Of a DNA stretch of 54,086 nucleotides, positions 1-54,086 are shown piece after piece. The DNA lies in NCBI GenBank assembly GCA_023254905.1, contig JALRKF010000167.1, positions 1 through 54,086 of the forward strand, written 5' to 3'. Every line of letters begins with the position of its first letter. Position 1 is the stretch's first letter. The stretch is from Crocinitomicaceae bacterium. GTDB lineage: Bacteria; Bacteroidota; Bacteroidia; Flavobacteriales_D; Crocinitomicaceae. The translations under genes and the position numbers were made by a program. The notes beneath the pieces were generated by a model that saw only the letters and a list, made by a program, of their open reading frames with translations, had not been told where the DNA came from and ran no database searches.

Positions 1-29
1 AAAAAGTTCGTAAACATCCAACAAGCCAT
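1..29 (-). CDS. Possible 5' end of a leftward gene (partial)
   Basis: Below the leftward promoter the first ATG on the minus strand lies at 29-27, preceded by a purine-rich AAGGAT stretch about ten bases upstream, and opens a frame (MACWMFTNF) that stays open to the edge. Only nine codons are visible, so neither the product nor the start can be confirmed. The transcript could equally begin with a longer untranslated leader or a different start outside the window. Confidence 0.22.
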
Positions 30-64
30 TTCTATATATCCTTCTTTACGTTAAAAGCGGGCAG

Positions 65-94
65 CAAAGATAAATACTATCTGTTTAATCACAA
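65..94 (-). promoter_or_regulatory. Bacteroidota-type promoter firing toward the left edge
   Basis: On the minus strand a TTG (94-92) is followed, after 19 nt, by TATCTTTG (72-65), which matches the Bacteroidota consensus TAnnTTTG with its upstream TTG. It reads leftward out of the window, so it should serve a gene whose body lies beyond base 1. The spacing is the same as at the promoter of the membrane protein near 15 kb and of the lipoprotein at the right edge. Confidence 0.6.
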
Positions 95-168
95 TACTTT
101 TCAACAATATATTTTTGAAAAACCTTTTTTCGAAACTTAACTATCTGTGAATGTGTGGAAATAACTTC

Positions 169-798
169 TTATTTTTTTGAAATTTCGTATCGCGTTCCGG
201 TCTCATCTATCTGCATAAATACAATATCCCAATGAACTAACTTTGTCAAAAGATCATCGACCTTTCTTTTGGATAACCCCGAGTTTCGGTATAACTTAGA
301 TAAGGTTAATGGCCCATCATTTTTGACTGTGTTAATCAGCCCTTCAGTCTCCTTATCGAACTTAATAGGTTTTTCAACACCGTATTCTATGAGCTTCCAC
401 CCCTTCACAATAATCTTATTTGCTAAGAGCGTGCTGTCATTCACCCGTACGAAGTATTTCCATTTATCATCTTCTGTCTTAGAAAGATGCTTTTTCTCAC
501 TTTTAGGCACCAAGATCTCCAACACTAAATGGTGTCCTTCCTGCCATACTCTGGATTCAAACATCACTTCCGGCTTACAGTATATTGCTGCTGCACCTTC
601 GATCATGTAATATTCCTCCTCCGGATTTACCCCATTAAGCTTTCCGTTATCCTTGACACCAATTAATAACTTCCCTCCTTCTGTGTTGGCGAATGCAGAA
701 AGCGTACGTGCGATCTTCTTCTGATCGACGATCCGAAATTTGAAGTCGAGCTGTAAACCTTCCCCTTCTGCTATGAGTTTTTTAAGTTCATTTATCAT
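169..798 (-). CDS. AlbA_2 (Schlafen-type) domain protein with C-terminal winged helix
   Basis: A soluble protein of 209 residues. The N-terminal half has the AlbA_2 pattern: an E-G-LDFKF beginning, then ARTLSAFANTEGG and LLIGVKDNG, as in the ATP-binding or nucleic-acid-associated AlbA_2 family. The last 60 residues look like a small helix-turn-helix (LSKLYRNSGLSKRKVDDLL). An ATG at 798 is preferred over an in-frame GTG two codons upstream. It overlaps the 3' end of aroE by 11 nt, so it is probably translationally coupled as the last gene of the minus-strand operon. AlbA_2 proteins are often called transcriptional regulators, but the specific role is not known. The short length and lack of a nuclease domain argue against a defence effector. 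Confidence 0.75.
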   Translation of the reverse strand: MINELKKLIAEGEGLQLDFKFRIVDQKKIARTLSAFANTEGGKLLIGVKDNGKLNGVNPEEEYYMIEGAAAIYCKPEVMFESRVWQEGHHLVLEILVPKSEKKHLSKTEDDKWKYFVRVNDSTLLANKIIVKGWKLIEYGVEKPIKFDKETEGLINTVKNDGPLTLSKLYRNSGLSKRKVDDLLTKLVHWDIVFMQIDETGTRYEISKK

Positions 799-1525
799 GA
801 CCACTCCAAATCTCCCAAGATTTTAAAGCTTGGGCGTACAGCATTGATTCGCCATTTAATACTGCGCTTCCGCTCTCTTCAGCTTTCTTTAATAACACAG
901 TTCTAGTCGGGTTATATACAAGATCAACCACTAAATGATCCACACCGAATTGATCTAGAGGAATAGGTAAAACATCATCGATATTTGGGAAGGTTCCAAC
1001 TGGGGTGGTATTGACAACAAATTTACATACACGCATCATGTAGTCATTTACCTCATCAAATGTGAACTGCTCTGCTGACTTCTTGTCACGAACGACACTG
1101 ATAACATCTATCCCTAAATTCTGTAAAACATATTTCACAGCCTTCGCTGCGCCTCCATCACCCAATATAATGGCGCGCTCATGGATATTTCTCAAAAAAG
1201 GCTTAACCGATTGATGAAAACCCTGAGCATCTGTATTGTGTCCAACTCTTTTTCCACCAATGACATGTACGGTATTTACAGCGTTTATGTCCTTCGCCTC
1301 TTGGCTTAACTCATCTAAAAAAGGAATAACCGATTCTTTGTAAGGTATTGTTACATTGAAACCTGAATACGAATTATCCCCTATTACTTCTTCTAACAAT
1401 TTTCCATCTGCAACCTCTAAATTGTGATATTCAGCCAGGATTCCATTTTCTTTAAAAAATGATGTGAAGAATCCTTTAGAGAAGGAATGTTCAAGAGATT
1501 TCCCTATGAGTCCGTAGTAATTCAA
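788..1525 (-). CDS. aroE: Shikimate dehydrogenase
   Basis: This cytoplasmic enzyme reduces 3-dehydroshikimate to shikimate with NADPH in aromatic amino acid synthesis. Family signatures are clear in 245 residues: GKSLEHSFS at the N terminus (shikimate binding), NVTIPYKE with catalytic Lys63, NAVNT, GHNTDAQGF with Asp99, a GDGGAAKAV nucleotide loop, NTTPVG, and NGESMLYAQA near the end. The start is a TTG at 1525. No ATG exists between the in-frame stop about 15 nt further upstream and the obligatory N-terminal motif, and AGGAAA lies just before the TTG. It is about 30 residues shorter than the E. coli enzyme, as is common in Bacteroidota. It sits 32 nt downstream of the DUF368 gene. Confidence 0.93.
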   Translation of the reverse strand: MNYYGLIGKSLEHSFSKGFFTSFFKENGILAEYHNLEVADGKLLEEVIGDNSYSGFNVTIPYKESVIPFLDELSQEAKDINAVNTVHVIGGKRVGHNTDAQGFHQSVKPFLRNIHERAIILGDGGAAKAVKYVLQNLGIDVISVVRDKKSAEQFTFDEVNDYMMRVCKFVVNTTPVGTFPNIDDVLPIPLDQFGVDHLVVDLVYNPTRTVLLKKAEESGSAVLNGESMLYAQALKSWEIWSGHDK

Positions 1526-1557
1526 TTTCCTGGTAGTTTTTTAAAATTCTAAAACAA

Positions 1558-2493
1558 TCAATTGACCACTTCTTTCGGCGCAAATCGATGAAGTATTACG
1601 ATAAGACCCAATCCAAGAATCGCGCAAAAAATTGCCAATCCCAACTGCGGATCACCATCTAGATTGCCGGGCATCACGTTCGCTGTCATCCAATCTTCCT
1701 TTCCATCACTGTGAATGTTTATTGGGGCATCTCCAACTCTTATCTTCCAGGGCCAAACCTTATATAAGGAACCTATCATAAATCCTGTGAGCAAGGCGAC
1801 TGTCTGATCATGAAATTTGTTAAAAAGATATTTTAATAATCGTGAAAAGGAAATCAATCCCACAACACATCCCGAGCCAAACAATCCGATTACCAGAAGA
1901 TCTAAATTTTTTAGCCCATTCAGGATCATATGATAGGAGCCCATCAGTAATAGAATGAAGGATCCCGAAATCCCCGGCAGAATCATTGCGCAAATTGCGA
2001 TTGCACCACTCAAAAAAATATACCAATTCGCGTCGACATTCGCTATCGTCTGAATAGATGAAATCCACAAAGCGACAACAGTACCCACCAAAATAGCAAC
2101 TATTGTGGTCAACCTCCAGTAGTTCACCCGTTTTCCTATTAAAACGATGCTAGCTATAATCAAGCCAAAGAAAAAACTCCAGATCAATACTGGTTCGTTC
2201 TCTAGTAAATAAGTAACTATTCTAACCAATGACACCAATGAGATCGCAATTCCTGCTAACAAAAAGATGAAGAAATTTCCATTAATGTGATTCCAAAAAG
2301 ACTTTAGACCATCTTTTCGAAGAATCATAATAGCACGAAAATTAATATTGTTCAAACTTGTTATTAACTCTTCGTAAATACCCGTAATGAATGCTATAGT
2401 ACCTCCTGATACACCAGGTACAATATCGGCGGCACCCATAGCCATACCCTTCAATCCAAGAAGCAAAGAGTCGCCAATTTTTCTTTCTTTCAT
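1558..2493 (-). CDS. DUF368 family membrane protein, putative undecaprenyl-phosphate translocase
   Basis: A polytopic inner-membrane protein of 311 residues. The diagnostic internal repeat is visible: AADIVPGVSGGTIAF near the N terminus and LPGISGSFILLLMGSY in the second half, the two re-entrant motifs of the DUF368 family. Members of this family have been implicated in flipping undecaprenyl phosphate back across the cytoplasmic membrane for reuse in peptidoglycan and polysaccharide synthesis. That role is inferred here from family membership. The start codon directly abuts the stop of the upstream rhodanese gene (zero gap), so the two are co-transcribed. I count roughly eight to nine hydrophobic segments. 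Confidence 0.88.
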   Translation of the reverse strand: MKERKIGDSLLLGLKGMAMGAADIVPGVSGGTIAFITGIYEELITSLNNINFRAIMILRKDGLKSFWNHINGNFFIFLLAGIAISLVSLVRIVTYLLENEPVLIWSFFFGLIIASIVLIGKRVNYWRLTTIVAILVGTVVALWISSIQTIANVDANWYIFLSGAIAICAMILPGISGSFILLLMGSYHMILNGLKNLDLLVIGLFGSGCVVGLISFSRLLKYLFNKFHDQTVALLTGFMIGSLYKVWPWKIRVGDAPINIHSDGKEDWMTANVMPGNLDGDPQLGLAIFCAILGLGLIVILHRFAPKEVVN

Positions 2494-2808
2494 TTAGTAC
2501 AATTCTAAGTGATTATCGATCTGTTCAATCCAGGCTAAGATTCCACCTTCAAGAACTGCAATATTACTCATCTCATGATCAGTGAATAGCATATTCGCCA
2601 ATGCCGCGGCTCGTTTTCCAGTTTTACACATAACCACGCAGAGTTTCTCGGTATCTATTTTATTCAATTGAGATGATACTTGAGCCATGGGAATATGAAT
2701 AGCATTTATCTTACAAATTTCTAGTTCATATTGTTCCCTTATGTCTATAAGGACTGCCTTACTATCCTTCAGCAGAGTTCTCAGTTCCTGGGGTGAGACA
2801 CTTTTCAT
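2494..2808 (-). CDS. Single-domain rhodanese-like protein
   Basis: A single rhodanese domain of 104 residues, counted from the ATG at 2808. The active-site loop reads CKTGKRAA, with the catalytic cysteine that would carry a persulfide. VLIDIREQYE (the CH2A-like Asp-Ile-Arg) and LEGGILAW (the final helix) are the other family hallmarks. An in-frame TTG at 2826 would add six residues (FKLHQ), but the ATG matches the usual MKSVSPQEL beginning of these proteins. It could act in sulfur transfer or thiosulfate/cyanide metabolism; the substrate cannot be told. It lies between the DUF4442 gene and the DUF368 gene in a tight minus-strand operon. Confidence 0.88.
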   Translation of the reverse strand: MKSVSPQELRTLLKDSKAVLIDIREQYELEICKINAIHIPMAQVSSQLNKIDTEKLCVVMCKTGKRAAALANMLFTDHEMSNIAVLEGGILAWIEQIDNHLELY

Positions 2809-2846
2809 TTGATGAAGTTTGAACAAATGTAACGAATATCAAAAAA

Positions 2847-3317
2847 TCAGTCTAATACTTTAACCGAGACAGTCATACTGAACACAGCAACTTCTTCTTT
2901 ACTTTCATTGAGTGCAAAAACCTTCACAGCTTGATTGATTCGCTCTCCTTTGTCCAGAGAAGTTTTCATTGCCTCTTTCACTAAACCGCCCTCGTCGCAA
3001 ACAAAGGTAACATCAGACTCCGCACGCTTTAAAAATTCTCCTTGAATGCCTTTGAAAGCAAATGACACTCTCTTCCCAAGAATTTCCGCGAAATAAAAAG
3101 CAAATATCCCCGCTGCAATATCGGCGCCCACTGACAATGCACCGAAATACATTGAATTCAAATGATTTTTCGTCCTTCTTCGCAATCGAATCTTGACTAC
3201 AACGCGCTCTTCATTTATTTCTATCAAACGTGGTTTAACAAACCAAATCATCGGAATCTTAAAGAGACCAAGTAAAAATATTTTTCTCTTGAAGCTCCTA
3301 AGAGTTGGCTGATTCAT
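2847..3317 (-). CDS. DUF4442 hot-dog-fold protein (PaaI-thioesterase-like)
   Basis: A protein of 156 residues resembling the DUF4442 group of hot-dog proteins related to PaaI-type acyl-CoA thioesterases. The central KNHLNSMYFGALSVGADIAAG segment corresponds to the long hot-dog helix that holds the active-site region in thioesterases. A short hydrophobic stretch near residues 14-27 is more likely part of the fold than a membrane anchor. No member of DUF4442 has a firmly assigned substrate as far as I know. Its 5' end overlaps the upstream flavoprotein gene by 20 nt, suggesting coupled expression and possibly a shared acyl-CoA or acyl-ACP context. Confidence 0.78.
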   Translation of the reverse strand: MNQPTLRSFKRKIFLLGLFKIPMIWFVKPRLIEINEERVVVKIRLRRRTKNHLNSMYFGALSVGADIAAGIFAFYFAEILGKRVSFAFKGIQGEFLKRAESDVTFVCDEGGLVKEAMKTSLDKGERINQAVKVFALNESKEEVAVFSMTVSVKVLD

Positions 3318-4275
3318 GGTATTCTTTTTTGATTCTTTCGATAATCACGCTAATTGGTTCAATAGCTTTGACGCTCTCAATGGAGGGACCAGCACACCAA
3401 ACCGTTTTGTACGTGGAGCTGAAAGCGGCCTTTTGCAAACTTTTCATTCCACGCATGAATGTGAATGCTTTAAACCATTTCTTGAGTTTCTTATTCTTAT
3501 TTAATAATCTTTCCAACCAATTCTGATTTGTTCCTACCCTTTGGACATAGGGTGTATTGATAACAGTACATGGCGTTCCGGAAAGTTTTGTTGTAAGAAC
3601 AATATCATTCTTTCCATAATCTACACAAGCTTGTTTGTATTCTTCGGATACTCCGGCCTCATCACTTGCGATAAAAATACTGCCCATTGAAAGTCCATCT
3701 GCTCCATGCGCGATCATTTTGTATGCTTCATGTCCATTACCAACGCCTCCAGCAGATATAACAGGGATAGTACATTCTTTCTTCAATATTGGAATAAGTT
3801 CTTTGTAGCTAATATTTCCCGCATGGCCACCGGCTTCCTTATTTACCGCAATAAGAGCATCTGCTCCAAGTGCTTCCACTTTCTTAGCATATTTAACATC
3901 AGTAACATCACAAAATACCTTAACACCTACCGCATGTGACATCTTGATTGTCTCTTCCGGAGAGCCAAGAGATGTCAAAATGAAATCTACTTGTTCTTCA
4001 CAACATATCTCTAATTGTTCTTTATATAGGAAGTTTGATTTGTTCACAATCAAATTAATCCCAAATGGTCCTTTCACGGCCGATTTTATCTCCTTAATCG
4101 CCTTTCTAAGTTCATCTGTTGTTCTATAGTTCAATGCGGGTATAGCACCCGTGGCGCCACTCTTAACCGCCGCAATAATCATCTCCTTGTTTGATACTAA
4201 GAACATAGGTGCAACAATCATTGGAAACTGGATTCCCAGCATTTTTGACAATGCTACATCGCTCGGATTTTTCAT
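3298..4275 (-). CDS. FMN-dependent nitronate monooxygenase / FabK-like (NPD family) protein
   Basis: A TIM-barrel flavoprotein of 325 residues of the 2-nitropropane dioxygenase family. Visible markers: LGIQFPMIVAPM at the start, AVNKEAGGHAGN (the glycine-rich His motif used by nitronate monooxygenases and FabK), PVISAGGVGNG and GADGLSMGSIF (FMN phosphate binding). It could oxidise alkyl nitronates or act as an enoyl reductase; sequence alone does not settle this. First gene of the six-gene minus-strand operon, with an ATG at 4275 only 4 nt after a TATATTCG promoter element. A second, more FabK-like paralogue is at 22.0 kb. Confidence 0.87.
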   Translation of the reverse strand: MKNPSDVALSKMLGIQFPMIVAPMFLVSNKEMIIAAVKSGATGAIPALNYRTTDELRKAIKEIKSAVKGPFGINLIVNKSNFLYKEQLEICCEEQVDFILTSLGSPEETIKMSHAVGVKVFCDVTDVKYAKKVEALGADALIAVNKEAGGHAGNISYKELIPILKKECTIPVISAGGVGNGHEAYKMIAHGADGLSMGSIFIASDEAGVSEEYKQACVDYGKNDIVLTTKLSGTPCTVINTPYVQRVGTNQNWLERLLNKNKKLKKWFKAFTFMRGMKSLQKAAFSSTYKTVWCAGPSIESVKAIEPISVIIERIKKEYHESANS

Positions 4276-4279
4276 GCGC

Positions 4280-4287
4280 CGAATATA
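4280..4287 (-). promoter_or_regulatory. -7 element of the flavoprotein/aroE operon promoter
   Basis: TATATTCG on the minus strand (one mismatch from TAnnTTTG) ends 4 nt before the ATG at 4275. No good upstream TTG is visible, so this is a weaker call. If used, transcription would start at or within two bases of the initiation codon, giving a leaderless mRNA. It is back to back with the menA promoter. Confidence 0.45.
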
Positions 4288-4318
4288 AATAATTTTGTTG
4301 TGTGTGCATAATTAAGGC

Positions 4319-4346
4319 TTTGTAAATATTCTTTCCGCTACTTTTG
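4319..4346 (+). promoter_or_regulatory. Promoter of the menA-menC operon
   Basis: TTTG (4319-4322), a 16-nt spacer and TACTTTTG (4339-4346) match the Bacteroidota promoter pattern, with a slightly short spacer. Only 4 nt separate the -7 element from the menA ATG at 4351, so the mRNA should be leaderless or nearly so. No Shine-Dalgarno sequence can fit. Confidence 0.65.
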
Positions 4347-4350
4347 TATT

Positions 4351-5265
4351 ATGGCGCGGATAAAAACATGGTTAAAAGCAGCCCGATTGCGCACATTGCC
4401 TCTATCCCTATCGGGCATTGTCATTGGTTCTGCGATAGCATTTAAAAATGGTTACTGGGATCCAACTATTTTTTGGCTTGCTATGCTAACAACCGTACTT
4501 TTTCAAATTCTATCCAATTTTGCCAATGATTATGGAGATAGTCAGAAGGGCACAGATAATGAATATCGAATCGGTCCCGAACGAACTGTACAATCTGGAG
4601 CCATCTCTTTGAAAAAAATGCAATTTGCTGTAATTTCGTTGAGTGTCATAAGCATCTTATCTGCAGGCGCATTGATATATTTCGGAACAAAACAAATGCC
4701 GGTCGAATTGATATGGCTGTATTCAATTCTTGCCATACTTTGTGTTGTCGCTGCGATAACTTACACAGTGGGTAAAAAAGCATACGGATATTCTGGATTT
4801 GGTGATGTTATGGTCTTCTTATTTTTTGGTCTTGTGAGTGTTCTAGGTGTTTATTCACTTTATGCAAAGTCTTTTGATGCAGCTAATATTTTACCTGCGA
4901 TTAGTATTGGGTTATTGAGCACCGCAGTGCTCAATTTGAATAACATGCGTGACTTTGCGAACGATAAAAATTCAGGTAAAGTGACCTTTGTAGTTAAGAT
5001 TGGTCTGCATAACGCAAAGATTTATCACGCGTTCTTGATTTTTCTGGCTTTCCTATCGATGCTTATATTTTTGCTTGGGCTCAATATTTCACTTTTATAT
5101 TTGTGTCTTCTTCCGTTTATTATTTTGGCATATCATCAGCGAAAGGTAATGGTCACTAGAGAAGAAAAATACTTTGATCCGGAATTAAAAGTAGTAGCCT
5201 TATCAACATTCAGTATTTCATTATTGTTTGCTCTGCTTATTGCATTTATTTTGCCTCTATTATGA
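4351..5265 (+). CDS. menA: 1,4-dihydroxy-2-naphthoate polyprenyltransferase
   Basis: A membrane prenyltransferase of 304 residues that joins a polyprenyl chain to 1,4-dihydroxy-2-naphthoate, the first membrane step of menaquinone synthesis. The first Asp-rich motif is NDYGDSQKGTD at 59-69 (NDxxDxxxGxD of the UbiA superfamily). The second is NMRDFANDKNSGK near residue 200. About eight hydrophobic helices follow the usual UbiA layout. The next gene is the menaquinone enzyme menC, overlapping by ATGA, which supports MenA over other UbiA enzymes. A perfect 9-bp inverted repeat lies inside the coding region at 4914-4935. Confidence 0.93.
   Translation: MARIKTWLKAARLRTLPLSLSGIVIGSAIAFKNGYWDPTIFWLAMLTTVLFQILSNFANDYGDSQKGTDNEYRIGPERTVQSGAISLKKMQFAVISLSVISILSAGALIYFGTKQMPVELIWLYSILAILCVVAAITYTVGKKAYGYSGFGDVMVFLFFGLVSVLGVYSLYAKSFDAANILPAISIGLLSTAVLNLNNMRDFANDKNSGKVTFVVKIGLHNAKIYHAFLIFLAFLSMLIFLLGLNISLLYLCLLPFIILAYHQRKVMVTREEKYFDPELKVVALSTFSISLLFALLIAFILPLL
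4914..4935. repeat. Perfect 9-bp inverted repeat inside menA
   Basis: ATTGAGCAC (4914-4922), a CGCA loop and GTGCTCAAT (4927-4935) form a perfect 9-bp palindromic hairpin within the menA coding sequence, at codons for LLSTAVLN. There is no following T-run, so it is not a terminator. It may be chance. Confidence 0.5.
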
Positions 5266-6275
5266 AGCTAAGGTTTACCAAAAAAACATTTTTATTTAAA
5301 CGGCCTAGTGGCACAAGTCGTGGCATTTTAAAAGAAAAGCACTCTTGGTTCATCGAAATATGGAATGCGACTAATCCGAAGATCATTGGATTCGGAGAAT
5401 GCAGTATTATTCCAGGACTTTCACCAGAATACATCTCAATAGAACAATATGAAAAAAAGCTGAAAGAGCTATCCGCAAATCCAACCATTGATATTTCCGA
5501 GTGGCCTTCGATAAAATTTGGATTGGAATGTGCATTACGAGACCTCGAAAACGGCGGTAAACGAATCTATTTTAAAAATGATTTTGTTAAGGGTACTCTT
5601 AAATTACCCATCAATGGCTTGGTTTGGATGGGTGATGAAAATTTCATGCGTGAGCAAATAGAGCAAAAATTGAGAGAGGGGTTTAGAACAATTAAGATGA
5701 AGATTGGTGCTATTGATTTTGATACAGAAATCAAACTTCTGAAATCGATCAGAAGTCGTTATAACAAGAATCAGATTACACTTCGCGTGGATGCGAATGG
5801 TGCATTCTCACCTGAAGAAACAAAAGAAAAACTCACAATTTTAAATCAACTGGATATCCATTCCATAGAGCAGCCAATTAAACAAGGTCAATGGTCGAAG
5901 ATGCGTGAATTGTGTGAGCAAACACCTCTTCCCATAGCACTAGACGAAGAACTCATTGGAATCAATAGACGACTTGAGAAGGTCAAGCTATTGGATACTA
6001 TTCAACCCCAATATATTATACTTAAACCTAGTTTACATGGCGGGATTTCAGGTACTCAGGAATGGATAGAACTCGCAGAGGAAAGAAATATTTCATGGTG
6101 GATCACATCGGCTCTTGAGTCCAATATTGGATTAGATGCTATTTGTCAGCTCGCTGCTGAATATCAGAACCCATTACCACAAGGACTGGGAACAGGTTCT
6201 TTGTATGTCAACAATATCAAAAATGATCTTATTGTTGAACAAGGTTACATTTATAAAACCCGAAAAAATTCTTAA
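5262..6275 (+). CDS. menC: o-succinylbenzoate synthase
   Basis: An enolase-superfamily dehydratase of 337 residues that converts SHCHC to o-succinylbenzoate in menaquinone synthesis. All catalytic positions are visible: KMK with Lys145/Lys147, RVDANG with Asp177, EQP with Glu203, DEE with Asp228, and Lys255 in ILKPSLHGG as the second base. The N-terminal capping domain is present. The start codon overlaps the menA stop as ATGA (5262-5265), so the two are translationally coupled. Context separates it from muconate cycloisomerase or dipeptide epimerase. The other men genes are not in this window. Confidence 0.92.
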   Translation: MKLRFTKKTFLFKRPSGTSRGILKEKHSWFIEIWNATNPKIIGFGECSIIPGLSPEYISIEQYEKKLKELSANPTIDISEWPSIKFGLECALRDLENGGKRIYFKNDFVKGTLKLPINGLVWMGDENFMREQIEQKLREGFRTIKMKIGAIDFDTEIKLLKSIRSRYNKNQITLRVDANGAFSPEETKEKLTILNQLDIHSIEQPIKQGQWSKMRELCEQTPLPIALDEELIGINRRLEKVKLLDTIQPQYIILKPSLHGGISGTQEWIELAEERNISWWITSALESNIGLDAICQLAAEYQNPLPQGLGTGSLYVNNIKNDLIVEQGYIYKTRKNS

Positions 6276-6296
6276 ATTAGTTCAAAACCAAAACAC

Positions 6297-6725
6297 ATGA
6301 AACTTCTCTCGATTACACTTTTAGCAGTAACAACCCTATCATTTTTTGGATGTTCAAAATGGAAGAAAGACAATAAAGATGCTTCCTACTACTATTCAAA
6401 AGATTATAAATTGAGTCAAGGGGAAATTTTGGGAGTCGATATTGAAGAAATCGATATGCTATACACTGTATTTTTTTATGAAGGAAAAAACTTGAAATAC
6501 AAGCTTGTGGCTGAAAAAAAAGTAAATGACTCCAATAAGAATGAAGTTCTATCTTACGAATACGGTTCAGTAGAAGTTGATAAAAACTATACTCTACTTT
6601 TCACTCCGACGGTTAATGGTAATACAAGCTATACTGGTGCTTTCGAAACAAAGGATAAAAAAGCCTTTGATGCGAACTTGCCAGATTTTGAAGGCAGAAC
6701 TCTTCGATTTATCCTAAAAAAGTAA
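6297..6725 (+). CDS. Small predicted lipoprotein, unknown function
   Basis: A protein of 142 residues with a lipoprotein signal peptide: KLLSITLLAVTTLSFFGC, with the lipobox Cys at residue 19. The mature part is a charged, Tyr- and Lys-rich beta-rich domain without any motif I recognise. It starts 21 nt after menC and has no promoter element of its own, so it is probably read with menA-menC. Position alone does not link it to menaquinone. Likely anchored in the outer or inner membrane facing the periplasm. Confidence 0.75.
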   Translation: MKLLSITLLAVTTLSFFGCSKWKKDNKDASYYYSKDYKLSQGEILGVDIEEIDMLYTVFFYEGKNLKYKLVAEKKVNDSNKNEVLSYEYGSVEVDKNYTLLFTPTVNGNTSYTGAFETKDKKAFDANLPDFEGRTLRFILKK

Positions 6726-6901
6726 GACCAAATTCCTTCAGGATTTTTAGCCCATTGACTTTTGAATTAATCGAACCGACTCAATAGTGACACCAACACT
6801 TTATTCGTAAGTTGAGTAGCAATGGAAAGTCCTTTTCCAAGTTTTGAGTGTTCAAATTGCATCGAAATAATGTAAAAATATTTTACTAAAAATCTTATTT
6901 G

Positions 6902-6909
6902 TACTTTAG
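6902..6909 (+). promoter_or_regulatory. Possible -7 element before the Cys-rich gene
   Basis: TACTTTAG differs from TAnnTTTG at one position and lies 24 nt before the ATG at 6934. No convincing upstream TTG is present at the expected distance, so this is a tentative call. Confidence 0.3.
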
Positions 6910-6933
6910 CGAAAACCAAAAATAATACTGAAA

Positions 6934-7311
6934 ATGAAAAATTTAATTCGAATTGTTTTAGTTCTATTTCTAACGGGTTTAAGTTCATCAGTGAATGCAG
7001 ATTTTGACCCTAAGGATGATTCAAATTATATAGTTTACACCGTTAAGGAACTACGCGAGATCTATGGAATTGATAATGTGGAAAAGCTCTGCAATGTAGA
7101 GTTATCAGAAAATGAGGTTGTGCTGATATTAGCGAGTCCATGTAATGGTGAGATGCCTTGTGGTGGTGCTTTGGCAAAAGCAAGACAGGAGGCTCAGAAA
7201 TTAGCTAATGATTGTTGTTGCATTCGCTTTTATGGAGTTATCTGTTGTGATCCACAAAATGGAGCTTTACTTGCGATTGATGCAATTGCAACTCCAACAA
7301 TTTGCAACTAA
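6934..7311 (+). CDS. Small secreted Cys-rich protein, unknown
   Basis: A protein of 125 residues with a signal peptide (about residues 1-22, ending SSVNA) and nine cysteines in the mature 103 residues, including a CCC and a CC cluster plus a C-N-G-E-M-P-C-G loop. The density is unlike the neighbouring proteins and suggests disulfides or metal binding in the periplasm or outside the cell. There is no T9SS sorting domain, lipobox or known motif. The gene stands alone, more than 120 nt from each neighbour. I do not recognise a family. An odd cysteine count leaves at least one thiol free or available for an intermolecular bond. Confidence 0.72.
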   Translation: MKNLIRIVLVLFLTGLSSSVNADFDPKDDSNYIVYTVKELREIYGIDNVEKLCNVELSENEVVLILASPCNGEMPCGGALAKARQEAQKLANDCCCIRFYGVICCDPQNGALLAIDAIATPTICN

Positions 7312-7432
7312 CACCAATTGTATCAACACATACTTGTCTCAGAAGTGTAGTTGTGCGCAATAATTGATTTTAGTCTTCCTCCCAGATCAGCAGTAACATT
7401 TGATGTAGGAAATCAAGGACAAGTTTGTTTAG

Positions 7433-7876
7433 ATGAGATATACTCCGATGAAAAAAATTAGAGTAATATACACAAGCCAAGCAGCAAAGCATTTTAGCCA
7501 GAGGGATCTGTTAGACTTGCTTCATGATTGCCGTGCATACAATTCACTGGATTCAATTTACGGATTTCTATACTACAAGGACAATATTTTCTTCCAAGTC
7601 CTTGAGGGAGAGACCAAATCGGTTGAGGGCTTACTAGATCGAATAGAAAAAGATCCTCGCCATTTTAATCTTAAGATTTATTTCAAAAAATCGGTTGAAA
7701 ATTATTTATTTTCCAATTGGTCAATGGGCTGTATAGAATTCAACAACCCCAGATTAAGTTTAATTCCTAGCCTGAAAGGAGAACTGGAATCAAAAGAAAA
7801 TATCGAACGGATAATTAATAATCTTCCTGAAATAACCTCACTACTAATATCGAATCCTGAACTAAATTTGCAATAG
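7433..7876 (+). CDS. Stand-alone BLUF-domain blue-light sensor
   Basis: A BLUF photoreceptor of 147 residues that would bind FAD and respond to blue light. The chromophore residues are all present with exactly the spacing of AppA: Tyr13, Asn37, Gln55, Trp96 and Met98, in motifs RVIYTS, FFQVLEG, DPRH and WSMG. About 45 residues follow the core, forming helical caps, with no output enzyme such as EAL, so it is a short BLUF acting through a partner. ATG at 7433; a second in-frame ATG at 7448 is possible. CAAGTTTG, one mismatch from a -7 element, ends 5 nt before the first ATG. Confidence 0.9.
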   Translation: MRYTPMKKIRVIYTSQAAKHFSQRDLLDLLHDCRAYNSLDSIYGFLYYKDNIFFQVLEGETKSVEGLLDRIEKDPRHFNLKIYFKKSVENYLFSNWSMGCIEFNNPRLSLIPSLKGELESKENIERIINNLPEITSLLISNPELNLQ

Positions 7877-7991
7877 TTGAGTCATTAAGGTATCCAAATT
7901 TTTGGCTATATCTTTTTAAATTTTTGATTTGTAAGATTTTACCAATTTAATTCCGTATATTCCAATTTAAGCCGCTATTATTTATATTACA

Positions 7992-8366
7992 ATGAATAAG
8001 ATTATTCATGATAAGTTTACCATTAAACTAATTAAAGAAAATTTTCTCTCACTTGAAATACATCAAAATCAGGTTATTGAAGCTGATGATATTCATCTAA
8101 TCTATAAAGGGTATGAGAAATTGATTGGAGAGAATGAATATGTTGTTGCTGTATATGGAAATAACTTTTCTTCAATTTCAGCTGAAGCTAGAGAAATTGC
8201 AGCGAGCAAATACGCATCAAAAAAAAGGAAAAAAGTAGCGCTGATATCCAATAATCTTGCCAATATCTTGATCGTTAAATTCTTTATTAATTGGAACAAA
8301 CCTCAAACTCCTATTAAAATATTTAAATCTGAAGAAAGTGCGTATGAATGGTTAGAATCTGATTGA
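7992..8366 (+). CDS. SpoIIAA-like / STAS-related small protein
   Basis: A cytoplasmic protein of 124 residues of a type common in Bacteroidota and distantly STAS- or SpoIIAA-like. It has a beta-rich start (FTIKLIKENFLSLEI), a central conserved S-A-E-A-R-E-x-A-A-S segment, and a closing W-N-K-P ... P-I-K-I-F-K-S-E-E-S-A-Y-E-W-L pattern. These proteins have no proven function; some are thought to bind lipids or partner proteins. It follows the BLUF gene by 115 nt on the same strand, which leaves open that it is a partner, but an A+T-rich gap separates them. No convincing promoter or terminator could be assigned. Confidence 0.65.
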   Translation: MNKIIHDKFTIKLIKENFLSLEIHQNQVIEADDIHLIYKGYEKLIGENEYVVAVYGNNFSSISAEAREIAASKYASKKRKKVALISNNLANILIVKFFINWNKPQTPIKIFKSEESAYEWLESD

Positions 8367-8443
8367 TCTACCTTGTAAATATTGATCAAAACATCCGAAA
8401 TCAACAAACAACGCAAGCCCCAAATTAATTGAATTAGCTGTAT

Positions 8444-9433
8444 ATGAGACTACAGAATATTGATTTCCTTCGAGGACTTGCTGTTAGTATGGTAGTCTTG
8501 GTTCATTCTACCTCATCTACTCTGCCATGGATTGAAGAATCAATTCTTCATAAGGTTTTTGAATTTGGAAAATATGGTGTTGAGATTTTCTTTGTTATTT
8601 CAGGCTATATTATTTGTTATTCTTTATACAACCATAATTATTCTTTTAAAAAATCATTTAATTTTTTATTAAGAAGAATTATTCGAATCAATCCTCCTGC
8701 ATACATTATTCTTATCTTCTATTTACTCATTGAGGTATTTGTTTTTGCTCTTAATGGTAGGCATTTAATTTTGTCACAACCATTTGAAACTAATCAAGTA
8801 ATATCGAATTTTCTGTTTTTAACCAACGCTTTTAACACAGATCTCTATTTAGAGACATTTTGGACTTTGGAGACAGAATTACAGTTCTATTTGTTCATTG
8901 CATTTACCTTTCCATTAATTATCAATAAAATTGAACTTATTCGATATATCTCACTTGCAGGATTAATCATATTTGGCTTTTTGGATACACCTTTTGCGTT
9001 GAGCGTACACTTTACTTGTTTTCTGCTAGGTATAATTTACTTCATGATGCAAAACAACATGATAAATAAGAAGATATTTATAATATCGTTGATTCCATGT
9101 GTATCCATATTTCTACTCAATGGCCAGTATTTTGAGCTATTATTTTCCCTCTTTAGCCTCTTTGTATTATTTGTCAACGAACCAATAAAAAGCAAGGTTT
9201 TCCAATTTCTTGGAAGGATATCTTTTAGCCTATACATCGTTCACATTTTTGTGTTCATCTATTTAGATGTTATACTCAATAAAATTGGATGGAATTTCCT
9301 GCATGAAACAATTACTTCAAAATTTCTTTTGGTAATAATATACTATGGAATTGCCATTTTAATCTCTACTATTTTCTATGAGTTTGTGGAAAAGCCGTTC
9401 ATTAATTATTCAAAACGTATATCTATGAAATAA
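8444..9433 (+). CDS. Acyltransferase 3 family membrane protein (OafA/YrhL-like)
   Basis: An integral membrane protein of 329 residues with about ten hydrophobic helices. The family's N-terminal signature is present: IDFLRGLAVSMVVLVHS, with conserved Arg10 and catalytic His21, then GVEIFFVISGYI. The final FYEFVEKP motif is typical of the family's C-terminal end. Such enzymes move acetyl or other acyl groups from cytoplasmic donors to extracytoplasmic polysaccharide or LPS sugars. The acceptor here is unknown. The coding sequence is very A+T-rich and neighbours no other sugar genes, a mild hint of acquisition. Confidence 0.87.
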   Translation: MRLQNIDFLRGLAVSMVVLVHSTSSTLPWIEESILHKVFEFGKYGVEIFFVISGYIICYSLYNHNYSFKKSFNFLLRRIIRINPPAYIILIFYLLIEVFVFALNGRHLILSQPFETNQVISNFLFLTNAFNTDLYLETFWTLETELQFYLFIAFTFPLIINKIELIRYISLAGLIIFGFLDTPFALSVHFTCFLLGIIYFMMQNNMINKKIFIISLIPCVSIFLLNGQYFELLFSLFSLFVLFVNEPIKSKVFQFLGRISFSLYIVHIFVFIYLDVILNKIGWNFLHETITSKFLLVIIYYGIAILISTIFYEFVEKPFINYSKRISMK

Positions 9434-9510
9434 TGTTTTAGTTTTCTTGATTTATGCCGTTTTCAGATAATTTTTGAATTATTCTGTGTTAAAATGTGCA
9501 ATAATTAATA

Positions 9511-9542
9511 TTGAATATTTTCAAGCTATTCAACTATCTTTG
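9511..9542 (+). promoter_or_regulatory. Promoter of the DUF808 gene
   Basis: TTG at 9511-9513, a 21-nt spacer, then TATCTTTG at 9535-9542. The -7 element ends 5 nt before the ATG at 9548, leaving no room for a ribosome-binding site; the mRNA should be leaderless or carry only one or two leader bases. Confidence 0.65.
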
Positions 9543-9547
9543 ATACC

Positions 9548-10408
9548 ATGGCCTCAGGAATTTTAGGATTACTAGACGATATCGCAGTGCTCATGGATGA
9601 AGTTGCAACAATGAGTAAGGTTGCAACAAAGAAGACAATAGGTATTTTGGCTGATGATTTAGCTGTGAATGCCGAGAAGGCCTCAGGTTTTGTGTCAAAC
9701 CGTGAATTACCTGTGCTTTGGAAATTGACGAAAGGTTCAATTATGAACAAGATCATCATCTTACCGGGCATCTTTTTGTTAAGTGCTTTTTTTCCTGCAG
9801 CAATAGTCCCTATACTTATCTTTGGAGGTATTTACCTATCTTTCGAAGGAGCATTAAAAGTATACGAGTCAATCTTTTATAAGGGTGCAAAAAAGAAATT
9901 GAACCCGGAAAATATGTCTGAAAAAGAAGCTGCCGAATACGAATCCAAACGTATTAAATCAGCAATTCTCATCGATTTTATTTTGTCCATCGAAATCATC
10001 ATAATCACATTGGGTATAGTGTTGGATGAGCCATTAAAGGTGCAGATCCTTGTTGTGTCATTTGTAGCTATCCTAGCCACAATTGGAGTTTACGGAATCG
10101 TTGCTTTACTCGTTCGGATCGATGATGCCGGATACAGTTTGGTTGCTTCAAGTGACAGTAAATTTCTTCAAGGTCTAGGTAAAGGTCTAGTGAGGTTATT
10201 ACCGATCATTATTCGCGTATTAAATGTAATTGGAACATTGGCTATGATCCTAGTTGGTGGAGGGATTTTCGTACACAATCTTGATTTTGTTCATGGCCTT
10301 GTAAACTGCATTCCTGATCTTTTATCAGAGTTCTTGGTCGGACTCGTTGCAGGGTTCACTTTTTTGATGACCTACCTCAGTATCAAAGTAATATTCAAAA
10401 ATCGATAA
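9548..10408 (+). CDS. DUF808 family inner-membrane protein
   Basis: A membrane protein of 286 residues matching the DUF808 (YedI-like) family: MASGILGLLDDIAVLMDEVATMSK and VATKKTIGILADDLAVNAEK at the N terminus, then RELPVLWKLTKGS, followed by about five or six membrane segments. The function of the family is not known. The opening segment is amphipathic and soluble; the rest is hydrophobic. It ends 115 nt before the stop of the convergent tex gene, and the hairpin just downstream is oriented to stop tex rather than this gene. Confidence 0.85.
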   Translation: MASGILGLLDDIAVLMDEVATMSKVATKKTIGILADDLAVNAEKASGFVSNRELPVLWKLTKGSIMNKIIILPGIFLLSAFFPAAIVPILIFGGIYLSFEGALKVYESIFYKGAKKKLNPENMSEKEAAEYESKRIKSAILIDFILSIEIIIITLGIVLDEPLKVQILVVSFVAILATIGVYGIVALLVRIDDAGYSLVASSDSKFLQGLGKGLVRLLPIIIRVLNVIGTLAMILVGGGIFVHNLDFVHGLVNCIPDLLSEFLVGLVAGFTFLMTYLSIKVIFKNR

Positions 10409-10413
10409 TGAAA

Positions 10414-10435
10414 AACCTCCCGTTTCCAGGAGGTT
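10414..10435 (-). terminator. Rho-independent terminator for tex
   Basis: AACCTCC (10414-10420) and GGAGGTT (10429-10435) form a 7-bp stem with an 8-nt loop. Read on the minus strand the stem is followed by TTTTT, the direction in which tex is transcribed. On the plus strand there is no T-run, so it is a poor stop for the DUF808 transcript, although the hairpin could act on both. Confidence 0.7.
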
Positions 10436-10523
10436 CCACTAACTACTACTATTAAAGATGAAAGTACCTTTCCGACAATAAACGAAAGTAATCTTGTATT
10501 ATTACATCTGAACAGAAAATTTT

Positions 10524-12629
10524 TTATCGAAGTCTTAATCCAATACGTTTTCTTGTTGCGTCAACTTCCATTACTTCTACCTCAACATGCTCATGAAGAC
10601 TTACGATTTCCGCGGGGTCTTCCACATAATGGTCAGCCATATTCGATTTATGAATGAGTCCGTTTTCCTTGATGCCAATATTTACAAACGCTCCAAAATT
10701 TGTAATATTCGTAACGATTCCAGCGATCTTCATCCCAGTAATCAAGTCTCCAATTTCCTTTACTCTGTGGTCGAACTCTAGCACTTTCACTCTCTGACGC
10801 GGGTCTCTTCCAGGCTTTTTAAGTTCCTTTACAACATCATCAAATGTATAGCCATCTACATAGTCAAAATCTTCCCTCTTCAATTTGTCAAGTAAATCGA
10901 GATCACCAATAAGTTCCGCACTTGAAACACCGACCTTCTTCGCCATTGATTCTACGAGCTTGTAACTCTCCGGGTGTACCGATGAATTATCGAGTGGGTT
11001 TTCTCCTTTCACTTTTAGAAATCCTGCACATTGCTCAAATACTTTTCCTCCCAATCTCGGAATATCCTTGAGTTGCTTTCTGGTTGCGAACCCCCCTAAC
11101 TTCGTCCTGTGCTCAACAATACTAGTAGCCAATGATGGTCCTAAACCAGAAACATAACTCAATAAGTAAGGAGATGCTGTATTAAGATCAACACCAACCT
11201 GATTTACACAAGATACGACTACACTATCCAATTCCCTTTTCAATAGATTTTGATCAACTTGATGCTGATACTGACCTACCCCTAATGACTTCGGATCTAT
11301 CTTCACCAATTCTGCCAATGGATCCATCAATCTTCTTCCTATAGAAACAGAGCCACGTACAGTAACATCGTAAGCAGGAAACTCCTCCCTGCCAATTTTA
11401 CTCGCCGAATAAATAGATGCACCATCCTCACGTACCACATAAACCTCAACATCCTGATTGAACCGGATAGATTTTACAAATCTTTCAGTTTCTCTTCCGG
11501 CCGTACCATCTCCGATGGCAATTGCCTCAATCTTATGGGCTTGTGCAAGCTGTGCAAGTTTTGATTTTGCCTTACCAATATCTTTCTGTGGCGGATGCGG
11601 AAAGATCGTTGTATTTTCTTTTAACTCACCGCTTTTATCCAAACAAACTACTTTGCAACCAGTTCTAAACCCAGGATCGATCGCAAGGATACGTTTGTTA
11701 CCCAATGGCGGTGCCAACAATAGTTGACGCAAGTTTTTACTAAATACACGAATAGCAGATTGATCCGCCTCTAATTTCTTTTTGTTCCAAGCTTCACTTT
11801 CCAATGAAGGTCGCAATAAACGTGAGTACGCATCTTTACATGCTTTCCCGACCACCTTTGAACATGCTCCATTTCCTTTCACGAAAAACCGTTCAATAAT
11901 CTCATTAGCCTCATCCGTCTCGGGTCGAGATGTTACCTTCAATATGCCTTCATTCGCACCTCTTGATATTGCCAAAAAACGATGCGACGGACAATTTTTC
12001 AAACGTTCTGAATGATCAAAGTAGTCCTTGTATTTCTGCCCCTCTACCTCTTTTCCTTTAGCAACTTTAGCTGTAATTAAAGATCTGTTTTCGAACAGTT
12101 TCCTTAGCCTATCACGAAGATTCTCATTCTCGTTAATCCATTCTGCAATGATATATTTAGCTCCTTCAATGGCATCTTCCGGTTCAGTGAGTTCTCCGCG
12201 TAAAAAGGGTTCAGCTGTTTGCACAGGGTCTCCTTCACGTTGCGACATGATCATTTTTGCAAGTGGTTCCAATCCATTCTTACGCGCTAATTCTGCCTTA
12301 GATGAGCGTTTCTTTTTAAATGGAAGATAAATATCTTCCAGTTTATCTGTGTCGAAACAATTATGAATTCGTTCCATCAATTGATCGTCAAGTTTGCCTT
12401 GCTCATCAATTGCTTTTAAGATCGCTTCTTTCCGCTTTTCTAAATCGTTAAACTGCTGAGACAACTTTTTGATCTGCTCCAATCCAACCTCATCCATTCC
12501 TTCCGTTTGCTCCTTCCTGTAGCGCGCAACAAATGGAATCGTTGCTCCTTCATCAAACAACTTAACTACGTTCACGATTAGTCTTTCCGACCGTTGAGAA
12601 AACTCTTTAATAAATTCAATCTTGTTCAT
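10524..12629 (-). CDS. tex: Tex-family transcription accessory protein
   Basis: A nucleic-acid-binding protein of 701 residues of the Tex family (conserved, linked to transcription and RNA handling). Domain order: an N-terminal helical Tex region (FVARYRKEQTEGMDEVGLEQI), a YqgF/RNaseH-like centre (ILAIDPGFRTGCK, AIAIGDGTAGRETERFV), helix-hairpin-helix repeats (VNQVGVDLNTASPYLLSYVSGLG) and a C-terminal S1 domain (GIVTNITNFGAFVNIG). The ATG at 12629 (MNKIEF) is chosen because a TATTTTTG element ends 5 nt upstream; the longer reading frame to 12698 would start upstream of its own promoter. Divergent from the heme lipoprotein gene. Confidence 0.94.
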   Translation of the reverse strand: MNKIEFIKEFSQRSERLIVNVVKLFDEGATIPFVARYRKEQTEGMDEVGLEQIKKLSQQFNDLEKRKEAILKAIDEQGKLDDQLMERIHNCFDTDKLEDIYLPFKKKRSSKAELARKNGLEPLAKMIMSQREGDPVQTAEPFLRGELTEPEDAIEGAKYIIAEWINENENLRDRLRKLFENRSLITAKVAKGKEVEGQKYKDYFDHSERLKNCPSHRFLAISRGANEGILKVTSRPETDEANEIIERFFVKGNGACSKVVGKACKDAYSRLLRPSLESEAWNKKKLEADQSAIRVFSKNLRQLLLAPPLGNKRILAIDPGFRTGCKVVCLDKSGELKENTTIFPHPPQKDIGKAKSKLAQLAQAHKIEAIAIGDGTAGRETERFVKSIRFNQDVEVYVVREDGASIYSASKIGREEFPAYDVTVRGSVSIGRRLMDPLAELVKIDPKSLGVGQYQHQVDQNLLKRELDSVVVSCVNQVGVDLNTASPYLLSYVSGLGPSLATSIVEHRTKLGGFATRKQLKDIPRLGGKVFEQCAGFLKVKGENPLDNSSVHPESYKLVESMAKKVGVSSAELIGDLDLLDKLKREDFDYVDGYTFDDVVKELKKPGRDPRQRVKVLEFDHRVKEIGDLITGMKIAGIVTNITNFGAFVNIGIKENGLIHKSNMADHYVEDPAEIVSLHEHVEVEVMEVDATRKRIGLRLR

Positions 12630-12634
12630 TGAAA

Positions 12635-12642
12635 CAAAAATA
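12635..12642 (-). promoter_or_regulatory. -7 element of the tex promoter
   Basis: TATTTTTG on the minus strand (12642 down to 12635), a perfect TAnnTTTG, followed by TTTCA and the tex ATG at 12629. This fixes the true tex start and implies a leaderless message. An upstream TTG at the standard distance is not obvious. Confidence 0.6.
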
Positions 12643-12674
12643 CACTTCGTCCTGAATAACAGGCTACAAATCAT

Positions 12675-12682
12675 TATATTCG
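12675..12682 (+). promoter_or_regulatory. -7 element for the heme lipoprotein operon
   Basis: TATATTCG (one mismatch from TAnnTTTG) lies 16 nt before the ATG at 12699, in the tex/lipoprotein divergent region. No clear upstream TTG; tentative. The two divergent -7 elements are only about 30 bp apart. Confidence 0.4.
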
Positions 12683-12698
12683 ATTCAAAGACCAACAA

Positions 12699-13001
12699 AT
12701 GAAGAACATATTTTTACTTGTTTCAGCAGTTATAATCCTAATGGCATGTAAATCTGGACTTGAAGTAGTTGAGGTTGCTGAATTACCGCAAGAAACGAAC
12801 GAAATGCCAAAAATCCCAGTTGCAGAGGGGAAAGTAGTATTAATGACGAAATGTGCAAGGTGTCATGACCTGCCAGATGTTGATAGCTACTCTAAAGAAA
12901 AGTGGGATAAAGTACTTCCCCCAATGATTCTAAAGGCAAATCTTTCGGAAGACGAAGCAAACAATGTGACCGCGTACGTTTACTGGGAACTAGAAAACTA
13001 A
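12699..13001 (+). CDS. Mono-heme c-type cytochrome lipoprotein
   Basis: A protein of 100 residues: a lipoprotein signal peptide (lipobox LMAC, Cys17), a short Glu-rich linker, then a heme-binding CARCH at 52-56 with Met76 in VLPPM as the likely second axial ligand. The size and LSEDEANNVTAYV end resemble small class I cytochrome c domains. It is likely a periplasm-facing electron carrier tethered to a membrane. The partner is not evident. The stop codon overlaps the next start (TAATG at 12999-13003), so it is coupled to a cytoplasmic CoA-transferase with no obvious redox link. Confidence 0.85.
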   Translation: MKNIFLLVSAVIILMACKSGLEVVEVAELPQETNEMPKIPVAEGKVVLMTKCARCHDLPDVDSYSKEKWDKVLPPMILKANLSEDEANNVTAYVYWELEN

Positions 13002-14053
13002 TGTTTAAAGGACTTAAGGTTATTGATCTAAGTACAGTTTTAGCGGGTCCCTCTGTTGGGACCTTTTTCGCTGAATTAGATGCTGATGTTATCAAACTCG
13101 AGCATCCAGATTTTGGTGATGTAACACGAAGTTGGAAGTTGCCAATTGAAAAAGCTGACTCAAATATATCAGCCTACTTCTCAAGTGTAAACTATGGCAA
13201 AAAATACGGAACGATCAACCTAAAAATCGAAGCTGAAAGGGACAGATTTCTGGAAGAGATAAGAGACACAGATATTCTGGTCTCGAATTTTAAAAAAGGA
13301 GATGCAACTAAATTCGGTATTGAGGATGAGGTGTTATTCGCTCAAAACCCGAAGTTGATCCACGGTAAGATCACCGGTTACGGTGAGGATTCGAATCGTG
13401 TTGCATTTGATCTGATTCTGCAGGCAGAGAGCGGATTTATGTCTATCAATGGTACTCCTGAAAGTGGGCCGTTGAAAATGCCTATTGCTCTCATCGATGT
13501 ATTATGTGCGCATCATCTTAAAGAAGCTATACTCTTGGCCCTTTATGAAAGAGAGAGAACAAGGAAGGGAAAATCAGTTACTATTTCTTTGTATGATGCA
13601 GCAGTTTCCAGTCTAGTAAATCAAGCGTCGAATTACTTGATGACCGGTTTCGTACCAAAGCGTATAGGAAGTAAACATCCGAACATTGCTCCTTATGGGG
13701 AACTATTTAAAACAAAAGATGGAGCAACAGTTACCTTTGCGATCGGTTCCAATACGCACTTCCGAAAATTATGTGAAGTATTAGGTATAGATGACCTTTC
13801 AGAAGACCAGAGGTTCAAGAATAACCAGAATCGTGTAGTTAATCGAGCCGCACTTTTCGAATTGATAGAAAGAAAAGTAATAGAACAAGAAGCTGAAGAA
13901 TTACTCACTTCACTTCAATTACTGAACGTTCCCGCAGGAAAAGTAAGAGACCTAGCGGAGGTATTTAATGATCCGTTATCCCAAGAATTGATTATCGAAG
14001 AAGAAATAGATGGTATCTATACTCGTCGCGTCAAATCAGTATTATTTAAATGA
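13001..14053 (+). CDS. Class III CoA-transferase (CaiB/BaiF family)
   Basis: A cytoplasmic enzyme of 350 residues of the formyl-CoA transferase / carnitine CoA-transferase / AMACR family. The N terminus KGLKVIDLSTVLAGP and DVIKLEHPDFGDVTR are the family signature. Asp166 in PIALIDVLCA aligns with the catalytic aspartate that forms the acyl-enzyme anhydride. The substrate pair cannot be predicted, and it could also be a racemase. It starts on the last base of the heme lipoprotein stop and ends in an ATGA overlap with a GNAT gene, making a three-gene operon. Confidence 0.88.
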   Translation: MFKGLKVIDLSTVLAGPSVGTFFAELDADVIKLEHPDFGDVTRSWKLPIEKADSNISAYFSSVNYGKKYGTINLKIEAERDRFLEEIRDTDILVSNFKKGDATKFGIEDEVLFAQNPKLIHGKITGYGEDSNRVAFDLILQAESGFMSINGTPESGPLKMPIALIDVLCAHHLKEAILLALYERERTRKGKSVTISLYDAAVSSLVNQASNYLMTGFVPKRIGSKHPNIAPYGELFKTKDGATVTFAIGSNTHFRKLCEVLGIDDLSEDQRFKNNQNRVVNRAALFELIERKVIEQEAEELLTSLQLLNVPAGKVRDLAEVFNDPLSQELIIEEEIDGIYTRRVKSVLFK

Positions 14054-14496
14054 TAGAATTTCGACCACCAAGAAATGAAAAGGAGTGGGAGAACTATTAT
14101 GACCTCCGTTATCGAATTCTCCGGGAACCATTAGGTAAAGAAAGGGGATCTGAAAAGAATGAAGGCGACGAATTAGGAGAACACATTTGCCTTTATGACA
14201 ATGGGATTTTAAAAGCCATTGCGCGATTAGACAAAACAGATAAGCCTCAAGTCGCTCAAGTAAGATTCGTTGCAGTTGAAAAAGCACAACAGGGAATAGG
14301 TTACGGAAGAATGATCATGAAGGCTGTCGAGGAGATTTCAGAACAACGTGGAGATATTAAAATGATCCTTCATGCACGAGATTATGCCGTTGATTTTTAT
14401 CTCAAATTAGGATACAAAAATCTCGAAAAAAGCTACTTATTATTTGGTGTGCTACAGCACTATCTAATGGAGCGGATATATAAATCACTTTCGTGA
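14050..14496 (+). CDS. GNAT family N-acetyltransferase
   Basis: A GNAT-fold protein of 148 residues. The acetyl-CoA-binding motif A is QVRFVAVEKAQQGIGYGRMI (Q-x-x-G-x-G), followed by a beta-4/alpha-4 region (LHARDYAVDFYLKLGYK), which is typical. The N-terminal REPLGKERGSEKNEGDE resembles the ElaA group. The acceptor is unknown. ATGA overlap with the CoA-transferase indicates coupling. Its 3' end overlaps the convergent membrane-protein gene by 12 nt, so the two transcripts are complementary at their ends. Confidence 0.85.
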   Translation: MIEFRPPRNEKEWENYYDLRYRILREPLGKERGSEKNEGDELGEHICLYDNGILKAIARLDKTDKPQVAQVRFVAVEKAQQGIGYGRMIMKAVEEISEQRGDIKMILHARDYAVDFYLKLGYKNLEKSYLLFGVLQHYLMERIYKSLS

Positions 14497-15048
14497 TTTC
14501 AATCGATCATCCACTTTCTTCGTAATAAACTTAAAAAGTTGTTGTGCATCTTTTTCATTGAGCTTTCTACCAAATTTTATCACTTTACCCATGTAATCAA
14601 ATTCAATACGTTCCCCTCCTCGGATCCAAGGTGAGCTCTCCCATGCTGATTGAAATGAACGCTCTTCTGGAATCTGTAATCGTATCTTTGTAATATTCTC
14701 AACGTAGTAATTGGAAGCACGGCCGTATCCTTTAATAGACTTTTTATAGATGAGTTCTGTTTCGTTAATCTTAAGATGCTCTTTCCCCCAGATCATCCAG
14801 AAAAATGAGCGGCTCACACGAATTGCATAGTACCCCCAGAAGGTGATAAACACAAAGAGGATCACTTTTTCCTGATCCGTAAGATTCAAAGAGAAAATAG
14901 ACCAAATGACAATTCCTCCGATCATGTACCACATCATTACCCAGGCACCCATCAACGCAGATATCCAGCCCTTTACTTCCGGGTCAATGATAATCGTCGT
15001 GCGATTCTTATCATCCACAAAACTTATGCGCTCTCCGATCCATTTCAT
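14485..15048 (-). CDS. Two-helix membrane protein of unknown function
   Basis: A protein of 187 residues with two predicted membrane helices (about residues 28-52 and 58-80) and a C-terminal soluble beta-rich domain of about 100 residues, with a long strand-forming pattern reminiscent of PH-like domains (ITKIRLQIPEERS, RIEFDYMGKVIKFG). No family is recognised. The start at 15048 (MKWIGERI) is chosen because a TACTTTTG element ends 5 nt upstream; a longer frame to 15102 would run through the promoter and the upstream terminator. It overlaps the convergent GNAT gene by 12 nt. Confidence 0.75.
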   Translation of the reverse strand: MKWIGERISFVDDKNRTTIIIDPEVKGWISALMGAWVMMWYMIGGIVIWSIFSLNLTDQEKVILFVFITFWGYYAIRVSRSFFWMIWGKEHLKINETELIYKKSIKGYGRASNYYVENITKIRLQIPEERSFQSAWESSPWIRGGERIEFDYMGKVIKFGRKLNEKDAQQLFKFITKKVDDRLKSRK

Positions 15049-15053
15049 GCATA

Positions 15054-15083
15054 CAAAAGTATTCAAAATAAAAAAGGGAGCAA
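15054..15083 (-). promoter_or_regulatory. Promoter of the two-helix membrane protein gene
   Basis: On the minus strand TTG (15083-15081), 19 nt, TACTTTTG (15061-15054), then TATGC and the ATG at 15048. This is a perfect match to the Bacteroidota promoter with near-leaderless spacing. The TTG sits in the loop of the terminator hairpin of the upstream T9SS gene, and the 19-nt spacer contains that hairpin's distal stem arm and T-run. Confidence 0.75.
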
Positions 15084-15099
15084 CGTATATTACTCCCTT
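15074..15099 (-). terminator. Terminator of the Omp28-like T9SS gene
   Basis: AAGGGAG and CTCCCTT form a 7-bp stem (15093-15099 with 15074-15080) with a 12-nt loop. On the minus strand it is followed directly by TTTTTTATTTT. It lies 20 nt past the stop of the gene ending at 15121 and overlaps the promoter of the next gene. Confidence 0.8.
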
Positions 15100-15120
15100 C
15101 AATAAATTCGGATTAGTAAA

Positions 15121-17142
15121 TTACTCTACCACCAATCTTTTTGTCATTCTTTCTCCGTTTACAGTAAGCTCTACTAAGTAAACTCCTGTATTCAGCTTTG
15201 TAGTATTTAGATTCACAACTGAATATGTTGCAATCGTTCCGTAATCATTAGCAGCGATAACTTTTCCAGAAAGATCTAACAATCTCAATTGTACATCAGA
15301 TTCTGCTTTTACATTTATTTCTACTATTGCATGATCGTTCGCAGGGTTTGGATATAATTTGAATAAATCATCCAATTGAGGAAGGATTGTCCCTGTAGAT
15401 AAGTTACAAGCTTCAATCAATCCATTAGCAATTGCTTCAGGAATTGTTGTCTTGGCAGCATTATCGATTCTACCATTTGGTGATACCAACATTCCAATGA
15501 TATACATGTTATTCTCATCCCAATCTGCCGGTAGAGTGAACGTATATTGATTCGTTACAGAGTCTCCAGCAGAAATAACCGGAGCGAAACATGTGCTTTC
15601 ACCAGCAAAACTTGGCGTAATCGCTCTCGCTACATGATCATAAACCATTTGAGAAGCAGGAACTGGATTTGGAAGAGCTTCATACCCCCCCATAACTCCA
15701 TTCGAGCCTCCTGAATAAAAATTTGATTGTGCATAGGATGATGTTGTTCCAGTCACACCATCTTCAGTCAAGACACATAACATTTTGTAGCTATTATTTC
15801 CTGCTATCTGGAAATCAGCAGTAACGGATACTACCAATTCTCTAGTTGAAGGATCCCAAGTTGCTCCATTTGACATAAATGCAGCGGGTGCTACAGCTAA
15901 TCTAGTGAAGAAGTCTGTGCTCATTCCAGAAGGATCAACTTCCGAACCTCTATCCACCAATGCACTTGGATAACCACCAATTAATGCCGAAAATGGAGTA
16001 TCGTATTCTGCAACTGTCATCGGATCACCATTATGCACAGCGATACCTGCCCAATACTGCTGATATTCAGTCTCGTATCGATCCATAAAGACTGTTCCTC
16101 TCGGACACCATCCACACCATGTTCCTGTACCCTCTTCTCCCACAACAACTTTACCCACTGCAGGAACTACAGGATCCATAATTGCGCAAGCATCATCATC
16201 TGAAGCATCATCATCATTTCCACCATTTACATTACTCACTGTAGCTGTCGCAGTCATCGAACCGCCTACCAATGGAATAGAAGTCGTAAAGTTCACATCT
16301 AATGACTGTCCTGAAGTCAGATTTTGTCCAGTTACATTTTCAACATATTGCATTCCGTTGTAATCAACAGTTACATCGAATGCATTTATTGCTGATGTTC
16401 CCGCATTCACTACAGTAACAGTTGGCATTACATCCAACCCAACGATATTTCCATTCATGTTGAAACCGGATATTGCAGCATTCAGTGCTGGAGCTGAATA
16501 TGGCGTATGATCAAACATCACATCATCCACATAAAACTCGCCATTTGCTGTAGGGAAAAGATCTAAGGACGCAACGGTATTTATGGAATTATTCCATACA
16601 CCAATGCAAACATTATCTATTGAGGCCTGCCATCTTCCTGTAGAAAGATTTGCCTCAATGCGTAGCGTAAACCATTGATCAGCCGTATAAGCTCCAGTTG
16701 CTAAATCAGCCGTTACACCGTCATCGATGGAAACAGTTCCATTTGCCACATTACAATTCATTGCCCAAGATTGCCCAATCGTTTGTGTTGCTTGGAAATT
16801 GAAATACGCCGTTTTTCCATTTGGTACGTAAAATGCTGATTCATAGGTAAACAAACCATCTGTATACTGTTGTCCAAACTCAAGAACTACATCCTGAGGG
16901 CCATTGTTTCCTATAAAATAAATAGAGTTTGATCCTGTATTAGCCTGAGAAGAATTAACCTGAGCATCCTCAGCGCCTCCCTCCGTTCCAGACCAGGTCG
17001 TCCAGCTTGATCCGTTCGGTCCTGGACCGATATAGTCACCCACAGTATAACCCTCTGCAGATTCAAAACCATCTGTAAATATTTGAGCGTTTACCCCGCA
17101 TGTTATTGCTAGGGTAGAAAATAAAATAGTAATCTTCTTCAT
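15121..17142 (-). CDS. T9SS type A cargo with Omp28/thioredoxin-like domain
   Basis: A secreted protein of 673 residues. Signal peptide 1-19 (ends VNAQ). Residues about 20-215 look like a concanavalin-type lectin/jelly-roll domain (SGTEGGAEDA, FYVDDVMFD). Residues 220-305 form a CARDB/Ig-like domain (PTVTVVNAGTSAINAFDVTVDY, broken here by motif). An Asp-rich linker NDDDASDDDA follows. Residues 330-570 are an Omp28-like thioredoxin fold with GTWCGWCPRG (Cys343 and Cys346). The end (LYPNPANDHAIVEI ... MTKRLVVE) is a T9SS type A sorting domain. Probably an outer-membrane- or surface-anchored protein with possible thiol-disulfide activity. Omp28 homologues have no settled function. Confidence 0.87.
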   Translation of the reverse strand: MKKITILFSTLAITCGVNAQIFTDGFESAEGYTVGDYIGPGPNGSSWTTWSGTEGGAEDAQVNSSQANTGSNSIYFIGNNGPQDVVLEFGQQYTDGLFTYESAFYVPNGKTAYFNFQATQTIGQSWAMNCNVANGTVSIDDGVTADLATGAYTADQWFTLRIEANLSTGRWQASIDNVCIGVWNNSINTVASLDLFPTANGEFYVDDVMFDHTPYSAPALNAAISGFNMNGNIVGLDVMPTVTVVNAGTSAINAFDVTVDYNGMQYVENVTGQNLTSGQSLDVNFTTSIPLVGGSMTATATVSNVNGGNDDDASDDDACAIMDPVVPAVGKVVVGEEGTGTWCGWCPRGTVFMDRYETEYQQYWAGIAVHNGDPMTVAEYDTPFSALIGGYPSALVDRGSEVDPSGMSTDFFTRLAVAPAAFMSNGATWDPSTRELVVSVTADFQIAGNNSYKMLCVLTEDGVTGTTSSYAQSNFYSGGSNGVMGGYEALPNPVPASQMVYDHVARAITPSFAGESTCFAPVISAGDSVTNQYTFTLPADWDENNMYIIGMLVSPNGRIDNAAKTTIPEAIANGLIEACNLSTGTILPQLDDLFKLYPNPANDHAIVEINVKAESDVQLRLLDLSGKVIAANDYGTIATYSVVNLNTTKLNTGVYLVELTVNGERMTKRLVVE

Positions 17143-17233
17143 AATAGTTTTAGTAATTTAATTAGCACAATTTACAAGAATTTAATTGAGTAATGATTGC
17201 TGAAAATAATCAAATGAATTTATTCTTGAAATC

Positions 17234-18313
17234 TTATTTGATGTATTTAAAACTTTGATCTTTTTTGATAGTCAATATTGTCTCATAAATAAGCTTTATC
17301 GTGTTTTCAACATCCTCTTTTCTACACATCTCATTGGTAGTATGCATGTAACGCAATGGCAAACTTATAAGAGCACTTGGAACACCATCATTTGAATATG
17401 CGAAGGCATCAGTATCAGTTCCTGTAGCTCTTGATGCAGCAGCTCTTTGGAAGGGAACTTTTTTGTTTTTCGCTGTATCTATAATAAGATTAAGCAGATT
17501 ATTTTGAACAGCAGGTCCGTAAGTTAACACTGGGCCTTCTCCTGATTTCAAGTCACCTTGTTCAATTTTATTAATCATTGGTGTACCAGTATCATGACAA
17601 ACATCTGTAACAATTGCTACGTCGGGTTTAATACGATTCGCAATCATTTGTGCTCCTCTCAAACCTACTTCCTCTTGCACCGCATTCACAATATACAGTC
17701 CAAACGGCAGTTTATTCTTATTCTCTTTCAGTAATCTTGCTACCTCCGCGATCATGAATCCACCTATTCTATTATCTAAAGCTCTACCGCAATAACGGTT
17801 TTTATTCAATACCATAAACTCATCTTCAAACGTGATTACACAACCCACGTGAACGCCAAGCTCTTCAACTTCTTCTTTGCTTGAACAACCGCAATCCAAA
17901 AATATATTCTTCATACTTGGTGCGTCTTCCTTCGTATGACGGGTGTGAATTGCTGGCCAACCAAAAACAGCTTTTACGATTCCTCTTTCAGTATGAATAT
18001 TGACACGCTTAGATGGTGCGATCATATGATCAGACCCACCATTTCTCCGTAGATAAATAAATCCGTCCTTCGTTATGTAATGTACAAACCATGAAATTTC
18101 ATCAGCGTGTGCTTCAATCACAACTTTATAGTCCGATTTCGGATTGACTACTCCGACTACGGTACCATAGTTATCCGTAAAGTACTCATCAATGTAAGGT
18201 CTAATGTAATCCAACCATACTTTTTGTCCGGCAACTTCAAACCCCGTTGGCGAAGCATTGTTCAAGTAAGTTGTTAGAAATTTTTCAGAATTTTTATTGA
18301 GGGTCTTCTTCAT
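17234..18313 (-). CDS. M42 family metallo-aminopeptidase
   Basis: A dinuclear-metal aminopeptidase of 359 residues of the M42 (glutamyl aminopeptidase / cellulase M, TET) family. Metal ligands and catalytic motifs can be read in order: EAHADEISW (His and Asp), GRALDNRIGG (bridging Asp), QEEVGLRGA (catalytic Glu pair), VTDVCHDTG (Asp) and MHTTNEM (final His). It is cytoplasmic with no signal peptide, and trims N-terminal residues from peptides, usually as a dodecamer. The ATG is at 18313. TACTTTTG (18330-18337 on the minus strand) is a plausible own promoter, 10 nt after the upstream gene ends. Confidence 0.92.
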   Translation of the reverse strand: MKKTLNKNSEKFLTTYLNNASPTGFEVAGQKVWLDYIRPYIDEYFTDNYGTVVGVVNPKSDYKVVIEAHADEISWFVHYITKDGFIYLRRNGGSDHMIAPSKRVNIHTERGIVKAVFGWPAIHTRHTKEDAPSMKNIFLDCGCSSKEEVEELGVHVGCVITFEDEFMVLNKNRYCGRALDNRIGGFMIAEVARLLKENKNKLPFGLYIVNAVQEEVGLRGAQMIANRIKPDVAIVTDVCHDTGTPMINKIEQGDLKSGEGPVLTYGPAVQNNLLNLIIDTAKNKKVPFQRAAASRATGTDTDAFAYSNDGVPSALISLPLRYMHTTNEMCRKEDVENTIKLIYETILTIKKDQSFKYIK

Positions 18314-18329
18314 ATATTTTGCTTTGAAA

Positions 18330-18337
18330 CAAAAGTA
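18330..18337 (-). promoter_or_regulatory. -7 element before the M42 peptidase gene
   Basis: TACTTTTG on the minus strand, 16 nt before the ATG at 18313, placed between the stop of the upstream 1193-residue gene (18348) and this gene. A perfect TAnnTTTG, so the peptidase may be transcribed separately with a roughly 12-nt leader. Confidence 0.55.
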
Positions 18338-18347
18338 TAAAGTATCA

Positions 18348-21300
18348 TTACTTCAATAACGTGATGTTACCTTTAATTATCGACTCATCATCGTTAATAC
18401 ATATCACTTTCAGATAATAATCATAAACATCAGGATCCATCGGTTTTCCTCTGAATGTGCCATCCCAACCAGTGGAGCGATCAAAAGATTCAAACACCAA
18501 TTCTCCCCATCTATCATAGATACGAAATACCATCTCTCTGATCAGCGCACCTCTTACATAAAGTATATCATTCTCATTATCCCCATTTGGTGAGAAGGCA
18601 TTCGGGACAAATAAATAAGGGTCTTCACAAATGAACTCGTATGCGGTAACCAGAACTGTATCCGTTTGCGAGCAAATACCATCTGATACGGTTAGTGTAT
18701 ATATTGTTGTTTGTGGAACTTCTACTGTTGTATTTTGATTTTCTGGGGAATCAATCAGTTCATCTGGAGACCACGAATAAAATGGCAGTCCCGAAGGTTC
18801 AGCCAGTAAAGTTGTTGTACCCCCTTCTGGAATTATAGTCTCTGTTGCCGATGCAATAGGCTGCCATCCACTCGTGTTTCCAACAAAGATTTGAATCGAA
18901 TCCTCCACAACACAACCCGTAATTGATGATGCTGTGACCGTAACATACTGGGTTGTATATGGTTGGACTACCACAGTGTTTGTGGTTGATGGCGATACAA
19001 TGATCGAGTCCTCACCCCAATCATACGTATCAAATACGATGAGAGGATTCGTACTTTGTGCGTTTACGGTAACCAAATCTCCTGCACAGATCGAATCATT
19101 AGCACTAAGTGTAAGCGACGAACCGATAAAATCTATTTGAACGCTATCAATTATGGTACAACCTGGATTGGAAGCTGAGACATAATATGTTGCCGAACTT
19201 GTGGGAGTGACATTGAATATTGAATCCGATAGATTAGTATTCAAAGTGTCTGTAAACTGAGCGTTTGATGACCAGACAAAATTCGTTGCTGTCCCATTTG
19301 TGTAAACAATTAGGTCTACAGGTGTCGGAACACACAGCTGTTGATCTAATGTGGTAGTGATCTCGAGTGAATCAGTTACCGTAATCGTAAGCATAGCGGT
19401 ATCTGTTAGTAAGCAAATACTATCGGTAACATACAAATAAACCTCATAAATTCCTGCAGTATCATAAATAATAGTTGGCTCAAAAATTACACTGGATGTA
19501 TCTCCATTACCAAAATCCCACAAATAGGCATCCGAGTCTGTCGAGAAGTTATCGAAGGTAACTTCAAAAGAGGCACAACCTAAAGTATTTTGTGTTGTAA
19601 ATTCAGCATCCGGAATCAATTCAAAATCAAACTTAAAAACTAGATTGTTACAGTTATCACTTAAATTTTGATCGGACCAAGCACCAGGAGTAGTTGGAAA
19701 ATCACTGTTGTCGGTACATCCTCCACAAACAGACTGATATACCACACCGTTCTTATCAAATCGGCTCGTACCGCCATCGACGTGCTCTCCAGATAGGTTC
19801 CCTCCAATATAAGTCGCGTAAAGTGGTTCGGGGCCTGCAAAATCGCTTTTCAAAACTATTAAATAAAAATCTGGATTAACAGTCGTTGACTGATATGCAT
19901 TTGAAGTAATTGGCATTCCTGTCGCAGCTACTGCTGGAACTAAATTTTTACCCCAACCTGAAACGTAAATATTGCCACAAATATCAACAAGAAAAGCGGA
20001 TGGAGAAATGTCTAAATCATTACTTCCAGAGCCAAAAACAGTTGAATTCAAAACAAAACTCAATGTAGAATCTAATCGAGTCACAAACTGACTTGAACCA
20101 GGGTTCTCAAAACCACTGTTAACAACCGGGAAGCTTCCATTTTCAGACTGACCAACGACATAAACTCTGTTCTCACGATCAACTTCAACGAAAAACGCCT
20201 GATCATAATTCGGCGTCCCTAAGTACGTTCCACCGATCAAACCGCTCGCATTAGGATCTATTTTCATTACGAAGCCATCTGTTTCTCCTCCGTTATATGC
20301 ATTCATCCATCCACTAGAAACACCAGGCAAATCGTTGGAGGAAGTACCTCCTGCGAAGAGAACATTATCCGATCTATCCACTTTAACAGAATAGCAAGCA
20401 TCGTTCTCAGAGCCTCCAAAATAACTAGACCAGATAAGAGTTGACAAATCATTTGAAAGTTTAAAAATAATCCCATCCTGTTTTCCTGCATTCGTACTTT
20501 GAAAAGCATTTAATACTGGAAAATCGGTTGACTTAGTGCAAGAAGCCACTATTACATTGTTATTTGCATCAAGCATGATTTCGCCACGAAATTGGTCACC
20601 ATAATTGGTAGTAAGAGAATCTAACGAAATTTGAATATTGTTGTAACTAACACCATCATTGGCAGAACCACCTATATACGTTGAACCCAAAAGAAGCATG
20701 CCGTCATCACTTAACTTACTTACATAAATATCCGTGCCATTAGTGTAATGATGAACTCCATTGCTTGTAAAGTCTAATGGAATTGTTCCTCCTGAGTGCG
20801 AATTTGAATAACCATTCTGAAAAGGGAAATCACCACTTGAAGTAGCTCCATAAAGATAAATATTGTTCAAGGTATCACATATTAAACTATGAACTGTTTC
20901 AGTTCCCTGTGTATCATTTCCCCCTCCAATGAAACATGTCCAAAGCATATCTGTTCCATTCTCCGAATATTTCGAAATAAAGACATCTGTCACTCCATAC
21001 GTTCCTGTCGGGTCATTTGCAATCGACATAACGTTCGTAATTGTTGTTGTTGTATTCCAACTTGGGGACGGAGTCGGATACGAATTTCCGAACACAATAC
21101 CTCCAGAATAAGCAGTGCCGTCGTAGCCGTATGTAGCCGTCATCCCGAAGTTATCCGAAAGTGAACCTGCATAGGTTGCGAATACCAAAACAGGGTCAAT
21201 CACTAAAACAGCATATGGATCGTATTCCCCTAGCTCAAATTGAACTTTATTATCAACGACCTTGTACTTACAATACACCTCTTTAATTCGGCCATTCACA

Positions 21301-21929
21301 ATTTGATATGAATAAGGCTTTTTCTCGAGGATATTACCTAGGGATGTTTTTACCACTAAGTTTCCATTTTCGTCTACTAACAATTCCTCATGCCCATCGT
21401 ATCTTAGAACGATATCTGAAGGATCACTACCCTGCATTACATGGAATTCATATTTCAACTGGTCCTTCTGCTCAATTAGTTTAAGATCAATTCCGTCATA
21501 AAACTCTTTCAGAACAGCCTCTTCGTAACCATGAACATCCGCAGCCCATTTACTCTCATCGTTCCCGATGAAGTAATTGTAGTATTGTTTCGACTTTCCA
21601 GTTTTCTCAACAGAGCTCACTTTATTTGAGCCTTCAAAAGTCAGGTGAATCAAGGACTGACTATACATGTCATCAGGAAGTTCTTTTCTAGGATCTGTAT
21701 GTGCTTCGTGTAAGTTTGAAAAATCTTGTACATGAAACATGAACTTATTCTGTTCTACCCACATATTACCGCCATTGAATTGCGACTTGAACAACACTTG
21801 CTCAGGCCATTGCCCTTTATTCTCGAGAAATGAATGATAAATGGAATGCTCATGCGTTATCTCCTGAGCATAATAGTTCAGGACGGAGAACAGTAACAAG
21901 TTTGTAAGGAATCCTTTCAAAAATCGCAT
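18348..21929 (-). CDS. Large T9SS type B cargo with SBBP repeats and PKD domain
   Basis: A secreted protein of 1193 residues. Signal peptide about 1-22 (LLLFSVLNYYAQ). An N-terminal DUF7948-like domain (FLENKGQWPEQVLFKSQF) is followed by a long run of SBBP-type beta-propeller repeats (WSSYFGGSENDACYSVKVD and similar, about residues 240-760). A PKD-like domain (YLWDFGNGDTSS), Ig-like repeats and a type B (CHU_C, gliding-motility-associated) sorting domain end it: FVPNAFSPNGDNENDIL, IYDRWGELVFES, GWDGTFRG. It is probably a cell-surface adhesin or a processed secreted factor. TAATTTAG at 21936-21943 (minus strand, one mismatch) may be its -7 element. Confidence 0.9.
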   Translation of the reverse strand: MRFLKGFLTNLLLFSVLNYYAQEITHEHSIYHSFLENKGQWPEQVLFKSQFNGGNMWVEQNKFMFHVQDFSNLHEAHTDPRKELPDDMYSQSLIHLTFEGSNKVSSVEKTGKSKQYYNYFIGNDESKWAADVHGYEEAVLKEFYDGIDLKLIEQKDQLKYEFHVMQGSDPSDIVLRYDGHEELLVDENGNLVVKTSLGNILEKKPYSYQIVNGRIKEVYCKYKVVDNKVQFELGEYDPYAVLVIDPVLVFATYAGSLSDNFGMTATYGYDGTAYSGGIVFGNSYPTPSPSWNTTTTITNVMSIANDPTGTYGVTDVFISKYSENGTDMLWTCFIGGGNDTQGTETVHSLICDTLNNIYLYGATSSGDFPFQNGYSNSHSGGTIPLDFTSNGVHHYTNGTDIYVSKLSDDGMLLLGSTYIGGSANDGVSYNNIQISLDSLTTNYGDQFRGEIMLDANNNVIVASCTKSTDFPVLNAFQSTNAGKQDGIIFKLSNDLSTLIWSSYFGGSENDACYSVKVDRSDNVLFAGGTSSNDLPGVSSGWMNAYNGGETDGFVMKIDPNASGLIGGTYLGTPNYDQAFFVEVDRENRVYVVGQSENGSFPVVNSGFENPGSSQFVTRLDSTLSFVLNSTVFGSGSNDLDISPSAFLVDICGNIYVSGWGKNLVPAVAATGMPITSNAYQSTTVNPDFYLIVLKSDFAGPEPLYATYIGGNLSGEHVDGGTSRFDKNGVVYQSVCGGCTDNSDFPTTPGAWSDQNLSDNCNNLVFKFDFELIPDAEFTTQNTLGCASFEVTFDNFSTDSDAYLWDFGNGDTSSVIFEPTIIYDTAGIYEVYLYVTDSICLLTDTAMLTITVTDSLEITTTLDQQLCVPTPVDLIVYTNGTATNFVWSSNAQFTDTLNTNLSDSIFNVTPTSSATYYVSASNPGCTIIDSVQIDFIGSSLTLSANDSICAGDLVTVNAQSTNPLIVFDTYDWGEDSIIVSPSTTNTVVVQPYTTQYVTVTASSITGCVVEDSIQIFVGNTSGWQPIASATETIIPEGGTTTLLAEPSGLPFYSWSPDELIDSPENQNTTVEVPQTTIYTLTVSDGICSQTDTVLVTAYEFICEDPYLFVPNAFSPNGDNENDILYVRGALIREMVFRIYDRWGELVFESFDRSTGWDGTFRGKPMDPDVYDYYLKVICINDDESIIKGNITLLK

Positions 21930-21997
21930 AGTGCACCCTAAATTAATGAATTTACTCTAAAGACGTCAGCAGGTATTAAATAGTTTACCGAAAGCGT

Positions 21998-22005
21998 TAA
22001 ATTTG
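21998..22005 (+). promoter_or_regulatory. -7 element of the FabK-like/M16 operon
   Basis: TAAATTTG, a perfect match to TAnnTTTG, ends 5 nt before the ATG at 22011. The upstream TTG is not clear. The spacing implies a leaderless first gene for this three-gene operon. Confidence 0.55.
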
Positions 22006-22010
22006 ATGCC

Positions 22011-22967
22011 ATGGAACAAAACAGAATCACATCACTATTCAATATTAAATACCCGTTAATCCAAGCGGGTATGATCTGGTGTTCAGGATGGAAATTAGCA
22101 GCAGCGGTATCTAATTCAGGAGGTTTGGGGATTATTGGCTCAGGATCTATGTATCCTCAGGTATTGGATGAACACATTCGAAAATGTAAAGATGCAACAG
22201 ATAAGCCGTTTGCAGTGAATTTACCGATGCTTTATCCAGACATTGATAAGCATATCGAGACAATTATAAAGCACAAGGTCCCCATCGTTTTTACGAGTGC
22301 TGGTAATCCCAAGACGTGGACGAACCATTTGAAGGGACATGGTATTAAGGTTGTACACGTTGTTTCTAGTTTAAAATTTGCATTGAAAGCACAAGATGCA
22401 GGTGTTGACGCCGTTGTTGCTGAAGGCTTTGAAGCAGGAGGGCACAATGGTCGTGACGAAACAACAACTTTATGTCTTATACCAATAGTAAAGGAAAAAC
22501 TGAACATTCCATTGATCGCTGCAGGTGGAATTGGAAATGGACGTGCAATGCTGGCAGCGATGAATCTAGGCGCTGATGCGGTGCAGGTAGGAAGTCGTTT
22601 TGTGGCCTCACTCGAGTCAAGTGCGCATGATAATTTCAAAAATGCGGTGGTTGATGCAAAAGAAGGTGATACACAACTTACCTTGAAAGAGATAACACCT
22701 GTTCGCTTAATAAAAAATGACTTTTACAAACAGGTTTTAAACGCCTACGAGGGTGGCTCCAGTGTGGATGAGCTGAAGACATTACTCGGCCGTGGAAGGG
22801 CTAAAAAAGGTATGTTTGAGGGCGATATGATCGAAGGTGAATTGGAGATCGGTCAGATTTCAGGATTGATTCATGACATTAAACCTGCAGCAGAAATTGT
22901 ATATGATTTCATTAAAGAATATGAAATAGCTCTCAATGAGCAAAATTCATCTAAGTTCAATTTTTGA
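22011..22967 (+). CDS. FabK-like enoyl reductase / nitronate monooxygenase
   Basis: An FMN-dependent TIM-barrel protein of 318 residues. Motifs are GMIWCSGWKLAAAVSNSGG, AEGFEAGGHNGR, PLIAAGGIGNGR and GADAVQVGSRFVAS. The C-terminal region (GQISGLIHDIKPAAEI) is closer to FabK, the alternative enoyl-ACP reductase, than to nitronate monooxygenases, and closer to FabK than the paralogue at 3.3-4.3 kb. Which reaction it performs is not decided by sequence. It overlaps the next gene as TGATG and probably forms an operon with two M16 peptidases. Confidence 0.87.
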   Translation: MEQNRITSLFNIKYPLIQAGMIWCSGWKLAAAVSNSGGLGIIGSGSMYPQVLDEHIRKCKDATDKPFAVNLPMLYPDIDKHIETIIKHKVPIVFTSAGNPKTWTNHLKGHGIKVVHVVSSLKFALKAQDAGVDAVVAEGFEAGGHNGRDETTTLCLIPIVKEKLNIPLIAAGGIGNGRAMLAAMNLGADAVQVGSRFVASLESSAHDNFKNAVVDAKEGDTQLTLKEITPVRLIKNDFYKQVLNAYEGGSSVDELKTLLGRGRAKKGMFEGDMIEGELEIGQISGLIHDIKPAAEIVYDFIKEYEIALNEQNSSKFNF

Positions 22968-24205
22968 TGATACAATTCGAGAAATTTACTCTAGAAAATG
23001 GATTGCGTGTAATCTTTCACAAGGAGGAATTATCACCAATGGCTGTTGTCAATACACTTTATGACGTTGGAGCACGTGATGAAGATGAAAACAAAACAGG
23101 CTTCGCTCATCTTTTCGAGCACTTAATGTTCGGAGGATCTGTGAATATAGCGGAATTTGACACTCCACTGCAACAAGCAGGTGGTGAAAACAACGCTTTC
23201 ACCTCAAATGATATAACGAACTACTATGACGTTGTTCCATTAGAAAATATTGAAACGGCCCTATGGCTTGAAAGTGATCGAATGTTGTCATTAGCATTCA
23301 CCCCAAAAAGTCTCGAAATACAACGAAGTGTCGTAATTGAAGAGTTTAAACAGCGTTATTTAAATCAACCTTATGGAGATGTATGGTTGCAATTGCGTCC
23401 TTTGGCTTACCAAGTTCACCCTTACAAATGGGCTACAATTGGAAAAGAAATCAGTCATATTGAGGATGCTACTATGGAAGATGTTAAAGGCTTTTTCCGG
23501 AAACATTACAATCCGTCCAATGCAATTCTTTGTATAGCTGGTAATTTTGATCTGGATGGTGTAAAAAAGATAGTGAACAAATGGTATGGTGATATACCAC
23601 CTGGGAAAAAATACCACAGGACGCTTCCTCAAGAACCTCAACAAAACGAATTCAGAGAAAAAACAATAGAAAGAGAAGTTCCAACAGACGCATTCTATTA
23701 TGCATTCAAGATGTGCTCAAGGACACACGAAGACTTCTATGCAACTGATCTGATCTCTGACATTCTGGGTCGTGACAAATCGGCTCGATTATATGTGAAA
23801 TTAAAAAAAGAAAAGCAGCTGGTTTCAAGTATAAACGCCTTTATCATGGGCTCACTCGATAATGGATTATTGGTCTTATCAGGAAAGCTGAACGAAGGCG
23901 TTTCATTCGGTGAGCTAGATGAAGCACTTTGGCTTGAATTAGATAGATTACGGGAAAAAGAGATCGAAATTAAAGAACTGAATAAATTACTGAATAAGGT
24001 TAGAACCTCGAAAGAATTTGAGGAACAAGGAATGTTAAATAGAGCTATGGCACTTTGCTACTTTGAATTATTGGGAGACGCCTCTCTTATCAATTCCGAG
24101 AGCGACAAATATGTCTCCATAACACCAAAAAAATTGCGTTCTGTAGCACAACAAGTTATTCGAAAAGAGAATTGCTCCCTATTAAAAATCAAGGCTACAT
24201 TATGA
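22967..24205 (+). CDS. M16 family zinc protease, catalytic subunit
   Basis: An M16 (insulinase/PqqL/mitochondrial processing peptidase-like) protein of 412 residues with the inverted zinc motif HLFEH at 48-52 and a downstream acidic segment VVIEEFKQR that would supply the third ligand. The RVIFHKEE start and the PTDAFYYAFKM region are usual for the family. The ATG at 22967 is preferred to a TTG one codon upstream. No signal peptide is visible, so it is either cytoplasmic or exported by another route. The next gene encodes the non-catalytic partner, as in alpha/beta M16 heterodimers. Confidence 0.9.
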   Translation: MIQFEKFTLENGLRVIFHKEELSPMAVVNTLYDVGARDEDENKTGFAHLFEHLMFGGSVNIAEFDTPLQQAGGENNAFTSNDITNYYDVVPLENIETALWLESDRMLSLAFTPKSLEIQRSVVIEEFKQRYLNQPYGDVWLQLRPLAYQVHPYKWATIGKEISHIEDATMEDVKGFFRKHYNPSNAILCIAGNFDLDGVKKIVNKWYGDIPPGKKYHRTLPQEPQQNEFREKTIEREVPTDAFYYAFKMCSRTHEDFYATDLISDILGRDKSARLYVKLKKEKQLVSSINAFIMGSLDNGLLVLSGKLNEGVSFGELDEALWLELDRLREKEIEIKELNKLLNKVRTSKEFEEQGMLNRAMALCYFELLGDASLINSESDKYVSITPKKLRSVAQQVIRKENCSLLKIKATL

Positions 24206-25461
24206 TGAACAGAACTCAACAACCATCCATTAGCCAGGTGAAGGAAATTCAATTTATTGCTCCTGAGATTAAAAAGCTAAATGGCACTATTCCGGTTTAT
24301 CTTATGCGAGATGTGCAGAATGAAACTTCACGCCTTGACCTGTATTTTGATGCTGGTAAAAACAGTGGTCCGAAGGGTATCTCAAGTTTTGTCAACGGAT
24401 TATTATTATCAGGTACACCAAATAGAAGCTCCGTAGAGATAAATGGAAATATTGACGATCTCGGTGGCTTCTATCAGTCAGGTGTTTCAATGGAAAATGC
24501 AGTAGTTTCTATGTATGCATTACGTGAATTTTTACCGGAAATAATGCAAGGACTAATAGATGCACTGCAAAACGTCCATTTCGATGAAAGTGAAACCCGC
24601 GAATACCTAGCCGATACAAAGCAAAGACACTTACAGTCATTAGGAAAGGTAAGCTATTTATCTCAGCGTGAATTTCAAAAACACCTATTCCAATCGAATA
24701 CGCTTTATGCCTCTGTTATGGAATTGGAAGATGTCGAAAATGTTTTACGGCAAGATCTCATTGATTTTCACCAAAAACATTATTTAAATGGGCTCCAAAA
24801 AGTTGTCATTGTTGGTAACTTTCAGGATGTTGTGATTGATCAAATGCTTTCCTTACTGCAGGATTTTAGTGGAAAGAATAATTCCGTAAAGGACAAAAAT
24901 ATTATTCATAACAAAGGAAGGTTTCATGTGTCAAAAGACCGAGCGATACAAACTGCTGTTCGAATAGGAAGAATTTTGTTCAATAAAAAACATAAGGATT
25001 ATCTTGACTTCTTGGTGTTGAATACAATATTAGGTGACTATTTCGGAAGCCGATTGATGTCCAATATTCGAGAAGAAAAGGGATATACATACGGTATAGG
25101 ATCTATGGTTAATGAGTTTCAGAATACAGGCTATTTTATGATTGGAACGGAAGTCAAAAAAGAAGTTTCGGCTGATACAATAAAAGAGATTAAATACGAA
25201 CTGAATCGCTTACAAAAGGAACTTGTTAGCGATGAGGAGCTGAATCTGGTCAAAAACTATCTTCTTGGTCAACTTCTGAAGTCAGCCGATGGTCCATATG
25301 CAATGATTGATCTTTATCTAAGTGCAGAAATGCAAGAAAAGGACCTTGAACATTATAACGACGCAATAAAAGCTGTGAGAGAAATAACTCCAAAACGTAT
25401 TCAGGAACTCGCACAATTATATTTGAATTGGGAAGATCTTACGATCGTCACTGCAGGGTAA
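24202..25461 (+). CDS. M16 family protein, inactive partner subunit
   Basis: A protein of 419 residues of the M16 fold that lacks HxxEH: the matching helix reads SFVNGLLLSGT. It retains the substrate-binding subunit features (EEKGYTYGIGS, the R/Y pair of the alpha-type subunit, here R in IREEKGYTYG). It is expected to pair with the upstream catalytic subunit, as in mitochondrial processing peptidase-type heterodimers. Start at 24202 (ATGATG overlapping the upstream TGA). A longer frame from a TTG at 24172 runs inside the previous gene and is not favoured. Confidence 0.88.
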   Translation: MMNRTQQPSISQVKEIQFIAPEIKKLNGTIPVYLMRDVQNETSRLDLYFDAGKNSGPKGISSFVNGLLLSGTPNRSSVEINGNIDDLGGFYQSGVSMENAVVSMYALREFLPEIMQGLIDALQNVHFDESETREYLADTKQRHLQSLGKVSYLSQREFQKHLFQSNTLYASVMELEDVENVLRQDLIDFHQKHYLNGLQKVVIVGNFQDVVIDQMLSLLQDFSGKNNSVKDKNIIHNKGRFHVSKDRAIQTAVRIGRILFNKKHKDYLDFLVLNTILGDYFGSRLMSNIREEKGYTYGIGSMVNEFQNTGYFMIGTEVKKEVSADTIKEIKYELNRLQKELVSDEELNLVKNYLLGQLLKSADGPYAMIDLYLSAEMQEKDLEHYNDAIKAVREITPKRIQELAQLYLNWEDLTIVTAG

Positions 25462-25529
25462 TGTGAAAATCTTTTTTTTACTTGATCAATTGATTTGAAT
25501 AGTTTTATGTTGCATGAAGCTGAAATAGA

Positions 25530-25841
25530 ATGACAAAAGCACAAGAAGATAAAATTCAAAGTCTACTCGAACAGTATAATGATATTTTACTAGTTTCGAT
25601 GCGATTAGCCATTGCTGAAGATTTCATAAATCTTGTAATTGTAAATCGTGAGGACACTGATTTTGAGCTTTCCGAATTACTTCAAAATAAAGATGATTTA
25701 TCCAATTACATTATGCGAGAATTTTTAAGACAGAATAGTTCATCTGTTGTTGATCAACTTAAAGGAATGGATGAACCAATTCCAGAGCTCAAAAAACGGT
25801 TCCGGTCAAAAAAAAATCAAACGGATAAAAAGACAACCTAA
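25530..25841 (+). CDS. Small acidic/basic hypothetical protein
   Basis: A protein of 103 residues, helical, acidic in the middle and strongly basic at the C terminus (KKRFRSKKNQTDKKTT). No membrane segment, signal peptide or known motif. The ATG at 25530 is plausible, but there is no good ribosome-binding site. It lies 69 nt after the second M16 gene and just before a T9SS gene whose reading frame begins within it. No function can be assigned. The first half (LLEQYNDILLVSMRLAIAE) could be a coiled or helix-pair domain. Confidence 0.55.
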   Translation: MTKAQEDKIQSLLEQYNDILLVSMRLAIAEDFINLVIVNREDTDFELSELLQNKDDLSNYIMREFLRQNSSSVVDQLKGMDEPIPELKKRFRSKKNQTDKKTT

Positions 25842-25896
25842 AGGTTCTACCAGCGTTTTCATACTACGTATGAATATTATCCGTTATTATTGTTTC

Positions 25897-28800
25897 ATGA
25901 AACAACTTCTCCTTATAATTATCGTTATACTGAGCTTTCAATCGAGGGCTTCACATGTAATGGGAGGAGATATAACCTGGACCTGTCAAGGCGGAGATTA
26001 TGTCTTTCAATTGGTGTTTTATCGTGATTGTAACGGTCCAGACATCAATACTATAAGTGCACAACTTAAAGTTTGGAATCATCCAACAGTTAGTCAGATT
26101 ACAGCTAATTTTATCAGTAGAGAGGATCTTTCACCAATCTGTACTGAGGTTCCAAGTGGACCATTAGCCCTGAATTGTGGAGCCGGACCAAATGCTGGAA
26201 ATGGGGTCGGTGCGATTGAAAAGGTAGTTTATCGATCTGCGCCAATCGCATTGGCAGGTGTACCGCCTATGGAAGGTTGGGTAATTACATACGAAGATTT
26301 TTCAAGAAGTAACTCGTTGACAAATATTACACTCCCATCAAGTGTTGGAATAACATTAAGTGCAATTATTTACAATGTACCCAATAATGCGGGAGGATGC
26401 ATTGACAATTCACCCCAATTCCTTCAAGATCCTTACTTTGTAAGTTGTGTTGGAGATACCTACCAGTATAATATGAATGCTATTGATCCGGACCTGGACT
26501 CCTTAGATATCTCTTTTGGTATTCCTTACGATCATTTTCCGTCAGCCACAACATATAATCCTGGAATAAGTCCGGCAGCAATAAATTTTGAGTCTGGTTT
26601 TACCTATGATTCTCCTACTCCTGGAGTTACAATGAATGCTGGAAATATCCCTGCAGCAGTGGATCCTTTAAGTGGTAATCTGACCTTTCTTTCGAATAAT
26701 ATTGGAAATTTCAATGTGAAGATCGTGGCTCGTTCTTTCCGTAATGGTGTTCTCATATCTCAAGTTGAACGAGAAATGCAACTTGTTGTTGCAACTTGCT
26801 CTGGCAATAATAATGCTCCCGTGATTAATGGTCCTTTCGGAGGACTCTTCGAAACTACGGTCATTGCTGGAACTCCGGTTAATTTCACGCTGACATCAAC
26901 CGATTTAGAACTACTTCAGGATGGATCTCCACAAAGTAATATTCTTACAGCAACAGGACCAATGTTCGGAACACCATATACGAGTAATACTGGCTGTGCA
27001 ATATCCCCATGTGCCAGTCTTGACAGCAATCCGTCCATTACAGGAGTTCAAGGAGTGAGTGCAGATTTTAGTTGGCAAACAACCTGTGATCATCTGGTTA
27101 ATCCCCAAGGCTATGCTGCAGATTTGATTCCATACCACTTTGTTTTTAAGGTTCAAGATGACTATTGTGCAGTTCCTAAAGTGAAATATGCTACAATCAC
27201 CATTAATGTTGTGAATCCAGGCGTGATCCAAGCTCCTTTGATTAATTGTATTCAAGGTGGAACAAATGGAGATATCACAATAAGCTGGGATCCCGTTCTT
27301 GATCCCTTTGGATCTTTTGTGAGCTATGAAGTTTACTCCGTACAAAATGGTCTGGAAGGAACCATTACAAATTTAAATGCGGGTTCGTTGACGATTCCAA
27401 ATGTTACGCAACAAAATGACTATTACATTGCTGTTAATTCTGGCTGCAACGGAAATACTCAACGCTATTCTGATACGATCTCAAACATATTTTTAGATGT
27501 TACGAATCCAGGAAATGGAACTGCTGTTCTCCAATGGAATGATCCAATTTTACAGGCTTTAAGTACTATGGATGACAAGTATTACATCTATCGGGAATAC
27601 CCGAATGGAACTTGGATTTTAAGGGATAGTACTTCCTTTGGTGTAACAAACTATATAGACACAATTGATATCTGCTCGGCTTTTTTAAATTATCAAATAA
27701 TTCTCCAAAATACACCTTGTAATTTCACCTCAAACATTGATGGTGATAATTTCGAGGATATGATTAATCCTGATATTCCCGTAATATCCTATGTTTCAAT
27801 TGACACTTTGTCTGGAGACGTTCAACTTTCGTGGAATCAAAATGCACAACCGGACACTTATGGATATGTGATTTATGTTATGGATAATAATGGTTTTATC
27901 ATTGAATTAGATACTGTTTGGGGGGTAGGAAGTACTTCCTACTCTTACAACACACCGATTGATGGTCCAATGACCTATTCAGTAGCAGCATTTGACTCGT
28001 GCTGGACATCAACAATACCCCCAACTTACCAGACCTCAGCTAAAGCAGAATTGCATACTACCATGTTTGTGCAATCGTCCTTGAATATTTGTGATCGCTC
28101 TGTTGCACTTAGTTGGAGTGATTATTTGGGTTGGGCGACAGTAGAATCCTACAAAATTTTTGCACATAAGGCCGGTGAACCTTGGCTTGTTGTTGGAACG
28201 ACATCCTCTACATCATTTACTGTTGAGGCAGATCAGTTATTTAATTATTGCTTCGTTGTCCAGGCAAATCATGCGGATGGCCTAATTTCATTTTCAAACA
28301 TGGTCTGCGAGTACATAAATGCCGCAACTACACCTGCATTTAACTACCTCACCACTGCAACAGTTAACGATGAAAATGTTGAGCTTAGATATTATGTGGA
28401 TGCTACAAATGTCTCACAGATCTCCTTACAAAGGATGGATGAAACAGGTTCTTTTGCGGAAATAGCTATTCTTCAAGGAATTTCCTCATTCATAAATTAT
28501 GTTGATGTGAATGCAGAAGTGAATAGATATTCATATATCTATCGTGCTCAGGTATACGATAGCTGTGGTTCACTTGGCGCAATATCCAATGAGGCAAAAA
28601 CAATTTTGTTAGAAATTGACTACGATGAAGTTCTCAAGGAAAACTATCTGCAATGGTCACCTTACCGGGATTTTGATGGCTCGCTAATTTATTATAATAT
28701 CTACAGAGGGATTGATGGTATATTCGATCCAATTCCTTTGGCAACGGTCGGGAATAATCAATGGTCTTACGTTGATAATACGATGGAAATTTTATCTACA

Positions 28801-29175
28801 GGCCGCATTTGCTACAAGGTAGAGGCTGTTGAGAGCACTAATAGTTATGGTCTTGCTGAGACCAGTAAGTCCAACGAAGTTTGTGTTGTTGTTCCTCCAT
28901 CCATCTATATACCAAATGCTTTCTTCCCGGAAGGTCAGAATAAACTGTTCTACCCTGTTATTCGCGATTTTGACCCAGTCGAATACGAGTTTATTGTATT
29001 TGATAGATGGGGAACAGAATTATTCTACAGTAATGATCCTACTGAGGCTTGGGACGGAGTGATACAGAAAACAGGAAAAATGGCGACACCAGGAACTTAT
29101 CTTTACGTACTCATCCTTAATGACGGAAATGGCGAAGAGGTTGTTACTCGCGGTCATGTTTCTTTAATACAATAG
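25897..29175 (+). CDS. T9SS type B cargo with Fn3-like repeats
   Basis: A secreted protein of 1092 residues. Signal peptide in MKQLLLIIIVILSFQSRAS; the ATG at 25897 is chosen because the frame upstream to 25747 lies inside another gene. An N-terminal domain opens with SHVMGGDITWTCQGGDYVFQL, common in surface proteins of Cytophagia and Flavobacteriia. Repeated fibronectin III-like modules follow (ISWDPVLDPFGSFVSYEVYS and QLSWNQNAQPDTYGYVIYV types). A type B sorting domain ends it (PNAFFPEG, VFDRWGTELFY, AWDGVIQK). Probably an extracellular or surface-attached adhesin. Confidence 0.88.
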   Translation: MKQLLLIIIVILSFQSRASHVMGGDITWTCQGGDYVFQLVFYRDCNGPDINTISAQLKVWNHPTVSQITANFISREDLSPICTEVPSGPLALNCGAGPNAGNGVGAIEKVVYRSAPIALAGVPPMEGWVITYEDFSRSNSLTNITLPSSVGITLSAIIYNVPNNAGGCIDNSPQFLQDPYFVSCVGDTYQYNMNAIDPDLDSLDISFGIPYDHFPSATTYNPGISPAAINFESGFTYDSPTPGVTMNAGNIPAAVDPLSGNLTFLSNNIGNFNVKIVARSFRNGVLISQVEREMQLVVATCSGNNNAPVINGPFGGLFETTVIAGTPVNFTLTSTDLELLQDGSPQSNILTATGPMFGTPYTSNTGCAISPCASLDSNPSITGVQGVSADFSWQTTCDHLVNPQGYAADLIPYHFVFKVQDDYCAVPKVKYATITINVVNPGVIQAPLINCIQGGTNGDITISWDPVLDPFGSFVSYEVYSVQNGLEGTITNLNAGSLTIPNVTQQNDYYIAVNSGCNGNTQRYSDTISNIFLDVTNPGNGTAVLQWNDPILQALSTMDDKYYIYREYPNGTWILRDSTSFGVTNYIDTIDICSAFLNYQIILQNTPCNFTSNIDGDNFEDMINPDIPVISYVSIDTLSGDVQLSWNQNAQPDTYGYVIYVMDNNGFIIELDTVWGVGSTSYSYNTPIDGPMTYSVAAFDSCWTSTIPPTYQTSAKAELHTTMFVQSSLNICDRSVALSWSDYLGWATVESYKIFAHKAGEPWLVVGTTSSTSFTVEADQLFNYCFVVQANHADGLISFSNMVCEYINAATTPAFNYLTTATVNDENVELRYYVDATNVSQISLQRMDETGSFAEIAILQGISSFINYVDVNAEVNRYSYIYRAQVYDSCGSLGAISNEAKTILLEIDYDEVLKENYLQWSPYRDFDGSLIYYNIYRGIDGIFDPIPLATVGNNQWSYVDNTMEILSTGRICYKVEAVESTNSYGLAETSKSNEVCVVVPPSIYIPNAFFPEGQNKLFYPVIRDFDPVEYEFIVFDRWGTELFYSNDPTEAWDGVIQKTGKMATPGTYLYVLILNDGNGEEVVTRGHVSLIQ

Positions 29176-29177
29176 AT

Positions 29178-29185
29178 TAACTTTG
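29178..29185 (+). promoter_or_regulatory. -7 element before the heptosyltransferase-like gene
   Basis: TAACTTTG, a perfect TAnnTTTG, starts just after the upstream stop codon region and ends 4 nt before a GTG start at 29190. This supports the GTG as the true start and implies a leaderless transcript. Confidence 0.5.
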
Positions 29186-29189
29186 TTCC

Positions 29190-30140
29190 GTGAATCGGAT
29201 TCTTATAATTCAAACCGCCTTTCTTGGGGATGTAATTCTCGCTACCCCAGTCATCTCAGAACTGAAGAGAATCTTTCCTGATGCAATAGTTGACATTCTT
29301 GTAAAAAGTGGTAATGAAAGTCTTTTAGAGAATAATCCCAATTTGAATAGAATTCATGTTTTCAGTAAGAAAAGTGGGAAATTAAAAGGTATTTTTTCAC
29401 TCATTAAAGCATTCAGAAAAAATAAATACGATCTAATTATTAATCTCCACCGTTTTGGTTCGAGTGGAATCATTGCCGGTCTATCGGGAGGTAAAAAAGT
29501 TATTGGATATAAGAAAAACCCCTTTAGTTTTCTTTATTCAGAAAAGTTTGAACATAGAATTGGTGATGGCACGCATGAAGTAGAGCGCAATCTTTCTCTG
29601 ATTGAACATTTAGGGGGAAGGAACTATTCGCGGCCAGAACTATTTCCTTCAGAAGCAGATCTTGAAGTGGTGAAACCATTTTCCAACGGTGCATACGTAA
29701 CAATGGCACCCGCATCTGTTTGGTTCACAAAACAACTACCGAAAGAAAAATGGATTGAACTGATAGATCAACAATCTACAGATCATCTGGTATATTTATT
29801 AGGTGCACCTAGCGATAACGAATTGTGTAATGATCTAGTATCAAACGATAAAGTAATTAACCTTGCAGGAAAACTTTCGTTATTACAATCCGCCGCGTTG
29901 ATGAAGAATGCAAAAATGAATTTTGTTAATGATTCAGGTCCTTTACATCTTGCAAGTTCTATGAATGCTCCAACTACGGCATTCTTCTGCTCAACTGATC
30001 CTAGCTTCGGTTTTGGACCGCTAGCAGAAAACAGAACGGTAAAGGAAGTTAAGAATCTCGATTGTCGTCCTTGCGGACTGCACGGGCATAAAAATTGTCC
30101 TGAAGGACATTTCAAATGTGGTCACGGCATCCCTCTTTAA
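29190..30140 (+). CDS. Glycosyltransferase family 9 (ADP-heptose:LPS heptosyltransferase-like)
   Basis: A GT9-family protein of 316 residues starting with GTG at 29190. The N-terminal RILIIQTAFLGDVILATPV and FVNDSGPLHLASSMNAP are characteristic of WaaF/RfaF-type heptosyltransferases. It would add sugars to the inner core of LPS at the cytoplasmic face. Whether the donor is ADP-heptose in this organism is not certain. A Cys-rich C-terminal segment (LDCRPCGLHGHKNCPEGHFKCG) contains four cysteines typical of part of this family. It overlaps the convergent GNAT gene by 4 nt. Confidence 0.88.
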   Translation: MNRILIIQTAFLGDVILATPVISELKRIFPDAIVDILVKSGNESLLENNPNLNRIHVFSKKSGKLKGIFSLIKAFRKNKYDLIINLHRFGSSGIIAGLSGGKKVIGYKKNPFSFLYSEKFEHRIGDGTHEVERNLSLIEHLGGRNYSRPELFPSEADLEVVKPFSNGAYVTMAPASVWFTKQLPKEKWIELIDQQSTDHLVYLLGAPSDNELCNDLVSNDKVINLAGKLSLLQSAALMKNAKMNFVNDSGPLHLASSMNAPTTAFFCSTDPSFGFGPLAENRTVKEVKNLDCRPCGLHGHKNCPEGHFKCGHGIPL

Positions 30141-30640
30141 GAAAAAAGTTCTAGCTCCATAATGTAATCCTCCATGAGGTAATCTTTACCAATATCGATA
30201 TTCTCTTCTCCAGTTATCTGAAAACCGAGATATTTATAGAATTCTACAGATTTGTTGTATCTGTTCACATTTAGATGAAGCTTTCGACAATCTAAATCAA
30301 AGGCTGTATCCACAACCTGATTGAACAGCACACGACCTAGACCTTTACCTTGATGATCCGGCAGAACGTAAAATTTGTGAATTCTTAGACTACCCGAGAT
30401 TGGAAAATTCGGTTCAACACCAATAAAGCCTCTTGGGCTGCCAAATTCCTCTACTGCAAAATAAATTGTCCCAGTCAACATCTGTTCCTGAAGGGTGTTG
30501 ATATCATACATCCATTCAAGCATATACTTTATTTGCCCCTCCTCGAGAATATCCTTGAAAGTATGTGGCCAAATATTCCACGCCAGATCATGAACTATAT
30601 TTGCCTCAACAGCTCTAAGTTGTCTAATCTTGATTGACAT
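30137..30640 (-). CDS. GNAT family N-acetyltransferase
   Basis: A GNAT protein of 167 residues. Motif A is FYVLPDHQGKGLGRVLFNQV (Q-x-x-G-x-G) and the C-terminal YNKSVEFYKYLGF marks the fold's last strand-helix pair. The substrate is unknown. It starts with ATG overlapping the stop of the upstream subtilisin gene by one base (TAATG), so it is read with the protease. Its stop codon overlaps that of the convergent heptosyltransferase gene through a shared TTAA. Confidence 0.87.
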   Translation of the reverse strand: MSIKIRQLRAVEANIVHDLAWNIWPHTFKDILEEGQIKYMLEWMYDINTLQEQMLTGTIYFAVEEFGSPRGFIGVEPNFPISGSLRIHKFYVLPDHQGKGLGRVLFNQVVDTAFDLDCRKLHLNVNRYNKSVEFYKYLGFQITGEENIDIGKDYLMEDYIMELELFS

Positions 30641-32805
30641 TAAAGTTTTATAAATTTTTGTTGTTCAACCTTGTTGTTTCGAATAAACCGAATGAAATAT
30701 GTTCCTGAAACAAGAGAAGAAACATTGAACTTAGTTAAGTTCTTTTCTTTTAAAAGAACTATTCCATTCATATCAACGATTTTAATCTCCACTACATTAT
30801 GCAGATCACCCTTAAGATAGATCATATCTGAGGTAGGATTTGGGAATACTTCCCAATCGTATTCTTTTTCTAACTCATTAACACCTATCGTGTTCAGAGC
30901 CATTAATACTGCTTGATATGCATTCACCTTTCCATAGCCCCATTTTGCGTCTCCCTGAGGTCCAATAACACCTGTGTATTGATCTGTGCGAGCAGTTGCT
31001 TTCAATATGCTCTTTACTTGGTATGGTGCTAAAAACTGATTTGCATCCAGAATCAAAGCAGAAATCCCAGCGACAACTGGAGAAGACATAGAAGTTCCAT
31101 TAAATCTGGAAAATGGGTATGTTCTGCCGTTAAAATCAACCGTGGCTAATGTTGAATAAGCAGCATCTGTGTAAGAACTTATTGATGATGCTACCTGTAC
31201 TCCTGGAGCAGCGATATCAGGTTTTAATGAATCCGTGATCAATGGCCCGATACTCGAAAAATTTGCCCCTGCTCCGCCAACTAAAGTACCTCCTCCGGTG
31301 TAATATTGAGGGGCGTATGCTGCCACACTAATTGCTGCATTTGAACATGCAGGAGTCCCAATTCCATATAGATTATCTCCTGCAGTATACATGGAACCTA
31401 ATGAAAGAAAGGGCATACCCCAATTTCCTACATCCGAAGTCAATTCCGTTACATTCCAATAATGAACAGTACCTGTTCCTTCCGATTTCAAGACTATCTT
31501 ATACCCCGATGGTGGGTATTTCACTCTCAATCTTGTTTGTGGGCGTCCATTTGTAGGATAAGCTGCATCTGCCGATAAATTGAAAAAAATAGAGTCCGTT
31601 CCGATTAAAAGGAAAGTATCAATGTAATTGGTTGTCATGGATGTTGAATACCAATCAGACTCTCCAACTACTTGATTCATATTGTTTAAAACTCTAATTC
31701 CAGATGAAAAAGATTCACCTGGTTCTCCTGTCATATGTATACTTTGACCCCAGAGAGTATTCAGAGATGCAGAGGAATAAAAGTCAATTCGTGAAAGAAG
31801 TGTATCATTCGCAAAATCCTGTTTAATGTGAAACGATGTTGATCCATTGTTTCCAGCGGAAGTACAAAAAACAACTCCAAGATCTGAGTAACTATCAAGT
31901 GCCTGACTTAAAAGAGATGTTCCATCTATTGATTGCATATTGTACAATCCCCAACTCATGTTAACTACCAGTCGCTTCCCTAAATCCTGCGCTTTCTGAT
32001 ACATCCAATCCCATGAATCTATTACCGCAACTTCATTTACAAGGAAAGTAGCAAAAAGAAAACTAGATTCGAACGTAATACCTCGATATTCCGTACCTGC
32101 TCCGCTTCCTCCTGCAATCCCAGCTACATGCGTTCCATGTGTAGAATAGCTATAGATATTTGACGTATCCGAACCAGCTGTCAATAATTCAGGCACGCTT
32201 GAATATTCAGTACCATACCCATAAGAGAGGGGTGCTGGCCCGCTCGTTTTGAATTGATCCCATGCTGCTAATATTCTCGAATTGGAAAGTGTCGTGTCAT
32301 AAAACATTGGAGACGTATAATCAAATCCCCAATCCTGTACTCCGATAATTACCTCATCTCCACTAAAGCCGTTCGGCATGCCATATCCCATCCAAACACT
32401 ATCTGCTCGAACATCCCATGGAACTCTGTCCAATGTTGGTTTAATCATCCCAGCAAGTTCTATGTATAAAAAATTGGGGTCATTGTAGATTGATTCGATA
32501 GATTCCAGCGGATACTTCACAGTGATAATATCCCCTATTTCAGCTCCCAACATAACTCCATTTGATATCAACACTGATCGACTAAATATTGCACTCTTTT
32601 TTGCAATAAAGGCAACATACTCTGATGCCCCGAACGTATTGATAGGAAATCGTTTTCTGATATTTTCGGTAATAAATTCGGCTCTTAGACTTGTCAACTT
32701 TTTAATCTCATATATATCTGCACTTGTGTTCGCAGACATTTTTACCTGAGCAGAAACACCGACTCCAAATAAGAGGTAAATAGCCAAGATCAAATGTTTA
32801 TACAT
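30640..32805 (-). CDS. T9SS type A secreted subtilisin-family protease
   Basis: A protein of 721 residues with a signal peptide (1-19, GVSAQ), a short propeptide (about 20-130), then an S8 peptidase domain. The catalytic triad is Asp158 (GVQDWG), His223 (STHGTHVAG) and Ser572 (FNGTSMSSP), with Asn319 in SAGNNG as the oxyanion residue. The catalytic domain includes a large insert between residues about 330 and 480. A type A sorting domain follows (VFPNPTSDMIYLKG ... KFIKL). Probably secreted, processed and surface-anchored. Paired with a GNAT gene by a one-base overlap, which may be incidental. Confidence 0.92.
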   Translation of the reverse strand: MYKHLILAIYLLFGVGVSAQVKMSANTSADIYEIKKLTSLRAEFITENIRKRFPINTFGASEYVAFIAKKSAIFSRSVLISNGVMLGAEIGDIITVKYPLESIESIYNDPNFLYIELAGMIKPTLDRVPWDVRADSVWMGYGMPNGFSGDEVIIGVQDWGFDYTSPMFYDTTLSNSRILAAWDQFKTSGPAPLSYGYGTEYSSVPELLTAGSDTSNIYSYSTHGTHVAGIAGGSGAGTEYRGITFESSFLFATFLVNEVAVIDSWDWMYQKAQDLGKRLVVNMSWGLYNMQSIDGTSLLSQALDSYSDLGVVFCTSAGNNGSTSFHIKQDFANDTLLSRIDFYSSASLNTLWGQSIHMTGEPGESFSSGIRVLNNMNQVVGESDWYSTSMTTNYIDTFLLIGTDSIFFNLSADAAYPTNGRPQTRLRVKYPPSGYKIVLKSEGTGTVHYWNVTELTSDVGNWGMPFLSLGSMYTAGDNLYGIGTPACSNAAISVAAYAPQYYTGGGTLVGGAGANFSSIGPLITDSLKPDIAAPGVQVASSISSYTDAAYSTLATVDFNGRTYPFSRFNGTSMSSPVVAGISALILDANQFLAPYQVKSILKATARTDQYTGVIGPQGDAKWGYGKVNAYQAVLMALNTIGVNELEKEYDWEVFPNPTSDMIYLKGDLHNVVEIKIVDMNGIVLLKEKNLTKFNVSSLVSGTYFIRFIRNNKVEQQKFIKL

Positions 32806-32893
32806 TCCTTTTTCTTTTAAGCTAAAATAGATGAATAAATAGCCGATTGCGAGAGCATAGCAAAAAAAATATGAACAATGGGATATTCAGAGA

Positions 32894-32919
32894 GAGGGCC
32901 GATCATCCGATCGGCCCTC
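32894..32919. terminator. Perfect 11-bp hairpin between the VWD and subtilisin genes
   Basis: GAGGGCCGATC (32894-32904), an ATCC loop (32905-32908) and GATCGGCCCTC (32909-32919) make a perfect 11-bp GC-rich stem, 8 nt beyond the VWD-protein stop on the minus strand. It is not followed by a T-run on either strand, so a Rho-independent terminator is doubtful. It may stop transcription poorly or stabilise the mRNA 3' end. Confidence 0.6.
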
Positions 32920-32926
32920 AGTTCAA

Positions 32927-34516
32927 TTATCCTCTTCCTACTTTTATTCCTCCTCCCGATCTCGGAGTCGAAGGTCTTGGGGTAGTGGGTCTTGGCTTTG
33001 GAGTTGTCCTTGGTACTGTTGGTCTTGGTTTAGAAGTCTTCGGAATAGAAATCCTCGGAGTTCTTGTTGGAGTAGATCTCTCCTCCCTCCACACGGGTTC
33101 TGACCTTGTTGGCTTTTCCTCAAACTCTTTGGTATCTCTTCCTTGAACATCCTCCTTTTTCGTTGTTCCTGGGTCACGAATCTGCTCGTCTTCTCTCTCC
33201 TGAATAATTCTCTCAATAGGCTGAGCTCCAAACGTCGGTTTCACTTCTTTACCTTTTCCAGTCTGTGGCTTCGGATTTACATTCGGTACCTCTCCGTCTA
33301 GATGTCTCATAACTACACCAACTGATGGGTCCTGAACCACTTGAGGTAAAGTTGGTTCTACTCCAAGGAATCCATTATCATAAACACATCCGTCTAAATC
33401 TCTTTCTGGAACTCCTGCCTGTATACATCTTCTACGGGCTGTATTTCTTCTATCCGGAGTGAGATCATGCAGAGTTCTGTGAAATCTCGGGAATGATCTG
33501 TCCGTAAATGTTAAGGTTGATTCTCCTGGAGCATAATCAAATAACGATTCAGCTTGTGTTATTCTATGCACATCTGCAAACTCTTTGGATAACCATTGTT
33601 GTCTGGCACGATCTACATCAACCCCACCTACTCCGACCAATATATTTCTTGGCACCATCAGTCTCTCTCTGCTATTGAAATCATCGCTTGCGACTCCGTT
33701 TGCATTACCCATTAAGCCTTCGTAGCCTCCCTGTGAACATGGAAATACATTCATATCAATATTCAAAAATGGCATTGTTCCTGAGGTCCTCAAACCAGCT
33801 CTCAATGACTCTCCTGTTGGCCAATCAACAACATAGATATTTTTGACTCTTCTTACTGTTCCGCCGTTGGCTAAGAAATAAGGATCTTCATCAATCTGCA
33901 CACCTCGTCCATTTACACGAACTGGAGTACTCAAATCTGTATCAGGATAATCACTCGCATAGATACATACTCTATCTCCTCCAACATTCATTGCAACTGC
34001 AGTATTCCAAGAGAACTCATCTCCCATAGGTTTTTGACGTGTTTGTACTACTACATTTCCCGAGTTTGACTGAGCATACGTAAATTCACCAACAGTCTGA
34101 AATGAATAACGAGCTCCATCAAATGATACTAGGTGAGGATCTCCATAACTTCTTCCTTGTGAAGGCTGACAGTCTTTTATTGCGACAAACTGATCTAATT
34201 GAGTCCAAGGACCTGAATTTCCATTTTCAACATTAGTTCTGGTATGTGAAGCAATCTTCAATTGAACATCATTCGGAACCTGCCTGTACATTTGATGAGG
34301 AGTGAAATCCTCTGGAAATGTTCTATCCGGAACTCGTTCATCAAATGCCATAGCAACCATGGTATTTGACATCCACGCTCCTCGAATCGGATCCCAATTC
34401 TTGAGCTCCTGATCAATTATTTTAAAATTTTGCTCAAATCCAGATCTATCTTGACCAAGGGCTCCTGAGCTAATAACTGTGATAAATAATGTGAATAGTA
34501 AGTAAGGATGTTTCAT
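32927..34516 (-). CDS. Secreted protein with von Willebrand factor type D domain
   Basis: A secreted protein of 529 residues. Signal peptide 1-21 (SSGALGQ). Residues about 122-285 are a VWD domain: GDPHLVSFDG at 125-134, then a strand-rich core with Cys184, and GLMGNANG at 267-274, the counterpart of GLCGN with Cys replaced by Met. Residues 320-385 contain ESLFDYAPGE and paired cysteines (Cys364, Cys377), like the segment that follows VWD in animal mucin-type proteins. The last 65 residues are a Thr/Pro/Arg-rich basic tail. There is no T9SS sorting domain. Confidence 0.87.
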   Translation of the reverse strand: MKHPYLLFTLFITVISSGALGQDRSGFEQNFKIIDQELKNWDPIRGAWMSNTMVAMAFDERVPDRTFPEDFTPHQMYRQVPNDVQLKIASHTRTNVENGNSGPWTQLDQFVAIKDCQPSQGRSYGDPHLVSFDGARYSFQTVGEFTYAQSNSGNVVVQTRQKPMGDEFSWNTAVAMNVGGDRVCIYASDYPDTDLSTPVRVNGRGVQIDEDPYFLANGGTVRRVKNIYVVDWPTGESLRAGLRTSGTMPFLNIDMNVFPCSQGGYEGLMGNANGVASDDFNSRERLMVPRNILVGVGGVDVDRARQQWLSKEFADVHRITQAESLFDYAPGESTLTFTDRSFPRFHRTLHDLTPDRRNTARRRCIQAGVPERDLDGCVYDNGFLGVEPTLPQVVQDPSVGVVMRHLDGEVPNVNPKPQTGKGKEVKPTFGAQPIERIIQEREDEQIRDPGTTKKEDVQGRDTKEFEEKPTRSEPVWREERSTPTRTPRISIPKTSKPRPTVPRTTPKPRPTTPRPSTPRSGGGIKVGRG

Positions 34517-34573
34517 AATTATTGTTTTGCATTACATGAAACAATTATCATGCCGATTTTAACAAATTCTTAA

Positions 34574-34581
34574 CAAATGTA
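34574..34581 (-). promoter_or_regulatory. -7 element of the VWD-protein gene
   Basis: TACATTTG on the minus strand (34581 down to 34574), a perfect TAnnTTTG, about 57 nt before the ATG at 34516. Unlike the leaderless promoters elsewhere in the window it leaves a leader of about 50 nt. Confidence 0.5.
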
Positions 34582-34640
34582 GAGAGAATCTAAGTTTGAT
34601 TCTGTTTAGAGAACCTAAATTGAAACTTTCAAAGTATAAA

Positions 34641-34664
34641 AAAAGGCTCAATAATGAGCCTTTT
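34641..34664 (-). terminator. Terminator of the nqr operon
   Basis: AAAAGGCTCA (34655-34664 on the minus strand) pairs with TGAGCCTTTT (34641-34650) across a TTAT loop: a 10-bp stem followed on the minus strand by further T residues (TTTTTTT). It lies about 20 nt past the nqrF stop. Confidence 0.88.
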
Positions 34665-34684
34665 AATATCTAATCAGAAATGGT

Positions 34685-35983
34685 TTATCCTCCAAAGTCG
34701 TCAAATCGAACATTTTCCGGTGGTACTCCCCAATCATCGCACATATTCAGTACCGCCTGGTTCATCAATGGTGGTCCACAGAAATAGAATTCAATATCTT
34801 CAGGTGCATCATGATTAACAAGATACTGATCAATAACAGCTTGGTGAACAAAACCAAGGAATCCGTCACCTTCAGGATCATCCATATTTTTCTTCTCAAC
34901 CCAGTTATCCTCAGGTAGAGGTTCAGAAAGGACCATGTAAAACTTAAAGTTAGGAAAGTTTTTTTCCAGATCACGGAAATAGTGAATATAGAAAAGCTCT
35001 TCTCTTGAACGACCACCATACCAATATGTTACTTTACGTCCTGTCTTCATCGTTTTGAACAACTCATACAGGTGCGATCTCATTGGCGCCATTCCAGCAC
35101 CTCCACCAACGTAGAGCATTTCAGCATCAGACTCGTTAATAAAGAATTCTCCGTAAGGTCCAGATACAATTGCCTTGTCACCTGGCTTTAAGTTAAAAAT
35201 ATAAGAAGATGCAACACCTGGATTCACATTCATCCACGTATTACGATCTCTATCCCATGGCGGAGTTGCAACACGTACATTCAACATGATCTCTCTTCCT
35301 TCAGCAGGGTAAGAGGCCATTGAGTATGCACGAACCACTTCCTCGTCATTTTTCATAACAAGATCCCAAAGACCAAATTTCTCCCAAGCAGAGTGGAACT
35401 TTTCAGGTGCTCCCGGGTGATCCTTAGGGTGTGCTTCAATATCCATGTCCTTGTAATTAACTGTACATGGTGGAATCTTTATCTGGATATATCCTCCAGC
35501 CTTATAATCCATATCTTCAGGAATCTCAACAATGAATTCTTTAATAAACGTTGCTACGTTGTAGTTTGATTTCACTACCGCTTCCCACTCTTTTATTCCA
35601 AGTACTTCCTCCTCAACTTCAATCTTCATATCTTCCTTCACCTTTACTTGGCAACCAAGTCTTTTGTGAGCTGCAATCTCTTTCCGCGAGAAATGAGGTT
35701 CTTCTGTTGGAAGAATATTTCCTCCACCCTCAATTACGTGACAAGTACACTGCACACATGTACCACCTCCACCACAAGCAGAAGGGAGAAAAATTCCATT
35801 ACTACCTAGAGTTGATAGCAATGTTCCTCCACCATCTACTTCAAGAACCCTCTCTCCATTGTTGATGTCAATCTTAATCTTTCCGGATGGAGATAGTTTC
35901 GCTTTCACGAACAATAACATTCCTACGAGGGTCAAAACAACTACTAGAAACGCTGCTATAGTTATACCTACTGTAAAGCCCAT
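34685..35983 (-). CDS. nqrF: Na+-translocating NADH:quinone reductase subunit F
   Basis: A protein of 432 residues, the NADH-oxidising entry point of Na+-NQR. A single N-terminal membrane helix is followed by a [2Fe-2S] ferredoxin domain (Cys70, Cys76, Cys79, Cys111), then an FAD domain with R218AYS221, and an NADH-binding part ([26 protein letters not shown]). Electrons pass from NADH through FAD and the cluster to NqrB/C. Last gene of the operon, one base after nqrE and followed by a strong terminator. Confidence 0.95.
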
Positions 35984-35984
35984 A

Positions 35985-36680
35985 TTAACCTCTTTTTATC
36001 GTGTTTTCTTTATCTATTGTGATGATGATTGAGGTCTTCTCTCCGTCATCTTTTTTGTCTTTTCCGTATTTGATACCCATGAAACTCATAAAAGCTATAC
36101 CCATCAAACCTGTTAGTATGAAGGTAATCCCCAATCCTCTAAGTGGAGCGGGAACTTGCGAGTAACGAATTTTTTCGCGAATTGCTGCGATCGCAACAAT
36201 TGCAATGAACCATCCGATTCCGGAGCCAAAAGCAAAAGCACTAGCATCAAGAATTGTAGAATATTGTCTTTCTTGCATAAATAAGGCACCTCCGAGAATT
36301 GAGCAGTTCACTGCTATAAGCGGAAGAAATATACCCAGTGCACCATAGAGGGCAGGCGCAAATTTTTCAACCAGCATTTCAACGAGCTGAACAATTGATG
36401 CTACTACAGCAATAAACATTATGAACGACAAGAAGCTTAAATCGATCTCAGCCCATTCTGGATTAATCCAACTCAATGCCCCTTCTTTCAACAAATAATT
36501 CTCTAACAGATAGTTCACAGGAACTGTTACCACTAAAACAAAGATTACGGCTGCTCCTAAACCAACAGCTGTTTTCACAGTTTTTGACACAGCTAAATAC
36601 GAACACATTCCCAAGAAATATGCAAAAATCATATTCTCTGAGAAGATTGCCTTTATTAAAATATCTAATGTACTTTCCAT
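35985..36680 (-). CDS. nqrE: Na+-translocating NADH:quinone reductase subunit E
   Basis: A membrane subunit of 231 residues with six hydrophobic segments, related to NqrD and RnfA. The [15 protein letters not shown] and [20 protein letters not shown] motifs are typical. The cysteines of the iron site shared with NqrD are present ([17 protein letters not shown]). The C-terminal soluble tail of about 25 charged residues is longer than in Vibrio NqrE. It sits one base before nqrF. Confidence 0.94.
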
Positions 36681-36704
36681 ATATATAATTCAATTTATTC
36701 GACT

Positions 36705-37394
36705 CTAGTGCTCTTCTATTAATGCTTTATTTCTAGAACGTTGGATCCAGATTATAACACCCACTATTATCAAGGCCATTGGGGGAAGAATCATCATATT
36801 GTTGTTCACATAACCCATTGTATATAATCCCCACTCTTCTCCAGGGAGAGCCGATCCAAATATTTGAACTCCCCAAATAGTGCCAGATCCAAGGAGTTCT
36901 CTGAAAAATGCTACTACAATAAGAATCCAAGCATAACCGAACGAATTACCTAAAGCATCCATTGCCGAGGGCCATACTTTGTTACCCATCGCAAATGCTT
37001 CAAAACGACCCATGATAATACAGTTTGTAATAATCAATCCGACAAATACTGATAACTTTTCTGAGACATCTGGAAGAAACGCTGCTAGAAGTTCATTGAC
37101 AATAATAACCAAAGAGGCAACGACTACTAGCTGCACAATAATTCGAATCCTTGAAGGAATAAGGTTTCGTAAAAGAGATATTGTAATGTTACCAAAAAGT
37201 AATACGAACAACACCGATGCAGACATCACAACTGCTTGTTCGACTTGAACTGTAATTGCTAGAGCTGAACAAATACCTAAAACCTGAATCGTAATCGGGT
37301 TATTATCAGTCAATGGGTCTGTAACTAACTTTTTGTTCTTCTTAGAGAACAAAGGCTCACTTGGAGCTTTTGTTTTTTCTGCTACTTCACTCAT
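36705..37394 (-). CDS. nqrD: Na+-translocating NADH:quinone reductase subunit D
   Basis: A membrane subunit of 229 residues, related to NqrE. It has the Cys residues of the shared iron centre (QVLGICSALAI, TNCIIMG) and a central GNSFGYAWILIVVAFFRELLG segment. The first 25 residues are a soluble N-terminal extension. It overlaps the nqrC stop by one base and ends 24 nt before nqrE. Confidence 0.94.
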   Translation of the reverse strand: MSEVAEKTKAPSEPLFSKKNKKLVTDPLTDNNPITIQVLGICSALAITVQVEQAVVMSASVLFVLLFGNITISLLRNLIPSRIRIIVQLVVVASLVIIVNELLAAFLPDVSEKLSVFVGLIITNCIIMGRFEAFAMGNKVWPSAMDALGNSFGYAWILIVVAFFRELLGSGTIWGVQIFGSALPGEEWGLYTMGYVNNNMMILPPMALIIVGVIIWIQRSRNKALIEEH

Positions 37395-38134
37395 TATATC
37401 TTATTATTTAAATTCTGAAAATACTTTGTGTAGGGCTGAAGACAACGATTTACCATCTCCTCTACTCCTTTTGATGTGATCGTTCCACCAGTAATGCCAT
37501 CTATTTTTTTGTCTTTTGTCCCCGACTTATCCTTTACAACCTCAAATTTTTCAAATTCACCATCCTCATTGGAAACTTTTTCACCCAACCAACCTTTTAT
37601 AAAGAATGCCTGTTTGATCTCAGCTCCTAAACCTGGGGTTTCTCCTTTGTGGTCGAATGTAGCACCCTTAATAGTTCTCATATCCTCATCTAGGCAAACA
37701 TTACCCCAAATAGGGCCCCAGAGGCCCTTGCCCACAACGGGAATTATATAGGCCTTTTTTCCCTCAATTTCGGCAATAAATAATGGGTAATTTTTATCCT
37801 CTTCCGAAAGTGTTTTGTCTCTATTCTCTTTTCTGATGTCAATATCAAATGCCTCTTTACCTTCTTTCTTTTTTCCATTTAAATCAATGACCAGAGCATT
37901 TTCAAGATTAACGTACTTCGCGAACTCCTCTTCCGCATTCTTACGATTGATCTTTTCAGACTCATCTTTTGGAAGTAGAGCCTTTACGATGTCCATTTTC
38001 TTTTTTACTTCATCGTTAGTGTCTTTAAATGGTTTTGTTGCCATTGCAATAAGAGCTAAAACCGCCCCGACTACAACTACCATGGCAATTGCGAATCCAA
38101 ATGTATAACCGTTGCTTTCTTTATTGATTGCCAT
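37394..38134 (-). CDS. nqrC: Na+-translocating NADH:quinone reductase subunit C
   Basis: A protein of 246 residues with one N-terminal membrane helix (about 11-31) and a periplasmic FMN domain. The covalent flavin site is DGITGGTITS, with Thr218 as the expected FMN-bearing residue, matching the S/T-G-x-T motif. GLWGPIWG and HKGETPGLGAEI are further conserved patches. ApbE-type flavin transferase would be needed in trans and is not in the window. Confidence 0.94.
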   Translation of the reverse strand: MAINKESNGYTFGFAIAMVVVVGAVLALIAMATKPFKDTNDEVKKKMDIVKALLPKDESEKINRKNAEEEFAKYVNLENALVIDLNGKKKEGKEAFDIDIRKENRDKTLSEEDKNYPLFIAEIEGKKAYIIPVVGKGLWGPIWGNVCLDEDMRTIKGATFDHKGETPGLGAEIKQAFFIKGWLGEKVSNEDGEFEKFEVVKDKSGTKDKKIDGITGGTITSKGVEEMVNRCLQPYTKYFQNLNNKI

Positions 38135-38136
38135 AA

Positions 38137-39336
38137 TTATGCAGTTTTAAGTCTTTTGAGTCTTCGTTTAATGTTGGATTGAACTACGTAGTGGTCAATG
38201 ATAGGTGCCATTACGTTCATGAATAAGATTGCTAAGAATACTCCTTCGGGATACGCTGGATTTAGAACACGAATTAAGATGGCAATCAACCCTCCCAAAA
38301 AGCCATAAATCCACTTTCCTGTTGCTGTTTGTGCTGCAGTAACCGGATCGGTTGCCATGAAAACCGCACCAAAGGCAAAGCCTCCTATTACAAGATGGAA
38401 ATAGGCCGGTAATTCCAGATATTCATTACCACCTATACCATTAAGTAGTAGTCCCATAAAATAACCACCCAAGAAAAATGAAGATATGATACGAAAAGAC
38501 CCTACTCCTGTCCAAATTAAAATAGCGGCTCCTATCAATACCGCAAATACCGAGGTTTCACCAATTGAGCCAGGTATAAAACCTAGAAATGAATCCATCA
38601 AGGAATAGTTATTGGTGTAAACATCTATATTTTCAAAAACTGGTTTGTCCGACATGAAAGAAGCCAAATCACCAAGTGCAGTTGATCCTGTGAAACCGTC
38701 AACTGAGGCCTCTTTACCTGACATCCAAACAGTATCTCCCGACATAGAGGTAGGATATGCAAAGAACAAGAAAGCACGAGCAGTTAATGCCACATTTAGA
38801 ATGTTCATACCAGTCCCTCCAAAAATTTCCTTTCCAATAATCACGGCAAATGCAGTAGAAACTCCTACCATCCACAATGGCACATCTGCAGGCATGATTA
38901 ATGGAATAAGCATCCCTGATACTAGGAATCCTTCGTGAAGGGCGTGACCTTTCATAATTCCAAAAATAAATTCAATTGTAAGACCAACACCGTATGAAAC
39001 AACGATCATTGGGAGTACCACCCAAAGTCCTGCAACAATCTTATCCCATTGATCAGCCCAAAAGGGAAGACTTCTATCTCCTGCAGCAGCTACCATTTCC
39101 CAGTGACCTGTGTTGTAAATACCGAATAATAAACATGGTAGCAATGCAATGATCACTGTAATCATTGTACGCTTAAGATCTACTCCGTCACGTATATGTG
39201 AACCTTTCTTTGTTACAATAGATGGAGTAAATGCTAACGTGGCAAATGATTCAAAAACTGGATTCCATTTCTCAAGCTTTCCTCCTTTGGAAAACTTGGG
39301 CTCCATTTTGTGAACTATATTTTCTAAGAATTTCAC
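38137..39336 (-). CDS. nqrB: Na+-translocating NADH:quinone reductase subunit B
   Basis: A membrane protein of 399 residues with about ten helices, the subunit that carries FMN and riboflavin and forms part of the Na+ path. The covalent FMN site is GFTGSTALG, with Thr219 the likely flavinylated residue. The starting codon is GTG at 39336; an internal Met at residue 11 would remove conserved N-terminal residues (KFLENIVHK). It ends two bases before the nqrC start. Confidence 0.94.
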   Translation of the reverse strand: MKFLENIVHKMEPKFSKGGKLEKWNPVFESFATLAFTPSIVTKKGSHIRDGVDLKRTMITVIIALLPCLLFGIYNTGHWEMVAAAGDRSLPFWADQWDKIVAGLWVVLPMIVVSYGVGLTIEFIFGIMKGHALHEGFLVSGMLIPLIMPADVPLWMVGVSTAFAVIIGKEIFGGTGMNILNVALTARAFLFFAYPTSMSGDTVWMSGKEASVDGFTGSTALGDLASFMSDKPVFENIDVYTNNYSLMDSFLGFIPGSIGETSVFAVLIGAAILIWTGVGSFRIISSFFLGGYFMGLLLNGIGGNEYLELPAYFHLVIGGFAFGAVFMATDPVTAAQTATGKWIYGFLGGLIAILIRVLNPAYPEGVFLAILFMNVMAPIIDHYVVQSNIKRRLKRLKTA

Positions 39337-39354
39337 TGTAATTGATTTTAGTTT

Positions 39355-40716
39355 TTACATGCACTCTTTTTGGATAAGGTCCAGTCCTTGACGGATCTTA
39401 TCCTGAATGTCTATTTTAGATGTACAAACGTATTCACACAAGGCGAAATCTTCTGGGGCCACTTCGTAGATTCCCAAATTTTCCATTGCGTCAATATCAT
39501 CAGTAATTGCTGCTTTTGCTAATTGCATGGGAAGGATATCGAATGGGAATACCTTTTCCATTTCACCAGTGACCACGAATGCTCTCTCTTCTCCGTTCGT
39601 GTTGGTATCCAATTTATATTTTTTACCTGGCATCAACCAAGTAGGGAAAAGTCTTGAATTTGAGAATTTGTCGAAACCAGGCCCTAACCACCCCTTAGTC
39701 AGAACAAATTTCAACTGATTTCCCTCGGGGATTACTGTAACCTGATTACTGTAGAATCCGATGTGCCCGTCCGCTTCAACTTTCTCTCCAGTTAAAACGT
39801 TACCACTAATTACACGAACATTCTCAGAAGTAATCTGCCCGTCAAGAATTGTGTTAAGATTCGCTCCGATTATAGTCTCGCAATAATGCGGATCTTTCAC
39901 TTCGGAGCCCGTCAAAGCGATAGTCTTCTTTGCATCGTATTTACCAGAAATGAAGTAACGTCCGATCAATACAACATCTTGCGCATTGACAGTCCAAACA
40001 GACTCACCCTTGTTTATTGGATCGATATGATGGATTTGTGTACCAACATTTCCAGCTGGATGCTTCCCTATGATTTTATTTAACTGAACACCTTGCGCTC
40101 CGGTGAACGTTTCATCTGATTGTGATTTACCATTCAGAGTTAAATGTACTTCGCCTGAGGTTAATTTTTTCAGAGCCTCCAAGCCTGCTTGAAATTCTTC
40201 CGTTTTGCCGTTCAAAATATAATTGAAATCGGGAGCTAACGGAGAACTATCGAACGCCGAGACAAAAATAGCTTTCGGAGTCCTTTTTGGATCTGCAACA
40301 ACATCAATAGGACGTTGCTTTATCATCATCCAAAGACCTGATGCGAGCATCCGCGATTTAACTTCATCAGAAGACAGATCTTTCGGATTTGCAGCATCAG
40401 TAATTTCATATTCAATTTCACTGTCTGCCGCAATCAATATCTCCATAATCTTCCTCTTCGCTCCACGCACGATATCCTGAATAACACCACTAACTGGAGA
40501 GGCGCATTTAATTGATTCGTTGTACTTGTCGTAAAAGATTATAGATCCCGCTTTTACCTTATCACCAACTTTCACTTTCATCTTTGGAGTAAGCAAATGA
40601 AAGTCGGTAGGTTTTATCGCTACTGTGTTGGGCATTTTGAATTCGGCTCGCACCTTATTCGCTTCACCTAGAAGACTGATGTCCAGTCCCTTTCTGAGCT
40701 TTATTGTTCTTGACAT
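39355..40716 (-). CDS. nqrA: Na+-translocating NADH:quinone reductase subunit A
   Basis: A soluble protein of 453 residues, the first gene of the operon. The GLDISLLGEA opening, VKVGDKVKAGSIIFYDKYNESI lipoyl-like region and KHPAGNVGTQIHHIDPIN are typical of NqrA. It associates with the cytoplasmic face of the complex. The presence of all six genes in the standard order A-B-C-D-E-F with only short gaps shows a complete Na+-pumping respiratory entry complex, common in marine bacteria. Confidence 0.95.
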   Translation of the reverse strand: MSRTIKLRKGLDISLLGEANKVRAEFKMPNTVAIKPTDFHLLTPKMKVKVGDKVKAGSIIFYDKYNESIKCASPVSGVIQDIVRGAKRKIMEILIAADSEIEYEITDAANPKDLSSDEVKSRMLASGLWMMIKQRPIDVVADPKRTPKAIFVSAFDSSPLAPDFNYILNGKTEEFQAGLEALKKLTSGEVHLTLNGKSQSDETFTGAQGVQLNKIIGKHPAGNVGTQIHHIDPINKGESVWTVNAQDVVLIGRYFISGKYDAKKTIALTGSEVKDPHYCETIIGANLNTILDGQITSENVRVISGNVLTGEKVEADGHIGFYSNQVTVIPEGNQLKFVLTKGWLGPGFDKFSNSRLFPTWLMPGKKYKLDTNTNGEERAFVVTGEMEKVFPFDILPMQLAKAAITDDIDAMENLGIYEVAPEDFALCEYVCTSKIDIQDKIRQGLDLIQKECM

Positions 40717-40743
40717 GTATTAAAGCATTTAAATAATACGCTG

Positions 40744-40751
40744 CAAAAATA
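40744..40751 (-). promoter_or_regulatory. -7 element of the nqr operon promoter
   Basis: TATTTTTG on the minus strand (40751 down to 40744), a perfect TAnnTTTG, 27 nt before the nqrA ATG at 40716. An upstream TTG at the usual spacing is not visible. The transcript would have a leader of about 23 nt. Confidence 0.5.
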
Positions 40752-40892
40752 AAAATTTCGTTTTCATATGTTTCCCATAGCATTTGAGAAGATATCAACT
40801 CTTCTTAATTTAGAATCATTCTAAATTGATAATACTACTTAAACCATTAATAAATTATTACGTCTTTTATGTGTCAATGTGTAGATTATTAA

Positions 40893-41279
40893 ATGACAAC
40901 TCTAACAACAGCTGGGATCAAGATAAGCGTAGTAACGAACTTTAGACAAGACTTGTCTGAAATTAATGAAATGCGTTTTTTCTTCAACTACCATATTTCC
41001 ATGCTCAACGAAAATAACTTCCCGGTACAACTTATCTCGAGAGAATGGTATATATTCGATTCACTCGGTGAACCTAGAATTGTAACTGGACTTGGAGTAA
41101 TTGGTGAGCAACCTATCCTAAAGCTAAATGAATCTTATGATTACGCAAGCGGTTGTGATTTAACCTCAGAGATAGGACTCATGAAAGGTATCTACACTTT
41201 TAAAAACTTAAGTACTAACGAAGAATTTGAGGTTTTTGTACCTACATTCCAGCTCGAATACTCAGGAAAGCTTAATTAA
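40893..41279 (+). CDS. apaG: ApaG/Co2+-Mg2+ efflux-associated domain protein
   Basis: A protein of 128 residues of the ApaG family: a fibronectin-III-like fold. The conserved stretch SREWYIFDSLGE...VTGLGVIGEQPIL...YASGCDL...MKGIYTF is the family's core. ApaG proteins have been linked to Co2+/Mg2+ tolerance and Ap4A metabolism, but the function is not settled. It ends with a TAA that overlaps by 4 nt the stop of the convergent TPR gene. No convincing promoter element was found in the 177-bp gap before it. Confidence 0.9.
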   Translation: MTTLTTAGIKISVVTNFRQDLSEINEMRFFFNYHISMLNENNFPVQLISREWYIFDSLGEPRIVTGLGVIGEQPILKLNESYDYASGCDLTSEIGLMKGIYTFKNLSTNEEFEVFVPTFQLEYSGKLN

Positions 41280-42433
41280 CTCCTGTATATCAGAACGGCC
41301 AATCCCACTACTAACAGAATAATAAGTAACCCTGTAAACCAATCGAATTGAGTCAACTCTTTTTCTTCTCGATTCTCTCTTTCGAAAATCGATATTACAT
41401 CTGTGAGTAATTTTGTCTCATTCGATTCTAATGAATCAAGCTTCTTTTCAAGGCGATTTAATTGTTTACAACCATCGAGAGATTCCAAACGGTCACATTT
41501 TAAAATTAAGGCCTCTATTGCCGATAAATTCTGCCCATTTAATAATGCATGATTTACCGATGAATCGCAATATAAAGTGGCCTCTGAAGAATTATTTGAT
41601 TCCAAATATAACTGTGCGAGATTCAAATAGCTTTCGCATATTAGGCGATGATTATTTACCCTTTTTCTTATAAGTAAAGACTCTTTAAAAAGAAATTGAG
41701 CACTGTCCAAATTTGCGTCATAAAATTGGGCTATAGCGGCATTGTTCAATGCATGGGATAACTGATTGAACGATTTACTCTTTCTGGCATATTTGATCGA
41801 TTTTTCAAGATATTCGTCACTTAAAACCGAATCTGTAGTGACCATATTATAAAGAAAACCGTACGCATTGGATACTGCCTCATACCGATAAAGCCGTAAA
41901 GCCTCATTTTTATAGTGTATTCCTAATTCTATAGCTCTCAGGGTATCATTTTTTGCAGCAATTACCTTAGCTAAATTCAACTCAGCAGCAAACCAAGCTG
42001 TTTGATCATTAGACTTCTTACCTGCTTCGAGGGCGAATAGGTAAGCTTTCCGTGCATCATCTAGATCACCCTGCATGAATAATGAATTACCGAATGATAT
42101 GAGACATTCCGAGTACAACAAATAATTTTCAATTTTTAGAAAATATCGTGCTCCCTTTTGAAGATGACTTCGACCATTATCATGCTCACCGCTCCAAATC
42201 TCATAATCTCCTAGGATACGATAAGAGACAGCTTCCGCAAAGGAATGCTGAGATAACTTTGCATTATTTAATAATTCTAATCCTACAATTCTCAATGAAT
42301 CAAGATCATTTGATAAATAATAGTTCCATAATTCAAGCGCTAAATTCGATTTTCTGTCAAGATCAGATTCTGAATAAAATGTCTTGTAATTGACATTTTG
42401 TCCTAGCAAATAAAAATTTAGAAACAGCGACAA
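41276..42433 (-). CDS. TPR-repeat protein with C-terminal membrane anchor
   Basis: A protein of about 385 residues with five to seven TPR-type helical pairs (ALELWNYYLS, FGNSLFMQGDLDDARKAYLF, LNLAQLYLESNNSSEATLY) and a C-terminal helix (WFTGLLIILLVVGLAVLIYRS) that would anchor it. A coiled segment (LNRLEKKLDSLESNETKLL) precedes the anchor. This resembles the sensor part of TPR-containing Bacteroidota regulators that lack the usual kinase or HTH output. The start is uncertain: the frame begins at a TTG (42433) in the middle of a hydrophobic stretch, and no upstream in-frame ATG, GTG or TTG completes a normal signal peptide. Confidence 0.7.
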   Translation of the reverse strand: MSLFLNFYLLGQNVNYKTFYSESDLDRKSNLALELWNYYLSNDLDSLRIVGLELLNNAKLSQHSFAEAVSYRILGDYEIWSGEHDNGRSHLQKGARYFLKIENYLLYSECLISFGNSLFMQGDLDDARKAYLFALEAGKKSNDQTAWFAAELNLAKVIAAKNDTLRAIELGIHYKNEALRLYRYEAVSNAYGFLYNMVTTDSVLSDEYLEKSIKYARKSKSFNQLSHALNNAAIAQFYDANLDSAQFLFKESLLIRKRVNNHRLICESYLNLAQLYLESNNSSEATLYCDSSVNHALLNGQNLSAIEALILKCDRLESLDGCKQLNRLEKKLDSLESNETKLLTDVISIFERENREEKELTQFDWFTGLLIILLVVGLAVLIYRS

Positions 42434-42491
42434 GAGTATTATGTGGAAACTATTGATTTGATGCGGATTTAAAGTTGGGTAAACGCTCTAA

Positions 42492-42522
42492 TTGCAAGGA
42501 TAGACAACTATGATTACATTTG
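42492..42522 (+). promoter_or_regulatory. Promoter of pruA
   Basis: TTG (42492-42494), a 20-nt spacer and TACATTTG (42515-42522), 15 nt before the ATG at 42538. A good match to the Bacteroidota pattern with a short leader. Confidence 0.65.
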
Positions 42523-42537
42523 CAAAAAAAGAATTAA

Positions 42538-44166
42538 ATGGCAAATGCATTTTTCAATGTTCCTGTTGCTAAGAATGAACCTGTTCGTACTTATGCTCCT
42601 GGAACTTCAGAACACATCAACCTGATTAATAAGTACAAAGAGATGTACAACCAAGCACCTATTGACGTGCCTATGTACATTAACGGAGAACAAGTTAGAA
42701 CTACTGATAAAAAGCCAATGACACCTCCGCATGACCATCAGAAGATATTGGGTCACTTTAACTACGGTACAGCGAGTCATGTTGAAGATGCAATTAATGC
42801 TGCCTTGGCAGCGAGAGAAGATTGGGCCAATCTTCCGTGGAATGAGCGCGCTGCTATTTTTTTGAGAGCAGCAGATCTTCTCGCTGGACCATTTAGAGAC
42901 AAAATGAACGCAGCAACAATGCTTGCTCAATCCAAGAATGTGTTCCAAGCTGAGATTGACGCCGCATGTGAACTAATTGATTTCTTTAAGTTCAATGTGC
43001 AATACATGACGGAAGTATATAAAAACCAGCCTGAATCACTTCCGGGAATCTGGAACAGAATGGAATACAGACCGCTTGAAGGTTTTGTTTTTGCAATCAC
43101 GCCATTCAACTTTACTTCAATCTGTGCAAACTTATGTGCTGCACCAGCAATGATGGGTAACGTTGTTGTATGGAAGCCGGCTGAATCTCAAATGTATTCA
43201 GCACAAGTGATCATGGAACTTTTCGAAGCGGCAGGTGTGCCGAAGGGAGTAATCAACATGATATCTGTTGACGGACCTATTGCTGGTGATATTGTATTTA
43301 AACACAAAGATTTTGCAGGGCTTCATTTTACTGGATCAACCAGTGTTTTCCGTCACCTATGGAAAGAGATCGGTGCAAACATAGAAAATTACAGAAGCTA
43401 CCCTAGAATTGTTGGAGAAACAGGAGGAAAGGATTTTATCATGGTTCATGCTTCTTCAGATGCTTCGAAAGTAGCAACAGCCATGACCAGAGGTGCTTTT
43501 GAATTTCAGGGACAAAAATGTTCAGCTGCATCGCGAGCATACATACCATCAAACCTTTGGAGTGATGTAAAGAAAATCCTTATTGAGCAAGTAAGCTCAC
43601 TTAAAATGGGGTCGCCTGAAGATACATCGAACTTCATCAATGCCGTGATCGATGAACGTGCCTTCGACAAGATAGCGGGATACATTGATTACATAAAGGA
43701 GCAAAATGACGCTGAAATCATAGTGGGAGGAAACTACGACAAATCGAAAGGTTACTTCATTGAGCCGACTGTGGTGGCTACATCAAATCCTAAGTTCCGC
43801 ACGATGTGTGAAGAAATCTTTGGACCTGTTCTTACTGTTCATGTGTATGACGAGAACAAATTTGAAGAGACACTTGACCTGGTAGATCAAACCTCTGATT
43901 ATGCTTTAACTGGATCTATCTTTTCAAATGACAGATACGCTACCAATCTAGCTGTAAAGAAGCTTGAGAATGCTGCAGGTAACTTTTACATTAATGACAA
44001 ACCAACAGGAGCTGTGGTAGGACAGCAACCATTCGGAGGTGCGAGAGGCTCAGGCACAAATGATAAGGCTGGAGCTTCCATGAACTTACTCCGTTGGGTT
44101 TCTGCTAGAACGATCAAAGAAACATTCGTTCCTCCCTCCGATTATAAATATCCCTTCTTAGGGTAA
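42538..44166 (+). CDS. pruA: L-glutamate gamma-semialdehyde dehydrogenase
   Basis: A 542-residue aldehyde dehydrogenase of the P5C dehydrogenase group: catalytic Cys in FQGQKCSAASR, general base Glu in RIVGETGGKDF, and PFGGARGSGTNDKAGA near the C terminus. It converts glutamate semialdehyde, from proline catabolism, to glutamate with NAD+. The length and N-terminal region fit stand-alone P5CDH (as in mitochondria and Bacteroidota) rather than bifunctional PutA. The proline dehydrogenase partner is not in this window. Followed by a strong bidirectional terminator. Confidence 0.93.
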   Translation: MANAFFNVPVAKNEPVRTYAPGTSEHINLINKYKEMYNQAPIDVPMYINGEQVRTTDKKPMTPPHDHQKILGHFNYGTASHVEDAINAALAAREDWANLPWNERAAIFLRAADLLAGPFRDKMNAATMLAQSKNVFQAEIDAACELIDFFKFNVQYMTEVYKNQPESLPGIWNRMEYRPLEGFVFAITPFNFTSICANLCAAPAMMGNVVVWKPAESQMYSAQVIMELFEAAGVPKGVINMISVDGPIAGDIVFKHKDFAGLHFTGSTSVFRHLWKEIGANIENYRSYPRIVGETGGKDFIMVHASSDASKVATAMTRGAFEFQGQKCSAASRAYIPSNLWSDVKKILIEQVSSLKMGSPEDTSNFINAVIDERAFDKIAGYIDYIKEQNDAEIIVGGNYDKSKGYFIEPTVVATSNPKFRTMCEEIFGPVLTVHVYDENKFEETLDLVDQTSDYALTGSIFSNDRYATNLAVKKLENAAGNFYINDKPTGAVVGQQPFGGARGSGTNDKAGASMNLLRWVSARTIKETFVPPSDYKYPFLG

Positions 44167-44189
44167 TAAATCTAATACTAGAAAATAAG

Positions 44190-44208
44190 AAGGGGGCGCT
44201 GCCCCCTT
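44190..44208. terminator. Bidirectional terminator between pruA and paaD
   Basis: AAGGGGGC (44190-44197), a GCT loop, and GCCCCCTT (44201-44208), with flanking TTCTTATTTT on the plus strand and CTTATTTTC on the minus strand. It lies between two genes that face each other and can stop both. Confidence 0.9.
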
Positions 44209-44227
44209 TTCTTATTTTATTCGGTTT

Positions 44228-44713
44228 CTACTTTAAACACTTAAAATAATCATACGGCTCCATACACTCATTACACTGATAATGCGCTTTACATGCCGTG
44301 CTACCGAATTGGCTAATCATCCGTGTATTCGATGAGCTGCATTTTGGGCAAGGAACATTGGTTGGTTCTGCAAATAGAACGCTTTTATCCACCTCATCCT
44401 GCGGTGGTGCAATCCCATATTCTAACAATTTCTGTCGTCCATTCTCTGTGATCCAATCAGTAGTCCATGCCGGAGAAAGAACTAAGTCGACCTTCACATT
44501 CTCAATTCCCTTATCCTTAAGTTTTTCAATTATATCGTCCTCGATTCGTTTCATTGCTGGACAACCGCTGTAAGTTGGTGTAATCGTGACTTTACACAAT
44601 CCTCCTTCAATACTGACATTACGGACGATACCAAGATCGTTGACCGTTAACACGGGAATCTCAGGATCACTTACCTCTTCGAGATATTTCCAGATTTGAT
44701 TCGTATCTACCAT
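44228..44713 (-). CDS. paaD: Phenylacetyl-CoA epoxidase subunit PaaD
   Basis: A protein of 161 residues: an MIP18/DUF59 domain (VSDPEIPVLTVNDLGIVR, GCPAMKRIEDDI) plus a C-terminal zinc ribbon (CPKC, CKAHYQC, C) typical of PaaD. PaaD is required for maturation or function of the di-iron epoxidase, though it is not in the core complex. It overlaps paaC by 7 nt and is the last gene of paaABCD. The zinc ribbon separates it from SufT-type MIP18 proteins. Confidence 0.92.
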   Translation of the reverse strand: MVDTNQIWKYLEEVSDPEIPVLTVNDLGIVRNVSIEGGLCKVTITPTYSGCPAMKRIEDDIIEKLKDKGIENVKVDLVLSPAWTTDWITENGRQKLLEYGIAPPQDEVDKSVLFAEPTNVPCPKCSSSNTRMISQFGSTACKAHYQCNECMEPYDYFKCLK

Positions 44714-45459
44714 TCCATATTTGGATAGGCGCGCTGCATATACTGCATGACGGAAAGGAGATATCCTAAATGTTCAGAATGCTTTCCAACACGTCCACCA
44801 TCAAATTGCCAGTTGTCATTTGGAATGGTTAATGTTGCTTCAGCAAGAACATTCATAACTAACTCATTCCATTTATCCTGGATATCAGAAACGTCTGGAA
44901 TTACCCCTGAACCCTTCAATTCTGTGTCTACTTCATCCTCAAAAAACAGCTCCCCTGTATATCTCCATAGTTCATTCAACGAATCCTGAACGCGCTCATG
45001 CGACTCCTCCGTCCCATCGCCTAAACGTATAACCCACTCAGATGAATGCTTTAAATGATACTTCGTCTCTTTCAACGATTTCTCAGCAATAGCGGCTAAA
45101 TGTTCGTCTGATGATGAAAGAAGTTTTTCAAATAACAATTTACGGTAGGCATCAAACAAAAACTGACGCATAATAGTCTTTCCAAAATCTCCATTTTCCT
45201 GCTCCACCAAAAGAAGATTTTTATATTCTCGATCTATCCTCAAAAAAGCTAGTTCGTCCGCAGATCTTTTTTTTCCTTCCAAATGAGCTGCATATTCGAG
45301 CAAAGTAGTCGCTTGACCAATTAAATCTAATGCGATATTTGTTGTTGCGATGTCCTCCTCCAGAATTGGACCATGTCCACACCACTCTGAAAGCCTTTGC
45401 CCAAGGATTAGGCTATCATCCCCGAGTCTTAAAACATATTCAAATAATGCCTTACTCAT
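44707..45459 (-). CDS. paaC: Phenylacetyl-CoA epoxidase subunit PaaC
   Basis: A ferritin-like protein of 250 residues that lacks di-iron ligands and acts as the structural partner of PaaA. Typical segments: RLGDDSLILGQRLSEWCGHGPILEEDIA and ALDLIGQATTLLEYAA. It lies 11 nt after paaB and overlaps paaD. Confidence 0.92.
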   Translation of the reverse strand: MSKALFEYVLRLGDDSLILGQRLSEWCGHGPILEEDIATTNIALDLIGQATTLLEYAAHLEGKKRSADELAFLRIDREYKNLLLVEQENGDFGKTIMRQFLFDAYRKLLFEKLLSSSDEHLAAIAEKSLKETKYHLKHSSEWVIRLGDGTEESHERVQDSLNELWRYTGELFFEDEVDTELKGSGVIPDVSDIQDKWNELVMNVLAEATLTIPNDNWQFDGGRVGKHSEHLGYLLSVMQYMQRAYPNMEW

Positions 45460-45470
45460 AAGTACACAAG

Positions 45471-45758
45471 TTACATGTGTTCAATACCATCTGGAACATC
45501 GTAAAAAGTCGGGTGCCTGTAAACCTTATCATTTGCTGGTTCAAAGAAGGCATCTGCGTCCGTTGGACTACTCGCGAAAACATTTGTTGATTGAACAACC
45601 CAAATACTTATTCCTTCAGATCTTCTAGTATAAACATCACGGGCGTTATCAATTGCCATTTCTTCATCTGCCGCTCTCAGACTACCAACATGTTTATGAT
45701 TCAATCCTTGTTTACTTCTTATAAACACCTCCCACAATGGCCATTCTTTTTCTGTCAT
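45471..45758 (-). CDS. paaB: Phenylacetyl-CoA epoxidase subunit PaaB
   Basis: A protein of 95 residues: EWPLWEVFIRSKQGLNHKHVGSL and AIDNARDVYTRR are the PaaB signature. It bridges the PaaA/PaaC heterodimers in the enzyme complex. It lies 9 nt after paaA and 11 nt before paaC. Confidence 0.93.
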   Translation of the reverse strand: MTEKEWPLWEVFIRSKQGLNHKHVGSLRAADEEMAIDNARDVYTRRSEGISIWVVQSTNVFASSPTDADAFFEPANDKVYRHPTFYDVPDGIEHM

Positions 45759-45767
45759 CTTTCTAAT

Positions 45768-46718
45768 TTATGATGCTTTCTTTCTAATTCTACGTTTCTC
45801 TGCATAAGCATTTGCTGCTTCACGGACCCACTGTCCATTCTCTTTTGCCCTTCGCCGCGTATCAACCCTATCCTTATTGCAAGGTCCATTACCCTCAACA
45901 ACCTGCCAGAATTCATCCCAATTAATCTCACCAGATTCGTAGTGACCTGTCTTTTCATTAAATTTTAGATCTGGATCCGGAATCGATAACCCAATAAGTT
46001 TCGCTTGCGGAACTGAAATATCTATAAATTGTTGCCTCAGTTCATCATTCGTATGGCGTTTTATCTTCCATTTCATAGACTGTGCAGTGTGCTTGGACTC
46101 CGCATCATTTGGACCAAACATCATCAACGCTGGCCACCAGAATCTGTTCAATGCGTCCTGTGCCATTTCTTTCTGCTGGGGAGTTCCGTTTGCAAGTTTC
46201 GACATGATTTCAAATCCTTGCCGTTGATGGAAAGATTCTTCTTTACAAACTCTAACCATTGCTCTTGCATAAGGACCATATGAACATCTGCACAATGGAA
46301 CCTGATTCATTATTGCAGCACCATCCACTAACCAACCTATTGCTCCCATATCGGCCCAAGTTAATGTCGGATAATTAAAAATGGAGCTATACTTAGCTTT
46401 ACCCGAGTGAAGATCATCGATTGTTTGCTCTCGATCCGCTCCTAAAGTTTCAGTCGCACTGTATAGGTAAAGACCATGTCCTGCTTCATCCTGAACCTTT
46501 GCTAGTAGAACTGCTTTTCTTCGAAGACTGGGTGCACGGGTAATCCAATTACCCTCGGGCAACATCCCAACCACCTCTGAGTGCGCATGCTGTGAAATCT
46601 GACGAATCAATGTTTTTCTGTATTCATCCGGCATCCAATCCTTTGGTTCAATCTTAATATCAGCGTCAATCTTAGCTTGGAAATCTCGCTCAAGCTCAGC
46701 TAAATCTATTTCTTTCAT
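45768..46718 (-). CDS. paaA: Phenylacetyl-CoA epoxidase catalytic subunit PaaA
   Basis: The di-iron monooxygenase subunit of 316 residues. Ligand motifs are visible: an early Glu in [18 protein letters not shown] (ExxH), and [13 protein letters not shown] (ExxH), which would bind the two irons. It epoxidises phenylacetyl-CoA, the ring-activating step in aerobic phenylacetate breakdown. The first gene of paaABCD on the minus strand, 109 bp from the divergent paaE. The other catabolic genes (paaG, paaZ, paaF, paaH, paaK) are not in the window. Confidence 0.94.
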
Positions 46719-46738
46719 AACTAAAAATTATGCTCTAG

Positions 46739-46746
46739 CAAATTTA
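46739..46746 (-). promoter_or_regulatory. -7 element of the paaABCD promoter
   Basis: TAAATTTG on the minus strand (46746 down to 46739), a perfect TAnnTTTG, 20 nt before the paaA ATG at 46718. No clear TTG at the expected distance. It is about 55 bp from the divergent paaE promoter element. Confidence 0.55.
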
Positions 46747-46788
46747 CAAAATCTTCGTTGAAACTACTAGTGAAAAGGAGATTTCAGT

Positions 46789-46804
46789 TACTCAAAATTG
46801 AGTA
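46789..46804. promoter_or_regulatory. Inverted repeat, candidate operator upstream of paaE
   Basis: TACTCAA, AA, TTGAGTA form a perfect 7-bp inverted repeat (46789-46804). Its last two bases are the first two of the paaE -7 element TAGATTTG, so a protein bound here would block polymerase. Likely recognised by a dimeric regulator; the gene for one is not in the window. Confidence 0.55.
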
Positions 46805-46810
46805 GATTTG
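46803..46810 (+). promoter_or_regulatory. -7 element of the paaE promoter
   Basis: TAGATTTG, a perfect match to TAnnTTTG, 17 nt before the ATG at 46828. A near-match TTTC (46782-46785) lies 17 nt upstream. This places the transcription start beyond the TTG at 46798, so that longer frame cannot be the gene's start. Confidence 0.55.
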
Positions 46811-46827
46811 TTCCAAATTATCCTGAA

Positions 46828-47898
46828 ATGAGAGCTAAATTCCATGCACTAAAGATCAAAGATGTAATTCGCGAGACGGATGAGGCGGTGTCCATTAGTT
46901 TTGAAATCCCCAAAGAATTGGAGAATGACTACCATTATAAATCAGGGCAATATCTAACATTGCGGGCTGATATCGAAGGAGAAGATATACGTAGATCATA
47001 TTCTTTATGCTCAGCTCCATACGAAGGAGAATGGAGGGTTGCAGTAAAGCAAGTAAAAAATGGAAGGTTCTCCACTTACGCAAATAAGTCGATCAAGACT
47101 GGTATGGAAATTCAGGTAATGACACCTATGGGTAACTTTGTTGTCGATCACTTTGATTCACATAAGAAGTCATATGTGCTTTTCGCTGCCGGAAGTGGAA
47201 TCACACCAATAATTTCGATTGCAAAATCGGTTCTAAAAAACGAACCGAATAGCGATGTTTCTCTTTTCTACGGTAACAAGGGAGTAAATAGTATAATTTT
47301 CAAAGAAGAACTTGAGGCTCTCAAGAACAAATATATGAGTCGTCTGAGAATCGTTCATCTGCTTTCAAGAGAAAGCTTGGGAAGTGCGATTCTAAAGGGT
47401 AGAATAGATAAGAATAAAACAACAGATCTATTTGACGCATTCCTCAAAAATATTGAAATCAGCGCAGTCTATATTTGTGGTCCAGAACCAATGATTCTTG
47501 GAGTCAAAGAAAGCATGTTAGAAAATGGCGTTGCATCAGATAAAATTCATTTTGAGTTGTTCACTAGCCCAACAGAGTCAAATCAAAAAGTTGAATTGTC
47601 TAAAAATACATCAAAGATTGATTCCAATGTGACCATTATTTTAGATGGTGATGAAATTGACCTTTCCTTAACCTCTATCGGTGAAAATGTTTTGGACGCA
47701 GCTCAAAAAGCAGGGGCAGACCTTCCATTCGCCTGTAAAGGTGGTGTTTGCTGCACTTGTAAAGCAAAAATTATTGAGGGATCGGCGTCTATGGATGTGA
47801 ACTATGGTTTGGAGCCCGATGAAGTAGAAGCCGGATATATCCTTACCTGCCAAGCACACCCCACAAGCAATAAATTAGTAATTTCATTTGACGATTGA
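46828..47898 (+). CDS. paaE: Phenylacetyl-CoA epoxidase reductase PaaE
   Basis: A protein of 356 residues that feeds NADPH electrons to PaaA. Domain order: FAD domain (RRSYSLCSAP, R-x-Y-S), NAD(P) domain (FAAGSGITPIISI, YICGPEPM), then a C-terminal [2Fe-2S] ferredoxin (C-K-G-G-V-C-C-T-C, with the last Cys in LTCQAHPTS). The ATG at 46828 (MRAKFHALKIKDV) matches PaaE openings. Earlier TTG starts are ruled out by the promoter. The operon continues with a second PaaE-like gene through a TGATG overlap. The extra cysteine in the cluster motif is unusual. Confidence 0.92.
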   Translation: MRAKFHALKIKDVIRETDEAVSISFEIPKELENDYHYKSGQYLTLRADIEGEDIRRSYSLCSAPYEGEWRVAVKQVKNGRFSTYANKSIKTGMEIQVMTPMGNFVVDHFDSHKKSYVLFAAGSGITPIISIAKSVLKNEPNSDVSLFYGNKGVNSIIFKEELEALKNKYMSRLRIVHLLSRESLGSAILKGRIDKNKTTDLFDAFLKNIEISAVYICGPEPMILGVKESMLENGVASDKIHFELFTSPTESNQKVELSKNTSKIDSNVTIILDGDEIDLSLTSIGENVLDAAQKAGADLPFACKGGVCCTCKAKIIEGSASMDVNYGLEPDEVEAGYILTCQAHPTSNKLVISFDD

Positions 47899-48971
47899 TG
47901 AGTCTATTTAAGAAGATATTTGGTAGTAAAGAAGAAGCATCCTCTAAAATTAGTAAGGGCTTCTATTCATTGAAAATTTCAAAGAAAGAGTTTCTCACTC
48001 CTAACATGGTTCAATTCTCTTTTGATACAAGTGGAATTGAATCCGGATTTGATTACATACCGGGGCAATATGTCAACCTAAACGTGAATATTAATGGAAA
48101 AAAGGAACGTCGCTCTTACTCAATTTGCAGTGGGAAAGATGATCCTCTAGCTATTGCTGTGAAACGTGTTGAGAATGGAATTGTCTCCAATTATCTTATT
48201 GACAACCTAGATGTTGAGCAGGAAATTGAAATAAGCAGCCCCGATGGTAACTTCCAGTATGAGGGTAACGACAAGAATGTGATGGCAATAGCTGCAGGGA
48301 GCGGCATAACGCCAATTGTGTCGATTGTGAAGGAAGTGGAAGCCCAGAAAGGTTTCTGTCAATTGTTCTTCGCGAACAAGATAGAGGAAGAAATTGCTTT
48401 TAAAGAGACCATCGATAAATTGAATAAAACGAATACCACCTATTACTTATCACGTGAAGAAAAAGAGGGTTTTTCACATGGAAGAATAGATAAAGAATCT
48501 TTTACCGCAGAAATAAAAAAGGACTTAAGCCTGTTAAAATATGATGCTTATTACCTCTGCGGTCCAGCAGAGATGATACGAGATTTAGAAGACGTTTTAT
48601 ACATGTTTGGAGTCAGTAAGGATAAGATCCATCATGAATTGTTTACGCCCCCATCAGAAAAATCAGAGGATAAAGAAATCATATTTAATTCAACGAGTAA
48701 TGTCAAAGTAGTACTTGACGATGAAATGGTTGAATTTGATCTTGCTCCTAATGGCTTATCTATTCTTGATAAAGTAAATGATGAGGGTTTAGATGCGCCT
48801 TATTCTTGCCGTGGCGGTGTATGCTCAACTTGTCGAGCAAAGGTATTAAAAGGAACAGCCATGATGAAGGTCAATTACTCACTTACGGATAAAGAGGTTG
48901 AAGATGGTTATGTTTTAACATGCCAGGCATATCCTACAAGCGATGAATTAATTGTAAGCTATGATGAGTAA
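47898..48971 (+). CDS. Second PaaE-like ferredoxin-NADPH reductase
   Basis: A protein of 357 residues, clearly a paralogue of the upstream PaaE: RRSYSICSG (FAD), AAGSGITPIVSIVKE and YLCGPAEM (NAD), and a C-terminal C-R-G-G-V-C-S-T-C [2Fe-2S] domain with LTCQAYPTS. The short extra N-terminal stretch (SLFKKIFGSKEEASSKI) is absent in the first. It probably supplies electrons to PaaA or a related oxygenase, with a changed partner or cofactor preference. The two genes overlap by TGATG (ATG at 47898) and should be co-translated. Confidence 0.88.
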   Translation: MSLFKKIFGSKEEASSKISKGFYSLKISKKEFLTPNMVQFSFDTSGIESGFDYIPGQYVNLNVNINGKKERRSYSICSGKDDPLAIAVKRVENGIVSNYLIDNLDVEQEIEISSPDGNFQYEGNDKNVMAIAAGSGITPIVSIVKEVEAQKGFCQLFFANKIEEEIAFKETIDKLNKTNTTYYLSREEKEGFSHGRIDKESFTAEIKKDLSLLKYDAYYLCGPAEMIRDLEDVLYMFGVSKDKIHHELFTPPSEKSEDKEIIFNSTSNVKVVLDDEMVEFDLAPNGLSILDKVNDEGLDAPYSCRGGVCSTCRAKVLKGTAMMKVNYSLTDKEVEDGYVLTCQAYPTSDELIVSYDE

Positions 48972-49656
48972 AGAAAAAGTAATTGTAGTTCTTGGAGCGA
49001 GTCGTGGGATTGGAGCATCGATAGTTAAAATATTTGCTCAAAATAATGACTTTCAAATTATCGCTTTGTCAAGGAATCTATCAAGAATGCAAGAACAATT
49101 CGAAGCTTTCGATAATGTTTATAGTTATGCTTTCGATCTGAGTAGCGTAAATGTGCGCGAGAAAGCGGAAGAAATCTTTACAAAATTCAAGAAAATAGAT
49201 ATTCTTATAAACAATGCTGGCGCACTTGTCAATAAACCCTTTGCAGAATTATCCCATGACGATATATCCCTCAGTTTTCAGGTTAATATTATTGGTGTTA
49301 TGGGGGTTACACAAGCTGCGGTAAGGTTTATGTCTCAGGCACATATTGTTAATATCAGCTCAATAGGAGGTTTTCAGGGGAGTGTTAAATTCCCTGGATT
49401 ATCTGCTTATTCCACATCGAAAGCGGCGCTTTGTGGATTCACAGAACTTTTCGCGGAGGAGTACAAAGACACTGCAATAACTATGAACTGTCTTTGTCTG
49501 GGGGCTGTACAGACTGAAATGCTGGAAGAGGCATTCCCTGGTTATGTGGCTCCTTTGTCTGCAGATGAAATGGCTAGTTACATTACAGAGTTTGCTCTAA
49601 ACGGAAATAAATGGATGAACGGTAAAATCATCCCTGTATCACTTACCACCCCTTAA
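48961..49656 (+). CDS. SDR family oxidoreductase
   Basis: A short-chain dehydrogenase of 231 residues: VLGASRGIGASI (cofactor binding), NNAGALVNKPF, Ser in NISSIGG and the catalytic YSTSKAALCG (Y-x-x-x-K). The substrate is not known; position next to paaE genes suggests a role with CoA-bound intermediates but this is only context. ATG at 48961 or 48964; either overlaps the preceding gene (by 11 or 8 nt). Confidence 0.88.
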   Translation: MMSKEKVIVVLGASRGIGASIVKIFAQNNDFQIIALSRNLSRMQEQFEAFDNVYSYAFDLSSVNVREKAEEIFTKFKKIDILINNAGALVNKPFAELSHDDISLSFQVNIIGVMGVTQAAVRFMSQAHIVNISSIGGFQGSVKFPGLSAYSTSKAALCGFTELFAEEYKDTAITMNCLCLGAVQTEMLEEAFPGYVAPLSADEMASYITEFALNGNKWMNGKIIPVSLTTP

Positions 49657-49661
49657 TCTGT

Positions 49662-49669
49662 TACTTTCG
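49662..49669 (+). promoter_or_regulatory. Possible -7 element for the sigma factor gene
   Basis: TACTTTCG, one mismatch from TAnnTTTG, lies 36 nt before the TTG start at 49706. It is part of a small hairpin TTACT-TTCG-AGTAA (49661-49674). No upstream TTG at the usual distance, so the call is weak. Confidence 0.35.
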
Positions 49670-49705
49670 AGTAAACTGTGCATTTCAGATAAAGAGATAA
49701 AGACG

Positions 49706-50275
49706 TTGACTAGAAAGAAAAACATATCGAACCTCTCTGAAACAGAGTTGATTGCTTTAGCTAAAAAAGATCAAAAATACTTCGGACCTCTCTATGAAAG
49801 ATATTTTGAGGAAATCTTTCGTTTTATATTCAAGCGTCTCGGAGGTGATGAGGAAATTGCTGGTGACATAACACAGCAAACGTTCATTAAAGCCATGGCA
49901 AACATGGGTCGCTATGAGGATAGAGGTTTTAAATTTAGTAGCTGGCTCTACAGAATAGCACAAAATGAGGTCTCCATGTACTTCAGACAGCTAAAAAAGA
50001 GTTACAGTGTTGCTGTGGATGAGAATAGAATTGCAGATCTTGCGCAAGAAGCTGAATTAGAGATGAACTATATGTCGATGGATCAGCAAGAAAAGCTGGT
50101 CGAAATTTTGAATTCGTTGAATGAGAGCGAGTTGGAACTTATAGAATTACGCTTCTTTCAAGCAATGCGTTTTCAAGATATTGCGAATATTTACAATATT
50201 ACAGAAGCAAATACGAAGATGAGGATCTATCGTTTACTAGATAAGATCTCCAAATTGTGGAATGAAAGAAAATGA
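49706..50275 (+). CDS. ECF-type RNA polymerase sigma factor
   Basis: A sigma-70 family protein of 189 residues with region 2 at about 25-95 (GPLYERYFEEIFRFIFKRLGG, ITQQTFIKAMANM, SWLYRIAQNE) and region 4 at about 125-180 (LIELRFFQAMRFQDIANIYNI). The start is a TTG at 49706; no ATG, GTG or other TTG precedes region 2 in the frame. The stop overlaps the next ATG (ATGA at 50272-50275), coupling it to a 69-residue tail-anchored protein. It may control the adjacent T9SS genes. Confidence 0.88.
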   Translation: MTRKKNISNLSETELIALAKKDQKYFGPLYERYFEEIFRFIFKRLGGDEEIAGDITQQTFIKAMANMGRYEDRGFKFSSWLYRIAQNEVSMYFRQLKKSYSVAVDENRIADLAQEAELEMNYMSMDQQEKLVEILNSLNESELELIELRFFQAMRFQDIANIYNITEANTKMRIYRLLDKISKLWNERK

Positions 50276-50481
50276 GAAAGTTCGAATTAAATAAAGATAA
50301 AAAGAACCTGACTCCCACGAAGGAACAGATCAAGAGACAGAAAAGGGACTTTTCTCGTTTGCATCATGATTATGAAAAGCTAACGAAGAGAGGTAAAAAA
50401 CCTCTTTACAGAGATCCAAAGCTTTTTATGCTATTATTTATAATTGGAATCATCCTCTTTTTACTTTTCCTAGAGGAGTAG
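50272..50481 (+). CDS. Small tail-anchored protein coupled to the sigma factor
   Basis: A protein of 69 residues: a basic, lysine-rich cytoplasmic N-terminal segment (about 1-50, with a helix-forming KEQIKRQKRDFSRLHHDYEKL), then a single membrane helix at 51-67 (LFMLLFIIGIILFLLFL) and a two-residue tail. It is translationally coupled to the sigma factor by ATGA and 51 nt before a PorP gene. No zinc motif of classic anti-sigma factors is present. It may bind the sigma factor at the membrane, but this is an inference from position only. Confidence 0.7.
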   Translation: MRKFELNKDKKNLTPTKEQIKRQKRDFSRLHHDYEKLTKRGKKPLYRDPKLFMLLFIIGIILFLLFLEE

Positions 50482-50532
50482 CCAAATTGTTCAACATTTC
50501 ATTTTTTCGTAACTTCATTCGATAATCTGACG

Positions 50533-51534
50533 ATGAAGAAGATAACTTGCTTACTCCTTTTAATTAGCCTATCCAACATATCTTTTGGTCAGGACATACA
50601 TTGGTCACAATTTAACGATAACCCTATATTTCAAAACCCTGGAAACACAGGGCAATTCAATGGAGATATCAGATTTATTGGGAACTACAGAGATCAATGG
50701 CGCTCCGTCACAGTGCCGTTTAGTACAATTTCTATTTCTGTAGATTCAAAACTATATAACCATAAAAATCTTGGTTTTGGAGGATTGCTTTTTCATGATG
50801 TTGTAGGAGATGGCCAATTCAGAACCGTAGAGTTTCAAGGGAATGCTTCCTACCTCATCAAATTAACTTCTGATTCAATACATACGATCAGACCGGGGAT
50901 TAATATTGGAATGAATCATCGTCAATTGAATTCTAGTCAGTTCTATTTTGACAATCAGTATAATGGAATCATATTTGACCCCACACTTCCAACAAATGAA
51001 TTACTTCAAACTGAACGTAATTCTAATTTTAGCATTGGAACGGGAGTCATTTATCAATACTACATGAATGATCGCATCAACTTTACAGGTGGGATCGGAC
51101 TCTACAACATAAACAAACCAAATCAAGGGTTTTATGGAGATGAGATAAGAAGGGATAGGAGATTTAATTTCTTTGGAAAGGGAATCTATAAGCTGAATTA
51201 TGACTGGGATCTTGTTCCTGGAGTTCAGTTCAATATTCAAGGGAAGTATCGCGAACTAATGATTGGGTCTTCAGCCAAATACACCCTTATCAATAAACTT
51301 GGTGAATATAGAGCACTATATGGAGGTATTTGGTATCGAAACAGAGATGCTATATATCTTTCTGCAGGATTAGATTATCAAAGCTGGTTCTTTGGTATTA
51401 GTTATGATGTTAACATTTCTAAACTTGTGCCAGCAAGTAACTTACGTGGTGGATTTGAATTAGCTGTCCGCTACATAATGAATCGATTCAAACCAAGAAA
51501 AATCCAACATCGGATATGTCCAGATTACATTTAA
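50533..51534 (+). CDS. PorP/SprF family T9SS outer-membrane protein
   Basis: A protein of 333 residues with a signal peptide (LLLISLSNISFGQ) followed by QDIHWSQFNDNPIFQNPGNTGQFNGDIRFIGNYRDQW (motif here in short parts), the signature of PorP/SprF. These form beta-barrels in the outer membrane associated with T9SS or with anchoring of its cargo, often beside a large surface protein. The C terminus is strongly beta-strand-like. The next gene overlaps by 19 nt. Confidence 0.9.
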   Translation: MKKITCLLLLISLSNISFGQDIHWSQFNDNPIFQNPGNTGQFNGDIRFIGNYRDQWRSVTVPFSTISISVDSKLYNHKNLGFGGLLFHDVVGDGQFRTVEFQGNASYLIKLTSDSIHTIRPGINIGMNHRQLNSSQFYFDNQYNGIIFDPTLPTNELLQTERNSNFSIGTGVIYQYYMNDRINFTGGIGLYNINKPNQGFYGDEIRRDRRFNFFGKGIYKLNYDWDLVPGVQFNIQGKYRELMIGSSAKYTLINKLGEYRALYGGIWYRNRDAIYLSAGLDYQSWFFGISYDVNISKLVPASNLRGGFELAVRYIMNRFKPRKIQHRICPDYI

Positions 51535-53762
51535 TCATAATTATATTATTTCTTGGAACAAGTGTTCAAGCGCAATCAAAACTTGGCAAGTACCTAGATT
51601 TTGCAAAGAAGCAATATGATAAGGGTGATTACTATTACGCACTTGAATACTATAGAAAGGCTATGGATCTTGATAGCCAATCCGTTGATATCGTCTGGCA
51701 ATATGCTGAGACTTTGAGAGCTTATAAAGATTATAGAAAGGCTGAGTATTACTACAAAAAAGTATACAGCAAAGAAGAAGCACGAATTTATCCGTCTAGT
51801 TTACTGTATGTTGGTTTAATGGAAAAGATGAACGGCAAATACGATAAGGCTCTGGAAACTTTCAAAAAAGCCAAGAAAAAGTATTACAAGGATAAAAAAG
51901 GATATCTATACAGAAAAGCAAAGCAGGAAATCGGCAGTACAGTTTGGGCAAAAGGTGCAATTCTTGATACGAACGATCTCATAGTCTTATCGTTACCAGA
52001 TGCTGTTAACACAAAAAATGCGGAATTTGGTCATTTGATAATTGATGGACAATTGATATTCTCCAGTCTACGAGCTGATTCTATTTCAGCACTTGAGGAG
52101 GTTTATGGTATGGAATATTCCACATCCTTGTATAGGAGCGAATATAGCGAAGGCGCGTATAAACCTTCTGAAAGAATTGAAGCACTCTTCAAAGCCGGAT
52201 TGAACAATGGAAATGGGACCTTATCAATCGATAGTTCTCGCTATTATTTCAGCAGATGCGCTGATGATGGATATAATTACCGATGTAAAATCATGGTTGC
52301 CTACTATGAAAATGGAGATTGGTCAAGAGTAGACTCACTAGGGGAAGTTATAAATCAACTCGGAGCAAATACAACGATGCCATCCATAGCAAAAATAGAG
52401 GGAGAAGAATTCTTAATATTTGCTTCTGATAAAGAGGGTGGTGTTGGTGGTCTGGATCTTTTCTACAGTCAAATTATCAATGGTAATCAATTTAAGAAAG
52501 TCCAGGCCATCCGTAATCTAAACTCCATTGACAATGAAGTTACACCGTGGTGGGATTCGAAGAACAATCGACTTTACTACTCTTCACAATGGGAAAACGG
52601 ATTCGGAGGATATGATGTATTCTATTCTAATTATACCGAACGTGGATTTTCGGAACCTCAGAACGCTGGTCTTCCAGTAAACAGTCCAGCAAATGATCTT
52701 TACTACTTCCAACATCAGGATACTGCGTATGTTTCTACGAACAGAGTTGGGGTGCGTTATAGCAAAAACCCGACCTGCTGCAGTGACATTCTTGCATTGA
52801 TTCCCCCTGCGAAAGAATTCCCTCCTACGAAAGAGGAAACATTGGCTGATTTAAATAAACGGCTTCCAGTAACATTGTATTTCCATAATGATCGTCCCAA
52901 TCCTGATTCATGGGACACAACAACCACAATCAATTATATCGATGCATACGATCGCTATACATCAATGCTCGATAAATACAAAAAAGAATATTCAAAGGGT
53001 CTCAGCAGTAATAGAGGTGAAGAAGCAAAGGAAGAAATTGAATCATTTTTTATTGAGTACGTGGACAAGGGGGTAGATGATTTACAGCTATTCAGAGATC
53101 TTTTACTAGAAGAATTGCAAAACGGAGCTAAGCTTAACATCACAATCCAGGGATTCGCTAGCCCACTTGCAAAGACAGATTACAACGTAAATCTTACCAA
53201 AAGAAGGATTTCTTCACTTCTGAATTACTTGCGAGCCTATGAAAATGGGGTGTTTTTACCCTATTTGGATGGAACTGCTGCAAACGGAGGACAAGTAGTC
53301 TTTTCTCAGATTCCTTTTGGAGAGTACACCGCAAATCAATTGACGAGTGATAATCCAAATGATGTACAAAACTCGGTATATTCTAGAGCAGCGGCAATTG
53401 AGCGGAAAATTGAAATTCAAAGCGTAAGCTACCTAGACGATAATAGAAAGCTCCCTGTAGAAGTGACTAAAAGTATTATCGATCTTGGTTTCCTTGAACC
53501 AGGAGAAGGAGCAAATGCTAAATTTGAAATTCGAAATGTCTCTGACTCCCTTGTGTCATTGAGCCTTCCATATGAAGTTTGTCCTTGCCTTGAAGTGAAA
53601 ATGAATGAGACAACCATTGAACCTGGACAAAAACTGTCTATTCAAACTACATTTGATTCTATAGATTTGATGGGACATATTGTTCGCTCTTTCAAACTCA
53701 GAATAAAAGGTTTTGAGCAATTCCTTGAGTTTTACATTTCAGCAGAAATAAAAAATGAATAG
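51516..53762 (+). CDS. TPR-PD40-OmpA-like-DUF1573 protein (PorE-like)
   Basis: A protein of 748 residues. Signal peptide 1-19 (GTSVQA). Residues about 25-120 are TPR-like helical repeats (YDKGDYYYALEYYRKAMDL). Residues 190-430 are PD40/WD40-type beta-propeller repeats (LIFSSLRADS, FLIFASDKEGGVGGLDLFYS, RLYYSSQWENGFGGYDVFYS). Residues about 535-650 are an OmpA-like peptidoglycan-binding domain (LNITIQGFASPLAKTDYNV, NLTKRRISSLLNYLR). Residues 655-748 are a DUF1573-like Ig domain (DLGFLEPGEGANAKFEIRN). This is close to the domain order of PorE/SprE-like T9SS proteins, with an extra C-terminal domain. Confidence 0.88.
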   Translation: MSRLHLIIIILFLGTSVQAQSKLGKYLDFAKKQYDKGDYYYALEYYRKAMDLDSQSVDIVWQYAETLRAYKDYRKAEYYYKKVYSKEEARIYPSSLLYVGLMEKMNGKYDKALETFKKAKKKYYKDKKGYLYRKAKQEIGSTVWAKGAILDTNDLIVLSLPDAVNTKNAEFGHLIIDGQLIFSSLRADSISALEEVYGMEYSTSLYRSEYSEGAYKPSERIEALFKAGLNNGNGTLSIDSSRYYFSRCADDGYNYRCKIMVAYYENGDWSRVDSLGEVINQLGANTTMPSIAKIEGEEFLIFASDKEGGVGGLDLFYSQIINGNQFKKVQAIRNLNSIDNEVTPWWDSKNNRLYYSSQWENGFGGYDVFYSNYTERGFSEPQNAGLPVNSPANDLYYFQHQDTAYVSTNRVGVRYSKNPTCCSDILALIPPAKEFPPTKEETLADLNKRLPVTLYFHNDRPNPDSWDTTTTINYIDAYDRYTSMLDKYKKEYSKGLSSNRGEEAKEEIESFFIEYVDKGVDDLQLFRDLLLEELQNGAKLNITIQGFASPLAKTDYNVNLTKRRISSLLNYLRAYENGVFLPYLDGTAANGGQVVFSQIPFGEYTANQLTSDNPNDVQNSVYSRAAAIERKIEIQSVSYLDDNRKLPVEVTKSIIDLGFLEPGEGANAKFEIRNVSDSLVSLSLPYEVCPCLEVKMNETTIEPGQKLSIQTTFDSIDLMGHIVRSFKLRIKGFEQFLEFYISAEIKNE

Positions 53763-53832
53763 AAATCTTGGTCGAAACAACGCTCAACGTCAATAAAAAT
53801 AGTGGTTTAGGGGTAAAAATTTAGGCTATAAC

Positions 53833-53862
53833 TTGGTTTATTAAAATAAAAGCATAAATTTG
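53833..53862 (+). promoter_or_regulatory. Promoter of the right-edge lipoprotein gene
   Basis: TTG (53833-53835), a 19-nt spacer and TAAATTTG (53855-53862), then about 32 nt to the ATG at 53895. A textbook Bacteroidota promoter. The leader is short and A-rich, ending in AAAGAAAA just before the start, the pattern used in place of a Shine-Dalgarno sequence. Confidence 0.7.
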
Positions 53863-53894
53863 TTGGCGTAAATAAACCTTTAAATTAAAGAAAA

Positions 53895-54086
53895 ATGAAA
53901 AAGATCTTTTCAATGATGATGATCGCAGCTGCAGTTTCTTTAGCTGCTTGTGGTTCATCAGACGAGGCTGCTACTGAAGAAGCTACTGAAGAAGCTGCTA
54001 CTGAAGAAGTAATGGAAGAAGAAGTAGTTGAAGAAGAAGCTGCTGAAGCTGACTCTGTTGCTGCGGATGCTGGAGCTGAAGCGGAA
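53895..54086 (+). CDS. Acidic lipoprotein with repeat tail (partial, runs off the right edge)
   Basis: The first 64 codons of a gene that continues past the window. A signal peptide with a lipobox (SLAACG, Cys19) is followed by a very acidic stretch with repeated A-T-E-E units, encoded by repeated GCTACTGAAGAA copies between 53965 and 54010, then A- and E-rich sequence. It is likely a membrane-anchored surface or periplasmic protein with an acidic low-complexity linker; the rest is not visible. Unrelated to the preceding T9SS operon, since it has its own promoter. Confidence 0.75.
   Translation, partial: MKKIFSMMMIAAAVSLAACGSSDEAATEEATEEAATEEVMEEEVVEEEAAEADSVAADAGAEAE

Follow-up and report, generated by a model that had tools for sequence, protein, structure and literature searches.

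Background

How do the ribosomes of Bacteroidota, which work without Shine-Dalgarno (SD) sequences, find their start codons? In the window, i.e. the whole stretch of 54,086 nt of Crocinitomicaceae DNA analysed here, a first-pass annotation had noticed seven starts sharing a promoter-like box TAnnTTTG (or its TTCG form) followed by 4-5 nt and the start codon. Leaderless mRNAs had been predicted from this arrangement, with leaders of 0-2 nt. In Flavobacterium johnsoniae the promoter -7 element is described as TAHHTTTG, lying 4-5 nt from the transcription start site (PMC6847099), and if this published distance holds, the expected leader becomes 0-1 nt. Here we ask whether the boxes act as promoters that set the 5' end of the mRNA on the start codon, how general the arrangement is, and in which genes it is kept.

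Results

Boxes at the seven starts

A check of the sequence found exact TAnnTTTG 4-5 nt before the start codon at six of the seven starts, and the seventh, that of a flavoprotein gene, reads TATATTCG-N4-ATG, one letter off, so the shared arrangement stands. A codon-usage start caller blind to promoters chose all seven start codons. The genes, all predicted to be leaderless, are as follows. The gene named menA in the first-pass annotation encodes a UbiA-family prenyltransferase (Pfam PF01040; 4351..5265, plus strand), and its box TACTTTTG (4339..4346) ends exactly 4 nt before the ATG at 4351. Divergent from it on the minus strand is the gene of a nitronate-monooxygenase-like flavoprotein (PF03060; 3298..4275), with the variant box TATATTCG (4280..4287) 4 nt before the ATG at 4275. 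The DUF808 gene (PF05661; 9548..10408, plus strand) has TATCTTTG (9535..9542) 5 nt before the ATG at 9548; tex (Tex_N, Tex_YqgF and S1 domains; 10524..12629, minus strand) has TATTTTTG (12635..12642) 5 nt before the ATG at 12629; a gene earlier labelled as that of a membrane protein (no Pfam match; 14485..15048, minus strand) has TACTTTTG (15054..15061) 5 nt before the ATG at 15048; and a gene of the FabK-like/nitronate-monooxygenase family (PF03060; 22011..22967, plus strand) has TAAATTTG (21998..22005) 5 nt before the ATG at 22011. Finally, a family-9 glycosyltransferase gene (PF01075; 29190..30140, plus strand) has TAACTTTG (29178..29185), directly behind the preceding stop codon and 4 nt before the GTG at 29190. 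The GTG lies 14 nt past that stop codon and cotranscription from upstream is also likely; the ortholog in genome G014 likewise has an exact box 4 nt before a GTG start.

No purine-rich SD sequence was seen by eye 5-10 nt before any of the seven starts in the window. Counted back from the start codon, the box itself fills positions -12 to -5 in genes with 4-nt spacing, where an SD sequence would lie, and these positions are also those of the F. johnsoniae promoter numbering (PMC6847099). A BLUF gene had been put forward as a weaker eighth case; in its sequence CAAGTTTG-N5 the initial T is missing and a G occupies a position from which promoters exclude this base (see below), and the gene was therefore left out of the count.

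Spacing between box and start codon

The spacing histogram, proposed in the first-pass annotation, covered 1533 genes in 12 samples, from the own genome and 11 others. Exact boxes were found 4 nt before the start codon in 41 genes, at 5 nt in 14 and at 6 nt in 10, compared with a mean of 2.7 genes (maximum 7) for permuted motifs at 4-6 nt. Spacings of 7-14 nt were sparse (21 genes over eight positions) and the counts climbed again from 15 nt, with 103 genes at 15-22 nt. The sparse zone is not empty, permuted motifs giving a mean of 5.2 (maximum 11) over the same 7-14 nt; part of these sites may be wrong starts. The 4-nt peak persisted when the 5'-most ATG was used as start, and internal in-frame ATGs, with a box at 4-6 nt in 13 of 10,224, had no peak at 4 nt. 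The predicted sharp peak and its excess over shuffled controls were thus both found.

The own assembly is a draft of 167 contigs, 83% complete. In the 510-kb sample taken from it, 22 of 444 genes have an exact box at 4-6 nt (29 permuted motifs: mean 1.0, maximum 2). The density of such sites is about 30% higher there than in the whole genome (0.080 vs 0.062 per kb) because the contigs of the sample were picked with the match list in view. Whole-genome counts, which are unaffected by the choice of contigs, stand at 140 sites for a spacing of 4-5 nt, 84 for 9-10 nt and 127 for 15-16 nt. Samples from the 11 other genomes, picked independently of matches (1089 genes), gave 29 genes at 4 nt, 9 at 5 nt and 5 at 6 nt. 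Gene samples of G173, G236, G100 and f36 (0, 0, 3 and 1 at 4-6 nt, respectively) had been drawn with match lists in view and were not used; G173 and G236 were resampled as contiguous 200 kb from base 1, and G100 and f36 were left out.

In whole-genome counts for the own genome and 59 relatives, 53 of 60 genomes had more sites at 4-5 nt than at 9-10 nt, the excess being absent in G001, G040, G041, G047, G050, G052 and G058. The phylum tables comprise 394 genomes, of which 109 were tabulated, namely 99 from the own class or closer and 10 from f36; among the 99, own genome included, sites at 4-6 nt exceeded those at 8-10 nt in 94, and no such excess was found in the four genomes of family f22 or the one of f23, both of the same class. 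The first-pass annotation had spoken of many genes. The class exists, but the window is richer in it than the rest of its own sample (box at 4-6 nt in 6 of 48 vs 16 of 396 genes, Fisher p 0.023) and "many" therefore overstates the genome, in which the predicted leaderless genes are a minority.

Promoter hallmarks

In 967 genes of the own genome and eight relatives, a G in the free positions occurred in 4 of 42 boxes spaced 4-6 nt from the start and in 19 of 149 boxes spaced 15-60 nt, compared with 202 of 573 boxes lying within ORFs of 600 nt or longer (Fisher tests against the ORF-internal sites, 3e-4 and 3e-8, respectively). F. johnsoniae promoters with predicted start sites are reported to exclude G likewise at the free positions (PMC6847099). 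A pyrimidine preceded the start codon (position -1) in 37 of the 41 genes with 4-nt spacing vs 832 of the 1492 others. The start codon of a leaderless mRNA is generally AUG or GUG, and the 65 predicted leaderless genes start with ATG (60) or GTG (5) and never with TTG, which is used by 118 of the remaining 1468. The spacing peak, the exclusion of G and the pyrimidine before the start give the boxes the look of promoters that start transcription on the start codon itself, which supports the earlier prediction of leaderless mRNAs.

As to the -33 TTTG motif, no clear TTG peak was found upstream of the box in either the leaderless or the longer-leader class; TTG clusters 15 nt before the leaderless boxes in 6 of 42. 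The -33 motif is described as weak in F. johnsoniae too (PMC6847099), so that a lacking -33 signal is no bar to a sigma-ABfr promoter.

Genes locked in the predicted leaderless arrangement

Orthologs of menA were taken within the genus only, and only where they stand beside the nitronate-monooxygenase gene; 4 of 30 loci, with no menA start within them, were dropped. Exact TAnnTTTG lies at exactly 4 nt in 25 of the 26 genes (own gene included), the box of the 26th being one letter off, and the N-termini align at the same codon in all 26. The upstream sequences fall into 20 clusters of less than 60% identity, in 19 of which the box is exact, and the 38 nt further upstream have a median pairwise identity of 0.32. 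For the nitronate-monooxygenase gene (1 of 30 loci dropped for too little upstream sequence), 27 of 29 genes, with the own one among the 29 and the two misses kept in the counts, carry TAnnTT[TC][GA] at 4-5 nt. The TTTG form accounts for 3 of these 27 boxes, and the own variant TATATTCG is common to most orthologs. The TTCG/TTCA of the flavoprotein is a variant of the sigma-ABfr -7 element TAHHTTTG.

Judged by these upstream sequences, both genes are locked at 4-5 nt across the genus. Because the predicted leaderless state is kept genus-wide, the arrangement is probably under selection, which we infer as the reason for its retention in menA.

Genes with variable predicted leader state

For tex and the FabK-like gene, the 30 best loci were compared; matches existed in 60 and 58 genomes, respectively. 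Among the 30 best tex loci (of 60 genomes), own locus included, the exact box is at 4-5 nt in 8, at 14-60 nt in 17 and at 7-13 nt in none; five have no exact box within 60 nt, four of these with a one-letter-off box at 4-5 nt. N-termini align at the same codon in 28 of these 30, and in six distant named Bacteroidota tex loci inspected by eye no box was found at 4-6 nt. Identity between leaderless and leadered tex orthologs (30 best loci of 60 genomes) is 0.279 when anchored on the box, hardly above the 0.24-0.27 of shifted alignments, so a shared promoter is not demonstrated there. Among the 30 best FabK-like loci (of 58 genomes), own included, five have the exact box at 4-5 nt and 20 have it at 14-60 nt, 7-13 nt is again empty, and five have no exact box within 60 nt; here the 32 nt upstream of the box have an identity of 0.515 between the 5 leaderless and the 20 leadered members when aligned on the box, vs 0.21-0.30 when shifted and 0.297 when aligned on the start codon.

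The DUF808 start codon is conserved (MASG) and aligns in all 12 loci with a readable start (1 of 13 dropped as partial); by eye, none of the 11 other orthologs has a box at 4-6 nt, and DUF808 is predicted to be leaderless only in this species among the orthologs examined. In 104 reciprocal ortholog pairs the leaderless arrangement was shared in 3, paired with a longer-leader box in 6 and with no box in 5. The arrangement is usually not conserved, and conservation as a general rule was rejected: it holds for menA and the nitronate-monooxygenase gene and fails for DUF808, tex and the FabK-like gene; this mixture agrees with the original description of a class of genes rather than a uniform rule.

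Discussion

Four things were observed directly in this work: the peak in spacing, the sparse zone beyond it, the hallmarks of promoters and the patterns among orthologs. They are very probably explained by sigma-factor promoters placed so that transcripts start at the start codon and yield leaderless mRNA. The boxes would be promoters of the Bacteroidota housekeeping sigma factor (-7 element TAHHTTTG), each -7 element ending 4-5 nt before the start codon; if transcription starts where the Flavobacterium rule places it, RNA polymerase would begin at, or one base ahead of, the A or G of the start codon. Translation would then be initiated on the 5'-terminal AUG or GUG with initiator tRNA, the ribosome making no SD contact, a kind of contact that appears to be rarely used in this phylum anyway. 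Spacings are mostly 4-6 nt (no leader) or at least 15 nt, which corresponds to a leader of roughly 10 nt upwards; lengths of about 2-9 nt are seemingly disfavoured. In the FabK-like gene, perhaps also in tex, species have switched from one state to the other while keeping a promoter of the same kind.

The main competitor, which we consider improbable, accepts the boxes as real promoters and derives most mRNA from promoters further upstream or from read-through, the leaderless form being minor. The glycosyltransferase gene, so close behind its neighbour, would suit it, as would the 11 of 65 leaderless genes with under 30 nt between them and the upstream gene and the second exact box at 53 nt in the own menA. 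Against it, the 24 other menA genes with an exact 4-nt box have no second exact box within 60 nt, and 54 of the 65 leaderless genes are well separated from the upstream gene vs 993 of the 1468 others. There is still less probability, very little in our judgement, that the motif is not a promoter but a translation signal in the mRNA, a U-rich element contacting S1 or the ribosome. Its position suits an mRNA element, and a role in initiation in Bacteroidetes is ascribed to other upstream bases, namely adenines (PMC10783764); however, the exclusion of G is the same as in boxes at 15-60 nt, and among the 30 best FabK-like loci (of 58 genomes) the same upstream sequence accompanies the box whether 5 or 16 nt from the start. 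That wrong start codons or chance matches produced the pattern is hardly credible, for although the window is AT-rich (38% GC), with many chance TAnnTTTG, and richer in boxes than the rest of its sample, the peak is absent with permuted motifs and at internal ATGs, the starts were called independently of the motif, and ortholog N-termini coincide in menA, in tex (28 of the 30 best loci) and in DUF808.

Returning to sigma-factor promoters at the start codon, we suggest, tentatively and with rather less than even confidence, a two-state leader code (leader absent, or at least about 10 nt) together with a small gene set, menA and the nitronate-monooxygenase gene its clearest members, held leaderless by selection across the genus, perhaps for a 70S or IF2-dependent translation that answers a different signal from that of other mRNAs; the latter gene's variant box TAnnTT[TC][GA], which lies next to a conserved TGTGCGTACATA-like site, would be a regulated version. 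Leaderless genes kept by selection, and orthologs in leaderless and leadered forms, could serve as natural paired substrates in tests of start-codon finding, and a box at 4-6 nt or at least 15 nt is a simple rule that can aid start annotation in the phylum.

Comparison with known systems

Leaderless mRNAs have already been reported in the phylum, so their kind is known. In Flavobacterium psychrophilum they make up 5.5% of 890 CDSs with mapped starts (PMC9723704); that species and ours share the phylum, the TAnnTTTG -7 box and a leaderless minority, measured there by TSS mapping and predicted here (PMC9723704). The passages concerned neither name the leaderless genes of that species nor speak of their conservation. 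Leaders are the rule in the accounts of F. johnsoniae, with 87% of leaders longer than 10 nt and 13% of at most 10 (PMC6847099), and of Bacteroides thetaiotaomicron, with about 3.7% of 5' UTRs shorter than 10 nt (PMC7366714); the relevant passages of these two accounts do not describe a sharp 4-nt peak, a sparse zone or conserved leaderless genes, as found here. An AT-rich bias at -20 to -10 of non-SD genes, prominent in Bacteroidetes among others, was read as a possible sign of leaderless genes, with other causes also possible (PMC5397173); that survey averages over genes and, in the passages concerned, names no element or gene. Among the titles and abstracts listed by searches of open-licence PMC, none dealt with menA as a conserved leaderless gene or with a gap in leader lengths in Bacteroidota, and the locked leaderless set and the two-state leader length are possibly new. 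The TA-led leaderless genes of Zheng et al. 2011 follow the same logic, a promoter element near the start codon meaning no leader (PMC3160421). With the Pribnow-like TANNNT, leaderless genes were reported there in 1 of 37 Bacteroidetes/Chlorobi genomes, and other promoter types would by the authors' own statement escape the survey (PMC3160421); our results suggest that a survey based on TANNNT undercounts the leaderless genes of Bacteroidota.

Spacing of the -7 element at start codons

In the first-pass annotation, seven starts of the window were described as having the -7 element of the Bacteroidota housekeeping sigma factor (TAnnTTTG, hereafter the box) only 4-5 nt before the start codon. 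The exact box was found at six of them: it ends 4 nt before the start of menA (4351..5265, plus strand) and the GTG start of the family-9 glycosyltransferase gene (29190), and 5 nt before the starts of DUF808 (9548), tex (12629), the FabK-like gene (22011), and a gene without Pfam match (14485..15048, minus strand; start at 15048). The seventh, the nitronate-monooxygenase-like flavoprotein gene (3298..4275, minus strand, divergent from menA), has TATATTCG at 4 nt instead; its TTCG ending is backed as a box variant by the flavoprotein orthologs, since 27 of 29 genes (own gene included) have TAnnTT[TC][GA] at 4-5 nt, three of them with TTTG. The BLUF gene, proposed as a weaker eighth case, was withdrawn, as CAAGTTTG fails to qualify as a box. 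All seven starts were also chosen by a start caller using codon usage only, and thus were not selected to suit the motif. The flavoprotein and the FabK-like protein (22011-22967), about 33% identical, are PF03060 paralogs, both predicted here to be leaderless (box or box variant at 4-6 nt). A DUF4442 protein (PF14539), not a regulator as first supposed, is encoded behind the flavoprotein gene (2847-3317).

The own-genome sample (510 kb in 16 contigs, 444 genes) has the box at 4, 5, and 6 nt in 12, 5, and 5 genes, at 7-14 nt in only three in total, and at 15-40 nt in 64; with 29 permuted motifs, the count at 4-6 nt averaged 1.0 and never exceeded 2. Since these contigs were picked with the match list in view and are ~30% too rich in sites (0.080 vs 0.062 per kb), the whole-genome counts carry the weight: 140 sites at 4-5 nt, 84 at 9-10 nt, and 127 at 15-16 nt. 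Set against roughly 2000 genes (scaled up from 444 genes in 510 kb), the 56 surplus sites put the share of genes with a perfect box plus ATG at about 3%, an estimate that would be roughly doubled by counting one-mismatch boxes (21 of 444 genes at 4 nt vs 3-4 per position at 8-14 nt). Leadered genes of the sample (box at 15 nt or more) often have short predicted leaders: the commonest spacing is 15-17 nt (9, 7, and 6 genes), i.e., leaders of about 10-13 nt.

The sharp peak at 4 nt is general beyond the own genome. Samples were drawn from eleven other genomes (1089 genes): for eight, no match list had yet been seen; for G347, sampling followed a regular grid; for G173 and G236, one contiguous stretch was taken starting at base 1. 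Together they have 29, 9, 5, and 4 genes at 4, 5, 6, and 7 nt, 14 in total between 8 and 14 nt, and 65 between 15 and 22 nt. The 12 pooled samples contain 41, 14, and 10 genes at 4, 5, and 6 nt, and the peak stays when the 5'-most ATG is used as start (43, 17, and 10). No 4-nt peak is seen at internal in-frame ATGs (13 of 10,224 at 4-6 nt). In whole-genome pattern counts, sites at 4-5 nt outnumber those at 9-10 nt in 53 of 60 genomes (own plus 59 relatives; no excess in the other seven), and sites at 4-6 nt outnumber those at 8-10 nt in 94 of the 99 genomes tabulated from the class or nearer. The five without excess at 4-6 nt (G288, G296, G409, G449, and G405; ratios 0.88-0.94) belong to two families of the class, f22 (four genomes) and f23 (one), in which the short-spacing habit of the remaining tabulated class is lost or absent. 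Ten genomes of family f36, of another class in the phylum (e.g., G194, G202, and G439), have 932 sites at 4-6 nt vs 324 at 8-10 nt by the same counts, the strongest excess among tabulated families (ratio 2.9, up to 5.6), and may use leaderless mRNAs far more.

Promoter hallmarks and proposed mechanism

Judged by their sequence features, the boxes at 4-6 nt are promoters. G is rare at the two free box positions of sites at 4-6 nt (4 of 42) and at 15-60 nt (19 of 149), compared with sites inside ORFs (202 of 573); in Flavobacterium johnsoniae, promoters derived from RNA-seq start sites are reported to have no G there and a start site 4 or 5 nt from the box (PMC6847099). By that rule, a 4-nt spacing would put the start site on the first start-codon base or the next. 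A pyrimidine just before the start codon (37 of 41 genes with 4-nt spacing vs 832 of 1492 others) fits such a start site, and TTG starts are found in 0 of 65 leaderless genes vs 118 of 1468 others (Fisher 0.008).

Most likely, transcription by the housekeeping polymerase would begin at the start codon, with the ribosome beginning on the 5'-terminal AUG or GUG. The data show the spacing, the promoter hallmarks, and the ortholog patterns; from these we infer the start-site position and leaderless translation. The 7-14 nt zone is sparse, not empty (21 sites vs a permuted mean of 5.2, 12 samples), and from its scarcity leaders of about 2-9 nt may be poorly translated.

Conservation among orthologs

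Orthologs show three behaviours of the predicted leaderless state: locked, varying, and local. The locked case is menA, which forms a locked, predicted leaderless pair with the flavoprotein gene alongside. In 25 of 26 menA genes (own plus 25 orthologs of the genus, 56-65% protein identity to own), TAnnTTTG ends exactly 4 nt before the start; the one exception has TACTTTTA at 4 nt. The exact box is kept in 19 of 20 upstream clusters, and the 38 nt upstream of it have a median pairwise identity of 0.32; we infer that selection holds the spacing constant. menA was readable only beside the flavoprotein gene and within the genus; elsewhere no menA with a start was seen. The 75-nt divergent space between the two genes (4276-4350) contains TGTGCGTACATAA/G or a near form in relatives (own form at about 4299-4310), with a match somewhere in 21 of 30 loci (L221-L250); this near-palindrome, placed by eye just upstream of the flavoprotein's variant -7 box, is possibly an operator.

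The varying cases are tex and the FabK-like gene, counted in the best 30 loci each of 60 and 58 genomes with a match: the exact box is at 4-5 nt in 8 and 5 loci, at 14-60 nt in 17 and 20, at 7-13 nt in none, and missing in 5 and 5, respectively. Upstream identity between leaderless and leadered FabK-like loci is 0.515 when box-aligned, 0.21-0.30 when shifted, and 0.297 when start-aligned, so one and the same promoter appears to have gained or lost about 11 nt of leader. No such upstream homology was seen in the box-aligned comparison of tex loci (0.279). DUF808 is local: its MASG start is kept, but of 12 loci with readable start this one alone has the box at 4-6 nt (by eye). The glycosyltransferase gene shares box and GTG start with its ortholog in the genome G014. 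Of the 104 reciprocal ortholog pairs whose start is the same, three share the leaderless state, six pair it with a longer leader and five with no box, and so constancy of the kind shown by menA is not general.

Relation to known systems

The initial observation is confirmed, and its leaderless reading is supported at the sequence level. A search of titles and abstracts in open-licence PMC gave no match for the sparse leader-length zone or the locked menA/nitronate-monooxygenase pair, and that conserved, predicted leaderless pair is the point of real interest. Leaderless mRNAs or very short leaders are already known as a Bacteroidota minority, and their frequency here is ordinary for the phylum in view of earlier reports: about 3.7% of 5' UTRs are given as below 10 nt in Bacteroides thetaiotaomicron (PMC7366714) and 87% of leaders as above 10 nt in F. 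johnsoniae (PMC6847099), and two comparative papers (PMC5397173, PMC10783764) point toward leaderless initiation within the phylum or within Flavobacteriia. A TANNNT survey reports leaderless genes in one of 37 Bacteroidetes/Chlorobi genomes and states its own blind spot (PMC3160421). The commonest predicted leaders of the own leadered genes (about 10-13 nt) are shorter than the 23-nt mode described for B. thetaiotaomicron (PMC7366714). The predicted about 3% of leaderless genes, roughly doubled with one-mismatch boxes, is of the same order as the mapped 5.5% of leaderless mRNAs reported for F. psychrophilum (PMC9723704).
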